Positions 1 to 64,000 of a stretch of DNA of 64,000 bases are shown here, piece after piece (position 1 is the stretch's first letter; each line of letters opens with the position of its first letter). Source of the DNA: Candidatus Limivivens intestinipullorum (GTDB lineage: Bacteria; Bacillota; Clostridia; Lachnospirales; Lachnospiraceae); the NCBI GenBank assembly GCA_018711185.1, contig DVIQ01000033.1:1-64000 (forward strand), written 5' to 3'. A program made the translations under genes and the position numbers. Below the pieces are notes generated by a model. It was not told the origin of the DNA. It made no database searches and was given only the letters and a program-made list of their open reading frames with translations.

Positions 1-128
1 CAGTGGTTTGCCTCCGGCTTCCTTCAGACCCCACCTCACGATGACGCCCTTGCCATTAGCTGCACCCTTCCCACTGCCGGGCGGGTCAGGGACTTTCACC
101 CCTTAGAACGTGCGCCCGCCGGGCGCAC
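1..128 (-). mobile_element. 5' end of a bacterial group II intron (partial; runs off the left edge)
   Basis: Minus strand reads GTGCGCCCGGCGGGCGCACGTTCTAAGGGGTGAAAGTCCC...CGTGAGGTGGGGTCTGAAGGAAGCCGGAGGCAAAC, which matches the typical clostridial group II intron 5' domain I start as I recall it. Confidence 0.75.
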
Positions 129-166
129 AAAAATACCGTATGCAGGAATAACCTTCCTGCATACGG
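129..166 (-). terminator. Rho-independent terminator of the GH125 gene
   Basis: Perfect 13-bp stem CCGTATGCAGGAA/TTCCTGCATACGG with 5-nt loop; on the minus strand followed by TATTTTT, immediately before the intron boundary. Confidence 0.8.
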
Positions 167-220
167 CAGATATTCACCTGTTTTTCGCGATACAGATGCC
201 GAGCGAACCCTGCTCCGTAC

Positions 221-1561
221 TTACAGCGCCCCGGCAAGCTCCTCATCCGTAAAGGACAGCACATAATGGGCAAACAGCGAATTCGCCCAGGCGAACCACT
301 CTCTGGTAAACTGGCTGGGATCACTGGTGTCAAAGCCCTCGTGCATAACCTCGCAGTCCCCGTCCGTTTCCAGGATCGTTTTCAGAAGTCCGCGCCGCTC
401 TTCCGGGTCGGCGCTTGTCAGGCCCTGCATTACCAGGCTGATATGCCAGATATACCGCTCCGGCGTGTGGGGGCTGCCGATTCCTTTGGCTTTCGTACCC
501 TCATAATAGTACGGGTTCTTCTCGCTTAAAATAAAGGCCCTGGTATTTTTGTAGACCGGATCTTCTTTCCCGCAGTAGCCAAGCCAGGGAAGGGAAAGCA
601 GGCTGGGAACATTTGCGTCATCCATAAAGTTGTAATTTCCCAGGCCGTCCGTCTCGTAGGCATAAATTTTTCCGTAGGTGTCGTCTTCCACCACCCCGTA
701 CTTTTCAATGCCTTCCCGGATTTCTTTTTCCAGCGTTTCTGCCTCTTTTGCCATGGCTTCATCCTGATACTCGTCCCGCAGGAAAGCGGCCATATCTTTC
801 AGCACCACCGCCGCGAACATATTCGACGGAACCAGATAGCCGTAGACGCAGGCATCGTCGCTGGGCCGGAAACCGGACCAGGTCATGCCGGTGTAGCCAA
901 CAGGGCTTCCCTTGCCGCCGTGGGAAAGGGTGTCGGAAGGCGGGCAGTTCTTCCGGTTAAAATAATAGGGGGAATTTTCATGGCGCTGCTCTAATTTCCA
1001 TACGTCCAGAATTTTCCGGAAGGCCGCTTTTTCCTCCGCCGTGAAAATATCATGCTCGCCGGTATATTTTACATACTGGGCTGCCAGCCATACGGGATAG
1101 CACAGGGAGTCCACCTCATACTTGCGCTCCCACTCCCAGTCCTGGGCCGCCGTATAGTCGGTATCGTCTCTCTCATAGCACTTGCCGTTCTCTTCTTCAT
1201 TGAACGCGTTAGCGTACGGATCAATGCAGATGTACTTCGCATGGGTGGCAATCAGTCCCCGGACCATCTCCCGCAGAATCGGGTACTCCTTCAGATAGGG
1301 CAGATAATGCACCACCTGGGCTGAGGAATCCCGCAGCCACAGAGCCGGAATATCTCCGGTAAATACATAGGCGTTTCCATCCTCCAAAAATTTCGTGGTG
1401 GTCTTGGCCGTGCTCACGAAGCAGTTTTCAAAGGTTCTCTGCAGCTTCGGGTTCGCCTCCAGACGCTTTCCTTCCTTCTTCGCGATTTCTTCCACCGCCT
1501 TCACCAGCAGACCGTATTTTTCCTCACAATTCATTCCTGAATCCTCCTTCTTTTCACTCAT
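221..1561 (-). CDS. Glycoside hydrolase family 125 (exo-alpha-1,6-mannosidase / metal-independent alpha-mannosidase)
   Basis: 446 aa; GDIPALWLRDSSAQV, DDACVYGYLVPSNMFA and SPHTPERYIWHISLVMQGLTS typical of GH125. Confidence 0.9.
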   Translation of the reverse strand: MSEKKEDSGMNCEEKYGLLVKAVEEIAKKEGKRLEANPKLQRTFENCFVSTAKTTTKFLEDGNAYVFTGDIPALWLRDSSAQVVHYLPYLKEYPILREMVRGLIATHAKYICIDPYANAFNEEENGKCYERDDTDYTAAQDWEWERKYEVDSLCYPVWLAAQYVKYTGEHDIFTAEEKAAFRKILDVWKLEQRHENSPYYFNRKNCPPSDTLSHGGKGSPVGYTGMTWSGFRPSDDACVYGYLVPSNMFAAVVLKDMAAFLRDEYQDEAMAKEAETLEKEIREGIEKYGVVEDDTYGKIYAYETDGLGNYNFMDDANVPSLLSLPWLGYCGKEDPVYKNTRAFILSEKNPYYYEGTKAKGIGSPHTPERYIWHISLVMQGLTSADPEERRGLLKTILETDGDCEVMHEGFDTSDPSQFTREWFAWANSLFAHYVLSFTDEELAGAL

Positions 1562-1592
1562 CTCCGGTATTGCCGCAAACTGCGGCCTAACA

Positions 1593-1934
1593 CTAAAAAT
1601 TCGTCCCGTTCCAGCCCCAGTCCTTTACACCGTGGTAGGTAACGTACACCTTATCTCCCGGAATGCCAAGCTCCGCTTCCAGGATGCCGCAGATCTCCGC
1701 CGTCATCTGCTCATACGCCGACGACGGAGCGCTGCCGAACAGGCTCACGGACACATAAGCGCCCTTGTCCAGCTTCTTGCCTGCCATGTACAGGTCATAA
1801 TTGTCCTGAAAGCCGACCATGAGATACGTCTCGGATTTGTTCAGAAGGGATACCGTCTGCCCAAGCTTTGTCTTAATGCGCTCCTTTTTCTCCTCTGTCA
1901 GGGGCACGGTAACTTTCGAATCAATAAACGGCAT
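1593..1934 (-). CDS. MIF-like / phenylpyruvate tautomerase-related protein
   Basis: 113 aa; Pro after Met1 and the MIF-like MVGFQDNYDLYMAGKKLDKGAYVSVSLFG region. Confidence 0.75.
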   Translation of the reverse strand: MPFIDSKVTVPLTEEKKERIKTKLGQTVSLLNKSETYLMVGFQDNYDLYMAGKKLDKGAYVSVSLFGSAPSSAYEQMTAEICGILEAELGIPGDKVYVTYHGVKDWGWNGTNF

Positions 1935-2011
1935 GTCTTTTGCCTCCTTCCTGCGTTTTCTTTATTTTAGCAGAGATTGGACGCAAAAGCTACCGGTTGC
2001 TGTAAATAAAT

Positions 2012-2698
2012 TCACGCGTGAAAGGCCGGATATTCGCTGCACAGAAGGTAAAGCGGCGTCTCATCCTCCTCTATTTCCGGAAATCTTCCCACTTTATCAT
2101 AGAAACGGTTGTCGTTGTTATCGTCATTGCACTGGGAAACCTCTCCCACCATCACTGTGCCGCTTCCCTTTTCTCCCCAAAAACGGTGATACAGCCCCGG
2201 CTGCATGGTAATGCTTTTTCCCGGATGCAGAACGATCTCCGTCCCGGCAGAAAAAACATGCTCCACACCGTCCATGGAAACACGGACATCCGTATCGGCC
2301 AGCTCCCCGTCCTCTGTGGAATTATAAAGCTTGATTACAAGATTTCCGCCTCCGCGGTTAATAATGTCTTCCATCTTATAAAAATGGAAATGCATGGGCG
2401 TCACCTGTTCCTCCCGGACAATCATAATTTTTTCCGCATATGGCTTTGGATACCGCTCCGGACACTGCTGGTTTCCATTCCGCAGCGTAATCAGCAGAAG
2501 ACCGATTTTCCGGAAATCTCCCTGCCCATAATCCGTAATATCCCAGCCAAGCATGTTGTCCCGGATTTCCCGCGCCTCTTCTCCCTTTGTTTTCCACTCG
2601 TCCGGCGTCCACTGAACAAAGGGCGGAAGCCGGAAATTCTGTTGTTCAAAAAAATCCAATGCCTCTTTCATAATCTCGTTGATTTCTGACCGCTTCAT
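2012..2698 (-). CDS. D-lyxose / D-mannose isomerase family (cupin)
   Basis: 228 aa; MKRSEINEIMKEALDFFEQQNFRLPPF and HFHFYKMEDIINRGGGNL typical of the D-lyxose ketol-isomerase family. Confidence 0.85.
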   Translation of the reverse strand: MKRSEINEIMKEALDFFEQQNFRLPPFVQWTPDEWKTKGEEAREIRDNMLGWDITDYGQGDFRKIGLLLITLRNGNQQCPERYPKPYAEKIMIVREEQVTPMHFHFYKMEDIINRGGGNLVIKLYNSTEDGELADTDVRVSMDGVEHVFSAGTEIVLHPGKSITMQPGLYHRFWGEKGSGTVMVGEVSQCNDDNNDNRFYDKVGRFPEIEEDETPLYLLCSEYPAFHA

Positions 2699-2899
2699 AA
2701 TTGCCTCCTGCTATAATATATCATAGACGAAACCTTCCTCTTTTCTGTCGCAAAACGATTATATTTCCATTTATTTTGCATGTAAATAGCATTTTTGCCA
2801 AATTGTTTTGACAGTTATTCGTAAATTTGCACAATTTTTTTAACATCTAAAGCCGTTGCTTTGGCACAGATCTTCTCTGCGGCTTTTTCTCTGTCCTGA

Positions 2900-2947
2900 A
2901 CCAAAAAGCCTGCCGCCAGGCGGATGATTCTCCGCCGGCCGCAGGCT
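2900..2947 (-). terminator. Rho-independent terminator downstream of the small membrane protein
   Basis: AGCCTGC...GCAGGCT outer stem with inner GGCGGA/TCCGCC, followed by TTTTT on the minus strand. Confidence 0.6.
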
Positions 2948-2982
2948 CTCCATCCCCTTTTTCTTCTCATAATTCGCGTATT

Positions 2983-3453
2983 TTACGCGTAAACAGTTTC
3001 CTGTTTCTGGGAAATGACATAAGCAGCTGTACCGACCAACCCTAAAATAAGGATAATCGCGCAAAGCGCGATGTGAAGCCCGTAAGGAGATCCCAGACTA
3101 TAAATACTGCCGGACAAATATCCCCAAAGCCCCACGATACCAGCAATCACGGCGATTATCGCTGTGGCCGGTCCGTCGAAATAGCGGAAACAGCAAATCA
3201 GTCCGATCACCGCCAGAACCAGGATCAGAATCGGCATTCCAATCACATCATTCATTTCAACCGCTGTCCCCACACTCTCTTCCAGATAGCTGGCCAGCTG
3301 CGTGTGATGGGACGGAAACCAGATATAGCCATTGATGGAGCCTGATCCCCCTTCATACTGCCAGTAAGGCGTAAATTGGCAGATCACCAGAATCAGCATC
3401 GCCGCAATGCTCAGCACATTCATCCATTTGACAAGTTTCTTTTTCATAATCAT
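2983..3453 (-). CDS. Small multi-pass membrane protein, unknown function
   Basis: 156 aa with about four hydrophobic segments; start preceded by AGGAACG. Confidence 0.6.
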   Translation of the reverse strand: MIMKKKLVKWMNVLSIAAMLILVICQFTPYWQYEGGSGSINGYIWFPSHHTQLASYLEESVGTAVEMNDVIGMPILILVLAVIGLICCFRYFDGPATAIIAVIAGIVGLWGYLSGSIYSLGSPYGLHIALCAIILILGLVGTAAYVISQKQETVYA

Positions 3454-3574
3454 CGTTCCTTTCCTGTTTTGTTTTATAACATTTTTTCCAAATTTTTTTG
3501 TTTCTTACCCTATATTTTAATGATCCGGGGGATTTTCTCAATTGTCAGTTTCGTTTGCGTGTATAGACAAAAAA

Positions 3575-3605
3575 GGCGTAGTGTAAATTTTTTTTACACT
3601 GCGCC
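3575..3605 (-). terminator. Hairpin with T-tract upstream of the membrane protein gene
   Basis: GGCGtAGTGTAAA / TTTACACTgCGCC stem; minus strand followed by TTTTTT. Confidence 0.5.
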
Positions 3606-3728
3606 GATTTTGACAAATACAGGGTTGCCAAAGTTCTTGACGTGAACAGTTGTTTGTGTTATCTATAGAGTAACATGCGGATTGCCTGCGCGGAAGCCTT
3701 CGCGCAGGTGCCAGATAGGAGCCCAACC

Positions 3729-4586
3729 ATGATTTACCTGAAAAGCTTTCATTTTCCCGATGGGGACCGGGAATTTGATTTTTTACTGAAAGAAAAAAGA
3801 CAATGCTATGATACTTTTTATCCTTTCAAAATCCTGTCGCGTCACCGATTTGAGCAGATGGATTTCGAACCGGTCACGATTGTGTACGGCGGAAACGGCA
3901 GCGGCAAGTCCACGGCGCTGAATGTCATCGCGGAAAAGCTGTCCCTGAGCCGGGATACGATTTTTAATAAATCCAATTTTTTCCCGGATTATCTCAAGCT
4001 CTGCAGCGCGGAAATCATCGGGAAAATTCCGGCAGGCAGCCGGATCATCACCAGCGACGACGTATTCGACTATATGCTGAATATCCGGACGCTGAATGAG
4101 GGAATTGACCGGAAACGCGCGTCGCTGTTTCAGGAATATCTGGACATCAAATACTCCAGCTTCCAGATGAAATCTCTGGACGATTATGAACAGCTGAAGC
4201 GGAAAAACCGTGCCCGAAGCAGCACCCAGTCCCAGTTCGTGCGCAAAGAGCTGATGGACAATATCCGGGAATATTCCAACGGTGAGAGCGCCTTCCTCTA
4301 TTTTTCAGAGAAAATCGGTGAAAACGGCTTGTTTCTTCTGGACGAGCCGGAGAACAGCCTCTCCCCTGCCCGCCAGCAGGAGCTGGTTCGTTTTATCGAG
4401 GACTCTGCCCGCTTCTTTGGCTGCCAGTTTATCATCTCCACCCATTCGCCTTTCCTGCTGGCCATCCGGTACGCGAAAATTTACGACATGGACGAGGATC
4501 CGGTGGATGTAAAGCGGTGGACCCAGCTGGAAAGCGTGCGCGCTTACTTTGATTTTTTTATGGAGCACAGAGAGGAATTTTCATAA
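3729..4586 (+). CDS. AAA family ATPase (ABC/SMC-type ATP-binding protein)
   Basis: Walker A GGNGSGKST, FLLDEPENSLSP Walker B, STHSPFL H-loop; internal ATG 3729 preceded by AGGAG. Confidence 0.85.
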   Translation: MIYLKSFHFPDGDREFDFLLKEKRQCYDTFYPFKILSRHRFEQMDFEPVTIVYGGNGSGKSTALNVIAEKLSLSRDTIFNKSNFFPDYLKLCSAEIIGKIPAGSRIITSDDVFDYMLNIRTLNEGIDRKRASLFQEYLDIKYSSFQMKSLDDYEQLKRKNRARSSTQSQFVRKELMDNIREYSNGESAFLYFSEKIGENGLFLLDEPENSLSPARQQELVRFIEDSARFFGCQFIISTHSPFLLAIRYAKIYDMDEDPVDVKRWTQLESVRAYFDFFMEHREEFS

Positions 4587-4636
4587 GTCAAAAACCCCGC
4601 ATTTGCGCCGAGCGCGGTCGCTTTCGCGACAAAATA

Positions 4637-4675
4637 CTGCCCCTGTTCAGTACCTATTGTACCGAGCAGGGGCAG
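4637..4675 (+). terminator. Hairpin downstream of the ATPase
   Basis: CTGCCCCTG...CAGGGGCAG with inner GTAC/GTAC. Confidence 0.45.
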
Positions 4676-4791
4676 TTCAATCTCAAAGATTGGACACGGA
4701 ATTTCCTAAATAATTCCTAACGTCAAAGTCAATCGTATTCTTTCGTTTTCTAAACATATATGGTATCATTGAGCATAGGAGATGAGACCGA

Positions 4792-4875
4792 ATGAACTTA
4801 ACCGCAAAGCGATTAAAAGAACGTATGGAAATACGCGAAATGAAACAATCAGATCTAGGATTCTCAAATATTTGA
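4792..4875 (+). pseudogene. Remnant N-terminus of an XRE-type HTH regulator, overlapping Uma2 copy 1 in another frame
   Basis: ATG after AGGAGATGAGACCGA encodes MNLTAKRLKERMEIREMKQSDLGFSNI-stop, which resembles the first helices of an XRE HTH. Confidence 0.45.
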
Positions 4876-4889
4876 AAGGATGTGATACC

Positions 4890-5432
4890 ATAGCACTGCC
4901 ACAGGGAAAAAAATATAATGCCGAAGATTACTGGAACCTTCCAGAGGGCCAGCGTGCGGAGCTCATTGAAGGTCAACTCTATGATATGGCGCCTCCGACA
5001 TTCATACACCAAAAACTAATAAGCGAACTACATTTTACGATTAAAGAGTATATTCGAAAGAAAGGCGGTGATTGTGAAGTCATTCCTTCGCCATTTGCAG
5101 TAAATCTCACTGGAAACGATCGGACATGGGTTGAACCAGATATCAGCGTAATCTGTGATAAAGGGAAGCTCTCTGATCGCGGCTGCGAGGGCGCGCCGGA
5201 CTGGATCATAGAAATTGCCTCCCCAAGTACGCAGTCTGTAGATTATGGAATTAAACTTTTTAAATACCGCACCGCCGGTGTCCGGGAATACTGGATCGTT
5301 AATCCCGTAACCAGGACCGTTAATGTGTTTGATTTTCAAAATGAAAAACAAACAGGTATGTTCTCTTTCGATGATGAGATTCCGGTTATGATATATCCGG
5401 ATTTTATTATCAAGATTGTAGATATGCTTTAA
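4890..5432 (+). CDS. Uma2 family endonuclease-fold protein (DUF820), copy 1; possible ATA initiation
   Basis: GAPDWIIEIASPSTQSVDYGIKLFKYRTAGVREYWIVNP; the codon matching the ATG of copy 2 is ATA (4890-4892) after a conserved leader. Confidence 0.8.
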   Translation: MALPQGKKYNAEDYWNLPEGQRAELIEGQLYDMAPPTFIHQKLISELHFTIKEYIRKKGGDCEVIPSPFAVNLTGNDRTWVEPDISVICDKGKLSDRGCEGAPDWIIEIASPSTQSVDYGIKLFKYRTAGVREYWIVNPVTRTVNVFDFQNEKQTGMFSFDDEIPVMIYPDFIIKIVDML

Positions 5433-5465
5433 AGGGAACTGAATGCTGTGAAAGGATGTGATACC

Positions 5466-6008
5466 ATGACACTGCCGCAGGAAAAGACCTATACGATCGA
5501 GGACATTTACAACCTCCCGGAAGGAACCCGGGCGGAGCTTATTGACGGCCAGATTTATTATATGGCTCCGCCGAGCAGGACGCACCAGAGAATTGTAAGT
5601 AAATTAAATCAAGTAATTTCAAATTATATTGACCAGAAAAAAGGATTGTGCGAAGTATACCCGGCCCCCTTTGCGGTATTCCTCAACAAAGACGATATAA
5701 ACTATGTCGAACCGGACATTTCCGTGATCTGTGACCCGTCGAAGCTGGACGACAAGGGCTGCCGCGGAGCGCCGGACTGGATTATCGAGATCATTTCTCC
5801 CTGCACCCAGTCCATGGACTACGGAACTAAGCTTTTTAAATACCACACTGCCGGCGTCCGGGAATATTGGATCGTGAATCCCGCAAAAAAGATTGTCAGC
5901 GTCTTTGATTTAGAAAACGAGCAGCAGTCCGGAGTCTACTCCTTCGACGAAGAGATTCCAGTTACGATATATCCGGGATTTGCCATCAAACTCTCAGATG
6001 TTCTTTAA
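5466..6008 (+). CDS. Uma2 family endonuclease-fold protein (DUF820), copy 2
   Basis: Tandem paralogue of 4890-5432; ATG 5466 preceded by AAAGGATGTGATACC. Confidence 0.85.
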   Translation: MTLPQEKTYTIEDIYNLPEGTRAELIDGQIYYMAPPSRTHQRIVSKLNQVISNYIDQKKGLCEVYPAPFAVFLNKDDINYVEPDISVICDPSKLDDKGCRGAPDWIIEIISPCTQSMDYGTKLFKYHTAGVREYWIVNPAKKIVSVFDLENEQQSGVYSFDEEIPVTIYPGFAIKLSDVL

Positions 6009-6145
6009 AAGAAAGCCGGCGCCTGGCGGATCTTCCGGACTGTGTCGATGCCTGCCCCTTAAAAGCGGCCAGCATTGAGCTTATGGTATCTCTGATAAAG
6101 CAGATGTTTAAGTATGGGAAGCTCGCGCAAGAAAAACCCAAACCC

Positions 6146-6181
6146 CCGCGTAAATATTGGGTTTTCCCCATATTTACGCGG
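6146..6181. repeat. Strong intergenic hairpin (12-bp perfect stem plus inner 3 bp)
   Basis: CCGCGTAAATAT-tGGGttttCCCc-ATATTTACGCGG. Confidence 0.7.
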
Positions 6182-6267
6182 ATGTATCCGAACGTATGTT
6201 TTTAATGCAAATTTAATATTTCTGTGCTATATTTCCAGTATAAGGCAAATCAAGAGAAAGGAAGTGT

Positions 6268-7320
6268 ATGAAAATGAAAATCTTGAAAAAATTCCCATTG
6301 CTGTTTCTTATTTCTATGCTCATGGTATTTAGCTTGGCTGCAGTGCCTGCCAGCGCCGATGACGATGATGACGATGACCGCTATGAATGGCGGGACGACG
6401 ATGACGATCGCTGGGATGATGACGATGACGACGACCGCTGGGATGACGATGACCGCTGGGATGACGACGATGATGACGATCGTTGGGATGACGATGACCG
6501 TGACCCACGCCCCACCAGCGTAAAAGGGCTTGTCTCCAAAAAGACGGTCACTGTCGGAAAGGATTTTGACCTGAAGGTGCGTTTCAGCCCCTCCTATGCT
6601 GAGGAGGATTACCTGGTATGGAGCATCGTGAGCGGAAGCAGTGTTGTCCGCTTCGATGACGACGACCGCACCGGCGACGAAGTGGAGCTGAAGGCCAGGC
6701 GCGCCGGCAGCGCCAGGGTTCGCTGCCAGATCCGCGGTACCAATGTGAAAACCGATTTTGTGATCACAGTGCGATCCAACAGCGTTTCTTCCATCCGCGC
6801 CATTTCCTCCCGCAGCCGAACGGTAACCGCGGGCAGCGATTTTGATCTGAAGGTGCGTATGACGCCCTCCTACGCCGACGAGAACAAGCTGAGCTGGCGG
6901 ATCGTAAAGGGTTCCAGCTATGTACGTTTCGATGATGACGACCGTTATGACGATGAGATGGAATTTACCGCGAGAAGGGCCGGAAAAGCAGTCATCCGCT
7001 GCCAGATCCGCGGCACAAACAAATATGTGGATTTCAACGTTACCGTAAAAGCTCCTTCCTACAAAATCAGCCGCGTGGGTTCCTCCACAAAGTATGTGCG
7101 GGCCGGCAGAGATTTTGAGCTGAAGGTAAAGAAATCCGACGGTCTCTCTGACCGCTATTTGAGATGGACCATCGCCAACCGCTCCATTGTGGCCTTTGAC
7201 GATGACGACCGGACCGGAGACGATGTAGAATTCCGGGCACGCAGAAAAGGAACCACTAAGGTCACCTGTAAGAACACAAAGACCGGAAAGAGCATCACGT
7301 ATACGATTCGTGTCCGCTGA
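6268..7320 (+). CDS. Secreted Asp-rich protein with three Ig-like (BIG2-like) repeats
   Basis: Signal peptide ending near PASA; about 50 aa of D/RW-rich sequence; three repeats each carrying FDDDDR; RBS AAAGGAAG. Confidence 0.8.
   Translation: MKMKILKKFPLLFLISMLMVFSLAAVPASADDDDDDDRYEWRDDDDDRWDDDDDDDRWDDDDRWDDDDDDDRWDDDDRDPRPTSVKGLVSKKTVTVGKDFDLKVRFSPSYAEEDYLVWSIVSGSSVVRFDDDDRTGDEVELKARRAGSARVRCQIRGTNVKTDFVITVRSNSVSSIRAISSRSRTVTAGSDFDLKVRMTPSYADENKLSWRIVKGSSYVRFDDDDRYDDEMEFTARRAGKAVIRCQIRGTNKYVDFNVTVKAPSYKISRVGSSTKYVRAGRDFELKVKKSDGLSDRYLRWTIANRSIVAFDDDDRTGDDVEFRARRKGTTKVTCKNTKTGKSITYTIRVR
6358..6511 (+). repeat. Low-complexity Asp codon tract (GAY)n with CGCTGGGATGAC units
   Basis: Repeated gatgacgacgatgaccgctggga units encoding DDDDDRWDD. 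Confidence 0.85.
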
Positions 7321-7333
7321 TCTTTTGTAACAG

Positions 7334-7384
7334 AAAAACGGCATCCTGCCAACCGCCATTCAGGCACGGCAGGATGCCGTTTTT
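7334..7384. terminator. Bidirectional Rho-independent terminator between convergent genes
   Basis: 17-bp perfect inverted repeat AAAAACGGCATCCTGCC / GGCAGGATGCCGTTTTT. Confidence 0.9.
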
Positions 7385-7392
7385 GTTATAAT

Positions 7393-9039
7393 TCAGCCCT
7401 TCCGGTAAAGTACCAAGGCCTCATACGGCCGAAGTTCCATCGTCTCCTTCACTTCCGCTTCCGGATAATTTCCGAGAATCCGCGCATATCCTTTTATGTC
7501 CTCCGGACACGTCCAGGTTACCGGCTTTCCGTAGAAATTGCATACTGCCAGAAGGTTTTCATCCTGCCAGCTTCTCCGGTAAGCGAAGACAGAAGGATTT
7601 CCCTGATCCACCGGAGTAATGTCTCCGTAAGCGATCACATCGTACTCCTTGCGCAGGCGGATCAGCTTCTGATAATAATGGAAAATGGAATCCGGATCCT
7701 GCAGCTCGCTTTCGGCGTTGATCCGCTCCGCGTTCTTGTTGACACCAATCCACGGCGTTCCCTCGGTAAATCCGCCGTTCTCACCTCCGGTCCACTGCAT
7801 GGGCGTGCGTCCGTTGTCTCTGGAATGAATCTGGATAATGCGCAGGGCGTCGGAGGCAGAAAGGCCCTTGTCCTGAAGAATCTGATAATAGTTCAGGCTC
7901 TCTACATCCTTAAACTGCCCGATCTTTGTGAAATCCACATTTGTCATGCCGATTTCTTCACCCTGGTATACATACGGCGTTCCTCTCAGACAATGGATCA
8001 CCGTCGCCAGCATTTTCGCGGATTCCTTCCAATAAGTCTCTGTATTTCCAAACCGCGACACCACACGGGGCTGGTCGTGATTGCACCAGAACACCGCGTT
8101 CCAGGCGTCGTGCTCCGCCATTCCCTGCTGCCAGTCAAATAAGATTTTCTTCAGCTTCGCGAAGTCGAAGGGAACCAGCACCCACTTTTCATTTCCCATG
8201 AAATCCACTTTCAAATGGTGGAAGCTGAATACCATGGAGAGCTCATGGCTCTGGGAGCCCGCGTAGCGGAAGCAATTTTCCATGGTTGTACTGGACATCT
8301 CGCCCACGGTGATGATATCCGCGTCCTGTCCGAAGGACTCCTCGTTCAACTCTCTCAGATACTCGTGGATCCTGGGGCCGTCCGTGTAAAATCTCCGGCC
8401 GTCTCCCTCTTCATCATCCGCGAACTTCTCCTTGCTGATCAAATTGATCACATCGAACCGGAAGCCTTTTACGCCCTTTTGCATCCAGAAGCGCACCACC
8501 TTCTGCACCTCCCGGCGCACCTCCGGGTTATCCCAGTTCAGGTCCGGCTGGGAAACATCGAACAGATGCAGATAATATTCGTCAAACTCCGGCACGTATT
8601 CCCAGGCGTTTCCGCCGAATTTGCTCACCCAGTTTGTGGGCGGCACGCCCGGCGCTTTCCCTTTCCGGAAAATATAATAGTTTTTATACTTCTCGTCTCC
8701 GGCCAGCGCCTTTTGAAACCACTCGTGGCGGCTGGATGTGTGGTTGAACACCATATCCAGCATCAGGCGGATGCCGCGCTTGTCCGCCTCACGGGCAAGC
8801 TCCTCAAAGTCCTCCATGGTTCCGTACCGGGGATCGATGTTATAGTAATCCTCCACATCGTAGCCGTTGTCCTTCTGGGGAGATACGAAGAAGGGCGTCA
8901 GCCAGATGTAGTCCGCTCCAAGTTCTTTGATATAATCCAGCTTCTGGGTTACCCCTTTTAAATCCCCCAGTCCGTCCCCGTTGGAATCCCGGAAGGATTT
9001 GGGATAAATCTGGTAAACCGTACATTTTCTGAAATCCAT
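7393..9039 (-). CDS. treC: GH13 alpha-glucosidase, probable trehalose-6-phosphate hydrolase
   Basis: 548 aa; YQIYPKSFRDSNGDGLGDLKG, FRFDVINLI, NHDQPR; adjacent to PTS EII and treR. Confidence 0.85.
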   Translation of the reverse strand: MDFRKCTVYQIYPKSFRDSNGDGLGDLKGVTQKLDYIKELGADYIWLTPFFVSPQKDNGYDVEDYYNIDPRYGTMEDFEELAREADKRGIRLMLDMVFNHTSSRHEWFQKALAGDEKYKNYYIFRKGKAPGVPPTNWVSKFGGNAWEYVPEFDEYYLHLFDVSQPDLNWDNPEVRREVQKVVRFWMQKGVKGFRFDVINLISKEKFADDEEGDGRRFYTDGPRIHEYLRELNEESFGQDADIITVGEMSSTTMENCFRYAGSQSHELSMVFSFHHLKVDFMGNEKWVLVPFDFAKLKKILFDWQQGMAEHDAWNAVFWCNHDQPRVVSRFGNTETYWKESAKMLATVIHCLRGTPYVYQGEEIGMTNVDFTKIGQFKDVESLNYYQILQDKGLSASDALRIIQIHSRDNGRTPMQWTGGENGGFTEGTPWIGVNKNAERINAESELQDPDSIFHYYQKLIRLRKEYDVIAYGDITPVDQGNPSVFAYRRSWQDENLLAVCNFYGKPVTWTCPEDIKGYARILGNYPEAEVKETMELRPYEALVLYRKG

Positions 9040-9159
9040 TCTGAACCCTGCCTTTCTGAGCCCCGGCCCCTGACCGGACGTCTGCCGGGCTCCTTCCTCC
9101 CGCCGGTCCCGAACCGCACGGACATACCCATGTCCATCCAGCCGCGCCGCGAGGGTACG

Positions 9160-9188
9160 GTTACAGCTCTGCTTTGCTGAACTGTAAC
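9160..9188. repeat. 29-bp palindromic MITE-like element
   Basis: GTTACAGCTCTGCTTTGCTGAACTGTAAC; flanks AGGGTACG / AAGATACG (6 of 8 identical). Confidence 0.65.
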
Positions 9189-9205
9189 AAGATACGCTCT
9201 ATATT

Positions 9206-11260
9206 TTACTCGTAGGTGATTACCGTGGTCTCGCCCGCTTTGGCATCCATTCCCGACAGATACCGGATGTTTGAGGCGTTTCCTTCGTCTGTCACCAGGA
9301 ATACCGTGGTCTTAGGATGGCCCGCGGCCTTGATTTTCTCCGGAGTGAAGGAAATCAGACGGTCACCGCGGCGCACCCGGTCGCCGGATTTTACGAACAG
9401 CTCGAAGCCGTCTCCACCCATATCCACCGTGTCAATGCCCACATGGATCAGAAGCTCCATGCCGTTGTCCAGCGTCAGACCGCAGGCATGCCTGCTGTCC
9501 TCCATGACAACGCTGACCGTAGCGTCGGCCGGCGCGTAAACCACGTCGTTGTCCGGTTCAAAGGCAACGCCCTCGCCCATAATCTTCTGGGAAAATACTT
9601 CATCCGGCACTTCCTCAAGGGGAATTACCTTTCCGGTAAGCACAGCCTTCAGTTCACCAGGAGCCGCCAAAGCAGAACCCTCCGCCCCAACGTCCGCTCC
9701 GCTGCCGGACACTGCATCGCCTGCAGCGCTGCCGCCTGCCATACCGCCGGTCATACTGTCGCCCGCCGCGCTGCCGTCTGCCACGCTGCCGCTTGCCGCG
9801 CCGGCTGCTGCCGCAGCCTGCTGGGCTTCTTCACCCACAAGTTCTTCTCTGGAAAGCTTCTTTTTCCCTACAAGAAAGGTCAGCACAAAGGGAACCGCTA
9901 TCGCAACGGCCATGCACAGCAGGAAGATGCCCCAATACTGCGGAAAGATAGAGAGAATGCCCGGAAGTCCGCCTACGCCGATGCTGACGGCCTCCACCCC
10001 AAAGCCTACGGAAACCACTGCCGCTGCTGCGGAACCGATCATGCCGCAGATCAGCGGGAATACATATTTCAGATTTACACCGAACAAGGCCGGTTCCGTA
10101 ACACCCAGGTAACAGGAAATACAAGCCGGAACGTTCACCTGCTGGGCCCGCTCATTCTTTTTCTGAAGCACAGACATAGCAAGAACCGCGGAGCCCTGGG
10201 CGATATTGCTCAGCGCAATCATCGGCCACAGCATCGTGCCGTCAAAGAGGTTTACCAGCTGGCTGTCGATGGCGTTGGTCATATGATGAAGCCCGGTCAT
10301 AACAATGGGCGCGTACAGGAAACCGAATACCGCCGCGAAAATCGTGCGGAAGCTTGAGGTCAGTCCCGCGTAAACCGCGTCGCCGATGGCGTTTCCGATT
10401 CTCCAGCCGATAGGGCCCACCACTGTATGGGCGATGATTACGGCCGGAAGCAGAGAGCAGAATGGCACCACAATCATGCTGATGACTGCCGGGCAGTGCT
10501 TACGGAAGAATTTCTCCAGATATACCAGCACAAAGCCTGCCATAATCGCGGCGATTACCTGTCCCTGATAACCGATCATCTGCACCTTTGCAAAGCCGAA
10601 ATCCCAGACCGGAATCTCCGACGCCGGCGTCGTCGCCACGGAAAAGCCGTTTAAAAGCTGAGGAGAAACCAGCGTCAGGCCAAGGACAATACCAAGAATC
10701 TGGGTTGTTCCCATTTTCTTTGTGATGGACCATACGATTCCCACAGGCAGCAGATGGAACACGGCCTCTCCGATCAGCCAGAGGAAACTGTAAACCCCTG
10801 CCCAGAACTGGGAAATGTCTGCCAGGCTCTGGGTACCATTGTTGAAGAAATTAATTTCACCGATGATGTTGCGAAAACCTAAAATCAAACCGCCGCAGAT
10901 CAGCGCGGGTATAATCGGGGCAAAAATCTCGCCCAGATTGCTCATAATTCGCTGAACCACATTCTGGTTTGTCTTGGCAGCCTCCTTCGCCGCCTCCTTG
11001 CTTACGCCCTCGATGCCCGCGTATGCTGTAAATTCATTATAAAACGTGGACACATCGTTTCCGATAATCACCTGGTACTGGCCAGCCTGGGTGAAGGTTC
11101 CCTTCACGGACCCAAGCTTTTCAATCTCTGCCGTGTCCGCCTTTTTCGGATCTGCCAGAACAAAACGCATCCTGGTCATGCAGTGGGAAACCGCATGAAT
11201 GTTTTCCTTTCCACCGATGAGCCGAAGCAGCTCTTTGACATCCTTGTCATACTTCGCCAT
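9206..11260 (-). CDS. PTS EIIBCA, trehalose-type
   Basis: EIIB SHCMTRMRF, EIIC membrane domain, EIIA LLIHVGIDTV; Ala/Gly/Ser-rich linker before EIIA. Confidence 0.88.
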   Translation of the reverse strand: MAKYDKDVKELLRLIGGKENIHAVSHCMTRMRFVLADPKKADTAEIEKLGSVKGTFTQAGQYQVIIGNDVSTFYNEFTAYAGIEGVSKEAAKEAAKTNQNVVQRIMSNLGEIFAPIIPALICGGLILGFRNIIGEINFFNNGTQSLADISQFWAGVYSFLWLIGEAVFHLLPVGIVWSITKKMGTTQILGIVLGLTLVSPQLLNGFSVATTPASEIPVWDFGFAKVQMIGYQGQVIAAIMAGFVLVYLEKFFRKHCPAVISMIVVPFCSLLPAVIIAHTVVGPIGWRIGNAIGDAVYAGLTSSFRTIFAAVFGFLYAPIVMTGLHHMTNAIDSQLVNLFDGTMLWPMIALSNIAQGSAVLAMSVLQKKNERAQQVNVPACISCYLGVTEPALFGVNLKYVFPLICGMIGSAAAAVVSVGFGVEAVSIGVGGLPGILSIFPQYWGIFLLCMAVAIAVPFVLTFLVGKKKLSREELVGEEAQQAAAAAGAASGSVADGSAAGDSMTGGMAGGSAAGDAVSGSGADVGAEGSALAAPGELKAVLTGKVIPLEEVPDEVFSQKIMGEGVAFEPDNDVVYAPADATVSVVMEDSRHACGLTLDNGMELLIHVGIDTVDMGGDGFELFVKSGDRVRRGDRLISFTPEKIKAAGHPKTTVFLVTDEGNASNIRYLSGMDAKAGETTVITYE

Positions 11261-11308
11261 TTCTCGGTTCCTCCTTTTTCTCTCTTTTCATCACTGTTCG
11301 CATCGAAC

Positions 11309-11320
11309 TTGTTTGAACAA
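11309..11320. promoter_or_regulatory. Candidate TreR operator 1
   Basis: TTGTTTGAACAA palindrome upstream of the PTS gene, similar to the Bacillus tre operator TTGTATATACAA. Confidence 0.55.
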
Positions 11321-11336
11321 ATTTATACTAACGCAC

Positions 11337-11348
11337 TTGTTTAAACAT
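11337..11348. promoter_or_regulatory. Candidate TreR operator 2
   Basis: TTGTTTAAACAT, centre 28 bp from operator 1. Confidence 0.55.
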
Positions 11349-11382
11349 GTCAACCTGATTTTCATATTTTGTCACACTTGCG

Positions 11383-11445
11383 GTAACAGTTCAGCCCAGG
11401 TCTGCGCACATGCTGCGCAGACCGTAAGAATGTGATTCAGGCAAC
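11383..11445 (-). repeat. Module-C copy of the dispersed intergenic repeat, flanked by 8-bp direct repeats
   Basis: GTAACAGTTCAGCCCAGGTCTGCGCACATGCTGCGCAGACCGTAAGAATGTGATTCAGG...; CACTTGCG at 11375-11382 and 11446-11453. Confidence 0.8.
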
Positions 11446-11566
11446 CACTTGCGCTTTTTTCCCCGCCGCTTTATAATATCAGCGTATCACAACGGAGGAA
11501 ACGAATCGTAACGATTCCGCAAGGCCAAACTGCAGCAAAAGATCCGCCCCTCCAAAGGAGTGTTTC

Positions 11567-12298
11567 ATGCCCAAGACGAAATATGACCGCATTTACCGGG
11601 ATTTAAAAACAAAAATCGAAGCCGGCGACTATGAATATCAGGAGCTGCTTCCCTCGGAGAGCAGCCTGATTAATGAATACGACTGTTCCAGAAACACCGT
11701 GCGGCGCGCCATCGCCGCCCTTGTGCGGGACGGCTATGTGCAGACCATGCAGGGAAAAGGCGTGCGCAATATTTACCGGCCTCTCGCCCAGGCCTCTTTT
11801 ACCCTGGGCACCATCGAATCCTTCCGGGAATCCGCGGCCCGGAACCACCAGGAAAGCTCCACAAAAGTGGTCTGCTTCGCGGAACTGACTGCGGACGCAA
11901 AGATCGCCCGGAAAACGGGATTCGCGGCCGGTTCTGAATTATATTATTTACAAAGAGTCCATTATTTAGATGGGAAAGCGCTGATTTTAAATCACAATTA
12001 TTTTTTAAAGTCCGCGGTTCCCGGTCTGACAAAGGAAATCGCGGAGAACTCCATCTACGCATATCTTGAGCATACCCTGCATATGACTATTGTAAACAGC
12101 ATCAGGATTATGACTGTGGAAAAAATTACGGAAATTGATGAGAAATATCTGGAAGTGAATCAAAATGAATACAACTGTCTGGCTGTAGTCAGCAGCCACA
12201 CGTACAACAGCGACGGGGTCATGTTTGAGTTTACCCAGTCCCGGCACCGTCCCGATTATTTTCGCTTTCAGGACAATGCTGTCCGCCGGCGGTTCTGA
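11567..12298 (+). CDS. treR: GntR/UTRA family trehalose operon regulator
   Basis: N-terminal wHTH LLPSESSLINEYDCSRNTVRRAI and UTRA domain; divergent from PTS/treC. Confidence 0.88.
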   Translation: MPKTKYDRIYRDLKTKIEAGDYEYQELLPSESSLINEYDCSRNTVRRAIAALVRDGYVQTMQGKGVRNIYRPLAQASFTLGTIESFRESAARNHQESSTKVVCFAELTADAKIARKTGFAAGSELYYLQRVHYLDGKALILNHNYFLKSAVPGLTKEIAENSIYAYLEHTLHMTIVNSIRIMTVEKITEIDEKYLEVNQNEYNCLAVVSSHTYNSDGVMFEFTQSRHRPDYFRFQDNAVRRRF

Positions 12299-12957
12299 TG
12301 GGGTGCCCCCTGACCGCCGCTGTGGGCGGACTCTGGCAGCGGACCGGAAACTATTGCCTGGCTCTGCGCCGCCTTGGCGTGACACCGGTGGTCACGCTGG
12401 ATACGAGCCTGGCCGCCTCCTGCGATCTTCTCATTCTGCCCGGAGGCAATGATCCGGACCCGTCCCTGTTCGGGGAACCCTGGTGCGGCTCCCGGATCGT
12501 AGAGCGGGCCCTGGATCTGCGGCAGCTTGCTCTGCTTACCGCCTTTGTCCGGACAAGGAAGCCAGTCCTTGGCATATGCAAGGGTATGCAGCTTATCAAC
12601 ATCTGGTTCGGAGGCTCCGTCATTCAGGATCTGTCCACCCGTTCTCTCCATCAGTATTCCGGACAGGATCAGGTACACGGCTCCGCCGCGGCAGCCGGTT
12701 CCTGGCTTGCCGCTCTGTACGGAACGGCGTTTTTTGTGAACAGCGCCCATCACCAGGGCATCGGCCTCCCCGGACGGGAGCTTCAGATCATACAAAAAGC
12801 TCCGGACGGTGTGTCCGAAGCTCTGGTTCATGAAAAGCTTCCGATTTTCGGTGTGCAGTGGCATCCGGAACGGATGGCCTTCTCCCTGCGCCGAAGCGAT
12901 ACCCCAGACGGAAAGCGGGTCCTGGAATACCTGCTGCGGCTGGCCGCACAGCGGTAA
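12298..12957 (+). CDS. Peptidase C26 / gamma-glutamyl-GABA hydrolase-like class I glutamine amidotransferase
   Basis: LILPGGNDPDP, GICKGMQLIN (nucleophile C), FGVQWHPE; ATGA overlap with treR. Confidence 0.85.
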   Translation: MGCPLTAAVGGLWQRTGNYCLALRRLGVTPVVTLDTSLAASCDLLILPGGNDPDPSLFGEPWCGSRIVERALDLRQLALLTAFVRTRKPVLGICKGMQLINIWFGGSVIQDLSTRSLHQYSGQDQVHGSAAAAGSWLAALYGTAFFVNSAHHQGIGLPGRELQIIQKAPDGVSEALVHEKLPIFGVQWHPERMAFSLRRSDTPDGKRVLEYLLRLAAQR

Positions 12958-13007
12958 TCGGCGGCAGCTGTGTCGATACCCGCATGCGTCCCGGCTGCCG
13001 GGCCGCC

Positions 13008-13445
13008 TTACTGATAACTGCGGAAGAAATCCTTCAGATTCGTCAGGGCCGTCACCAGTACCCTGGTCTCATTCTCCGAAAGTCCCGCCAGGGTCGCCTG
13101 GATCATCTCCCGGTGAAACCGCTCGTGATGGTCATAGGCCCTGCGCCCTTTTCCCGTCAGAGAAATCAGCACCACCCGCCGGTCCTTTTCGCTCCGGACA
13201 CGGGTGATATATCCTTTTTTTACCAGGTTGTTGACGGCAATCGTCAGAGTCCCCACCGTAATGTTCAGGGATTTCGCCACCGATGACATATTCCGCGCCT
13301 CGTCCCGTCCCACTGCCGCGATAATGTGCATATCATTGTTGGAAATATCTTTAAATTCCTCTGTGATAATGGCTTTTCCCTCTATCGTCATAATATCGTT
13401 AAAGAGATTCACCAGAACATCGTCAAGTGTTTTATACGCTTCCAT
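13008..13445 (-). CDS. MarR family regulator, FabT-like
   Basis: 145 aa winged helix; RSEKDRRVVLISLTGKG typical of MarR. Confidence 0.85.
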   Translation of the reverse strand: MEAYKTLDDVLVNLFNDIMTIEGKAIITEEFKDISNNDMHIIAAVGRDEARNMSSVAKSLNITVGTLTIAVNNLVKKGYITRVRSEKDRRVVLISLTGKGRRAYDHHERFHREMIQATLAGLSENETRVLVTALTNLKDFFRSYQ

Positions 13446-13501
13446 CCTGCCGCCTCCTTTTCGCAGGGAATGCAGTGCATAATTGTTAATTAATCAAATA
13501 T

Positions 13502-13514
13502 TTTGAATATCAAA
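13502..13514. promoter_or_regulatory. Candidate MarR/FabT-type operator
   Basis: TTTGA-ATA-TCAAA inverted repeat upstream of the MarR gene. Confidence 0.45.
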
Positions 13515-13571
13515 CTATCTGTATTATACACCACTTTCCCCAGGCTGACAACAAGAAAATGAAGGAAACGG

Positions 13572-15326
13572 TTACTGACGATAATAGCTTAAAAAGTCTC
13601 CCAGCTTGCCCATGGCCTCCTTCAAAATCTCGATTCTGGGCAGGTACACCACCCGGAAGTGGTCAGGCTGCTTCCAGTTAAATCCGCTTCCCTGCACAAC
13701 CAGAAGCTTTTTCTCCTTCAGCAGATCCAGGGCAAATTTTTCATCATTTACAATATTGAACTTTTTCAGATCCAGCTTCGGGAAGATGTAAAAAGCCGCC
13801 TTGGGTTTTACGGCGCTGACTCCCGGAATGTCGTTGAGGGCCTTATAGATGTACTCGCGCTGCTCGTAAATCCGTCCGCCCGGCACAATGTAGCTGTTTA
13901 CGCTCTGATAGCCCCAAAGAGCCGTCTGCACAATGGACTGGGCGGGCACATTGGAACAGAGGCGCATATTGGAGAGCATGTTCAGCCCTTCCATGTAGTC
14001 CTTCGCCATTTCCAGCCGGCCGCTTAAAATCATCCAGCCGATGCGGAAGCCCGCGATCATGTGAGATTTCGAGAGGCCGCTGAAAGTCACACAGAACAGA
14101 TCCGGGGCCAGGGACGCGATGGAAATATGCTTCTCTCCATCCATCACAAGCCGGTCGTAAATCTCATCTGAGAAAATAATAAGCTGATGTTCTCTGGCCA
14201 CCTGCACGATCTGCTCCAGTACCTCCTTCGGGTACAGCGCGCCTGTGGGATTGTTGGGGTTGATAATCACGATGGCCTTTGTCCGGTCCGTCACCTTTTT
14301 CCGGATGTCGTCGATATCCGGATACCAGTCAGCCTGCTCGTCGCAGACGTAATGCACGGCCTTGCCTCCCGCCAGGGTGGCGCAGGCAGTCCAGAGAGGA
14401 TAATCCGGAGATGGAATCAGAACCTCGTCCCCATCGTCCAGAAGGGCGGACATGGAAATATTAATCAGTTCGCTGACGCCGTTTCCCGTATAGATGTTCT
14501 CGATGGAAACATTCGGCAGGCCTTTTACCTGGGCATACTGCATGATGGCCTTTCTGGCTGAGAAAAGTCCTCTGGCGTTGGAATAGCCCTCGCACTCGGT
14601 AAGCTGCTGGCGCATGTCGTAGATGACCTCGTCCGGCGTCCGGAAACCAAAGGGCGCGGGATTGCCGATATTCAGTTTCAGGATCTGTGTTCCCGCTTCC
14701 TCCATCCGCTCGGCCTCATCCACCACCGGCCCTCTCACGTCATACAATACATTGTTCAGCTTTGATGATTTTTTAAATTCCCGCATTTTTCTTCCTCCCG
14801 AATTTTCTTTATCTGAATCCGATCCCGCTGCGGCCCCTGCCCGGGGAACGGCCGCGCTCTCTGGCTGCCTCGCCGAGGCCGTGCTCCCGGCGCCTGTCTG
14901 TCGCTCCGGCTCGCTCCTGCCAGCCGCCTGCTCCTCCGGCTCGCTCCCCGCTGTCTGTCGCTTCCGCTCACTTCTGCCGGCCGCCTGCTCCTCCGGCTCG
15001 TTCCCGGCGCCTGCCAGCCGTTCCGGCTCGCTTTCGCCGCCTGCCAGCCACTCCGGCGTCACCTGGAGCGTTTTTGCCAGAAAACGGAGAATCTCCTCCC
15101 GCGGAATCGTTTTTCCGCTGACATACTGGCTCATATGGCTCTTTCCAAGCTTCACACCCGCCTGGGATGCCGCCCGGATCACATCCACCTGCTTCATCCC
15201 CTGCCGGTTCAACGCGTCTTTCAATCTGTCTGCAAAGGTCTCCTTAGGCATCGCTTTCCTCCATAAGTTCAATTTTGCTTTGTTTGCTCGCGATAATTGA
15301 ACTTTAATCATACCATCTTGGTTCAA
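13572..15326 (-). CDS. XRE HTH domain fused to class I/II PLP aminotransferase (AlaA-like)
   Basis: N-terminal HTH (KQVDVIRAASQAGVKLGKSHMSQYVSGKTIP), repeat-rich linker, then NPNNPTGALY and SGLSKSHMIAGFRIGWM. Confidence 0.88.
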   Translation of the reverse strand: MNQDGMIKVQLSRANKAKLNLWRKAMPKETFADRLKDALNRQGMKQVDVIRAASQAGVKLGKSHMSQYVSGKTIPREEILRFLAKTLQVTPEWLAGGESEPERLAGAGNEPEEQAAGRSERKRQTAGSEPEEQAAGRSEPERQTGAGSTASARQPESAAVPRAGAAAGSDSDKENSGGRKMREFKKSSKLNNVLYDVRGPVVDEAERMEEAGTQILKLNIGNPAPFGFRTPDEVIYDMRQQLTECEGYSNARGLFSARKAIMQYAQVKGLPNVSIENIYTGNGVSELINISMSALLDDGDEVLIPSPDYPLWTACATLAGGKAVHYVCDEQADWYPDIDDIRKKVTDRTKAIVIINPNNPTGALYPKEVLEQIVQVAREHQLIIFSDEIYDRLVMDGEKHISIASLAPDLFCVTFSGLSKSHMIAGFRIGWMILSGRLEMAKDYMEGLNMLSNMRLCSNVPAQSIVQTALWGYQSVNSYIVPGGRIYEQREYIYKALNDIPGVSAVKPKAAFYIFPKLDLKKFNIVNDEKFALDLLKEKKLLVVQGSGFNWKQPDHFRVVYLPRIEILKEAMGKLGDFLSYYRQ

Positions 15327-15391
15327 CAGGTGAAGTATAGCATAGATTTTTCAAAAGTTCAATATATATTTCTCAAAAAGTTCATTTTCAG

Positions 15392-15470
15392 GCTGCAGTT
15401 CAATCTTACTGAACCGTAGCTGCAAAAATCCATTTGAAATCACCTTCGGCGATGGGATTTTCGCAGCCTG
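15392..15470 (+). repeat. A+B modules of the dispersed intergenic repeat
   Basis: GCTGCAGTTCAATCTTACTGAACCGTAGC-TGCAAAAATCCATTTGAAATCACCTTCGGCGATGGGATTTTCGCA. Confidence 0.7.
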
Positions 15471-15478
15471 AAAAAAAT

Positions 15479-15517
15479 CGGATAGGGGAAGCTCTCCTTC
15501 CCCTATCCGTCTTTTTT
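15479..15517. terminator. Rho-independent terminator
   Basis: CGGATAGGGGAAG/CTTCCCCTATCCG-type stem then TCTTTTTT; A-tract on the other side. Confidence 0.85.
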
Positions 15518-15518
15518 C

Positions 15519-15547
15519 GTAACAGTTCAGCCCTGCTGAACCGTTCC
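15519..15547. repeat. 29-bp palindromic MITE-like element with exact 8-bp TSD
   Basis: GTAACAGTTCAGCCCTGCTGAACCGTTCC flanked by CTTTTTTC (15511-15518, 15548-15555). Confidence 0.75.
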
Positions 15548-15598
15548 CTTTTTTCTTCCGTCTCGTATTGTCAATTCGGACGCACTAGCAGTTCAACG

Positions 15599-18163
15599 TC
15601 AGATCAGTTCCATATCCTTAAACGCTGTTTTCTTCTCAACTGCCTCCGCCACGTAAGCCATCCTGGACAGATCGCCGATGAGAATCGCGCCGGCCAGACG
15701 GCCGTTTAAGAAATAATATTTGGCGTACTGCTTCTTGCCCATGTCTTTGAGTTCCACGGTCTTGTAAACCAGATCCGGATTCTTTCCGTTGTCTCCGGCG
15801 GCATACAGGGCCGTGCCCATGCCGTGGAAGGTAAGTGCCGCAGGTACGGGAACGTACTCGATGGCTTCTCCGGCCGCGTTGGCGCCGGCAACCTTGCCCT
15901 GATCCACCGCTTCCGGCCAGATGGCGTAGTTCATGCCCTCAAACTGAGCGCAGTCGCCGCAGGCGAAAATATCCGGGTCGCTGGTAGCCATATGGCTGTC
16001 TGCCACAACGGCGCGGTCCACCGTAAGCCCTGCCTCCTTTGCCAGCGCGCTGTTTGCCCGAACGCCGCAGGACACAATCACAAGCTCCGCGGGAATCACC
16101 GTGCCGTCCGCCAGACGCACGCCTGAGGCATGGCCGTCGCCTTCAATGGCCTCGATGGTAACGCCGGTCTCGATGCGGATGCCCCGGTCACCTGCAATGG
16201 CCTTCAGCATATCGCCTGCCGTCTGGTCAAGCTGGCGGCCCATCAGCATCGGAGCCAGCTCCAGAACCGTCACGTTCAGCTTGGACTTGCGCAGCTCCCA
16301 GGCCGCTTCCAGTCCCAGCACGCCGCCGCCGATGACTACGGCGTTCTTAACGCTGCCCAGCATAGCCGCGATCTTCTTCGTATCATCCAGACGGCGGATG
16401 GTGGCGACGCCCTCCTTGTCCGCTCCGGAAATGGGCGGAACAAAGCATTCGCTTCCCAGGGCGTAGATCAGCTTCGTATACTGAAGCTTTGTGCCGTCTT
16501 CCAGGGATACCTCTTTTGCCTTGGGATCGATGGCCGTGACCTTTCTTCCCAGCACCTGGACAATGCTGTTCTCCTCGTACCACTCCTCCTCGTGCATGGC
16601 AATCTGATCTGCCGTCAGGCCAGCCATCATGGATTTGGTAAGCATTGGGCGGTTATATCCACTGTAAGGCTCCTCGGACACCAGAACGATGGAACCGGTC
16701 TTATCCCGCTCCCGGATGGCCGCCGCGGCGTTCACGCCTGCCGCTCCGTTTCCGAGGATCAGGTAAAGGTTCTTCGTGTCGTTGGAGTAGCTCGTCTCAT
16801 CGTCCTCCACCGGAACAAAGTTCTCTTTGCCGACTCCGCAGACCGGACAGGTTTCCAGAGAGGCATCAAAGATCTCGCCGCAGACAAGACATTTCACCAG
16901 TTTTCTGGCGCCCTTGCCGGATTTCTTCTTGGGGTTCTCCTTATCCTGAAGAATACAGCCGAAATTGTAACCGTACTCATAAGCGTCCATAAGCTGAACC
17001 TCGTCCGGACGGAAGCGAACCTTAAAGCCGTCCACCACGTTCATCTTCAGCTGCTTTAAGCGCTCCAGGATATGGGGCACGCCCTCGCCGCTCCAGCCGT
17101 AGCTTCCGAAAGCGCTGGCAAGCTTTCCGCCGTGGGTTCCCGCGAAAATAGAGGTGGTCAGGTCCCAGATGGGCTTCAAGGCCTCTCCCACAATCGTCGG
17201 CGTACCGAACAGGATGCCGTCCGCGAAGCCCAGCTCCTCCAGAACCTTCGCGGAATCCGCGGTTACCATATCGTAGGAGCGGACATCAATGTCGCCGCTG
17301 TCGGCAATACCGCGGCCAATCTGCTCCGCCAGGGATTTCGTGTAGCCGTAGGCGCTGACATAGGGGATAATAACCGTCTTTTTCTTGTTCGGATTTACCA
17401 CGGTACACCATTCTTCATAGGTATTCAGCATAAAGGCGATGTCCGTATCCAGAACCGGACCGTGCCCCGGACAGATCATAGAGAGATCCAGGGCGCGCAC
17501 CCGTTCCAGAGCCTTCAGCATGTACGGCTTAAAGGGGCCGATAATACAGTCGAAATAGTATTTCGTGGCGCGCATATAGTCATCATGGTTCTTCACACTG
17601 CTCACCAGCACATCGTGGAAACCATAATGGGAACCGAAGGAATCACAGGTAACCAGAACCTGCTCCTCCTCGATGTAGGTATACATGGTATCCGGCCAGT
17701 GAAGATTGGGCACCACCATAAACCGAAGCGTGCGGTCGCCGATCCGCATGGTCTCCTCATCCTGTACGGCAATGCTGTAGAAGTCACGATTCACGATCTC
17801 TTTCAGGAAGCCGATGGCGCAGCCGGTGGCAATAATCTTGATATTCGGATTCAGCTCCAGCAAACGCGCGATGCTCCCGGCGTGATCCGGCTCCGTATGG
17901 CTTACCACCAGGTAATCGATATCCGCAATGTCCGTCAGTTCCTGGACTTTTTCCAGATACTCGTCAAAAAACACTTCCTTAGCCGTCTCAAAGAGAACCG
18001 TCTTGCCTCCTGTCTTCATCAGATAGGAGTTATAGGAAGTGCCGAACTCTGTATACATAATAATGTCGAATACGCGGAGCGTATCGTCCACGATTCCCAC
18101 CCAGTAAAAATTGTCACGCAGTTTTAAAGTTTTCATTCGTTCTCCTTTCCCGTCCTTTCGCAA
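15599..18163 (-). CDS. Flavodiiron protein fused to rubredoxin and NADH:rubredoxin oxidoreductase (class F FDP-like)
   Basis: 854 aa; HTEPDHAGS diiron site, flavodoxin domain, CLVCGEIFDASLETCPVCG rubredoxin, GNGAAGVNAAAAIRERD FAD domain. Confidence 0.9.
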   Translation of the reverse strand: MRKDGKGERMKTLKLRDNFYWVGIVDDTLRVFDIIMYTEFGTSYNSYLMKTGGKTVLFETAKEVFFDEYLEKVQELTDIADIDYLVVSHTEPDHAGSIARLLELNPNIKIIATGCAIGFLKEIVNRDFYSIAVQDEETMRIGDRTLRFMVVPNLHWPDTMYTYIEEEQVLVTCDSFGSHYGFHDVLVSSVKNHDDYMRATKYYFDCIIGPFKPYMLKALERVRALDLSMICPGHGPVLDTDIAFMLNTYEEWCTVVNPNKKKTVIIPYVSAYGYTKSLAEQIGRGIADSGDIDVRSYDMVTADSAKVLEELGFADGILFGTPTIVGEALKPIWDLTTSIFAGTHGGKLASAFGSYGWSGEGVPHILERLKQLKMNVVDGFKVRFRPDEVQLMDAYEYGYNFGCILQDKENPKKKSGKGARKLVKCLVCGEIFDASLETCPVCGVGKENFVPVEDDETSYSNDTKNLYLILGNGAAGVNAAAAIRERDKTGSIVLVSEEPYSGYNRPMLTKSMMAGLTADQIAMHEEEWYEENSIVQVLGRKVTAIDPKAKEVSLEDGTKLQYTKLIYALGSECFVPPISGADKEGVATIRRLDDTKKIAAMLGSVKNAVVIGGGVLGLEAAWELRKSKLNVTVLELAPMLMGRQLDQTAGDMLKAIAGDRGIRIETGVTIEAIEGDGHASGVRLADGTVIPAELVIVSCGVRANSALAKEAGLTVDRAVVADSHMATSDPDIFACGDCAQFEGMNYAIWPEAVDQGKVAGANAAGEAIEYVPVPAALTFHGMGTALYAAGDNGKNPDLVYKTVELKDMGKKQYAKYYFLNGRLAGAILIGDLSRMAYVAEAVEKKTAFKDMELI

Positions 18164-18217
18164 ACCGGCGCGCGAAAAGCGCTTCCGAGCGGCTGCTGAC
18201 AGCAGCCGCCCGGTGTT

Positions 18218-18382
18218 TTAGTCCTCAGCCGGCTCAAACTCGTCCTTTCCAACGCCGCAGACAGGGCATACCCAGTCATCCGGAAGATCCTCAAAAGCGG
18301 TTCCGGGAGCGATTCCGTTATCCGGATCTCCAACCTCAGGATCATATTCATAGCCGCAGGGTACGCATACATATTTTTTCAT
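18218..18382 (-). CDS. Rubredoxin
   Basis: 54 aa [54 protein letters not shown]. Confidence 0.95.
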
Positions 18383-18573
18383 CTTATTCACCTTATTCCT
18401 TTCAAATTTGATATAATAGTAACAGTCCATGTCCGCGCGATACAGCGCAGACTGACGGTTCCTCAAACGGTTGTTAAACAATTACTAGTATTTACCGATG
18501 TGTCTATTATATTCCATTTTCCGGGAAAAATCTGTTGCAATCGCAACACTTTTCCCATTTGCAGGAGGTTTTT

Positions 18574-19263
18574 ATGTTTCCCTCGTCCTGTCCACTTTTT
18601 CAGGACATCCGTCCTGACGAATATGAGCAGATGATGCGCTGCTTTCACGCCCATCTGAAGTCCTACCGGGCCGGGCAGCTAATCAGTACCTATGACAGTG
18701 ACAGCCGTATGATCGGCGTCGTACTATCCGGAGAGGCGAGTCTCGTGCGCCAGTACCGGGACGGCAGACAGCTCCTGGTGGAACGTCTTCTGCCCGGAAG
18801 CGTATTTGGAGAGGTTCTGTCCTATGTTTCCCCGGAGACTGGAGCTCTGCAGGTATTCTGCGTCCGGGACGCTTCGATTCAGTACCTGGATTATCCGCAC
18901 TTGATCAAGCGCTGTCCCAAAGCCTGCGCTCATCACAGCCAGCTTGTCAGCAATACCATCCAGCTTTTATCCGGGAAAGCCGTTGAAATGTCCGAACGTC
19001 TGGAAATCCTGAGCCAGCGCAATATTCACGATAAGCTGGTCTGCTGTTTTTTGCTTCTGGCTGCCAAAAACGGCCGGGAAACACAGTCCGAAGACTCCCT
19101 GACCTTCACTCTGCCCTTTTCCCTGTCCACCCTGGCCGACTACATCGGCGCTGATCGAAGCGCCATGATGCGGGAAATCCGAAAAATGAAAGACAGCCAA
19201 GAGCTTTCCATCGTCAAGCGCACCGTACATCTTCGAAAACCTGACGGCAGCCGTTTAGCCTAG
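18574..19263 (+). CDS. Crp/Fnr family transcriptional regulator
   Basis: cNMP-binding-like domain plus LADYIGADRSAMMREIRKMKD HTH; RBS GGAGG; divergent from rubredoxin/FDP. Confidence 0.85.
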   Translation: MFPSSCPLFQDIRPDEYEQMMRCFHAHLKSYRAGQLISTYDSDSRMIGVVLSGEASLVRQYRDGRQLLVERLLPGSVFGEVLSYVSPETGALQVFCVRDASIQYLDYPHLIKRCPKACAHHSQLVSNTIQLLSGKAVEMSERLEILSQRNIHDKLVCCFLLLAAKNGRETQSEDSLTFTLPFSLSTLADYIGADRSAMMREIRKMKDSQELSIVKRTVHLRKPDGSRLA

Positions 19264-19273
19264 GGCCGGGCGC

Positions 19274-19807
19274 TTATACCGGAAACATCTGCTGCACCAG
19301 CAGGACGCTGGCCGCGATTCCCCCGATGGACGCGATCATGGCTCCCGCCAGCGTATAGCGGCTCTTTGTCACCTTAACCGTCATAAAATAGACCGACATT
19401 GTATAAAAGACGGTTTCCGTGCAGCCGCCCATAACGGATACCAGCATTCCAAGTCTGGAATCAGGCCCATAGTTTTTAAAAATGTCCAGCATCAGACCGG
19501 TGGCCGCGCTGCTGGAAAACATCCGTATAATGCTGTACGGGATCAGCTCCTGGGGAAAGCCGGTAAAGGCCAGCAGCTTTTCCAGAAGCCCGGCCAGGAA
19601 ATCCAGGAAGCCGGACGCGCGCAGCACGCCCACGGCAGTCATTAGCCCCACCAGAGTCGGCATGATCCGAAAAGCAGTGGCAATGCCGTCTCTGCCGCCC
19701 CGAATAAAGCTTTCATACACCCTGCATTTTTTCAAAAGTCCATAGGCCACCACGTACAAGATCACAAAGGGAACCATATACACCGAGAGAAAAACCAGAA
19801 ATTCCAT
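19274..19807 (-). CDS. spmB: Spore maturation protein B
   Basis: 177 aa membrane protein; GGRDGIATAFRIMPTLVGLMTAVGVLRASG and MGGCTETVFYTMSVYF. Confidence 0.85.
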   Translation of the reverse strand: MEFLVFLSVYMVPFVILYVVAYGLLKKCRVYESFIRGGRDGIATAFRIMPTLVGLMTAVGVLRASGFLDFLAGLLEKLLAFTGFPQELIPYSIIRMFSSSAATGLMLDIFKNYGPDSRLGMLVSVMGGCTETVFYTMSVYFMTVKVTKSRYTLAGAMIASIGGIAASVLLVQQMFPV

Positions 19808-19836
19808 CTCTTACCTGTCCCGCAGCGGATTTTCCA

Positions 19837-19906
19837 TTACAGTTCAGCCTTTGAACTGTAACTGCAAAAATCCATTTGAAATCGCCTTCGGCGATGGGAT
19901 TTTCCC
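19837..19906 (+). repeat. A+B modules of the dispersed intergenic repeat
   Basis: TTACAGTTCAGCCTTTGAACTGTAAC + TGCAAAAATCCATTTGAAATCGCCTTCGGCGATGGGATTTT. Confidence 0.7.
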
Positions 19907-20096
19907 GCCGCGCTTCCCATTTTTATTTACCTTATGCCGCATGTCCGGGATTCATGCCTTGCCCCGCCCAAAGTTCCGCGCCAAAGACGGAAATGCGCAA
20001 AAAAACAGACAGGAAACGCTTTTCAAAATTCCTGTCTGCCTATATCCGCGCCGCGTCCGCCTATGGGGAGGCATCTTCCTTTGCTGTTTCCTCCTC

Positions 20097-21023
20097 CTAC
20101 GCGGTCGTATCCGTTCCAGACGTTTCCTCTGCCCGCGCGGTCGTATCTGTTCCCGACGCTTCGCCCGCCTGGGCGGCCGTATCTGCTTCCGACGCTTCCT
20201 TCGTCTGGACGGCTGTATCTGTCTGTCCCGCCGCGTCTATCTCAACGCCCGTCTCGGACTCAGAGGACAGGGCGCAGGGCTGATCCGTGGACAGCCAGCG
20301 GATAAACTCCACCGCCGTATCCGGATTCTTTCCGGAAACCACTACCGCCACGTAGATGGGATCGTAGTAAACCATCTCGTAAGAAAGCCAGCGCTCGCTT
20401 TCCCCGATCTCCAGGATGTAATCGTCCACCATATTATCCTGAAGCGCTTCATATAAATCATCGTCCAAAACCTCGCTGAGCTTATAGAACACATCATGAT
20501 CTTCATAATATTTTAAAAACTGCTCGTCTCCCACAAGGATGTCCATGGAACCGGATCCGACGAGAACCGTCATTTTCATCGTCATGGAATAGTCCATCTC
20601 ATTTATATTGCCTACCTGGATGGAAGAATCAAAGTTTATCTGATGGTATTGGTCGTCATCCCCCAGATACTCCTTAAAATCCGCGGCAAGCTGGGTGGTG
20701 TCGTTTATGGCGTTCACCACCGTCACGCAGAGAATATCCTCGTACTTCATCCGTTCAATCCAGTTTACCACGCCGATAATGGCCAGAATGCCCAGAATGA
20801 TCCCCGCTATGTGGAGCTTGTAGTAATTCCATATATACTCTGCTTTCGCCTGGAAGCCCAAAGAAGAGATCTTCTGCCACTCAAGCTGGCGCTTCTCTTT
20901 TGGGGTAAGATCCGATTCGTATCGTTTCTGCGAAGATGACTCATCAAGGTTATCTCCGGGGACACCGGGAATGTGTACCCTCGTTCCCTGCGTTTTTTTA
21001 TTCTTCCGGTTCTTCTTTTCCAT
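20097..21023 (-). CDS. Single-pass membrane protein with C-terminal 12-aa tandem repeats
   Basis: 308 aa; TM IAGIILGILAIIGVVNWI; C-term (ASGTDTTARAEE)-type repeats; start overlaps the end of ftsH. Confidence 0.65.
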   Translation of the reverse strand: MEKKNRKNKKTQGTRVHIPGVPGDNLDESSSQKRYESDLTPKEKRQLEWQKISSLGFQAKAEYIWNYYKLHIAGIILGILAIIGVVNWIERMKYEDILCVTVVNAINDTTQLAADFKEYLGDDDQYHQINFDSSIQVGNINEMDYSMTMKMTVLVGSGSMDILVGDEQFLKYYEDHDVFYKLSEVLDDDLYEALQDNMVDDYILEIGESERWLSYEMVYYDPIYVAVVVSGKNPDTAVEFIRWLSTDQPCALSSESETGVEIDAAGQTDTAVQTKEASEADTAAQAGEASGTDTTARAEETSGTDTTA

Positions 21024-22848
21024 CTGTAACTCCTTTCAGGCTCAGAATGCGCATAAACTCTTCGCCTGTTATGGTTTCGTGTTCGTAGAGGTATTTTGAG
21101 ATCTCATGGAGCTTTCCTATATTGTCCTTCAGAATCTGCATCGCCTTTTCGTGCTGCTGCTTTACCAGCTCCACAACCTGCTTGTCGATCACCGTCTGGG
21201 TTTCCGCGGAGCAGGTCAGGGAGGCGTCGCCGCCCAGGTACTGGTTAGACATGCTTTCCATAGCTACCATGTCGAAGTCTTGGCTCATACCGTACCGGGT
21301 AATCATGGCCCTGGCAAGCTTCGTGGCCTGTTCGATATCATTGGAAGCTCCTGTGGTAATCTGCCCGAAAATCAGCTCCTCCGCCGAACGGCCTCCGGTG
21401 AGTGTGGCGATCTTATTCTCCATCTCCTCTTTTGTCATAAGGTAATGCTCGCCCTCGTCCACCTGCATGGTATAGCCCAGGGCGCCGGAGGTACGGGGGA
21501 TAATCGTAATCTTATGCACCGGAGCGGACTCTGTCTGCATAGCCGCCACCAGGGCATGGCCCACCTCGTGGTAGGCAACCACCAGCTTTTCTTTGTTGGA
21601 GAGCACGCGGTTCTTTTTCTGGTAGCCGGCAATGACGACCTCCACGCTTTCCTCCAAATCCGCCTGGGTGGCGAATTTCCTCCCATCCCGGACAGCCCGG
21701 AGCGCGCCCTCGTTTATAATGTTCGCCAGCTCCGCTCCCGAGGCGCCCGCGGCCGCTCTGGCAATGGCCCCGAAATCCACGTTATCCGCCAGCTTGATCT
21801 TTTTCGCGTGTACCTTCAGGATGTCGATTCTTCCCTGAAGATCCGGAAGCTCCACCGGAACCCGCCGGTCAAAACGGCCGGGACGCAGCAGTGCCGGGTC
21901 CAGGGAATCCGGACGGTTCGTGGCAGCCAGGATCACAACGCCCTTGGAGCCGTCAAAGCCGTCCATCTCCGTCAGGAGCTGGTTCAGCGTCTGCTCACGC
22001 TCGTCGTTTCCTCCGGGGAGACCGGAGTCACGCTTCTTTCCGATGGTATCGATCTCGTCAATAAAAACGATACAGGGGGCCTTTTCATTGGCCTGCTTAA
22101 ACAGGTCGCGGACCTTGGCGGCTCCCATACCTACAAACATCTCCACAAACTCGGAACCGGAGATCGAGAAGAACGGTACGTTCGCCTCTCCGGCCACAGC
22201 CTTCGCCAGAAGGGTTTTTCCGGTTCCCGGAGGGCCTACCAGCAGCGCTCCTTTCGGCATGGACGCGCCGATTTCCTGATATTTTTTCGGGTTGTGAAGA
22301 AAATCCACGATCTCGGTGAGAATCTCCTTCGCCTCATCCTCCCCGGCCACATCGGAAAACTTAATGCCCGTGGTGGACTTCACATACACCTTGGCATTGC
22401 TCTTTCCCATGCCGAACATCATGGAATCGCCCCCGCCCATCCTGGCGGTCATCTTTTTCATCATATACTGGCCTACCGCCACAATCACCACAATAGGCAG
22501 CACAAAGCCCACAAGGAAGCTGACGATGGGCGAGGCCTCCTGCACAATCTCTTTCGAGAACTGAGCGCCGGACTCATACAGCCGGTTTACAAGCTGAATA
22601 TCATCCATAACTCCGGTTCTGTAAACATTCTGCTGATCCTTGTCCGTAAACGTAATCTGGGTATCGGTGATGTCCACATACCCCACTTCTTTATTGTCCA
22701 GCATCTGAAGAAAGGTGCTGTAATCCACATCCTGTACCTGTCTCTGCATAAGAGAAGGGTACACCAGGAAATTAATCACAAGCAGGACAATCATCGCAAT
22801 GACATAATAAAAGATCAGCGGCTTTTTCGGAGTTTTCATTTCCTGCAT
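20998..22848 (-). CDS. ftsH: ATP-dependent zinc metalloprotease FtsH
   Basis: 616 aa; [11 protein letters not shown] region, HEVGH. Confidence 0.95.
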
Positions 22849-23029
22849 AACTTATTCTCCTTTCCGATAACCGTTCAGACGCTTCCGCAGGCATCTGCGG
22901 CAGAAGCCGTTGTCCGCGCACAGAGGCGCGGACATTCTAAACAATTATCTCGTTTTATTATAAAATGCGGTATGCGAAAAAACAATGTTCATTTTCTAAA
23001 TTTAATATAAAATTTCTAACAGTTCAGCC

Positions 23030-23364
23030 CTACTATGGCCTTTAAGACGGAAACCGCCGGTTCAATCAGCGCGTCAGGAAACTCATAGGAATCCGTGTGC
23101 AGCCCCGGGTGCCTCTCCCCGGGATTTCTGCCCTGCTCCGGATACGCCGCATGGGACTGTCTGCCCAGAATCCGAATGGTAAGGCCCAGGGATGCGCAGG
23201 AAAATACGCCGTCCCGCAGCAGCACGGTTCCTAGGGTCAAGAAAATTTATCAAAATCGCTGCCGTCTCCCTCTCACAGCCGGAAAGCTCCGGATGCCTGT
23301 GAAGCTCTCCACGCAGCTTTCTGAGCGCCTGCCAGTCTTCCATGTTTGTTCCTCCTGCTCTCAA
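23030..23364 (-). pseudogene. Degraded M20 family amidohydrolase
   Basis: N-terminal LRKLRGELHRHPELSGCERETAAILINFL and internal DGVFSCASLGLTIRILGRQSHAAYPEQG lie in different frames and are joined by a large deletion. Confidence 0.75.
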
Positions 23365-23583
23365 AATCCGCCGCAGGGCGGTCTCTAAGAAAGGGCCGCG
23401 GTCCTTTCCCGGATTTCTGTTACGCGGATATTCGCGGTCCGCTTCTTATCTGCAATCACACGCAGGACAAGCTGTCTTACGCGATTAAATGCCCCGCAGC
23501 AAAGGGCTGCGAGGCAAGCCGTCTCATGGATTTCCATACTTTCCGCGCGATACCGTCTCGCAAAACAGCAAAACAACGCGGTT

Positions 23584-23814
23584 CTACTCGCAGACATACT
23601 CCGCCAGATTCTCCAGAAGATCCTGGCATTCCCTGTCCTGGACCTGCACTTCCAGATCGTCGGCGCTCCCGACCGTAAAAGCGCCGATGATGGATTTCGC
23701 GTCCACAACCGAGTTTCCGCTGACAAGCTGGATCGTATAATCGTAGTGGTTCACAATATCAACAAACCGGATAATATCCTCCGGCTTGTGAAAGCTGATC
23801 GGAATCTTTGTCAC
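23584..23814 (-). CDS. HPr family phosphocarrier-like protein
   Basis: 76 aa; DIIRFVDIVNHYDYTIQLVSGNSVVDAKSIIGAF similar to the HPr fold; lacks a typical His15 motif. Confidence 0.6.
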   Translation of the reverse strand: MTKIPISFHKPEDIIRFVDIVNHYDYTIQLVSGNSVVDAKSIIGAFTVGSADDLEVQVQDRECQDLLENLAEYVCE

Positions 23815-24221
23815 CGTATCCGGCCCCCTTCCTCTGCGGCAGCCTGTATTTCCGACAGTGCGCCGGCACTATTTGCTCTACGCCATTTAGCCGCAGGACG
23901 GGCCGGTATGCGAAAACAGCCTGCCAATGCGGCATCCCAGCGGCAGGGCGCGAGCCCGCCGCTTCTCATGTTTATTATACCTGCTTTATATCGGTTTGCA
24001 AGGGGTTCCCGGCCGGAAAACCGCTTTTCGTGGAATCTGACGGCTTTTTCCGTTTATTTCCGGCGAATTGACGAGTACCATGAGCATCGTTCAGCCCAGG
24101 TCCGCGCGCATGCCGCGCAGCCGCAAAGTCTGCGTTGCAGTCGTCTGCTATTTGTGATAGGATGAAGCCAACAGCTGCTGTGCACGGCATCCATAAGCAG
24201 CAGCCAAGGAGGGGAATTTGT

Positions 24222-24875
24222 ATGATACGGATTTTAATTGTGGAGGATGAGGAGCCCATCGCGAACCTAATCCGCATGAACCTGACCCGGGCGGGCTATC
24301 AGTGTGAAATCGCTCCGGATGGGGAACTTGCCGCGGATCGGATCGAAAATCAGAGCTATGACCTGATTCTGCTGGATATTATGCTTCCAAAGCTTGACGG
24401 TTATGAGGTTCTGGAATACGCCATGGCGGTGGATATCCCCGTGATTTTCCTGACAGCCATGGGGGAGACTTCCCAGAAGGTCAAGGGCCTGAAGCTGGGG
24501 GCTGAGGATTATATCGCCAAGCCTTTTGAAATTCAGGAGCTTCTGGCCCGGGTGGAGGCGGTGCTGCGCCGCTGCCGGAAAACGGACCGGCGGCTTCACT
24601 TTCTTGATATTGACATTGACACGGATTCCCGTACCGTACAGAAGCAGGGGAAACCGGTGGATCTCACGGTAAAGGAATACGAGCTTCTGCTCCTGTTTCT
24701 GCGCAACAAAAACCGGGCCCTTTACCGGGAAGTGATTTACGAAAACGTATGGGGCGGCGAGTACAGCGGGGTTGGACGGACGGTAGACCTCCACGTCCAG
24801 CGGTTAAAGAAAAAGCTGGGACTCGAGGACCATATCACAGCCATTTACAAAGTCGGATACCGCCTTACGGTATAA
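24222..24875 (+). CDS. OmpR/PhoB-type response regulator
   Basis: ILIVEDEEPIANLIR, LLDIMLP, C-terminal wHTH; RBS AAGGAGGGG. Confidence 0.92.
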   Translation: MIRILIVEDEEPIANLIRMNLTRAGYQCEIAPDGELAADRIENQSYDLILLDIMLPKLDGYEVLEYAMAVDIPVIFLTAMGETSQKVKGLKLGAEDYIAKPFEIQELLARVEAVLRRCRKTDRRLHFLDIDIDTDSRTVQKQGKPVDLTVKEYELLLLFLRNKNRALYREVIYENVWGGEYSGVGRTVDLHVQRLKKKLGLEDHITAIYKVGYRLTV

Positions 24876-24902
24876 CATGCGCCATTAAGAAAGGAGGACG
24901 CA

Positions 24903-26468
24903 ATGCGGCTGTCCTGGAAACTATTTTTTCTGACCACGCCGGTCTTTGTCCTGTTTCTGACCATATTCGGAGCCTGGATTATCCAGTCCAGCTTTGACAG
25001 CAGCCTGGAAAAAGAGCTGGATCGCTGCATGGTGGAGAACGAGCTGTTTCAGACTTCCTACGAGCTGTCCCTGAACAGCCTCTCTGAGGAGCAGAGAGAG
25101 CAGACAACCGTCCGCCGCATCATTGAAAGCTTTCATAAAAACCGCGGAAAAGGCGCGGGAAACGCGCGGGTTTACAGCGAAGATGGGACGGTTCTGTACG
25201 AGGACAGCGCCCTGCGTCCCCAGACTTCCATCCGCGAGTCTCTGACCGCGGAAAACAATGTAGGAAGCGAAGTCGTGCGGGAGGACGGAAAAACATATGT
25301 TGTGGTGCTGGCGAAAATGTCAAACGGAGAATTTGTGGAGACGAGCCGGAATATTTCCTCTCTTTTTGCCGACCGGGACGCCATGTACTCCAGGTATCAG
25401 ATCGGCGCTCTGCTTCTGACCGCCCTTGTGGGCGGCATGATTTTTCTGCTGCTGTTTCTGGTCATGCGGAACATGCAGACGCTTTCCAGGGCCACCCGCC
25501 AGTTCGCCCAGGGCAATTACAGCACCCGGGTATCCATCCGCAGCAGCGATGAGGTGGGACATCTGGCGGAAGACTTTAACTGGATGGCCAACGCTATGAG
25601 CCTCCAGATGGAGCAGCTCAAAGACGAGGTGCACCGGCAGGAGGCCTTCAGCTCCGCCTTTGCCCACGAACTGAAAACGCCTCTGACCTCCATTATCGGA
25701 TACGCGGATACGATCCGCCAGATGGATCTCTCTAAGGAGGAGACGGATATGTGCGCCGGGTACATTTACCATCAGGGAAAGCGTCTTCAGTCTCTCTCCT
25801 ACAAGCTTCTTGAAATGTCCATGGCCTCCGGCCAGGAAATTTCCAAGAAAAAAATCCCGGTTTCCGAGCTGTTCCAGGAGGTCTCCCAGATAACGGCCCA
25901 ATCTTTGTCCGAAAAGAACCTGATCCTCAGAATCCGGGCTGAAAGCGGAACGGTCTTGGGCGACCGGGATCTGCTGACCTCCGTCTTTTTGAACCTCATC
26001 GATAACGCCAGAAAGGCCTCTCCCGAAGGAAAAACCATTTATCTCACCGGTGAGAACGCGGGCGGCGTCTATACGGTGTACGTGGAAGACGAAGGGCCCG
26101 GCATTCCTCCCAAGGAGCTTCCCCATATCACCGAGGCGTTTTATATGGTGGACAAGTCCCGATCCCGCAGGGAGGGCGGGGCCGGTCTTGGGCTGGCGCT
26201 CTGCCAGCGAATCGTAAGTCTCCACCAGGCAAGCTGGCAGTTTGAAAACCGTCCGGAGGGCGGCCTGAAAGTCACCCTGCGTTTCGGTCCGCCGGAATCC
26301 GGCCGAAGAGAGCGGAGAAGCCGCCGCCCCCGCCGGGAAAATCCCGCGTCCAGGCACAACGTACTCCGGAGCAGAACCGAATCCGCGCCGTCCGGGCCTT
26401 CCGAGAGCCAGCCGCCTTCACAAACGGGACGCCGTTTCCGTAAAACGCAGAAGGGAGGACGCCTATGA
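24903..26468 (+). CDS. HAMP-containing sensor histidine kinase
   Basis: HAMP domain, FAHELKTPLTSIIGYAD H-box, GGAGLGLALCQ G-box; Arg-rich C-terminal tail. Confidence 0.92.
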   Translation: MRLSWKLFFLTTPVFVLFLTIFGAWIIQSSFDSSLEKELDRCMVENELFQTSYELSLNSLSEEQREQTTVRRIIESFHKNRGKGAGNARVYSEDGTVLYEDSALRPQTSIRESLTAENNVGSEVVREDGKTYVVVLAKMSNGEFVETSRNISSLFADRDAMYSRYQIGALLLTALVGGMIFLLLFLVMRNMQTLSRATRQFAQGNYSTRVSIRSSDEVGHLAEDFNWMANAMSLQMEQLKDEVHRQEAFSSAFAHELKTPLTSIIGYADTIRQMDLSKEETDMCAGYIYHQGKRLQSLSYKLLEMSMASGQEISKKKIPVSELFQEVSQITAQSLSEKNLILRIRAESGTVLGDRDLLTSVFLNLIDNARKASPEGKTIYLTGENAGGVYTVYVEDEGPGIPPKELPHITEAFYMVDKSRSRREGGAGLGLALCQRIVSLHQASWQFENRPEGGLKVTLRFGPPESGRRERRSRRPRRENPASRHNVLRSRTESAPSGPSESQPPSQTGRRFRKTQKGGRL

Positions 26469-27409
26469 ACCGAAAGAAAAAAAGACGCGCGGTTTTGGAA
26501 TATGGAGCCGGTTTCGCCGCTCTGGCTCTGGCCCTGGCTCTGGCATGGTTTTTCCCCGGATGGTACGGACATTGGCAGGATCAAAGGCTTTTGGGGCAGG
26601 TGAATCTTTCTTCCAGAGAAAATATCGAGTATATCGACACTGCCTCGCTGAGTATGGCCGGAAAAATGCAGCGGGTAACAGAGGCCGCTTCCTACGCATG
26701 GACCTCCCTGGATTCCCCTTCCGTTTTTCAAATCAATCAGTGCAGAAATGCCGTGGAAGCCTGGTGCAGAAACGGCCTTCTGCCAGAGCAGTGCGCCGAC
26801 TGGATCCTGGAAGAAAATCTTATCTCTATTGACAACGCGCTCGTCATTCTCTACGGAAGGGACGACCTCCAGCAGGGCGTTCTCCCGGTCAGCGTGCAGC
26901 ATTATTACAGTCCCGGCGACGGCAGCGGCTTCAGCGCCCTGACACTGGTGATGGATCAGGAGCTGGACATGCTTTACTTTGCCGCGCTGTCCGGCAGCGA
27001 TGCCGCCGATTACCTCGGCAGCCGCTGGAAACCCGCCCGGTCCGGCGCCGCGCTGACCATGGTGCAGGAGGATTTCACGGGTACGGATTTCGCCTATGTC
27101 TGCGGCGCCTCGTACTATCATGTCGTCGGCAGCAACAAAAATATTCTCACCGAAGATGTGAATTACATCACCTCCTTGAATGTTTCCCTCACCTTCGATT
27201 CCTTTGATTCCTACGCCTACCGCAGGGCGATCGAGGACAACGCCGGAGAGGGCTTTGCCGTCTTCTACGGTGCCCGCTGGTGGCTGGATTTTGTCAGCGA
27301 ATTTTTCGCAGCATACGGAATCGATGATTTTTACCAGTTTTCCGGGGTAAGCGAACTGCCGCCGGAAGCAGCAACCCAGGCATTGGCGGAAACGTATACT
27401 TTTCCATAA
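26465..27409 (+). CDS. Membrane-anchored protein of unknown function, translationally coupled to the kinase
   Basis: 314 aa; one N-terminal TM; start overlaps the kinase stop. Confidence 0.65.
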   Translation: MNRKKKRRAVLEYGAGFAALALALALAWFFPGWYGHWQDQRLLGQVNLSSRENIEYIDTASLSMAGKMQRVTEAASYAWTSLDSPSVFQINQCRNAVEAWCRNGLLPEQCADWILEENLISIDNALVILYGRDDLQQGVLPVSVQHYYSPGDGSGFSALTLVMDQELDMLYFAALSGSDAADYLGSRWKPARSGAALTMVQEDFTGTDFAYVCGASYYHVVGSNKNILTEDVNYITSLNVSLTFDSFDSYAYRRAIEDNAGEGFAVFYGARWWLDFVSEFFAAYGIDDFYQFSGVSELPPEAATQALAETYTFP

Positions 27410-27465
27410 ATGATACAACTCTGATACAACTTTGAGAAACTTCTGATACACGGAGCCTTTATCCT

Positions 27466-27540
27466 CTCTGTGAGAGCGGAACCAGTCCCTGCCGCAGCGT
27501 CGGCCCGGCACTGCCGCTTCCTCACAGAGGGGATTTTTTG
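27466..27540 (+). terminator. Probable terminator after the two-component operon
   Basis: CTCTGTGAG...CTCACAGAG stem with inner CGG/CCG and trailing ATTTTTT. Confidence 0.55.
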
Positions 27541-27594
27541 CTGTTGTCTGCATCTGCCGCGAACGACGGTAAGCAGTAACGATACTGTATGAAA

Positions 27595-27623
27595 GTAACG
27601 GTTCCGCAAAGCTGAACTGTTAC
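27595..27623. repeat. 29-bp palindromic MITE-like element with exact 8-bp TSD
   Basis: GTAACGGTTCCGCAAAGCTGAACTGTTAC flanked by GTATGAAA (27587-27594, 27624-27631). Confidence 0.85.
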
Positions 27624-27700
27624 GTATGAAAAATACGCGGCCCGCAGGCGAACAGGCATCGTGCGGCTGCTTGGAAAAGGAGAAGGTTGGAGCGGAAATC

Positions 27701-29209
27701 ATGAAGACAATCGGAGAACTGGAAGAGGTATTAAAAAAAGAGGGAATTTTGAAGGGATACACGGGGAGTGTGCCGGCCGGCAAACCTCTGACAGGACTTT
27801 CCTGGGATTCCCGAAAAGCAAAAAGGGGAGATCTTTTCATCTGTAAGGGCGCCGCTTTTCGGGACAGCTATCTGCAGGAAGCGGCGGACAGAGGCTGTGA
27901 TCTCTATATCGCGCAGCACCCGATCTTTGTGACAAAGGATATGGGAGGGCTCATTGTCACGGATATCCGCAAGGGAATGGCCGCCATATCCGGCGCTTTC
28001 TTTGACTATCGCCCCGGCAGCCCCCGCCTTACCGGAATCACGGGAACCAAGGGAAAAACCACCACGGCCTGGTATTTGAAGGCTATGCTGGATTTCTGGC
28101 AGGAGGAATCCGGCGGAAAGGAAACCGGCCTGCTGTCCACCGTGATGAATTATGACGGCAGTAAGCGTGAGGAGGCTGTTATGACCACGCCGGAAGCCCC
28201 GGTGCTGCATCAGCATATCGCCAACGCGGCCAGAGAGGGGCTTTCCTATCTGACCATGGAGGTTTCCAGCCAGGCTCTCAAGTACAAGCGGGTCCGGGGC
28301 CTGCAGTTTGACGCAGGAATTTTCCTGAATATTTCCGAAGATCACATAAGCCCTCAGGAGCATCAGGATTTTGAGGACTATTTCAACTCCAAACTGGCAA
28401 TCTTCCGGCAGACGAAAACGGCCTGCGTAAATCTGGATTCCGATTTCGCGGAGCGCATTCTGAAAGCAGCCCGCAAGTCGGATAAAATAATTACCTTCGG
28501 GAGGCATCCCCGGGCCGACATCCGCTACAGTCAGGTGAAAACCGAAGGCGGCCGTCTGGCCTTTACCGTAGAATGCCGCCAGTTTACCGAGCACTTTTCC
28601 CTGGCTATGCCGGGAAAATTCAACATAGAAAACGCCGTAGCCGCCATTGCCGCGGCTACGGTCTACGGGGTTCCGGTGTCCTGCATGAAAAAGGCACTGG
28701 AATCTACAAAGGTTCCCGGCCGAATGGAAACCTTTTTCAGTTCTGACAAGCAGCTCTGCTGTATTGTGGATTTCGCGCACAACCGTCTGAGCTTTGAAAA
28801 ACTTTATGACGCGGCTTATCAGGAATACCGGTCCTACAAAAAGATCATTACCGTTTTCGGGTGTCCCGGAGGCAAAGCCCTGAATCGCAGGCGGGAGCTT
28901 GGTATTCTTGCCGGCCTCTTTTCGGATTATGTATTCCTGACAAGCGACGATCCCGGTACTGAAGCCGTAGAGCAGATTTGCGATGAGCTCAAGTCCTATG
29001 TGGAAATGACGGACTGCCCCTGCGGCTGTGTGCCTGACCGGGAAACGGCGATTCGGCTTGCGGTTCAAAAAGGCAGGGAATTCGGGGAGCGGACGCTGAT
29101 CCTTTTCCTTGGCCGCGGAACCGAACGATGCCAGAGGATCGGAAACCGCCTGATTCCCGGCAGAACAGACTCTGAGATGGTACAGGAAGCGCTGGAAAGG
29201 CAGCCGTGA
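27701..29209 (+). CDS. MurE-like Mur ligase (UDP-MurNAc-tripeptide synthetase family), atypical motifs
   Basis: GITGTKGKTTTAWYLKAML P-loop; TTPEAPVLHQH; C-terminal DDPGTE and GRGTE. Confidence 0.8.
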   Translation: MKTIGELEEVLKKEGILKGYTGSVPAGKPLTGLSWDSRKAKRGDLFICKGAAFRDSYLQEAADRGCDLYIAQHPIFVTKDMGGLIVTDIRKGMAAISGAFFDYRPGSPRLTGITGTKGKTTTAWYLKAMLDFWQEESGGKETGLLSTVMNYDGSKREEAVMTTPEAPVLHQHIANAAREGLSYLTMEVSSQALKYKRVRGLQFDAGIFLNISEDHISPQEHQDFEDYFNSKLAIFRQTKTACVNLDSDFAERILKAARKSDKIITFGRHPRADIRYSQVKTEGGRLAFTVECRQFTEHFSLAMPGKFNIENAVAAIAAATVYGVPVSCMKKALESTKVPGRMETFFSSDKQLCCIVDFAHNRLSFEKLYDAAYQEYRSYKKIITVFGCPGGKALNRRRELGILAGLFSDYVFLTSDDPGTEAVEQICDELKSYVEMTDCPCGCVPDRETAIRLAVQKGREFGERTLILFLGRGTERCQRIGNRLIPGRTDSEMVQEALERQP

Positions 29210-29281
29210 AAGTCACGGCTGCCTTTCTATGCGATAAGCCGGCAGGCGACCAGGTCTGCGCGGCTGGACTGTTGCGATTTT

Positions 29282-30256
29282 TCAGATTCTGCCGGAAGCG
29301 CCGGTATATTCGGCAAGCCGCGCGATGCTCTCCCGGATCACGGAAGCGGAATTGGCGAACTGCCGCGCTTCTTCTCCAGTCAGATGGAACTCTCCGATAT
29401 CCTCCACGCCCTTCCGGTTCAGGATCGCCGGCACGCCGCAGAAGATTCCGCGCTCGCCGTATTCGCCGTTCAAATAAGCGGATACGGCGTAAATTTTGTT
29501 CTCATCGTGCATAACCGCCTTGACAATGGCCGTCACGGCGCCTGCGATTCCATACTGGGTGTTGCCCTTGGCCTTCAGGACATAGCCGCCGGACTTGCGT
29601 ACTTCCTCCACCATGCTGTCCAGAGCGATGCTGCGGATCCGGTCATTGCTGCCGTCCACCATATGGCGGAAGCTTTTCCCGCCGGCCCGTACATGGCTCC
29701 AGGGAATCATCATAGCGTCTCCATGCTCGCCCAGGACATAAGCGTCCACGCTTCTGGGATCGATCATCATTTCTTTCGCGATCAAGTGCTTGAGACGGGC
29801 TGTCTCAAGAATCGTTCCGGTGCCGATCACCCTGGAAGATGGGAGGCCGGAAAGCTTCCACACCAGCCAGGACATGGCATCCACGGGGTTGGAAACCACC
29901 AGAAAGATCCCGTCAAAGCCGTTTTCCATAACCTGAGGAACGATTCCCCGCATGATCTTCGCCGACTTTTCCAGCGCCGCTCTGCGGTCAGGATTTCCGT
30001 CCGTGGGAGCGGCCGCCGTGATGATTACGATGTCCGCGTCGGCGCACTCGGCGTAGCCTCCGGCCCGGACCGCTACATTTCGTCTCTGAAATTCCATGCT
30101 GTGCTGCATATCCAGGGCCTCGCCCTCCGCCTTCTCCCGGTTCAGGTCCACAAGCACAATCTCTGCCGCAACGCCCTGAACCACAAGGTTATAGGCGGTG
30201 GTGGTTCCCACCAGCCCTGCTCCTACAATCACGATTTTTGATCTGCTTATCTTCAT
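29282..30256 (-). CDS. ldh: L-lactate dehydrogenase
   Basis: 324 aa; GAGLVGTTTAYNLVVQG, VSNPVDAMSWLVWKLSGLPSSRVIGTGT, GEHGDAMMIPWSH. Confidence 0.9.
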   Translation of the reverse strand: MKISRSKIVIVGAGLVGTTTAYNLVVQGVAAEIVLVDLNREKAEGEALDMQHSMEFQRRNVAVRAGGYAECADADIVIITAAAPTDGNPDRRAALEKSAKIMRGIVPQVMENGFDGIFLVVSNPVDAMSWLVWKLSGLPSSRVIGTGTILETARLKHLIAKEMMIDPRSVDAYVLGEHGDAMMIPWSHVRAGGKSFRHMVDGSNDRIRSIALDSMVEEVRKSGGYVLKAKGNTQYGIAGAVTAIVKAVMHDENKIYAVSAYLNGEYGERGIFCGVPAILNRKGVEDIGEFHLTGEEARQFANSASVIRESIARLAEYTGASGRI

Positions 30257-30292
30257 AAAATTGTCCTCCCAAATCCGCTTCTGCTTTGCTTC

Positions 30293-30517
30293 TCAATAGA
30301 TCTTTTTCAGTTCGTCTTCCCGAATGCCGTACCGCTTCATAAAGTCCTGAAGCTGGGCATCGCTTCCAATATACTCCGCTTCCTCAAAGTTCCCTGTTTC
30401 CAGGTCCACAAATCCCGCGACCCGCTCCCCCGTGCAGATGCTGGCCCGCACGGCCGGAGCCTTTCTGGTCCGGTCAAAGCTTTCGGTATTTTCCCGCTTC
30501 CTTTTCCTGAATAACAT
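30293..30517 (-). CDS. Small hypothetical protein
   Basis: 74-aa ORF between ldh and the ABC transporter. Confidence 0.4.
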   Translation of the reverse strand: MLFRKRKRENTESFDRTRKAPAVRASICTGERVAGFVDLETGNFEEAEYIGSDAQLQDFMKRYGIREDELKKIY

Positions 30518-30545
30518 AAATCCTCCCTTCCGCGCCCGGCGACGG

Positions 30546-33134
30546 TTACTCGGTGCGCAGTGCTTTCACTGGGTCACGCTTAGCTGCCAGTCTGGACGGG
30601 ATCAGACCCGCGATCAGGGTAAGAATCATGCTGATCGCCACCAGGATCACGCCCGCCGCCGGCGGAAGCTGGGCGATATTGGAGATATCCAGCCCGCGCT
30701 CCACCAGAAGGTTAATCAGCATATTCAAAAGCTCTGTCACCGCGATTCCCAGCGCGCCGGCAGCCACGCCCACGATCACGGTCTCCGCGTTGAATACCCT
30801 GGAAATATCTTTTTTCGAAGCGCCGATGCTTCGCAGAATACCGATCTCCTTCGTCCGCTCCAGAACCGAAATATAGGTGATAATTCCGATCATAATAGAG
30901 GACACAATCAGGGAGATGGCCACAAAGGCAATCAGGATAGCGCTGATGGCATTGATGATCGTGGTCACAGAGGACATCATCATGCCGATCATGTCCGTAT
31001 ACTGGATCACCAGATTCTCCTGCCCCGCGTCCATGGCGTCCTGGTTGTACGCGTCGATCAGATCCGTGATCTGCTCCTTGGATTCGAAATCCTTCGGATA
31101 AATGTCGATCTGGGACGGCGTATCCAGGTCGGCGATTCCAAGTTCCGTCAGATTCTCCTCATAGGTAGCCGACGCCTCCTGACTGTACTGGGTCAGGTAC
31201 GCCATCCGCTCCTCCTCGTCCAGGGAAGCCAGATACGCCTGCTGCTCCTGGGGCATATTTTCCATCATCGTCTGAAGATCCGTCTCTTCCCCATTCTCAA
31301 AGGGCGCTCCGGTAAATACATTGATGTCCGGGTTCTCCGTCTGTTCTTTAACGATCTCGCTTTCATTCACCCGGTTCACCAGCCAGGTCATCAGTTCCGG
31401 AAGATAGCCAATGGTCCCTCCGGAGCCGGAGGTGGCAAGCTCCCCGGAGGGCCGGAGGATCCCCACGATCCGGATTTCCTGGGCCTCATTCACCAGATTT
31501 TCCATAAAGTCCTCGTCGTTCCGCATATCCGTCCAGACGCCGTTTTCCTTCTGGTAATAGTCCGTGCTGGCAACCAGTTTAAAGGTCAGGGACAAAATCT
31601 CATCGAAGGTATAGGACTGCTGCTCCGTATCCAGTAAGACCTCCTCTCCCCGCATCAAAGCCTGGCCCGCCTGGGACAGCTCCTCCTTGTCCATCAGCCC
31701 CAGGCTGTATAGGGTGTAATCCGTCACTTCGTTATTTTCATCCGTAATCAGCACGACCTCGTTAAACGCCTCCGCAAGACGGCCCGCCACAACGTCGTAC
31801 TGCCCGGAAATCAGCTCCTGGTCTCCCACAAGCTGGTTCCAGACATCCGACTGAGAGGCCATTGCCGTACTCTCTGTGCTTTCCCCGCCGGACATTCCCA
31901 TGGTTTCCATAACCGACGTGGGATTTAACTGCACAACCCCGCCGCTGGTATCGGATTTGTAAATATTCAGAGGCGTATCATAGGTATACTGGATATCGGA
32001 AACCAGATCGCCGATGTTCGTCTCCCCGCTTTCCAGGTATTCCTTAAAGGCCGTCAGATCGTTGGTGGTGATCTCCTGGGCCATCACATCCAGCACATTG
32101 TTCATGATGTTGTTGGAATATACCTTGTCAAGTCCATGCTCCCCGGCTTCGTCCTGGGTTCCCATAACGGTAGACATCAGGGAAGTCATATCCATGGCCG
32201 TACTCTGGATCGTCAGCGGATAGCTGGTCAGCGTATCCTCCTCCACCTGATTGATGTAGTTCTGGGCGCCGTTGGACAGGGAGAGAATCAGGGCAATGCC
32301 GATAATACCGATGCTTCCGGCAAAGGCGATCATAAAGGTGCGGCCTTTTTTGGTCATCAGGTTGGTAAGGCTCAAAGAAAGGGCCGTCACAAAGGACATG
32401 GAGGGCTTGCGCTCCTTTGTCTTTCCTGCCTCCGGGGAAGCGGCTCTCAGATCCGGCTCATAGGGATTCGAGTCGTCCGTCACCTGGCCGTCCATAAGCT
32501 TTATGATCCTGGTGGAATACTTCTCCGCCAGGGCCGGATTGTGGGTAACCATGATCACCAAGCGGTCCCTGGCCACTTCCTTCAGAAGATCCATAATCTG
32601 TACGCTGGTGGCGGAGTCCAGCGCGCCTGTTGGCTCATCCGCCAGAAGAATGTCCGGGTTGTTCACCAGCGCCCTGGCTATGGCCACCCGCTGCATCTGG
32701 CCTCCGGAGAGCTGATTCGGCTTTTTCTTCATCTGATCGCCCAGTCCCACCTTTTCCAGGGCCTCCGCCGCCCTGCGTCTGCGCTCCTCCCTGGATACGC
32801 CGGACAGAGTCATGGCAAGCTCCACGTTTGCCAGGACCGTCTGATGGGATATAAGGTTGTAGCTCTGAAATACAAAGCCGATGGTATGATTCCGGTAGGT
32901 ATCCCAGTCCCTGTCCCGGAAATTTTTTGTGGACTTTCCGTTTATAATCAAATCGCCGGAGGTATACTGGTCCAATCCCCCGATGATATTTAAAAGCGTG
33001 GTCTTCCCGCATCCGGATTGCCCAAGAATCGAAACAAATTCGTTTTCCCGGAATTTCAGGTCAATCCCCCTGAGAGCATGAACCTTGGAATCGCCGGTGA
33101 GGTAATCTTTCGTAATCTGTCTCAGTTCCAGCAT
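30546..33134 (-). CDS. ABC transporter: LolD/MacB-type ATPase fused to FtsX-like permease
   Basis: GQSGCGKTTLLN, LSGGQMQRVAIARAL, C-terminal FtsX permease segment VLERTKEIGILRSIGASKKDISRVF. Confidence 0.92.
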   Translation of the reverse strand: MLELRQITKDYLTGDSKVHALRGIDLKFRENEFVSILGQSGCGKTTLLNIIGGLDQYTSGDLIINGKSTKNFRDRDWDTYRNHTIGFVFQSYNLISHQTVLANVELAMTLSGVSREERRRRAAEALEKVGLGDQMKKKPNQLSGGQMQRVAIARALVNNPDILLADEPTGALDSATSVQIMDLLKEVARDRLVIMVTHNPALAEKYSTRIIKLMDGQVTDDSNPYEPDLRAASPEAGKTKERKPSMSFVTALSLSLTNLMTKKGRTFMIAFAGSIGIIGIALILSLSNGAQNYINQVEEDTLTSYPLTIQSTAMDMTSLMSTVMGTQDEAGEHGLDKVYSNNIMNNVLDVMAQEITTNDLTAFKEYLESGETNIGDLVSDIQYTYDTPLNIYKSDTSGGVVQLNPTSVMETMGMSGGESTESTAMASQSDVWNQLVGDQELISGQYDVVAGRLAEAFNEVVLITDENNEVTDYTLYSLGLMDKEELSQAGQALMRGEEVLLDTEQQSYTFDEILSLTFKLVASTDYYQKENGVWTDMRNDEDFMENLVNEAQEIRIVGILRPSGELATSGSGGTIGYLPELMTWLVNRVNESEIVKEQTENPDINVFTGAPFENGEETDLQTMMENMPQEQQAYLASLDEEERMAYLTQYSQEASATYEENLTELGIADLDTPSQIDIYPKDFESKEQITDLIDAYNQDAMDAGQENLVIQYTDMIGMMMSSVTTIINAISAILIAFVAISLIVSSIMIGIITYISVLERTKEIGILRSIGASKKDISRVFNAETVIVGVAAGALGIAVTELLNMLINLLVERGLDISNIAQLPPAAGVILVAISMILTLIAGLIPSRLAAKRDPVKALRTE

Positions 33135-33255
33135 TTCTTTCTCCTTTCTTTTCCGCAAAGTTACGGTTCACGGAACGGAGGCCGTGAATCGCAGCTTTGC
33201 GCAGTCTCATTTCTCCTGTTCACGGAACATGCCTGCCGCTGTGAGGAAGAACTCC

Positions 33256-33284
33256 GTAACAGTTCGGCAAGGCTGAACTGTTGC
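33256..33284. repeat. 29-bp palindromic MITE-like element with exact 8-bp TSD
   Basis: GTAACAGTTCGGCAAGGCTGAACTGTTGC flanked by AGAACTCC (33248-33255, 33285-33292). Confidence 0.85.
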
Positions 33285-33393
33285 AGAACTCCCGTACACT
33301 ATACCCCCATTATGTGAACAAATTATTAACACACTCGAATATTTATATCAAACATTCCCCGCAAAGCCGCGCAGACCTGGGCTGAACTGCAAC

Positions 33394-33430
33394 AAAAAAC
33401 CGGCCCCTATGTGACAGGGACCGGTTTTTT
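33394..33430. terminator. Bidirectional terminator downstream of the WG-repeat gene
   Basis: AAAAAACCGG-cCCCT...AGGGa-CCGGTTTTTT. Confidence 0.85.
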
Positions 33431-33501
33431 GTATCGGTTCAGCATTCATTCTATTTGTCTTTCCAGAGCTTTCCGGCCTCTTCTGTGCTGCTGGCCCGCT
33501 T

Positions 33502-35130
33502 TTACGCAATCTGCTCCCGAGCGTTGGCAATCAGCACCAGAATGCTGTCCGCGTCCGTGTTCTCCATATTCAGCAGGGAGACCGCGTTATTCAGGAGCGC
33601 TGCCGCGTCCGCGTTTTCCCCCTCCAGAAGGCTTGCGGCGCTGGCAAGCAGGCCTGCCGCGCTTTCCCGGCCGCCCTCCGGGTCTTCATTCAGAGCCGCT
33701 TCCGCATTATCCAAAAGGACATTTACAGCGGAAATCGTATCGGTACTCCCCGTTCCGGCCGCGGTTTCCGTGCCGACGCCCTCTGTTTCGGCGGGTGCTT
33801 CGGTTTCGGCGGGTGCTTCGGTTTCCGCGTTCGCACCGTCTTGATCGAAAGCCAGCTTATACACATCGATATAACCGTCATAGTTGTCCGTCACCGCATA
33901 GTTTCCGTCAGCCGACAGGCTGATATCCCCGTATTCACAGGGCAGAAGCACATTTCCATGCCAGTCGATAAGCCCTTCCTGGTAATCCGTGTTCCGCACT
34001 TCATAGAGAAGGCCGGAGCCATAGTACAGGGCGCTGACATCGTCATATCCCTCGATCAGGGTTTCCGCTCCGTCCGCGGCGATGATGGAGACATTTCCCT
34101 GGGCGTCTGTCATCAGCAGGGAAATGCCGCAGTTTTCCACCGCGTCCGCCACGTATTTGGGTTCGCAGGTAATGGCTCCCGTCTCATCAGCGAAGCCTGC
34201 CTTTCCATCCTGAATCACCGAAAAGTACCCAAAGGCGCCATAGCCGGAAGTGGATTCGCTCTCCGGATCCTCCGGCAGATAGTAATTCAGCTCAACTTCG
34301 TCGAACTCTGCCGGAAGCACCACATTTCCCTCCCGGTCAATGAGTCCTTCTTTCTCACCTGTGGAAACGACAGCGTAATCCCGGTAAAAATCATAAATAT
34401 ACTGGAACGACGGCTCCATAACCGTGTTTCCCTGGGCATCCTGAAGTCCGTACTGCCCATTTGACGAAAATGTCACAAGCCCGTCCCCGTCCACCGGTTC
34501 ATCATATATATAGGAAAGATCCGTGGCAACCGGCTGGAAAGCGCTGTCATAGGCGGTAATCCCGTTGGTGGCACGGTCCTGAATATTGATGTATTCTCCA
34601 TAGGCCGACGAGTCAAGATACTGATCCCTGGTCAGGGATGCCACGCAGGACGCTTCCTTGTCCTGAGAGATAAAATACACATCCACCGTATTGATCAGGT
34701 AAAAGGCGTCGTTGGACAGGAACGAAGAATAGTCGTACTGATCCGCCGTGGCTTCATCCAGGGTAATGGCGAGAATCCAGTGGGGATTCAGAACCTCGAT
34801 CTCACTGTACCTGCAGGGAACCAGCTCTTTTCCCTCTGCCGTCAGCACTCCCGTGGAAGTTAGTCCGCCCTCCGCGCCTGTAGCCACAATATAGCCGCCG
34901 TTATAAGAAAAACTTCCGTATACGGCTTCCGTCAACGGAGTGCCCGCCATATCCGCCAGGGCGTAACCGCTCTCTCCTTCCAGGGTCAGGTTATTGCTCC
35001 CATACAGCAGATCGGCTCCTTCCACCGTGGCTGCTTTTTCCAGGCTGGTCTGCGCCGAAACCGGCATAACTCCCGCGAAAACCAGGGCGGCTCCCGCTAT
35101 CGCCGAAATGCTTCTTTTCCAATACTTCAT
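33502..35130 (-). CDS. Secreted WG-repeat-containing protein
   Basis: 542 aa; signal peptide; WG-like repeats (GKAGFADETGAITCEPKY, GLIDREGNVVLPAEFDEV, GLIDWHGNVLLPCEY); AETEAP linker repeats. Confidence 0.85.
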   Translation of the reverse strand: MKYWKRSISAIAGAALVFAGVMPVSAQTSLEKAATVEGADLLYGSNNLTLEGESGYALADMAGTPLTEAVYGSFSYNGGYIVATGAEGGLTSTGVLTAEGKELVPCRYSEIEVLNPHWILAITLDEATADQYDYSSFLSNDAFYLINTVDVYFISQDKEASCVASLTRDQYLDSSAYGEYINIQDRATNGITAYDSAFQPVATDLSYIYDEPVDGDGLVTFSSNGQYGLQDAQGNTVMEPSFQYIYDFYRDYAVVSTGEKEGLIDREGNVVLPAEFDEVELNYYLPEDPESESTSGYGAFGYFSVIQDGKAGFADETGAITCEPKYVADAVENCGISLLMTDAQGNVSIIAADGAETLIEGYDDVSALYYGSGLLYEVRNTDYQEGLIDWHGNVLLPCEYGDISLSADGNYAVTDNYDGYIDVYKLAFDQDGANAETEAPAETEAPAETEGVGTETAAGTGSTDTISAVNVLLDNAEAALNEDPEGGRESAAGLLASAASLLEGENADAAALLNNAVSLLNMENTDADSILVLIANAREQIA

Positions 35131-36191
35131 AGTCTTTCTCCCTTCTTCTCTTTGCTCTCTGTTCCGACTTTCTTTGGCATTTCGCTCTGAACAGCCAGCT
35201 TCTTAGTCACCCGGGACCGTTCCGGGTTTAAGATCGGATCGCAGCAAACATCCGGCTGACCCGGCTTTATCTTCTCCTTGGGACTGCGGTCGATGGGCTC
35301 CGCAGCTCCGGTGCCGAGAATCTCCGCCGCGAAGCCAAGCCTGGCCGCCTCCTCAGTGAGATCCGTAGGCATGAAAATCTTTGTGGCGCGCCCGTCGGCA
35401 ATATCTTTAAGGGCTTCAAGCTGCTTTAAGGCCAGGACGCTGCTGTCAATCCCCGCGGCCTTCAGCCGCTCCAGACCCGCGGCTTCCGCCTCATAAATCC
35501 TGCGGATGGACTCCGCCTCGCCCTCTGCCAGAGCGATCCGGGCCTCCTTCTCCGCCTCAGCCGCCAGAACCTTCGCTTCCTTGTCCCCCTCTGCTCTGGT
35601 GATGGCCGACTGCTTGTGCGCGTCCGCCTCCAGAAGCGTCTGGCGCTTATCCCGCTCGGCCTTCATCTGCTTCTCCATGGCCTGCTGGATTTCCTGAGGT
35701 GGAATGATATTTTTCAGCTCCACCCGGTGGACCTTTATGCCCCAGGGATCGGTAGCCACGTCCAGGACATCCCGCATCTGGGCGTTGATCAGATCCCGGG
35801 ATGTCAGCGTCTGATCCAGCTCCAGATCGCCCACAATGTTTCTCAGCGAAGTAGTGGTAAGATTTTCCAGGGCGACCACCGGCTGCTCCACCCCGTAGGT
35901 ATAAAGTTTCGGGTCAAAAATCTTATAATACACCACGGTGTCGATATTCATCGTAACATTGTCCTTGGTGATCACCGGCTGGGGCGGAAAGTCCGCCACC
36001 TGCTCCTTCATGGACACCTTTTTGGAAATGCGCTCCAGAAACGGGATCTTAAAATGCAGCCCCGACTGCCAGGTACACTTGTACGTCCCAAGGAACTCAA
36101 TCACAAAGCATTTTGCCTCCGGCACAATTTTCAGGCAGGAAAACAGCAGCAGCAATACAACGATCACCGCGAAAACAATCATCCACTCCAT
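35127..36191 (-). CDS. SPFH/Band 7 (stomatin/paraslipin-like) protein
   Basis: MEWMIVFAVIVVLLLLF TM; VIEFLGTYKCTWQSGLHFKIPFLERISKKVSMKEQ; NIIPPQEIQQAMEKQMKAERDKR. Confidence 0.92.
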   Translation of the reverse strand: MEWMIVFAVIVVLLLLFSCLKIVPEAKCFVIEFLGTYKCTWQSGLHFKIPFLERISKKVSMKEQVADFPPQPVITKDNVTMNIDTVVYYKIFDPKLYTYGVEQPVVALENLTTTSLRNIVGDLELDQTLTSRDLINAQMRDVLDVATDPWGIKVHRVELKNIIPPQEIQQAMEKQMKAERDKRQTLLEADAHKQSAITRAEGDKEAKVLAAEAEKEARIALAEGEAESIRRIYEAEAAGLERLKAAGIDSSVLALKQLEALKDIADGRATKIFMPTDLTEEAARLGFAAEILGTGAAEPIDRSPKEKIKPGQPDVCCDPILNPERSRVTKKLAVQSEMPKKVGTESKEKKGERL

Positions 36192-36212
36192 AATCTTTTC
36201 TCCTTCCTTTTC

Positions 36213-36347
36213 GCAACAGTTCAGCCCTGCTGAACCGTTACATGCAAAATCCATTTAAAATCGCCTGCGGCGATGGGATTTTGCACTCCTGAATCACATT
36301 CTTACGGTCCGCGCGGCATGTGCGCGGACCTGAGCTGAACTGCTGCG
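36213..36347 (+). repeat. Full-length composite intergenic repeat (A-B-C, about 135 bp)
   Basis: GCAACAGTTCAGCCCTGCTGAACCGTTAC-ATGCAAAATCCATTTAAAATCGCCTGCGGCGATGGGATTTTGCA-...-GAGCTGAACTGCTGCG. Confidence 0.85.
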
Positions 36348-36412
36348 ATAATTTCTGCGGTCTTCTTATTAATTATACTATAATTGCTTCCTTATAGCAA
36401 TTCATATCTTTT

Positions 36413-36454
36413 AGAAAAGCCGGTCAGGCGCTTTCGCGCCTTCCCGGCTTTTCT
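36413..36454. terminator. Terminator downstream of the ABC exporter pair
   Basis: AGAAAAGCCGGtcAGGCGC...GCGCCTtcCCGGCTTTTCT. Confidence 0.8.
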
Positions 36455-36494
36455 TCACATTCTTCTGTTTTCGCTCTCACCGTCAAAGACGCTG

Positions 36495-38312
36495 TCAGGC
36501 GCTTTCTTCCTTCTCCTTCTTGGCGTCCTGCATCAGGAAATCGAACTGAGACATATAGAGATCGTAATACGCGCCCTTCTGCGCGAGAAGCTCTTCGTGG
36601 GTACCTTTTTCCAGGATCGCGCCGTCCGCCACGTACATGATGCAGTCCGCGTTCTTGATCGTGGAGAGACGGTGGGCGATGATAAAGGAGGTTCTCCCCT
36701 CCAGGAGACGGGCAAGACCCTTCTGGAGAAGGAGCTCAGTCTCGGTATCGATGCTGGAGGTGGCCTCGTCCAGAATCAGGATCTTCGGGTTCGCCAGCAG
36801 GGCGCGGGCGAAGGAGATCAGCTGGCGCTGGCCGGCGGAGAGGCGGCTTCCCCTCTCATTTACCTCCGTGTAATAGCCGTTTTCCATGGAGCTGATAAAG
36901 TCATGGGCGCAAACCGTTTTCGCCGCCTCAATGACTTCCTCATCTGTGGCGTTCATATTTCCATAGCGGATATTGTCCATGATGGTGCCGGCGAAGATAA
37001 AGCTGTCCTGCATCATCACGCCCATCTGGGTACGCAGGGAGCGGATGGTATACTTGGAAATATCATGGCCGTCAATGAGAATCTGTCCGGAATCCACATT
37101 GTAGAAGCGGCTGATCAGGTTCACGATGGTGGACTTTCCGGCTCCCGTGGGGCCTACGATGGCATAGGTCTGTCCCTGTTTTACCTTAAAGTTAATGCTG
37201 TCCAGAATCTTGCTGCCCTCTTCATAGCTGAAAGACACATCCTTGAACTCCACATCTCCGTGGATGGGCGGAAGCTCCTTCGCGCCTGGCGCGTCTTTTA
37301 CCCGGACAGGCTCGTCGATGGTCTCAAAGATACGCTCCAGGTAGGAGATGGCCGTAAGCAGGGAGTTGTAAAACGCCGCCAGGGTATTGATGGGGGCCCA
37401 GAATCTTCCGATATAAGCCGTAAAGGCGATCAGAACACCGACTGTCAGCGTAGCGTCCGGAGCCAGGATCCAGCGGATGCCCAGCACATAGACGAAGGCC
37501 GTGGTAATCGCGGAAATCATATCCACGCTGGGGCCCATGATAAAGTTAAATTTAATGGCATGCATCCAGGATTTCCGATAGCCCCGGCTTAACCCGTTAA
37601 AGATGCCGGTATTTTCCTGCTCCCGGACAAAGGACTGGGTTACGCGGATTCCGTTGATGCTCTCGGCGATATAAGCGTTCAGGTTCGACTGCTTATTTGA
37701 CTGAATCTGCCAGGCTCTGTGCTGCTTTTTCTTAATCAGGATCACGACTGCCGTCAAAAGCGGCAGGCCGCACAGGCAGATCAGCGTCAGCCGGGCGTCG
37801 CAGAACAGCATAAACAGGATAATAAAGATCAGGTTGCAAAGATCCGTTATGGTGTTTACGATACCGTTGCTGAGCAGATCGCTGAGGCTGTTTACATAGT
37901 TTACGACCCTCACCTGTATTTTCCCGTGGGGGCGGTCATCATAGTAGGAGAAAGGCAGCTCCTGCAGGTGACAGAAAATGTCCGACCGGATGGAATGGAT
38001 GATGCTCTGTCCGATGACGCTCATGGTTTTGATCTTGAGCCGGAGGCTCACCGCCGAGTAAGCGGCTACCAGCAGAGTCAGAAAGCTCATCAGAGCGATC
38101 ATGCGCATATTTTTCTCCGGAATATAAATGTCCATGATTCTCTGGAAAAAAATCGGAACCATCATGGTCAATGCGCTGGAACTCAGCATCAGGAAGATCA
38201 CGCCCCCCATTTTCTTTTTATGCGGGGAAATATAGCGCCCCAGTCTCTTTAACTGGTCTATGTCAAAATTATCCTCAAGTACCTCGTCCATGTCATAGCG
38301 GTTGCGCGCCAT
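36495..38312 (-). CDS. ABC transporter, ATP-binding/permease (exporter half)
   Basis: 605 aa; GPTGAGKSTIVNL, LSAGQRQLISFARALL. Confidence 0.92.
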   Translation of the reverse strand: MARNRYDMDEVLEDNFDIDQLKRLGRYISPHKKKMGGVIFLMLSSSALTMMVPIFFQRIMDIYIPEKNMRMIALMSFLTLLVAAYSAVSLRLKIKTMSVIGQSIIHSIRSDIFCHLQELPFSYYDDRPHGKIQVRVVNYVNSLSDLLSNGIVNTITDLCNLIFIILFMLFCDARLTLICLCGLPLLTAVVILIKKKQHRAWQIQSNKQSNLNAYIAESINGIRVTQSFVREQENTGIFNGLSRGYRKSWMHAIKFNFIMGPSVDMISAITTAFVYVLGIRWILAPDATLTVGVLIAFTAYIGRFWAPINTLAAFYNSLLTAISYLERIFETIDEPVRVKDAPGAKELPPIHGDVEFKDVSFSYEEGSKILDSINFKVKQGQTYAIVGPTGAGKSTIVNLISRFYNVDSGQILIDGHDISKYTIRSLRTQMGVMMQDSFIFAGTIMDNIRYGNMNATDEEVIEAAKTVCAHDFISSMENGYYTEVNERGSRLSAGQRQLISFARALLANPKILILDEATSSIDTETELLLQKGLARLLEGRTSFIIAHRLSTIKNADCIMYVADGAILEKGTHEELLAQKGAYYDLYMSQFDFLMQDAKKEKEESA

Positions 38313-38314
38313 GG

Positions 38315-40096
38315 TCAGTTGCCTCCTTTCCCGGCAGTAAGCCTGCTGTGTTCTTCAAGCATCTCATAGGGGATCTCTCCGTACTGGTTGCGGAAGGTTG
38401 CCGCGTAGTAGCCATTCTGGGCCAGCAGGGATTCATGGGTGCCCCGCTCAATAATGCGCCCGTGATCCAGAACCAGGATCATATCCGCGTCTTTGATGGA
38501 AGAAATCCGGTACGCGATGATAAACACCGTACAGTCTTTTTCTTTCTGTATATTTTTCAGCTGCGTCTGTATGTAGCTTTCTGTCTCCATATCCACCGCG
38601 GAGGTAGTGTCATCCAGGATCAGGATCGCCGGATCCTTTAAGAGAGCTCTGGCAAGGGAAATTCGCTGCTTCTGTCCGCCCGATAACCCTACGCCCCGCT
38701 CGCCCACGATGGTGTCATAACCCTCGGGCATGGCGTTGATAAAGTGGTTGGCGTCCGCCATAATGGCCGCGTGCTTCACATCGGCGAAGCTGCAGTTGGG
38801 ACGGCCGTAGGCGATGTTTCCCTCAATGGTATCGGAGAACAGGAATACATCCTGCATCGCCATACCGATGTTGTCCCTGAGATTGTACAAATCGTGCTTC
38901 CGGACATCCACGCCGTCCACCAGGACTTCTCCTGATGTGGTGTCATAGAAACGGCAGAGCAGGTTCATCAGGGTGGATTTTCCGGAACCGGTGGAGCCGA
39001 TGACGCCTACGGTCTGCCCCGCTTTGACCTTGAAATTGATGTCCATTACAATGTCTTCGTCATCCGTGCGGTAAGACACATCACGGAATTCCACGTCTCC
39101 GCGGATTTTCCGGTGAATGCCTCCGACCCGGGGCGTCTGAACCTGGGGCTCCTCACGGTAGGTATTGTAAATCTTTTCCACGGAGGTGGCGAAATTCAGC
39201 GTATCATTTACCCACCATCCGGCCATACGAAGGGGGGTATTCAGCATCCAGAGGTAGCCGTTGACCTTTACCAGATCTCCCATGGAGATCTCTCCCTGGA
39301 TCACCAGCCAGCCGCCGTACAGCATCAGAATGATCGTCAGGGCATAGGAAAGAATTTCAAAAATCGGCACATATTTCATCCAGATTCCGGAAGCGTTGAC
39401 CTGGGCGTCCCGGAACTTGTCGTTCTCTTTGTTGAACTTCTGGATTTCGTAATCCTCCTTGGCGAAAGCCTTTACTACCCGGTTTCCGCTGATGTTTTCC
39501 TGAACAAAGGCATTCAGGGACGAAAAGCAGTTTCGATTGCGCTGGAAGGCCGGACGCACCTTCTTGGACTGAAAATACGTGGTCAGAGCCGTAAAAGGCA
39601 GCACAATCAGCATCAGCAGCGCCAGCCTGGTATTTACCGTAAATACCATCAGCAAAGCGAAAATAAACAGCAGCACATTCTGATATACCGCGTAGATTAC
39701 ATAGGATACAAAATACCGGACCGCGTCCATATCTCCCGTCTGGCGGCTCATCAGGTCTCCAGTTCGCTTCTTATTATAGAAACTGAAGTCCTCCTGCAGA
39801 AGCTTCCGGTACACCGCGTCGCGCATGTCATAGAGTACGCCCTGGGACGCCGTTTCGAATACAACCTGGTACACGAAACGAAGCACGCCGTTTAACAGGG
39901 TTACGCCCAGCAGACACGCGATCAGGATACCCAGCAGGTCATAGTTTCCGGCCTGGATTACATCGTCCACAATCACACCGGAGATGTAGGGATTGACGAT
40001 GGACAGGGCCGCAATGATGGTCGTCAGAATCAACCCCAGAATCATCAGGTTTCGGTACTTCTTCAGAAACGAGAAGAACCATTTCATAGGTGTCAT
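38315..40096 (-). CDS. ABC transporter, ATP-binding/permease (exporter half)
   Basis: GSTGSGKSTLMNL, LSGGQKQRISLARALL; pairs with 36495-38312. Confidence 0.92.
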   Translation of the reverse strand: MTPMKWFFSFLKKYRNLMILGLILTTIIAALSIVNPYISGVIVDDVIQAGNYDLLGILIACLLGVTLLNGVLRFVYQVVFETASQGVLYDMRDAVYRKLLQEDFSFYNKKRTGDLMSRQTGDMDAVRYFVSYVIYAVYQNVLLFIFALLMVFTVNTRLALLMLIVLPFTALTTYFQSKKVRPAFQRNRNCFSSLNAFVQENISGNRVVKAFAKEDYEIQKFNKENDKFRDAQVNASGIWMKYVPIFEILSYALTIILMLYGGWLVIQGEISMGDLVKVNGYLWMLNTPLRMAGWWVNDTLNFATSVEKIYNTYREEPQVQTPRVGGIHRKIRGDVEFRDVSYRTDDEDIVMDINFKVKAGQTVGVIGSTGSGKSTLMNLLCRFYDTTSGEVLVDGVDVRKHDLYNLRDNIGMAMQDVFLFSDTIEGNIAYGRPNCSFADVKHAAIMADANHFINAMPEGYDTIVGERGVGLSGGQKQRISLARALLKDPAILILDDTTSAVDMETESYIQTQLKNIQKEKDCTVFIIAYRISSIKDADMILVLDHGRIIERGTHESLLAQNGYYAATFRNQYGEIPYEMLEEHSRLTAGKGGN

Positions 40097-40291
40097 AATA
40101 ACGTCCTCCCTTGTGTTAGCCAACATATTACGCCGCAAACAGCAGGTGCTTGCGGCTACTGTGAAGAGTAACAACAATTTACCACACCGGGGAAAAAAGA
40201 AAATGGAATATCTTGCCCCAAAGATGTATTTTTTTGGGTTTTGCAGTTTACTTTTTTGCCGGCAGCATATAAAATAAAATTAGAAATCGGC

Positions 40292-40320
40292 AGAACAGTT
40301 CCGCGCGGCTGAACTGTTAT
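40292..40320. repeat. 29-bp palindromic MITE-like element (diverged)
   Basis: AGAACAGTTCCGCGCGGCTGAACTGTTAT. Confidence 0.6.
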
Positions 40321-40379
40321 AAAATGTCGAACAGCGGAGCGGTTACTGATTTCATGATAACAGGAAGGACTTGCAGTAT

Positions 40380-41276
40380 ATGTGCGACACGAGGAATGCT
40401 TTGATTGAAGAACTGAATCCTACATTTCTTTTTACCTGGAAAGGAACCAGGGACGGCAGCGGCGAGCGCTATCACAGCCATGACTACGCTGAGTTTTCTT
40501 TTGTGCTCTCCGGCGCCGGCAGATACCGTATCGATGACAAGATTTACGAAATAGCGGAAGGCGACCTTCTCATTCTGAATCCGGGAACCAGGCACCAGGT
40601 ACTGGCCTCGGATCCGAAGGAGACGCCCTGTACGGAATTCTTTGTGGCCTTTACAGACATACAGCTTCGGGATTTCCCGAAAAATGTCCTGCCCGTTCCC
40701 CAGGCAGGCCCCATTCTTCACACCACCGGAGACCTGCGGCAGAAGCTTTTTAAGATCTGTTCCTCCATGGAAGCGGAAAGCACCGTATACCGCCAGGGGA
40801 AATACTACATGCTCCAGTCCTATCTCATCCAGATGATTCTGCTGGTGATCCGGGAGCAGTACGAGCCGGAGGAGAACCACGCTCTGGGCTATGCCTTTGA
40901 GTCTGTAAACAAAAAGTACATCGTGGAGCGGATCATCACCTTTTTTGAGGATCACTACGCCCAGAAAGTCTCCCTGGATCAGATCGCGGAGAATATGTAT
41001 CTGAGTCCCTTTTATATCTCGAAAATCTTCAAAAGCGAGACAGGAGACACTCCCATCCGTTATCTGATCAACATTCGTCTGGAAAAAGCAAGGGATATTC
41101 TGGAAAAAGATACCGACAGCAGCATCAAAGAGGTGGCTTTAAGCGTCGGGTACGACGACGCCTACCATTTCAGCAAGCTCTTTAAAAAGAAATACGGGGT
41201 TTCCCCTTCCGAAGTAAAAAAAGGGAACCGTTCAACACAGGTCTGCGCACATGCTGCGCAGACCGTAAGAACGTGA
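40380..41276 (+). CDS. AraC family regulator with cupin domain; C-terminus formed by repeat
   Basis: Cupin HSHDYAEFSFVLSGAGRY; HTH DQIAENMYLSPFYISKIFKSETGDTPIRYLINIRLEKAR; last about 16 aa from module C. Confidence 0.88.
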   Translation: MCDTRNALIEELNPTFLFTWKGTRDGSGERYHSHDYAEFSFVLSGAGRYRIDDKIYEIAEGDLLILNPGTRHQVLASDPKETPCTEFFVAFTDIQLRDFPKNVLPVPQAGPILHTTGDLRQKLFKICSSMEAESTVYRQGKYYMLQSYLIQMILLVIREQYEPEENHALGYAFESVNKKYIVERIITFFEDHYAQKVSLDQIAENMYLSPFYISKIFKSETGDTPIRYLINIRLEKARDILEKDTDSSIKEVALSVGYDDAYHFSKLFKKKYGVSPSEVKKGNRSTQVCAHAAQTVRT

Positions 41277-41287
41277 TTCAGGAGTGC
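41227..41287 (-). repeat. Module-C copy of the dispersed intergenic repeat
   Basis: CAGGTCTGCGCACATGCTGCGCAGACCGTAAGAACGTGATTCAGGAGTGC; nearly identical to 11383-11441. Confidence 0.85.
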
Positions 41288-41300
41288 GAAAAGAAGCGCA

Positions 41301-41334
41301 AGCCGGCGAACCGTTTAGGTTGGCCGGCTTTTGT
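41301..41334. terminator. Terminator between AraC and MerR genes
   Basis: AGCCGGCgAACC...GGTTgGCCGGCT then TTTGTT. Confidence 0.7.
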
Positions 41335-42163
41335 TCACGGGAATCTGGATTTCCGTTACAAACTTGGAAGTATCGTTGGTGAGTCCGTAGTCGATCATTG
41401 TAATCTCCCGGGAAAAGCCTGCCACGGCATAGCCTTCCCGGCGGATATATTCCATCAGCCGTCCATAGTACCCCGGTGCCTGCTCATGTCTGCCCTGAAA
41501 GCGGACAGCCGCGCAGGTCTGGGCAGGCAGAACCGTGGTGTCCCCCTGGAAGGTATCCTCCTCGTCCAGGAGCAGGAACACCACATCGTAGGAATGGTAT
41601 TCCCCGCGCCGCAGACGCTCTCCGGAGACGCCCACGCCGATTTTCCCGAGAAAAATGGACGTGCCCTCCTCGGACTCCTCAAGAAGCCGGATCGAATATT
41701 CCAGTTCCTGATAATCCGAAGGGCCCAAAGACTGGCGGATGGACGCGATTCTCCGGGGCGGCGTATCCACCAGACAGATCTCATCCAGACGGGAGGACAG
41801 CGCGTCCTGAATCTGGGACAGACGGTTGCGGATCTTCCGGCGGATCATTTTGAGCCGCTGCTCCCTTTTCTCAATCTCCGCCTCCTGGTTTTGCAGAAGC
41901 TCCTGGATTTTCCCGATATCCCGGTTCTGAAGGAACCCGGCGATCCGGTCCAGGGGCATATCCAGCTCCCGCAGATAGCGGATGGTATTCAGACACTCAA
42001 ACTGGGCGGCTCCGTAATACCGGTATCCCGTATCCGAGTCCGTATATTCCGGACAGACCAGGCCTGTCCGGTCGTAGTATCGAAGGGTGCTGATGCTGAT
42101 ATGAAAAAGCCTGGACACCTCTCCGATTCGAAACAATTCTTTTCTCTCCATTTTTCCCGACAC
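41315..42163 (-). CDS. MerR family regulator with effector-binding domain
   Basis: LFRIGEVSRLFHISISTLRYYDRTGLVCPEYTDSDTGYRYY. Confidence 0.9.
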   Translation of the reverse strand: MSGKMERKELFRIGEVSRLFHISISTLRYYDRTGLVCPEYTDSDTGYRYYGAAQFECLNTIRYLRELDMPLDRIAGFLQNRDIGKIQELLQNQEAEIEKREQRLKMIRRKIRNRLSQIQDALSSRLDEICLVDTPPRRIASIRQSLGPSDYQELEYSIRLLEESEEGTSIFLGKIGVGVSGERLRRGEYHSYDVVFLLLDEEDTFQGDTTVLPAQTCAAVRFQGRHEQAPGYYGRLMEYIRREGYAVAGFSREITMIDYGLTNDTSKFVTEIQIPVNKSRPT

Positions 42164-42174
42164 CTTTTTTGGCG

Positions 42175-43536
42175 TTACGCAGGCCGTTTCCGGAGCCCGC
42201 TTTTGGTTTTCCGCCCTTCATACAGCACGTAAAACAGCGTATAGCATGCCATAATTCCCGATACCGTAGGGGCAATCCGTCCAAGCATCCCCAGGTCATC
42301 GGCAAAATGGCTGGAAAAATACCACACCAGGGGAATTCGGAAAACCAGGGCCCCCGCCGTGCAGCTTACCATAGTCCAGAGGGTCTTTTCCCTGCCGTTT
42401 AAGTAGCCGTTCAGGCAGAAAACCAGGGCGACCATCAGGTAATCATAGCTGCAGGAGCGGAAGAAGGGAATGCCCGCCTCAATCACACCAGCGTCGCTGG
42501 TAAAAGCGCCGATCATGGACCGGGGACTGATCTGGGCCCAGCCCCAGAACACAAAGGATACCGCCAGGGCGAAACCCAGGCCATACCACAGGGCTTTCCT
42601 GGCCCGCTCCGGCTTCCCGGCCCCCACGTTCTGGGCCGTCACTGCCGCCAGGGCGCTGGCCATGGACGTGGCGCTGAGCATGGCGAACACATCGTATTTG
42701 CTGCTGATTCCCACCACCGCGGCGGCGTAGACGCCGCACCGGTTCATAACCGCCGTCAGGTACAGGAAGGAAATCCGCACCGCCAGCTCCTGGAAGGAGA
42801 TCGGAATGCCCACGCCGGCCAGCTCCCGGATAATTTCTCCCACAGGCCGGAAGCTGGGAAGCCGGAAGTCAAACAGGAAATCCTTCTTTTTCAGGTAAAC
42901 CACCGAGATTCCCATGCTCACCGCCTGGGAAATCACCGTGGCCAGGGCCGTGCCGCTGACATCCATCCGGAAAAATTTCACAAACACAAAATCCAGCGCG
43001 ATGTTGATCACGCAGGCAATTCCCACGAAGGCCATGGGCCGGGTGGAATCCCCGTATCCCCGCAGTATAGCGCTGATGGCGTTGTAGCCGCAGATGAAAA
43101 AATTTCCCAGGGAACAGATGGTGACATACTGCGCCGTCAGGGAAAAGGCCTCCTCCGGCGTATCCAGGGCGCGAAGCAGGGGCCGCAAAAAGGCCAGCAT
43201 CAGTACCGTAAGGAGAATGGCCGTCCCCGCGAATACCGTCAGCGTCGTTCCGATAGTCTGCTTCACCTTCTCGTAATCCCGCCGTCCCATGTATTTTCCC
43301 ACCAGGATAGTGCCCCCCAAAGTCAGGCCGGTGATCAGGCTTGTAACGATCTGGGTCACCTGGGTTCCGGTGGACACCGCGGCCACGCTCTGGGCGGAGC
43401 AGTACTGCCCCACCACAAACAAATCCACCGCCCCGTACAGAGACTGCAGGATGTTGGCCGCCAGCAGCGGAACCGCGAACCGGAACAGCATCCCCGGCAC
43501 GCTGCCCCTGGTCAGATCATTTTGCTTCATTTTCAA
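42175..43536 (-). CDS. MATE family efflux transporter
   Basis: 453 aa; RFAVPLLAANILQSLYGAVDLFVVGQY, AVTAQNVGAGKPERA. Confidence 0.92.
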   Translation of the reverse strand: MKMKQNDLTRGSVPGMLFRFAVPLLAANILQSLYGAVDLFVVGQYCSAQSVAAVSTGTQVTQIVTSLITGLTLGGTILVGKYMGRRDYEKVKQTIGTTLTVFAGTAILLTVLMLAFLRPLLRALDTPEEAFSLTAQYVTICSLGNFFICGYNAISAILRGYGDSTRPMAFVGIACVINIALDFVFVKFFRMDVSGTALATVISQAVSMGISVVYLKKKDFLFDFRLPSFRPVGEIIRELAGVGIPISFQELAVRISFLYLTAVMNRCGVYAAAVVGISSKYDVFAMLSATSMASALAAVTAQNVGAGKPERARKALWYGLGFALAVSFVFWGWAQISPRSMIGAFTSDAGVIEAGIPFFRSCSYDYLMVALVFCLNGYLNGREKTLWTMVSCTAGALVFRIPLVWYFSSHFADDLGMLGRIAPTVSGIMACYTLFYVLYEGRKTKSGLRKRPA

Positions 43537-43589
43537 ATCCTCCTTGTGGATATTCTTATTTTAGATTAAACCCTGTAATAGTTATAGAG

Positions 43590-44522
43590 TCAAGAAGGAT
43601 CTGAAAAAAAAGCGTAGCCCTGTTTGCTGTTCTTTTTTACCTCGTACATGGCCCGGTCGGCGGCAGCGTACAGCTCTCCATAGGTTTTTCCGTCATCCGG
43701 CGCGATGGCGATGCCGATGCTGCCGGACAGAACCAGCCCCTTTTCAAGGGGCTGAACCTCCGCCATCCTGTCCAGAATCTCCTGGGCGTACTGTGCCGCC
43801 TCCGCTCTTGTGCCCTCCGGCCAGAAGACCACAAACTCGTCGCCGCCGGCCCGCATCGCCACCGCCTGCTCTGTACAAGCCCGCCTCAGCGCCTGACCCG
43901 CCTCCCACAAAAGCCGGTCGCCCTGGGGATGCCCGTAGATGCTGTTGATGGTCCGGAAATTGTCCAAATCCACCATCAGGAAAATTCCCGTGGACCTGGC
44001 CGCCAAAAGCCCTTCGATCACAACCTCGCCGGCCTTATTGTACAGTCCCGTCAAAACGTCCATCCGGGCCTGCCTGCGCAGCCTTCCGCTGATCCGGTAC
44101 TGCTCTGTTATATCCGTCAGGAGTCCTCCCACCAGGGTTCTCTTTTTCTGTGTCAGAACCGCTATGCGGCAATCATACCAGCAAAGGCTTCCGCCCCTCT
44201 CTGGTATACGAAGCCTGCACTGTCTTTGGGAAATTTTTCTCTCCTTCATGGACCTCACGGTGCGCGCGAAAAGTTCCCTGTCCCTGGGGACCGCCGGGAA
44301 GCTGCGGTATCCTTCCTTTAAAAAACGCCGTATCCTCCGCATCCTTCCGCTGCCGTCCTCAAATAGCAGCGTGTCTGTAGTTGTATCATAAAGAAAAGCG
44401 GCCGCGCCCTCACACCGCGCGAAGATATTGCACCACTGCTCCCCGACCCTCCGATCCCCAAACAGGGGCCCGGCTTTGTGGCGCTTTCTCCGTTTCACTG
44501 CCTCCCTCATTCTTTTTGACAT
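43590..44522 (-). CDS. PAS-like plus GGDEF diguanylate cyclase
   Basis: DVLTGLYNK, MVDLDNFRTINSIYGHPQGD, MRAGGDEFVVFW (intact active site; no RxxD at the I-site position). Confidence 0.9.
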   Translation of the reverse strand: MSKRMREAVKRRKRHKAGPLFGDRRVGEQWCNIFARCEGAAAFLYDTTTDTLLFEDGSGRMRRIRRFLKEGYRSFPAVPRDRELFARTVRSMKERKISQRQCRLRIPERGGSLCWYDCRIAVLTQKKRTLVGGLLTDITEQYRISGRLRRQARMDVLTGLYNKAGEVVIEGLLAARSTGIFLMVDLDNFRTINSIYGHPQGDRLLWEAGQALRRACTEQAVAMRAGGDEFVVFWPEGTRAEAAQYAQEILDRMAEVQPLEKGLVLSGSIGIAIAPDDGKTYGELYAAADRAMYEVKKNSKQGYAFFSDPS

Positions 44523-44664
44523 CCTTTCTGTTCATTGCCGGCCACGCCCGGGCCGGCAGCTTCTGTTTCCCTTCGCCGTAAGCATTCCGCTATCTAATGT
44601 GTACATTATATAATCTATACATCAGTTATGTAAAGAATCTTTTTTGGGTATGATGTTTTTGAAC

Positions 44665-44796
44665 GTAACAATTCAGCCCTGCTGAACCGTACATGCAAAA
44701 TCCATTTAAAATCGCCTGCTGCGATGGGATTTTGCACTCCCGGGTCACGTTCTCACGGCCCGCACAGCATGTGCGCGACCTGGGCTGAACGGTTAC
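44665..44796 (+). repeat. Full-length composite intergenic repeat (A-B-C, 132 bp) with exact 8-bp TSD
   Basis: GTAACAATTCAGCCC...GGGCTGAACGGTTAC flanked by TTTTGAAC (44657-44664, 44797-44804). Confidence 0.88.
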
Positions 44797-44836
44797 TTTT
44801 GAACTCCCAAAGCGGCGTCAAAATTTTACTTAAAGA

Positions 44837-45064
44837 ATGGATTACCGAATGATCAAATTAAGAGTCCTTGAAATTTTGAAAGAGCAGAATCACACGAAGT
44901 ACTGGCTCTACACAAAAATGAATCTGAGCTACCAAAATTTTAACAGGCTGGTGAATAACGAGACGCGGTCCATCCGATATGAAAATATCGAAAAGCTCTG
45001 CCGTATCCTGAACTGTTCTCCGGATCAGCTTTTCGAGATCACTTCAGACGAGGAAGCATCCTGA
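44837..45064 (+). CDS. XRE family HTH regulator (Cro/CI-type, 75 aa)
   Basis: MIKLRVLEILKEQNHTKYWLYTKMNLSYQNFNRLVNNETRSIRYENIEKLCRILNCSPDQLFE. Confidence 0.88.
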   Translation: MDYRMIKLRVLEILKEQNHTKYWLYTKMNLSYQNFNRLVNNETRSIRYENIEKLCRILNCSPDQLFEITSDEEAS

Positions 45065-45274
45065 AATACTTGTTCCGGCCCCCGCCGGTCCGCGCCGTAT
45101 CGCTGTTTGGAATATACAGCCTGAGGATTCTGCGAAAGTACGGCAAATGAGCAGCCATTTCTGGCTGCTCGTAAGAGGGAATTTGTATGAAAAAGTTTGA
45201 AATGTATTAGGTTTATCACCTTACGTTTATAAGTATAAACAAGAAATGTGAACATTTTTTGTTTTCCCTGTGAA

Positions 45275-45329
45275 AATCTCGTGTTTTTATAGTATAATGG
45301 TAACACGTTACGCTGAAAAACACGAGATT
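45275..45329. promoter_or_regulatory. 14-bp perfect inverted repeat bracketing a TATAAT box
   Basis: AATCTCGTGTTTTT - 27 nt including TATAAT - AAAAACACGAGATT. Confidence 0.6.
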
Positions 45330-45349
45330 ATTTTTATTTGGCGCGAAAG

Positions 45350-45378
45350 GCAACGGTTCAGCAGAGCTGAACGGTTGC
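45350..45378. repeat. 29-bp palindromic MITE-like element
   Basis: GCAACGGTTCAGCAGAGCTGAACGGTTGC; flanks CGCGAAAG / CACGAAAG (7 of 8 identical). Confidence 0.8.
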
Positions 45379-45410
45379 CACGAAAGCGCCGTGAAAGGAA
45401 CTGCGTTATT

Positions 45411-47168
45411 ATGAAAACTTCTCAGGAACTTCGTTCGTCTCTGCTGGCCATCGACCACAGAGGCTATCCGGCCTATAAAGACCTGAAAGGGAGCTACCGC
45501 TTCCCTGACTATATTCTCGGCATCGACCATGTACAGGGGGATCCCTTTGCCTCTCCGTCCCGGGTCAGCATTCATGTCCCCATGGAAACCGCCGGCTTCC
45601 CCGCGGCCTGCTGGTCCACTCCCCAGCGGGAGGCTGCCTTCTTAGATCACATTCTCCGGCTTTTTGGCCAGGCCGTGGACAACTATTCCTTCCAGGCAAA
45701 GGGTTCCGGAAAAAGCGGGGCCATCTTCACCACCCGTCCCGGGCAGGAAATTCTTTCCAGGACAGCCTGCGTACGCACAGACCGGGAGCTTGTGGCGCGT
45801 TTCGAGGTGGGCTTTCCGGCCAACGGCCGGACCATCAACGCCAGGGAGCTGGAAAAAATTCTCTTCCAGTATCTCCCGGTATGCGCAAAGCAGTCGTTAT
45901 ATTATAATCAGATCGACCCAAAACCCCTGCGCCGGGTGCTCTCCCTGGCAGACGACCAGGAGGCAATCCGCCGGTATCTTTCGGAAAACGGCCTCGCGGC
46001 CTTTGTGGCCGATGGGGCCATCCTTCCCAGAGCCACCGGTGTTTCCAACGCTCCCATGAAAAACGCGGTACCTTTCCAGTCCCCCGCTCATCTTTCCGTA
46101 ACCATCCCCCTTCCGGGAGGACGGCAGATCGCCGGAATGGGAATTCCACAGGGCATTACTCTGATCACCGGAGGCGGCTATCATGGGAAATCCACCCTTC
46201 TGAAGGCCTTGGAGGCCGGCGTATACAACCACATTCCCGGCGACGGACGGGAATACGTGATTACCGACAATACCGCCCTGAAGCTGCGGGCGGAGGATCA
46301 CCGTTCCATCCGGAATGTGGACATTTCCGGCTTCATCGACCGCCTGCCCGGCGGAAAAGATACCGCATCCTTCTCCACCGAGGATGCCAGCGGCAGCACC
46401 TCCCAGGCGGCCGGGGTCATCGAAGGTCTGGAGGCGGGTTCCAGGGTCTTTCTTATGGATGAGGACACCTGCGCCACGAACTTCATGGTTCGGGATGAGC
46501 TGATGCAGAAGGTGATTCACCCGGACAAGGAACCCATTACACCCTTTATCAACCGGATTCTGGATCTGTGGGAGAACCGCAAAGTCTCCACAATCCTGGT
46601 CTCCGGCAGCTCCGGAAGCTATTTCCATGTGGCCCACCTGATTCTCCAGGCAGACCACTACAAAATCCTGGATATTACGGAAACCGCGAAAAAGACGGCG
46701 GCAGGGTATCCCTTTGAGATTCCCTCCATTCCGCCCCTCGCCTGGAAGGGCGGCCGGCGCAGGCTCTCGCCGTCCGGATCTGGCGGACAGCGGGGCGCCG
46801 GCACGCGAAACGCCGCTGTTTCTGACCGAAGCCGCGGCCGGTCCGATGGGGGACGGGATGACCGGCCCTTAAAAATCAAAGTCCAGGGAAAGGATCAGCT
46901 TCTTTTTGGCAAAGAGCTGGTGGATCTGCGCTACGTGGAACAGATCGCGGATCCGGAGCAGACGAAAGCTCTCGGCCAGTTTCTTGCCTGGCTTCTGGCC
47001 CATGCCGACGGAAGGCCTCTGGCGGATCAGATCCATCAGATTTACTTCAAGGTGCGGAAGGAAGGATTTTCTGCCCTCTGCCCCGGAGACTGCCCGCCCT
47101 TTATGGCGCTTCCCAGGGAACAGGAGGTGTTCGCCTGCTGCAACCGCTACCGGGGCCTGAAACTGTAA
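45411..47168 (+). CDS. Predicted ATPase of the ABC class (COG3044-like)
   Basis: GITLITGGGYHGKSTLLKALEAGVYNHIPGDGRE, FLMDEDTCATNFMVRDELMQ, VLVSGSSGSYF; ATG 45411. Confidence 0.88.
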   Translation: MKTSQELRSSLLAIDHRGYPAYKDLKGSYRFPDYILGIDHVQGDPFASPSRVSIHVPMETAGFPAACWSTPQREAAFLDHILRLFGQAVDNYSFQAKGSGKSGAIFTTRPGQEILSRTACVRTDRELVARFEVGFPANGRTINARELEKILFQYLPVCAKQSLYYNQIDPKPLRRVLSLADDQEAIRRYLSENGLAAFVADGAILPRATGVSNAPMKNAVPFQSPAHLSVTIPLPGGRQIAGMGIPQGITLITGGGYHGKSTLLKALEAGVYNHIPGDGREYVITDNTALKLRAEDHRSIRNVDISGFIDRLPGGKDTASFSTEDASGSTSQAAGVIEGLEAGSRVFLMDEDTCATNFMVRDELMQKVIHPDKEPITPFINRILDLWENRKVSTILVSGSSGSYFHVAHLILQADHYKILDITETAKKTAAGYPFEIPSIPPLAWKGGRRRLSPSGSGGQRGAGTRNAAVSDRSRGRSDGGRDDRPLKIKVQGKDQLLFGKELVDLRYVEQIADPEQTKALGQFLAWLLAHADGRPLADQIHQIYFKVRKEGFSALCPGDCPPFMALPREQEVFACCNRYRGLKL

Positions 47169-47232
47169 ACCGCGTCCCGGCAGGCATCCAAGACTGTTTG
47201 CGCAGCCGACGCTCTTTACGAAGGATTTATGT

Positions 47233-49365
47233 ATGAACGTACTTTTTGCGGGCCCCTGGGACATCGCGGGGGCATATATTTCTGACCGGCTTTTTTGCGA
47301 GGGACATACTTTATACTGGATAACCGAGGAGCCGAAACGCCTCCTCTGGAACAAGCATTTTAAAGGACAGGTTTACCGCGGAAGCTGGCGCAGAGAAGAT
47401 TACCTTCGCATTCTGAAGGCCCATTCCATTGATACGGTTGTCTTCCTGACCGGCGCGCTCAGAGAAAACTTTGATTCTTTTCCAGAGTACCAAAGCCAGC
47501 TGGGAACGCTGACCGATCTGTTAAATGTCCTCCGCGGCTATTCTCTGAAGCGGCTGATCTATCTCTCCTCTCTGGAACTGGATTATCCGGGCATTTATGC
47601 TCCGGTGCTCACGGAGCTGGCAGCCGGGGAGATGCTCTGCCAGGCCTATCGGAAGGCTTATGCGCTTCCAATCCTGATTCTGCGCCTGGGGCTGATCTTC
47701 GGCGGCTTCTCCTTAGGCCGCATGGGCCTTACCGGCCGGCTTCTGGAAAAAATCCGTTCCGGCGCTTCCCTGGAGCTGCCTTTTTCTTCCGGAGATTATA
47801 CGGATACCCTGTTCGGAGAGGATCTGGGGAAGGCGGTATACCGGCTTCTGTCTCTGGAGAAGCAGGGCGTTTACCGCGTATTCAGCGGCCATCCCCTGAC
47901 CTTTCAGGAATATATCCGGTGTCTTGGAGAGGCTGCCGGACAAGATCCTGATGTTCGCTGGCTGAAGTCGAAAAAATCCCCGGAGAAAGATTTCTTTTTA
48001 TCCGACCGGCAGATTAAGCTGGAAACCGGCTGGATTCCCTTATGCCTCCTTCCGGAAAAAGGAATCGGCGTTCTGAAAACCGCTCTGGCGGAAAAAAGCG
48101 AGGACGAACGGCCCGAACCCCGGAGCAGAATCCTGCCTCTTTTAAAAAAACATTTTTCCCTTTCTTACATAAAAGCGCTGTCAGAAACGCTCCTTCTGTT
48201 CCTCTTCACCTGTTTTCTTCTGAATTTAAGCGCCGGCTTTGGGGATTTGAAATATGTGGATGTCCGGCTGATGTTCGTAGCCGTAATTTCCTGCCTTCAC
48301 GGGCTGCGTTTCGGCCTTTTGTCCATTCTTCTGGCCAGTCTTTCGTATATCTGGAGCCTGACCAGAGCCCAGATCGATATTTCCTACCTGCTCTACAGCG
48401 TGGATACCTGGGTGCCTTTTGTGGTATACGGCATCACCGGAGCCTCGATCAGCTACGTTACGGACCGTTTCCGCGACGAGCGGGAAAGCCTGAAGAAAGC
48501 TAACCAGCTTTTACAAGAGAAATACGAGTTTCTTCAGTCGATCCATGAAGAGACTCTGAATATTAAGGGAAAGCTTCAGCAGCAGATTATCACCACAAAA
48601 TACAGCTTCGGCCATGCCTATGAGGTAGCTGTGGAGCTGGACAGCTTAAAGCCTGAGCTGATTATCCTGAAGGTAATCAGTATTCTGGAAAATATCATGG
48701 ACTGCAAAAAAGCGGCTATTTTTCTGTACAACGAGGAAGCGCCGGGATTCGCCAGGCTGAAGGCCTGCTCGGCGGCTCTTCGGGATATTCTCCCCGGTTC
48801 TCTTTCGCTTTCCGGGCTCTCTAAGGTCATGGAATGTCTCACTGAGGGGAAAATTTTCGTAAATACGGCTCTGATGCCGGATTACCCCGATTATGCCGCC
48901 CCGCTTACCTATAATGGCCATATGTTCGCTTTCGCGGCTATTTACGACATCGGAGCGGATAAGTTTACAGTCTATTTCCAAAACCTGTTCCGGATTATCA
49001 CGAATCTGATCGAGCAGAATCTGGCCAAGGCCCTGGAATACGAAAACGCCCGGAAAGAACAGCTTTACTATCCGGGGACAGAGCTTCTGTATCCCCAGGC
49101 CTTTGAAGACCGTCTGGCCGTCATGCGCTCCGAAAGCGGCGACATTTCTTATTCCTTTGTGGTATGCCGGGTTTATCCCAAAGAACCGGCCTCCCAGGAG
49201 GAAACCGCCCGGCGCATTGCTTCGGTCATCCGCGGAAGCGACTGCATGGGCGTGGACCATACCGGGAATTACGCGGTGATCCTGGTAAATATGCGTCCGG
49301 AGTTTCTGGACATGGTGTCGGAACGCTTTGACCGGGCGGGCCTGGCGCTGGAGGCGGAGACGTAA
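47233..49365 (+). CDS. PelD-like c-di-GMP receptor: N-terminal SDR/epimerase-like domain, TM segments, GAF-like and degenerate GGDEF
   Basis: 710 aa; NAD-epimerase-like N-term, four hydrophobic helices, C-terminal RGSD-CMGVD-HTGNY-AVIL. Confidence 0.75.
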   Translation: MNVLFAGPWDIAGAYISDRLFCEGHTLYWITEEPKRLLWNKHFKGQVYRGSWRREDYLRILKAHSIDTVVFLTGALRENFDSFPEYQSQLGTLTDLLNVLRGYSLKRLIYLSSLELDYPGIYAPVLTELAAGEMLCQAYRKAYALPILILRLGLIFGGFSLGRMGLTGRLLEKIRSGASLELPFSSGDYTDTLFGEDLGKAVYRLLSLEKQGVYRVFSGHPLTFQEYIRCLGEAAGQDPDVRWLKSKKSPEKDFFLSDRQIKLETGWIPLCLLPEKGIGVLKTALAEKSEDERPEPRSRILPLLKKHFSLSYIKALSETLLLFLFTCFLLNLSAGFGDLKYVDVRLMFVAVISCLHGLRFGLLSILLASLSYIWSLTRAQIDISYLLYSVDTWVPFVVYGITGASISYVTDRFRDERESLKKANQLLQEKYEFLQSIHEETLNIKGKLQQQIITTKYSFGHAYEVAVELDSLKPELIILKVISILENIMDCKKAAIFLYNEEAPGFARLKACSAALRDILPGSLSLSGLSKVMECLTEGKIFVNTALMPDYPDYAAPLTYNGHMFAFAAIYDIGADKFTVYFQNLFRIITNLIEQNLAKALEYENARKEQLYYPGTELLYPQAFEDRLAVMRSESGDISYSFVVCRVYPKEPASQEETARRIASVIRGSDCMGVDHTGNYAVILVNMRPEFLDMVSERFDRAGLALEAET

Positions 49366-49367
49366 CG

Positions 49368-50267
49368 ATGGGAACGCTTGTTTTGATTGTTGTGATCCTC
49401 TACGTTCTTCTGTCCTGCTTTTTTTCCTTTCACACCGCATGCAGGAGCGGAAGTCTCCAGAAGGGTCTGCTCTGTCTGGTTCTCTGCCTTTTTCTTCCGG
49501 GCGCCGGATTCGTCTTTTTGTGGTTCTGCGACTGGCTTGCGGAGAAGCAAAAGCCAAAGGATTATTCCTGGCTCTATGTGGCCGATGATTTCCACCGCGA
49601 CCGGCTTTCCTATCTCCAGGAGCCGGACCGGGAAAAGGAGCTGAATCAGGTTCCCATGGAGGAAGCCCTGACCATCAACGACTTTTCCTTCCGCCGCGGC
49701 ATGATCATGCAGCTTCTAAACGGCGAAAATACGCTCCAGTACCTGGACGTCCTCCAATCCGCTCTGGGCAATGAGGACACAGAGACTACCCATTACGCCA
49801 GCGCCGTGATCATGGAGCTGCAGCGAAAGGTCCAGGAGGAGCTGATACAGCGGGAGGTACGGTTCGAACGCAGTCCGGACAATCCGGACGTCGCCAGGGA
49901 GTGGGAATCGCTTCTATATCAGGTTTTGAAAACCTCCTTATTTGATACCCACAACCGCAGACGCTATTTTCCAAAATATTACCGTGTCTCGGATGTTTTG
50001 TTGGCGCAAAAGGAAGAAGCGTTTTATCTCCATCGGATTCAGGTTCTATTCCTGGAAGGCAACTACACCCGGGCGGAGGAATTCTGCCGGGCCTTTCTGG
50101 AACGCTTCCCCCGCAGTGAGGACGCCGTCCTGTGCCAGCTTGAGCTTTTTATCAAAACAAAGAACGCCGCGGGCATGCGGAAATTTTTAAAGGCGCTTCC
50201 AGGGACGCCCGTAAGGCTGACCCAAAAAACGCTGCAGTACATCCGGGTATTTCAGGAGGATACATGA
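49368..50267 (+). CDS. PelE-like membrane/TPR protein
   Basis: 299 aa; two N-terminal TM helices, TPR-like C-term; position between pelD-like and pelF-like genes. Confidence 0.6.
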   Translation: MGTLVLIVVILYVLLSCFFSFHTACRSGSLQKGLLCLVLCLFLPGAGFVFLWFCDWLAEKQKPKDYSWLYVADDFHRDRLSYLQEPDREKELNQVPMEEALTINDFSFRRGMIMQLLNGENTLQYLDVLQSALGNEDTETTHYASAVIMELQRKVQEELIQREVRFERSPDNPDVAREWESLLYQVLKTSLFDTHNRRRYFPKYYRVSDVLLAQKEEAFYLHRIQVLFLEGNYTRAEEFCRAFLERFPRSEDAVLCQLELFIKTKNAAGMRKFLKALPGTPVRLTQKTLQYIRVFQEDT

Positions 50268-50268
50268 T

Positions 50269-52155
50269 TTGGAAAAATATTACCGCAAATTGATTTTATT
50301 ATTCCTCTTTTCCGTGGGGACAGCTCTTCTTATCTTTCTTATTAACGGGAACTGGTTCTTCGGCCGCGCGACGCCCTCTGACAGCAGAACGGTTCTGGCG
50401 CTGAATTCCGCCCGGGAGACTTCCGTTCAGGCGGAGACAGAAAGCGTGTCAGCGGACTGGACGAAGGCCGGCAGCCGCAATGCCCTGATTCTCTACAGCC
50501 CGAATGACGAGACTTCCGTTTATTACGAAAAAAACCTGCGCGTTGCTTTAAAGCATCTGCGCATCGGCAGTCAGTCCGTTGCCCTGAGCCGGACAGATTC
50601 CGTATCCTACCCGGAATATGACCTCGTCATTATCGCGTCTCCCCATGTGGAGACCGAAATGGCGGATCCCATTACCCGTCTTTTTGATTACGCGGAGGAG
50701 GGCGGACGGGTTTTCTGGGGAATCCTCCCCAACGAGACCGGCGCGCAGTTTCAGAGCGTATACCGGAAGCTGGGGATCATCGACCTGATCGGCTATACCG
50801 ACTACAGCTCCTACTATTTCGAGGACGAACTGCTTCCTGGCTTCAAAGGCCTGACACTGTCCGACGAGGGCTTTTTAGACGCCGGCCTGAATGTAACCCT
50901 TGAGGATCAGGCCCGGATCTATGCCGCTGCCGGAAACGGCCAGACGGAAGTTCCCCTGATCTGGAGCTTCGACACAGGCAAGGGACGCTGTGTCTTCTAT
51001 AACGGCACCGCCATAACCGGAGATTTCTACCGCGGAATCGCCGCAGGCTGCGTCAGCGCCCTCTTTGACGACACCATGTATCCGGTGATCAACGCCCTCT
51101 GTCTGTTTATCGACGATTTTCCCTCTCCGCAGTATGAAAACGAGAGCGAAATCACGCGAAAGGAGTATAACCGGACAGTAAAGGAGTTTTACCGCGACAT
51201 CTGGTGGCCGGACATGCAGTCCGCTGCCAACCGGTACGGAGACGTTTACACCGGGCTTTTCATCGCAACCTACAACGATATTGTAAATCCGGAGGATTTC
51301 GTGTTCGATGAGCCTTCCATGGAACGCTATTACGGAAACAGCCTGCTTCGAAGCGGACATGAACTGGGCGCTCACGGCTACAATCACCAGTCCCTGACCC
51401 TGGCCGGAGGCACCCCCGCGTCCATGAACTACAATCCCTGGGCCAGTCAGGCGGATATGACGGCCTCCCTGAAAAAGCTGGCTTCCATCGCCTCTGATTT
51501 CTTCCCGGGCGTCGTCATGACCTCCTATGTGCCGCCCTCCAATTATCTGAGCGCCGAGGGACGCAGCGCCGTCAAGGAAGCGCTCCCTGGCCTGAAGGTC
51601 ATTTCCGGGATTTACACAGGCGAAGGGGAAGAAGGGGATGTTTATGTCCAGGATTTCGAAATCGCGAAAGACGGCATCGCGGAGTTTCCTCGCATTTCCT
51701 CCGGCATGTTTCCCAGCGATTACGAAAAGCTTTCTTATCTGAGCGCCCTCGGGCTTTACGGGGTATTTTCCCATTTTATCCACCCGGACGATCTTTTTGA
51801 CGAAGAGCGCGGAAGGGGCCAGACCTGGGATGTGCTGTTTGACTCCTACAGTGAAATGATCGGGGAAATTCACGCTTCTTATCCGTTTCTGCGCTCCTTG
51901 TCCGTATCCGAGGCAGCGGATGCCCTTTTCGTCTGCCAGGAGGCAACCCCCTCTCTGGACTATCAGGAGGACGCCATTTACGGAAGCGTGGAGCATTTTT
52001 ATGGAGAAGTCTTTTTCTATCTGAAAACAGACAAAAATCCGGTTTCCGTGGACAAAAGCTGTTCGATACAGCCCATCGACCCGGAAAACAGTTCTCTGTA
52101 TTATCTTGTCACTGTCAACGAACCTGTCTTTACGATTAAACTGGAGAAGCCATGA
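50269..52155 (+). CDS. DUF2194-like polysaccharide deacetylase-fold protein (PelA deacetylase-like), TTG start
   Basis: FIDDFPSPQ, HELGAHGYNH, SYVPPSNYLS; one N-terminal TM. Confidence 0.7.
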   Translation: MEKYYRKLILLFLFSVGTALLIFLINGNWFFGRATPSDSRTVLALNSARETSVQAETESVSADWTKAGSRNALILYSPNDETSVYYEKNLRVALKHLRIGSQSVALSRTDSVSYPEYDLVIIASPHVETEMADPITRLFDYAEEGGRVFWGILPNETGAQFQSVYRKLGIIDLIGYTDYSSYYFEDELLPGFKGLTLSDEGFLDAGLNVTLEDQARIYAAAGNGQTEVPLIWSFDTGKGRCVFYNGTAITGDFYRGIAAGCVSALFDDTMYPVINALCLFIDDFPSPQYENESEITRKEYNRTVKEFYRDIWWPDMQSAANRYGDVYTGLFIATYNDIVNPEDFVFDEPSMERYYGNSLLRSGHELGAHGYNHQSLTLAGGTPASMNYNPWASQADMTASLKKLASIASDFFPGVVMTSYVPPSNYLSAEGRSAVKEALPGLKVISGIYTGEGEEGDVYVQDFEIAKDGIAEFPRISSGMFPSDYEKLSYLSALGLYGVFSHFIHPDDLFDEERGRGQTWDVLFDSYSEMIGEIHASYPFLRSLSVSEAADALFVCQEATPSLDYQEDAIYGSVEHFYGEVFFYLKTDKNPVSVDKSCSIQPIDPENSSLYYLVTVNEPVFTIKLEKP

Positions 52156-53597
52156 AAATTTGCCTGCTTGCCGAAGGGTGCTATCCTTACGTGGCCGGCG
52201 GCGTTTCCTCCTGGATTCAAATGCTGATTCAGGGAATGCCGGAGCACGAATTTGTCATTCTAGCCATCGGAGCTGAAAAAAAGCTGCGGGGCCGGTTTAA
52301 ATATGAAATTCCCAAAAACGTAACGGAAATACGGGAATATTTCCTCGACGAATATTTGTCCAAACGGCCTGCCCCCGGAAAATTCTCCGGTTCCAAAAAA
52401 CGGCTTACCCAGACACAGAAGGATGCCGTTTTAAGCCTCCTGCGGGGAACACTAAGAGACTGGCGGGAGCTTTTCGCCCTTTTTGGTGAAAACGCTTCCT
52501 TTCTGCCCAACGATTTCCTGATGTCCATGGATTTCCTGGACATTATCACAGAGCTGTGCGAAAACGAATACAAAAATACGCCCTTTCGGGATACCTTCTG
52601 GACCGTCCGCTCCATCCTGCTGCCGGTGCTGAATCTGTTAAAGTGTCCCGTTCCCGACGCGGACATTTACCACACGGTGGCCACCGGCTACGCCGGCCTT
52701 CTCGGCGCGAAATTCAAAGCCGCCACCGGAAAACCCTTTCTCGTAACGGAGCACGGGATTTACACCAGAGAACGGGAAGAGGAAATCCTGAAGGCCGACT
52801 GGGTATCCGTCTATTTCAAGCAGACATGGATTTCCTTTTTTACCTCCCTGTCCCGGGCGGCCTACGAGGAAGCGGACCGCATCGTATCTCTGTACTACGG
52901 CGCCAGGCGCATTCAGATCTCCCTGGGCGCGTCTCCGGAAAAATGCCTGGTGATCCCAAACGGTATTTCCATGGAACGTTTCGCGGACATTCCTCCGATA
53001 CCGGAAGAGCCGCATGCCTTAACCATCGGAGCTGTTATCCGGGTGGTTCCCATTAAGGATATCAAAACCATGATCTACAGCTTTGACCTGGTGAAAAGCT
53101 CTAGACCCGACGCAGTGCTCTACCTGATTGGCCCCTGTGACGAGGATCCGGACTATTACCGTGAATGCACGGACCTCATCGCCAGTCTTGGCTGCCGGGA
53201 TATTCATTTCACCGGGCGGGTCAATGTTGCCGACTGGCTTCCCCGGCTGGACATGGTTATCCTGACCAGCATTTCCGAGGGTCAGCCCTTTGTGCTTTTG
53301 GAAGCCATGGCAGCCCGCCGGCCTGTTCTGGCCACCAACGTGGGCTCCTGCCGGGAAATCATTGAAGGCTTCCCGGATGAATTCGGCCCCTGCGGAGAGG
53401 TGGCGCCGGTCATGAACCCGGCCCAGATCGCCAGAGGAATCCTGAAGATCGGAGAAAGCACAGCCGTTATGCGCAGCCTCGGGGAAAACGGCTGGCGCAG
53501 AGCGGACAAATATTACCGGGATTCCGACTTTTTAAACAGCTATAAAATACTGTATCAGGAGGTGATGAACGAATGGCAGGCGTCGGCTTTGAGCTGA
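52152..53597 (+). CDS. pelF: GT4 glycosyltransferase, PelF family
   Basis: MKICLLAEGCYPYVAGGVSSWIQMLIQGMPEHEF; VLTSISEGQPFVLLEAMAARRPVLATNVG. Confidence 0.9.
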   Translation: MKICLLAEGCYPYVAGGVSSWIQMLIQGMPEHEFVILAIGAEKKLRGRFKYEIPKNVTEIREYFLDEYLSKRPAPGKFSGSKKRLTQTQKDAVLSLLRGTLRDWRELFALFGENASFLPNDFLMSMDFLDIITELCENEYKNTPFRDTFWTVRSILLPVLNLLKCPVPDADIYHTVATGYAGLLGAKFKAATGKPFLVTEHGIYTREREEEILKADWVSVYFKQTWISFFTSLSRAAYEEADRIVSLYYGARRIQISLGASPEKCLVIPNGISMERFADIPPIPEEPHALTIGAVIRVVPIKDIKTMIYSFDLVKSSRPDAVLYLIGPCDEDPDYYRECTDLIASLGCRDIHFTGRVNVADWLPRLDMVILTSISEGQPFVLLEAMAARRPVLATNVGSCREIIEGFPDEFGPCGEVAPVMNPAQIARGILKIGESTAVMRSLGENGWRRADKYYRDSDFLNSYKILYQEVMNEWQASALS

Positions 53598-55075
53598 AAA
53601 AAGTATTCCGGGACAACCGGGGCCTCATCGGCTCTCTGAAAGGCTACTCCGTGACCGCCGTTGTCACCGAAGGGCCCATGATTTTAACAATTGTCATGCT
53701 GGCGTCCTTACGCTTTCTCATGAAGGAGTCCCATGCATCCTACCGGGATCAGGAGATTTTTCTGTTTACCCTCACCTATGTGCTGATTTTCTCCCTGATC
53801 TTTTCCAATACCGTACTCATGTTTTCGGACCGCTTTATATCCGACTGTATTTATAAAAAAGAGGCGGACCGGATCCTGCCCTCTTTCTTCGGTCTGGTGT
53901 TCTTTCTGCTGCTTTTCGGGGGCGGCGCGGCGTTTCTGTATCTTTTGACCCTTCCCGTAACGCCGTGGTTTCGGACAGCCGCTCTGCTGCAGTTTTCGGC
54001 TATGCTGATCCTCTGGGTTCAGATTGCCTTTCTCTCCGCTGTACGACAGTACGGTCAGGTGCTGATGGGCTTTTTCGCCGGAGCCATTGTCTCGATCCTC
54101 CTGGCCATGGCGCTGGTACGCCTTGGGATTTCTCCCCTGATGGGCGCTATGTGGGGCGCCGCCGCCGGTTTTCTGGTGATGCTGTTTCTCTTTATGGCCC
54201 AGCTCATTGCCAGCTACCCCAGGGGCAATTTCCGGATTTTCGGTTTTCTGCCGGCCCTTGACCAGTATAAAATCCTCATAGCTACCGGTTTTTTCATGGC
54301 CCTTGGGCTCTTTGCCCACAATTTTGTGATCTGGCTCAGTGAATACCAGAACCGTGTATTTCCCACCGGCGTTTTCTGCACCAGGTACGACATTCCCTCC
54401 TTTTTCGCGGCGCTGACCATTTCTCCGATGCTGGTTCAGTTCGTGGTATCCCTGGAGGTAAACTTCTGCCGGAAAAACCGGGCCTACTTTGACACGATTC
54501 TCTACGGCGGGCGGCTCGCGGATATCCGGGCAGCCAAGGAGGATATGGAGCGGGTACTGTACCGGGAGCTGGCCCATATGATGGAGCTTCAGATCATCGT
54601 CACCCTGGCGGCCGTGATGTTCCTTGGAAATGTTCTTTCCCTGCTGGGGCTTGACGCGGAGATGACGAATATTTTCCGGATTCTCTGCTTTGGCTACTGT
54701 ATTTACGGCCTGTTTAAATGCCTGACGATCATCCTTCTCTATTTTGACGACCGGAAAGGAGCCTGCGTCAGCGCCGCCCTCTTTGCCATCTTCAGCGTTC
54801 TGCTCACGGCCCTGACTCTGAAGGCCGGGACATATACCTGGGGGATGGGATTTCTGGGGGCCGGCGCGGCCGCCTCGGCCTTCGCGCTTCTGCGCTTGAA
54901 GTGGTATCTGAAAAACCTGGAATACCACGTATTCTGCCGGCAGCCGCTCTTTTCCGAACCGGAGGACGGCGTCTTCCATCAGCTTGAAGAGCGCTTCAGC
55001 CGGGCGGACCGGGATTTTGCCGCGAAAGCCCCAGGCCGAAAATCAGACAATCCCCCAACATCCTTCAGGAGGTAA
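53573..55075 (+). CDS. pelG: Exopolysaccharide Pel transporter PelG
   Basis: MAGVGFELKKVFRDNRGLIGSLKGYSVTAVVTEGPM; about 12 TM. Confidence 0.9.
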   Translation: MAGVGFELKKVFRDNRGLIGSLKGYSVTAVVTEGPMILTIVMLASLRFLMKESHASYRDQEIFLFTLTYVLIFSLIFSNTVLMFSDRFISDCIYKKEADRILPSFFGLVFFLLLFGGGAAFLYLLTLPVTPWFRTAALLQFSAMLILWVQIAFLSAVRQYGQVLMGFFAGAIVSILLAMALVRLGISPLMGAMWGAAAGFLVMLFLFMAQLIASYPRGNFRIFGFLPALDQYKILIATGFFMALGLFAHNFVIWLSEYQNRVFPTGVFCTRYDIPSFFAALTISPMLVQFVVSLEVNFCRKNRAYFDTILYGGRLADIRAAKEDMERVLYRELAHMMELQIIVTLAAVMFLGNVLSLLGLDAEMTNIFRILCFGYCIYGLFKCLTIILLYFDDRKGACVSAALFAIFSVLLTALTLKAGTYTWGMGFLGAGAAASAFALLRLKWYLKNLEYHVFCRQPLFSEPEDGVFHQLEERFSRADRDFAAKAPGRKSDNPPTSFRR

Positions 55076-55078
55076 TCT

Positions 55079-56824
55079 ATGAACTTAAAGAAATTTGCCG
55101 CCGGTCTTCTGTTTCTCTCCGGAACCTGCCTTCTGGTTCTCACCGGCTGCGGTCCCGCGGATTCCGGCGAAGCTCCCCAGACCGAGTCCGCGGCTCCTTC
55201 CGTGGAAATCGCCAGCACGGCGGATATCGATGAGCTTGGCATGATCGAAGACAAATCGGTCTATGCCGATGACGATCCCGGCAGCATCGTCTGCTTTTAT
55301 GTCACGGTACAGCGGGGAGACGCCGGTTCCGATACGGACCACTCCTTTGACGAGGTAAAAAATGTGGTGCGTTTTATCAACGACTCTCACGTGGCCAATG
55401 ACGTGTACGCCAGGGCCATTGTCCAGGTGGGAGACGAGACAGGTCCCCTGCCGGGGATGCTGGGCTACGGCGTTACCGAATCCAACGCCAGAATCCGTGT
55501 CCGCGGAAACTCCTCCTCGGTTATGGCCCAAAAATCCTACAAGCTGGCTCTGGACGACGAGGCGGGCCTCTGGCGGGGGCAAAGCAACATCGCCCTGAAC
55601 AAATCGGCCTTCGATGTGACCCGGATTAAAAATAAGCTGTATTTTGATATGCTCAAGGACATTCCGGGAATATCCAGCATCCGCACGCAGTTCGCGCGCC
55701 TGTTCATCAAGGATGAAACCTCCGGGCAGACACAGTTTGAGGACTACGGCTTTTATACCCAGGCAGAGGTTCCCACGAAAAAGTATCTCGGCAATCACGG
55801 GCTGGACAGAGAGGGCTATCTGTACAAAGCCATCTCTTTTAATTTCGAGCCCTCTGAGGCACTGAAAAATTTTAACGACCCGGCCTTCGACCTGGAGGCC
55901 TTTGAGACGGTTTTAAGCTGCAAGGGGCGCCAGGACAACGAAAAGCTCATGGAGCTGGTGGAACTGATCAACGATCTGTCGGTGGATATTAACGAGATTG
56001 TAGGAACCTATATTGACAGGGAGAATTACATTACCTGGCTTGCCTACAATATTCTCACGGCAAACATCGACACCACGGTACAGAATTTTTATCTGTACAA
56101 TCCTGTAAACAGCCGGAAATGGTATTTTATCCCCTGGGACGGGGACAACATGCTCCATGTGGAGGAGGACAAGCTTGAAGGCATAGACGCCACCTACGGA
56201 AACTGGGAGCACGGCATCAGCAACTACTGGGGCGTGATCCTGCATCAGCGTTTCCTGAAAGTGGAGTCCAACCGGAAGGAGCTGGCCGAAAAAGTGGAAG
56301 AGCTCTATAAAATCATTACGCCGGACTATGTCAATTCCCTGGTACAGGAATACAACCAGGTGGCTGAACCCTATGTGACCTCCATGCCCGACATTTATTA
56401 TCTGGGCCATACGGTGGAGGAGCGAGACCAGATTCTGGCGGGGCTGGGAGACGAAATCACAGTGGCATACCAGCAGTTCCAGGACAGCTTAACGGAGCTG
56501 ATGCCTTTCTTTCTCTTTGGCTTTTCATCCGGCGAGAATGAGGAACAGATTTTGACCTGGGATGAGGCCTATGATTTTGAGAGCGCGGATATTACCTACG
56601 ATGTCACCGTTTCCGCCAGGCCGGATCTGTCCGATCCGGTAATCTCGGAAACCGGCGTTTCCGGCACCTCCCTGACGCTCCCGGCAGACACCCTTGAGGA
56701 GGGCACCTGGTACTGGACCGTTGCCGCCCATACGGATACCGGAAAATCCTCCATGCCCATGAATAAGATCCAGGTAAACGAGATCTACTATCCGGGCGTG
56801 GATATTCTGGAGGTGACTGAATGA
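55079..56824 (+). CDS. CotH kinase family lipoprotein
   Basis: Lipobox LVLTGCG; RIRVRGNSSSVMAQKSYKLALDD; YFIPWDGDNML. Confidence 0.88.
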   Translation: MNLKKFAAGLLFLSGTCLLVLTGCGPADSGEAPQTESAAPSVEIASTADIDELGMIEDKSVYADDDPGSIVCFYVTVQRGDAGSDTDHSFDEVKNVVRFINDSHVANDVYARAIVQVGDETGPLPGMLGYGVTESNARIRVRGNSSSVMAQKSYKLALDDEAGLWRGQSNIALNKSAFDVTRIKNKLYFDMLKDIPGISSIRTQFARLFIKDETSGQTQFEDYGFYTQAEVPTKKYLGNHGLDREGYLYKAISFNFEPSEALKNFNDPAFDLEAFETVLSCKGRQDNEKLMELVELINDLSVDINEIVGTYIDRENYITWLAYNILTANIDTTVQNFYLYNPVNSRKWYFIPWDGDNMLHVEEDKLEGIDATYGNWEHGISNYWGVILHQRFLKVESNRKELAEKVEELYKIITPDYVNSLVQEYNQVAEPYVTSMPDIYYLGHTVEERDQILAGLGDEITVAYQQFQDSLTELMPFFLFGFSSGENEEQILTWDEAYDFESADITYDVTVSARPDLSDPVISETGVSGTSLTLPADTLEEGTWYWTVAAHTDTGKSSMPMNKIQVNEIYYPGVDILEVTE

Positions 56825-57543
56825 CCGCTGCCTACCGCCACGAATTAAAGTATCTGATCACCGACGCCGTCTGCCATGAGCTTTCCCGTGTCCTGGCAGG
56901 CGTCATGCCTCACGATTCCCACGCGGGACCCGCAGGCGTTTACGGAATCCGAAGCCTGTACTTTGACGATCTTTACCGCACCGCCTACCGTGAAAAACTG
57001 GACGGAGTGGAAATCCGCAAAAAATACCGGATTCGGATCTACAACTGCAGCGACCGGATGATTTCCCTGGAATGCAAGCACAAAAACGGCGCGTATATCT
57101 ATAAAGAGTCCGTCTCCCTTACCAGGGAGGAATACGGAAAAATGCTGGCCGGAGACTACGCCTTTCTTTTAAAAAAGGACGCGCCCGTTGCCAGGGAATT
57201 TTTCGTGGACGCCAGGACCAGCCTTATCCGCCCGGCGGTCATCGTGGACTATGACCGGGAGCCCTTTGTGAATGATATCGGCAGCGTCCGGATCACCTTT
57301 GACAAAAACGTCCGGGCCATCGCTCCGGAAGACGATCTCTTCCGGGAAACCGCCCCAAGCTACGCCGTTTTCCCGCCGGGCCAGATGATTCTTGAGGTAA
57401 AATTTACCGGAAGGCTTCCGGAAAAAATACGCGGACTTTTCCGCTCCTATCCTCTGACCCAGACCACGGCTTCCAAGTTCTGCCTCTGCCTGGACCGTCT
57501 GGAAGGGCGGACCGGAGCGCCGGTCCTTAAAGCGCGGCCGTGA
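56821..57543 (+). CDS. VTC / polyphosphate polymerase domain protein
   Basis: RHELKYLITDAVCHEL, GIRSLYFDDLYRTAYREKLDGVEIRKKYRIRIYN, MILEVKFTGRLPEKI. Confidence 0.9.
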   Translation: MTAAYRHELKYLITDAVCHELSRVLAGVMPHDSHAGPAGVYGIRSLYFDDLYRTAYREKLDGVEIRKKYRIRIYNCSDRMISLECKHKNGAYIYKESVSLTREEYGKMLAGDYAFLLKKDAPVAREFFVDARTSLIRPAVIVDYDREPFVNDIGSVRITFDKNVRAIAPEDDLFRETAPSYAVFPPGQMILEVKFTGRLPEKIRGLFRSYPLTQTTASKFCLCLDRLEGRTGAPVLKARP

Positions 57544-57669
57544 AGCGCCGCGGCGTTTTCCTCGCCGCCGGCATTAGAAACGCGCTGCGTTTCGGCCGCA
57601 GTTTCTATACATCATCATCAAACTGGTTTGCCGCCCGGAAAACGCGGCAAACCCTACAGGAGGTTTCCC

Positions 57670-58362
57670 ATGCTGCTTACCAGCTCACAGACTACCTTTC
57701 AGGATCTGTTTAAAAATTCTTTTTTGAAGCTGTTCCCGGAACAGATGGCGCCTTTAACCCTGGTGCTTACCCTGGCCGTGGCCTTTCTCATCGGCCTTGG
57801 TATTTTTCTGGTTTACCGGAAATGTTTTCTCGGCGTGGTCTACGACCACTCCTTTAATGTCTCTCTGGTGGTAATGACGGTTCTGGTATCCGTGATCATC
57901 GTAACCATCAGCACCAACGTAACCCTCTCTCTGGGTATGGTCGGCGCTTTGAGCATCGTCCGCTACCGGACCGCCGTGAAAAATCCCCTGGATCTGATGT
58001 TCCTTTTCTGGGCCATCACCTCCGGTATCGCTGTGGGGGCTCAGTTCTATTATGTGGCCATTATCGCCTTTTTCTTTGTCCTGGCGGTACTCCTTGTTCT
58101 TCGCCGGGTCAAGGGGGACTCCAATCTCTATATTCTTGTCATCAACTACGACGCTTCCCTTCCCGTGGAAGAGGAAATTCTGCGCAGACTTTCGGACTGC
58201 AAAACGCGTCTCCGCTCCAAAATCATCAAAAATCAGATCACGGAGCTCACCCTTGAGATTCATCTCAAAATGGACAATCTCAATATAACACAGCTTTTAT
58301 CTGACCTGGACGGGGTACACGACGTTACCCTGGTTCAGTACCGGGGGACTTATGAAATCTAA
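57670..58362 (+). CDS. DUF4956 membrane protein
   Basis: LGMVGALSIVRYRTAVKNPLDLMFLFWAITSGIAVGAQFYYVA; RBS AGGAGG. Confidence 0.9.
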   Translation: MLLTSSQTTFQDLFKNSFLKLFPEQMAPLTLVLTLAVAFLIGLGIFLVYRKCFLGVVYDHSFNVSLVVMTVLVSVIIVTISTNVTLSLGMVGALSIVRYRTAVKNPLDLMFLFWAITSGIAVGAQFYYVAIIAFFFVLAVLLVLRRVKGDSNLYILVINYDASLPVEEEILRRLSDCKTRLRSKIIKNQITELTLEIHLKMDNLNITQLLSDLDGVHDVTLVQYRGTYEI

Positions 58363-59737
58363 GTATCTCTTTGTTTTTCTGTTCCTCCTTCTGCTTCTGG
58401 CGGCAGGAGGAGCTCTGTTGATCCTTTCAGGGAAAAATACCGTATCCGGTTCCCTTCCCGCCGGGGAAAAACCTGTGACAAATCCTTTAAAGGGCTTTGC
58501 CGTATGGGGAGAAAACCATCGGCAGGATCCCTGGATTTCTTTCGCCTATGTGCCGGTTTACTGGAATCTTCTGGAACCAGAAGAGGGAGTTTATGACTTC
58601 GCAGCCCTTGAAGGGCGCTGCAGCTTTAAAGAGTGGAAAAAAGACAATGTACGGCTGATTCTCCGGGTAATCGCGGATTCGCCTTCCGATCAAAGCCATA
58701 TGGACATTCCCAAATGGCTGTATGAGAAAATGGACGGGGCCGGTACCTGGTACGACACCGGCTATGGAAAGGGCTTCAGCCCGGATTATGAAAATCCCGT
58801 ATTTCAGGAAGCGCACCAGGCTCTTCTTGCGGCGCTGGGAGCCCGGTACAAAGAGGATCCCCAGGTGGCCTTCATCCAGCTTGGCAGCCTGGGCCATTGG
58901 GGCGAATGGCACGTAAACTACGGGGAAGGGATTCCCCGCTTCCCCGCAAAAGCCGTCACGGACCGGTATGTCTCCCATTATCTGGCCGCCTTTCCGGCAG
59001 AAAAGCTCCTGCTGCGGCGTCCCTTCGCCATCGGAGCGCAGAACCATCTGGGACTCTACAATGACTCCTTCGGCCAGGAGGGCTCCCACAGAGAATGGCT
59101 TTCCTGGATTTCGGACGGCTATGTCTCCGATCAAACCGGCGAATTCTTATCCGGAATGCCGGATTTCTGGAAATACGCCCCCTCCGGCGGCGAGTTCGCC
59201 ACCGATCAGGGGCTGGAATGGTATTTCTCCAGGGAAAGGTTCCCGGAAACTATGGAGCTTCTGAAGGAAAGCCATACCACCTTTCTGGGCCCCAACGCCC
59301 CTGTACCGGAAGACTTTTCTTCCAAGGAGGCCAGGGACAACGCCGCCGTCCTTTTGCGGTCCATGGGCTACTGCCTTGGAATCCGCGGATACCGCATGGA
59401 AAACCTGCTGTTTCCCCGGGATCTGTCCGTCACCCTCACCTGGGAGAATACCGGAATCGCGCCCCTTTACGAAAACTGGCCCATCCGCCTTGTCCTCCTG
59501 TCTGAGGACGGAAGCGCTGTCTGGGAAGGCGACCTGGACGCGCCGTTCACAGAATGGCTTCCAGGTACCCATTCCTGGACCGCCGTTCTTCCCGGTACAA
59601 AGGAGCTGCCCGCCGGCCGCTATCAGCTTTGGGCCGGGATCATCGATCCGCTGACCGGAAAACCGGGTGTGGCGCTGGATATGGACACAGCAAAGAGCGG
59701 CGGTCTGTACCGGATCTGTGAATTCGCGACCGTTTAA
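58352..59737 (+). CDS. DUF4832-type secreted GH-like (beta/alpha barrel) protein
   Basis: VTNPLKGFAVWGE, YVPVYWNLLEPEEGVYDF, FIQLGSLGHWGEWH. Confidence 0.8.
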   Translation: MKSKYLFVFLFLLLLLAAGGALLILSGKNTVSGSLPAGEKPVTNPLKGFAVWGENHRQDPWISFAYVPVYWNLLEPEEGVYDFAALEGRCSFKEWKKDNVRLILRVIADSPSDQSHMDIPKWLYEKMDGAGTWYDTGYGKGFSPDYENPVFQEAHQALLAALGARYKEDPQVAFIQLGSLGHWGEWHVNYGEGIPRFPAKAVTDRYVSHYLAAFPAEKLLLRRPFAIGAQNHLGLYNDSFGQEGSHREWLSWISDGYVSDQTGEFLSGMPDFWKYAPSGGEFATDQGLEWYFSRERFPETMELLKESHTTFLGPNAPVPEDFSSKEARDNAAVLLRSMGYCLGIRGYRMENLLFPRDLSVTLTWENTGIAPLYENWPIRLVLLSEDGSAVWEGDLDAPFTEWLPGTHSWTAVLPGTKELPAGRYQLWAGIIDPLTGKPGVALDMDTAKSGGLYRICEFATV

Positions 59738-59783
59738 GCCCGGATCCGCGCATATAACGCGCAGACCATAAGAACGTGAGCGT

Positions 59784-62285
59784 TTACGCTTCCTCTTCCG
59801 CTCTCATAACCCGAAGCAGCATATCGCCGGTTCCTACATTGTATCCGCTGGTGCCGTAAACGGCCTCAAGCTGTCCGGTATGGCTGTCCGCCACGATGAT
59901 CAGCGGCCAGCGGCCCGGCTCCGTGTAAATCCGTCTCGCCAGGATTTCCGCCGTCTCGCCGAAATCGTCATAGTATACGGCGATTCCGGGGATCGCGCTG
60001 CGGCACTTGGACAGGGTGGAATCCTCCAAAGCCTTCGGCGTCCGGATGATAAAGGCGATCCGGTCCGCCAACTCGCGGAACTCTTCCTGGCGCTCCATGA
60101 GCTCGTTGAGGATGTGCTCTGTGGGCTCCTTGCTCTCCTCCAGCCAGATCAGGAGCATGGCCTCCTTCTTTGTCAGATCGGATACGGAAACCTCCTCCCC
60201 GTTTTCCTTCTTCAGAGTAAATTCCGGAAGGATGTTGTCGGTGAGGATATCCGAAGCGCTTGCCTGGCGGAAGTTCATGGTCACGGTCTTCTCCTCGCCA
60301 TCCTTCAGGCAGAAATCGTACCGCTCTCCGAAAATATTTCCGCTTGGCAGACGGTTTGCCGTCAGAATACGGTAAACGCCAGGAACCAGGGGAATCGTAA
60401 GGCTCCCCTTCTCCCAATCGTCCTGTATGAACAGGGAACGGTACACGCCGTTTTCCATCCTGCCAAGAGACCAGTTCTGGAAATATTTCCACACGGTTTT
60501 CTCCGCGTCCGGAAGCAATGTGAGCGCGCAGGTCTTCTCCTCCGCTGCCAGCACCGGGACAAACGCGCCGTCCTTCCAATATTCCATGGAGCCGTTCTCC
60601 CTGTTCAGGCGGGCCGGAATGCCAAGGGTTCTGGCGATGGCCACGAACAGGATTTTCTTAGAATTTTTATTGGCGCTGCCAAGGCGAAGAGCCGCCGCCG
60701 GCGTGGTATAAATGCTGCTGCGTTCCCGTTCCGGGCGCTCCTTTATGTTCGCGTCCACAAAATCCCAGATGGCGGCGGGATTTCGCGCAAACGCCTCCTG
60801 CTGCTGCGCGGTAAGCGTTTCCCCAATCTCCTTTCTCCAGGGTTTTAATACCTCGTCCCAGATTCTGGGGCTGAGCACATAGGGTACGAACACTTCTTCC
60901 GGGTATTTGTCCGCGTACTTCAGCGCTTCGGTCAGATGCTCCTCTAGGACGGCGCACTTTACGTCCAGCTTATCCTTCTCCGTCAGCGTTCCCAGAAGCT
61001 TTCCGCGCCATCCCGCGGTAGCCGCGTCCCCGTAGAAAAATTTCTCCCAGTCGGGATTCTTAAAATGCTTTACCTTCTGAAGACGTTTTCCGTTCACCGC
61101 GGCCAGCTTCTTGTCGTAGGCCGCCTTGGTCTGCTCGTCCAGCGCCGCCTTGGTTCCCATGCGGTCGTGGGGAGCGTACAGGTCAAAACTCGTCCATTCC
61201 CCGGCCGGATCCTCTTTCTTGGCGAGCGTACACTCCCAGGAGGTCTTTTCTCTGGTATTCATCAGGAACTCACACCGCAGATCCCCTTTGCGCGCCTCCA
61301 CGTAAAGGCTTCCAAATCCTGTGGTAAAGGAAACCTTTCCATCCTCCCCGGTGCGCATGGAAGCCACCGGATAAAATTCCGCGTAATTGAGCACATGGAA
61401 ATCCACTTGCACGCCGGATGCCGGCATGCCGGAGGCATCCTTTACCGTCACCTCCGCCTTGGTGGTGTCCGCGTAGCGGGAAAGCTGATTCAGCATGGCG
61501 GCCATGCCTTCGCCGCCGATGACTTCCTCATCCTGAGGCAAGACGCTGTCAAACCAGCGGGAGTGAATCATCATGGCCCTGGAAGCGGCTCCGTTAAACC
61601 AGCCCTGGTTCAGCTCAAGCTCCGGCTCGCAGGCGCCCAGGAAATACCAGTTTCCATCCAGATACGCCTCCACCCAGGCATGGTTGTCGTCACAATGGGA
61701 CCATCTGGGAGCGTAAACCTGTCTTGCGGGGATTCCCGCGCTTCGAAGGGCGTTTACCCCGAAAACCGACTCCTCGCCGCAGCGGCCCCGGCCGCTCTCG
61801 AAAACGGTTTTCGCGGAAGCCGTCCGGGCGTCGGCAGCCTGGTAGGACGCCTCTCTGGCGCACCAGAAGTTAAGCTCCAGAGCGGCTTCTTTATCCGGCA
61901 TTTCCTCCAGCGTGCGTCCTTGGTCCGTCTCCTTGAGATAATCCACGATACTCTCGTAAAAACGCTTTCTGCAGACGTCGATTTCCTCTTCATTTACCCT
62001 ATGATACAAAACATAATTCAGGAAAATCTCCTCCGGAAGCTTCCGGACTTTTTCGTATTCCCGGTAAAGGAACACTCCGTGAGCCGCAAAATCATAAAAA
62101 ATATCCGCGGAATAATTAGCGATATCGCTTAACGGCATATTCGCGTAAAGGTATTTCCCAGCCAGAGCCGTATCCGGATCCCATCCGGCCAGCTCTTCGG
62201 CTACAGGCTCCATCACCTTCGGCCACTCCTGACACAGTTTTTCAAAGTCTTTCTCAATTCTGTCTCTGTTTTTCTCTAAAAACAT
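59784..62285 (-). CDS. Large transglutaminase-domain protein with thioredoxin-like C-terminus
   Basis: FESGRGRCGEESVFGVNALRSAGIPARQVYAPRWSHCDDNHAWVEAYLDGNWYFLGACEP; start ATG at 62285 (MFLEKNRDRIEKDF). Confidence 0.85.
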   Translation of the reverse strand: MFLEKNRDRIEKDFEKLCQEWPKVMEPVAEELAGWDPDTALAGKYLYANMPLSDIANYSADIFYDFAAHGVFLYREYEKVRKLPEEIFLNYVLYHRVNEEEIDVCRKRFYESIVDYLKETDQGRTLEEMPDKEAALELNFWCAREASYQAADARTASAKTVFESGRGRCGEESVFGVNALRSAGIPARQVYAPRWSHCDDNHAWVEAYLDGNWYFLGACEPELELNQGWFNGAASRAMMIHSRWFDSVLPQDEEVIGGEGMAAMLNQLSRYADTTKAEVTVKDASGMPASGVQVDFHVLNYAEFYPVASMRTGEDGKVSFTTGFGSLYVEARKGDLRCEFLMNTREKTSWECTLAKKEDPAGEWTSFDLYAPHDRMGTKAALDEQTKAAYDKKLAAVNGKRLQKVKHFKNPDWEKFFYGDAATAGWRGKLLGTLTEKDKLDVKCAVLEEHLTEALKYADKYPEEVFVPYVLSPRIWDEVLKPWRKEIGETLTAQQQEAFARNPAAIWDFVDANIKERPERERSSIYTTPAAALRLGSANKNSKKILFVAIARTLGIPARLNRENGSMEYWKDGAFVPVLAAEEKTCALTLLPDAEKTVWKYFQNWSLGRMENGVYRSLFIQDDWEKGSLTIPLVPGVYRILTANRLPSGNIFGERYDFCLKDGEEKTVTMNFRQASASDILTDNILPEFTLKKENGEEVSVSDLTKKEAMLLIWLEESKEPTEHILNELMERQEEFRELADRIAFIIRTPKALEDSTLSKCRSAIPGIAVYYDDFGETAEILARRIYTEPGRWPLIIVADSHTGQLEAVYGTSGYNVGTGDMLLRVMRAEEEA

Positions 62286-62323
62286 GATTTTTCTCCCTTC
62301 TGGTCTATAATCCCCCGCATACC

Positions 62324-63070
62324 TTACAGGCTGTCCAGAACTTCTCTGGCAGCCCGGATGTTTTCCGCCTTTGTCCGCCAGATCTCGAATTCGCTCAGGG
62401 AAGGCAGCCCCATATTCACGCCTTCCCTGCGGTATTCCATCTGGCTGTCCAGGGTAATCTTCCCGGACATATGGAAGACATGAACCCCGGTACAGGGCGC
62501 CAGCTCCCGGATCACCTGAGCGTTTACACCGCCGCCAGCCATAATGTCGATGCCGTCCCCGGCGCGCTCTGTGAGCTCCTTCAGCAGCTCTCTGCCGGCA
62601 CTGGCGCTGTTCTTCTGCCCGGAGGTCAGAATCGTATGAATTCCAAGCTTTTTCGCCTGGTCCAGAGCCTCGAAAGGATCCCTGCACACATCAAAGGCCC
62701 GGTGCAGCGTCACGGACATTCCTCCGGCTTCTTTCATAAGCGTTTCCATCTGCTCCATGTTCAGGCTGCCGTCCGGGTTCAGACAGCCGATCACGACACC
62801 CTCGGCCCCCATCTCCCGGTACATGGCCACCTCCCGCCGGATAATGGCAAATTCGTAATCCGTATAGCAGAAATCCCCGAAACGCGGCCGGATCAGGGCG
62901 TGCATGCGGATGGTGGAAACCTTGCGGATTTCCTCAAACAGCGCCGGGCTTGGCGTCGTTCCGCCGATGATCAGATTCGCGCACAGCTCCAGCCTGTCCG
63001 CTCCGCCCTTGGCGGCGGCCAGGGCAGATTCCACGGAATCCACACAGGATTCCAGAATATATTTTTTCAT
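62324..63070 (-). CDS. cutC: CutC family protein
   Basis: MKKYILESCVDSVESALAAAKGGADRLELCANLIIGGTTPS. Confidence 0.95.
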   Translation of the reverse strand: MKKYILESCVDSVESALAAAKGGADRLELCANLIIGGTTPSPALFEEIRKVSTIRMHALIRPRFGDFCYTDYEFAIIRREVAMYREMGAEGVVIGCLNPDGSLNMEQMETLMKEAGGMSVTLHRAFDVCRDPFEALDQAKKLGIHTILTSGQKNSASAGRELLKELTERAGDGIDIMAGGGVNAQVIRELAPCTGVHVFHMSGKITLDSQMEYRREGVNMGLPSLSEFEIWRTKAENIRAAREVLDSL

Positions 63071-63132
63071 AACGAGTTTCCTTCCTTATTTGATCTGACG
63101 CGCACGTTTCCTTCAAAACCACGCATTTAACG

Positions 63133-63157
63133 CAGGAAAAACGCAGCGTTTTTCCTG
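63133..63157. repeat. Intergenic hairpin
   Basis: CAGGAAAAACGC-AGC-GTTTTTCCTG. Confidence 0.5.
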
Positions 63158-63190
63158 GAGGGTTCCCGCTGCCGTCCGGCAGGCGGCGCG

Positions 63191-64000
63191 TTACTGCGCG
63201 TCCTCCCGCAGCGTTACATCCAGCACCGTATCCACCGGATCCGGCAGAACGGGGTCCGGTCCCAGGTTCGCGAAGACAATGTCCGGATAGTCGCTGTGTA
63301 CCCAGCTTGTGGAGATGGGCACCTCCGCGCCCGTGGCCAGATAGCGGATGCTCTCCACCTGGTCCTTCTCAATTCCCGGCAGCGGCATGGGGCCAATGGT
63401 GTTTTCAAAAAGATGGAAGTACAGATGCCTTCCCTTTCTGGTGATCCTGCCCATATCCGGCTTGGGAAGCCCGGACCGGGTGCAGCCGTAGATGCTCTCG
63501 CCGTTGTCCTTCATCCAGCGGCCGATCTGGGCCAGGCGCTCCAGGGATTCCTTTGGAATCCTTCCCTTCGCGTCCGGTCCCACGTTCAGAATCATATTTC
63601 CGCCCTTGGAGACGCACTCCACCAGCTTTTTGATCAGCATAGGCGCCGGCTTCCAGAAACGATCCGTGGCGTGATAGCCCCAGTTTCCGTTCATGGTCAC
63701 ACAGGCCTCCCACATAAGCTCCCGGCCGTTTACATCCCGGATGCCGTTTGGCGGAATCATCTGCTCCGGCGTCACAAAATCCCCGTGGTACGGCGTGGGA
63801 TTTCCCTCCGCCAAAGAGCCGTAGCCCTCCCCGCTCACTTCCAGCCGGTTATCGATAATCACGCCCGGCTGCAAGGTGCGCACCATATCCATCAGCTCCG
63901 TAGCGCGCCACTTTTCGCCCCGCATGTCGTCGTAGGAGAAATCGAACCACAGAAGATCCAGCTTCCCGTAATTGGTGCAGATCTCCCGGATCTGGTTATG
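63191..64000 (-). CDS. GH29 alpha-L-fucosidase (partial; 5' end outside the window)
   Basis: LQPGVIIDNRLE, WEACVTMNGNWGYHATD, GGNMILNVGPDAKGRIP. Confidence 0.9.
   Translation of the reverse strand, partial: HNQIREICTNYGKLDLLWFDFSYDDMRGEKWRATELMDMVRTLQPGVIIDNRLEVSGEGYGSLAEGNPTPYHGDFVTPEQMIPPNGIRDVNGRELMWEACVTMNGNWGYHATDRFWKPAPMLIKKLVECVSKGGNMILNVGPDAKGRIPKESLERLAQIGRWMKDNGESIYGCTRSGLPKPDMGRITRKGRHLYFHLFENTIGPMPLPGIEKDQVESIRYLATGAEVPISTSWVHSDYPDIVFANLGPDPVLPDPVDTVLDVTLREDAQ

Follow-up and report, generated by a model that had tools for sequence, protein, structure and literature searches.

How did six 29-bp palindromes come to lie between the genes of a single contig, and can units this short be mobile? 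In the window, i.e., the 64,000-nucleotide stretch of Candidatus Limivivens intestinipullorum DNA analyzed here, the initial annotation had read them as the products of transposition of fused-end elements with a link to IS66, and this reading is supported by our analyses. We conclude that the palindromes are most probably the shortest representatives of a non-autonomous MITE family of Lachnospiraceae, moved by a single-ORF, ISBst12-like transposase of the IS66 family.

All six palindromes are intergenic, and their previously annotated positions, length and architecture were correct (Table 1). The shared arms hold as a layout, but both consensus arms are exact in none of the window copies, with position 6 varying most. 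The three perfect and two decayed 8-bp flanking repeats listed earlier were likewise recovered, and the remaining copy has flanks of about 5/8. With up to three mismatches allowed, the arm pattern gave four matches in the window compared with 0 expected (100 shuffles); this threshold excludes the more decayed copies, at 9160, 40292 and 45350. All six annotated copies are present, but two more, at 36213 and 44665, had been overlooked, being non-solo. The element at 15519 is directly adjoined by a terminator-like 22-bp inverted repeat (15470-15518). Elsewhere, the window contains a group II intron fragment on the minus strand (1-45, Rfam RF02001), cut by the window edge, and a GAY-codon run (Asp-rich repeat) at 6340-6513 in the overlapping ORF pair 6250-7359, possibly coding for an acidic repeat protein.

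Table 1. Palindromes and related MITEs in the window.
Feature	Position	Strand	Remarks
Solo 29-bp element, decayed	9160..9188	.	flanks AGGGTACG / AAGATACG, 6/8
Solo 29-bp element	15519..15547	.	8-bp duplication CTTTTTTC, 15511-15518 and 15548-15555, 8/8
Solo 29-bp element	27595..27623	.	8-bp duplication GTATGAAA, 27587-27594 and 27624-27631, 8/8
Solo 29-bp element	33256..33284	.	8-bp duplication AGAACTCC, 33248-33255 and 33285-33292, 8/8
Solo 29-bp element, decayed	40292..40320	.	both arms without outermost bases; flanks about 5/8
Solo 29-bp element	45350..45378	.	flanks CGCGAAAG / CACGAAAG, 7/8
134-bp MITE	36213..36346	+	left 29 bp = palindrome; then hairpins ATGCAAAATCC..GGATTTTGCA and GGTCCGCGCGGC..GCGCGGACC; right end GCTGAACTGCTGC; target duplication lost
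132-bp MITE, same kind as the 36213 element	44665..44796	+	perfect 8-bp duplication TTTTGAAC, 44657-44664 and 44797-44804
Long MITE, truncated	11383..11441	-	right-end part GTAACAGTTCAGCCCAGGTCTGCGC...
Long MITE, decayed left part	19838..19914	+	palindrome and TGCAAAAATCC module
Long MITE, decayed left part	15396..15472	+	
Long MITE, truncated and diverged	41223..41291	-	right-end part
Long MITE, right-end fragment	33369..33393	+	GCGCAGACCTGGGCTGAACTGCAAC

The flanks of the palindromes carry the signature of transposition. In 65 solo 29-mers with unique flanks, taken across genomes, the flanks agree in 8/8 positions in 25 copies, in 7/8 in 13 and in 6/8 in six. Exact direct repeats beside these copies have a length of 8 only (25 copies), with none at 4-7 or 9-12 bp, that is, the target duplication has one fixed length, as is usual for MITEs. 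Flanks matching in at least 7/8 positions amount to 58%, compared with 0.18% in a control in which flanks were paired between different copies. The 8-bp repeats thus occur far above chance, and chance-level repeats, named by the initial annotation as an argument against transposition, are not what we observe. Twenty-two copies of a 28-bp version with a 2-nt spacer were found as well, all of them solo and 12 with flanks of at least 6/8. One of these 28-mers (L040:5803-5830, duplication CAAATTGT) sits in repeated sequence, and empty paralogues with a single target copy, a further MITE trait, are present in the same genome (L072 and L179, aligned; L147, BLAST only). Empty sites, the absence of which had also been named as a counterargument, hence exist, in paralogous form and for one 28-bp copy in a genome other than the host's. 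Orthologous empty sites of host-genome copies were not readable in the two genus-mates compared, because these are only ~74% identical.

The palindromes have terminal inverted repeats and are devoid of coding capacity, as is typical for MITEs, and they share their ends with considerably longer elements. In the host genome, ~40 of 63 palindrome copies form the left terminus of a 134-136-bp element, and the other 23 were scored as solo, in a census that covers selected stretches of this genome and in which one or two of the solos are possibly unrecognized long copies. The initial annotation had missed the 134-bp MITE to which most of the copies belong. Complete long copies in the host genome mostly have 8-bp duplications, with 8/8 in 17. 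In other genomes, elements of 32, 42, 80, 88, 105, 136, 165, 174 and 289 bp are delimited by these ends, mostly with a perfect 8-bp duplication, so that MITEs with common ends and this duplication range from 32 to 289 bp. In two long MITEs (L003:1082-1110 and L291:492-520), the 29-mer at the end and the neighboring module are in inverted orientation to each other, as if the palindrome had flipped. One locus considered as an IS deletion derivative (L071:2135-2324) was rejected; it is an unrelated 166-bp repeat inside a 28/29-mer. This repeat in the spacer, also found in G002 and G027, represents a small element nested in another.

The initial annotation had proposed to look for the palindrome across the genome and in related strains. 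The family is indeed spread over the host draft genome (3.77 Mb, 118 contigs), with 67 exact copies of GTAACNGTTCAGCNNNGCTGAACNGTTAC and 0 of the reversed control pattern; the exact sequence is found in 0 of 60 relatives. Among the matches listed for the palindrome in public genomes are Lacrimispora, Parablautia, a Fusicatenibacter MAG, an Oribacterium MAG and other Lachnospiraceae. Non-palindromic versions of the end were found in 106 of 299 Lachnospiraceae genomes, with dozens each in several, and the ends recur in many genera of this family. The Oribacterium MAG (G065) carries 42 29-mers with the arm GTAACTGTTCAG, forming in most cases the left terminus of a ~135-bp element that has a GCCTCGGGCGTGGCGC module. 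No exact 29-mer was present in 2.9 million viral contigs, and an Rfam scan of these elements gave no matching family.

How small can a member of this family be and still move? A 42-bp element in the genome G102 is present in 11 copies that have one junction in common, and 10/11 also have a base change in common. Their flanks are 8/8 in seven and 7/8 in two, and the perfect duplications each lie at a different site. Independent repeated deletion to one junction is unlikely; the 42-bp class was hence amplified as a unit, i.e., very short units do amplify. For the 28-29-bp double ends, we see about an even chance that they are transposition substrates themselves. Two adjoining 14-bp ends without any interior would then suffice for an IS66-type transposase to pair and move them. 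Moreover, a 29-mer landing beside other DNA could directly provide it with a new end, and this would account for longer MITEs in several genera that start with a complete 29-mer.

Alternatively, most solo 29-mers might be remnants of 134-bp MITEs that inserted and then lost their interior by slippage or recombination, in analogy to solo LTRs, and a transposition of their own would not be needed. This is a serious contender, if somewhat short of an even chance. The loss would take place between 13-bp direct repeats, namely the inner arm of the left palindrome, GCTGAACCGTTAC, and the right end, GCTGAACTGTTAC. Collapse of this repeat would yield exactly the two commonest solo types of the host genome: the commonest, A-CCT-G, is identical to the long MITE's left end, and A-CCT-A, the other product expected from the single repeat mismatch, also occurs as a solo, with no CCT-spacer long copy having this form. 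Likewise, in G071 a 243-bp element (L103:7243-7485) has a palindromic left part, GTAACAGTTCAGCCAGGCAGAAATG, from which a similar deletion could give rise to the variant 29-mers of this genome. In the same genome, however, three solos, each at its own site and with a perfect duplication, have one variant arm in common, for which the copying of one 29-mer is the simpler explanation. None of the 22 28-mers is attached to a known long module, and the amplification of the 42-bp form as a unit demonstrates that such sizes move, both of which argue against loss of an interior as the general route. A further hint, the predominance of one spacer type in 8/14 solos compared with 3/14 long copies in G063, is not significant (p = 0.12) and was hence rejected as proof of solo lineages in this genome.

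Our search for a transposase with matching ends covered the IS66 family. The motif GT[AT]ACN[AG]TTCA was found at the ends of 15/19 single-ORF IS66 loci, in contrast to 0/19 with a reversed control and 0/15 classic IS66 loci. The ends of the single-ORF elements and those of the MITEs are alike in 11-12 of 13 positions. The IS66 ends differ in a T at position 6, against A or G in most MITEs, and in A or C after CAG; the palindrome of the Oribacterium MAG carries the IS version of the end. One such element (L275) is intact, spans 2358 bp, has GTTACTGTTCA ends and an 8/8 duplication, GCCGGAAT, and encodes a 558-aa PF03050 protein that scores over the Pfam but under the NCBIfam cut-off for IS66. 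Another (L254/L266), with the ends GTAACTGTTCAGAACCCC and GTATCTGTTCAGAACCCC, encodes a 487-aa IS66 transposase over both IS66 cut-offs. IS66 transposons of one subgroup thus have ends nearly identical to those of the MITEs and the same 8-bp duplication, and a complete lack of transposases with matching ends, a third counterargument raised earlier, does not apply. The previously suggested IS66-type driver is supported at the level of the family but not for tnpABC, since the matching group is single-ORF and ISBst12-like. The classic IS66 elements of these genomes have GTAAGCGTCAAAT or GTAAACGGTAGAT as their ends, together with 8-bp duplications, and were rejected as the source; no matching ends occur at any of the 15 loci, and the host relic C72 also ends in GTAAGCGTCAAAT. 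Another candidate for an autonomous copy, L020:2700-4237, spans ordinary genes only and was rejected.

The host draft genome (94.7% complete) yielded IS66 remnants only, the larger one ending in GTAAGCGTCAAAT, and no intact transposase whose ends match; several MITE-rich genomes gave no IS66 match at all. MITEs mobilized in trans often outlive their partner transposase. Judged by their sequence, the window elements would be derivatives of the ISBst12 group of IS66, an assignment that is well supported. Mobilization in trans by an IS66-type transposase we can only infer, because the host draft genome holds no matching enzyme. All family members have in common a terminal 13-14-bp inverted repeat, GTAACNGTTCAGC(C), and an 8-bp target duplication. 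The 28-29-bp class, with its ends 0-3 nt apart, comprises little beyond two predicted transposase-binding ends back to back. In the mechanism we propose, the single-ORF transposase, with its own ends GT[AT]ACT[GA]TTCA[GC], would recognize the MITE ends and insert the element into a target cut with an 8-bp stagger. For the 28-29-bp forms, if they do transpose themselves, a circle intermediate would be unlikely, as double-stranded DNA of 28 bp can hardly be closed into a circle.

The missing IS66 partner in the host genome and in several MITE-rich genomes could also mean that the driver is another DDE transposase generating 8-bp duplications, for example, of the IS256, ISL3 or IS1595 type, outside a search that covered IS66 only; the resemblance to ISBst12-like ends would then be convergent. 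We consider this unlikely in view of the end motif at 15/19 single-ORF IS66 loci compared with 0/19 in the control. Furthermore, GTAA-type ends with 8-bp duplications, as seen at L104, L105 and L248, are an IS66 trait, and L275 combines GTTA-type ends with an 8-bp duplication.

An IS66 element of the ISBst12 group, ISDge4, which is bounded by GTGACTACTCAGCA and GTAACTGCTCAGCA, has been caught transposing in Deinococcus, with a repeat of 8 bp (PMC12898284). Its end GTAACTGCTCAGCA agrees with GTAACAGTTCAGCC of the 29-mers in 11/14 positions, and the duplication has the same length; in contrast to ISDge4, the 29-mers are without a gene, and they deviate from it at position 6 and in the last bases. 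Non-autonomy, terminal inverted repeats, a target duplication and many intergenic copies are features in common with bacterial MITEs such as RUP, Correia/NEMIS and QMITE1, and RUP, like the present family, shares its ends with an IS. RUP has 107 bp and two Correia elements have about 107 and 155 bp (PMC2229807), whereas the shortest QMITE1 copies have 39 bp (PMC10969869). Neither MITEs nor their connection with IS elements are new, and the reported bacterial examples that we found start from about 39 bp. What sets the present family apart from these is a recurrent 28-29-bp class with essentially no interior, linked to IS66. In the open-access literature, we found neither an IS66-linked class of this kind, consisting of two adjoining ends, nor a paper on the arm sequence in this context.

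REP sequences, which are RAYT-linked and GTAG/CGTC tagged, are likewise 20-40-bp intergenic palindromes in many copies, but they have a tetranucleotide head, in contrast to the symmetric GTAAC ends and 8-bp duplications found here, and the elements do not qualify as REPs. That they resemble REPs or terminators in being retained for a host function (RNA hairpin, protein binding) and spread by a route other than DDE transposition is highly improbable: an intergenic position in the window, a perfect hairpin potential and a length of 29 bp within the REP range of 20-40 bp (PMC3733652) would fit, but the 8-bp duplications at the exact ends, the empty paralogous sites, the same ends bounding elements of many other sizes and the absent GTAG/CGTC head do not.

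The MITE family described here explains many intergenic palindromes of Lachnospiraceae that could otherwise be mistaken for terminators or REPs. Its natural size series, from 28 to about 290 bp, is useful for testing end requirements. Should the 28-29-bp forms themselves transpose, they would define how small a transposon can be and rank with the smallest known units of mobile DNA, and they would place a constraint on the poorly known mechanism of IS66 transposition.
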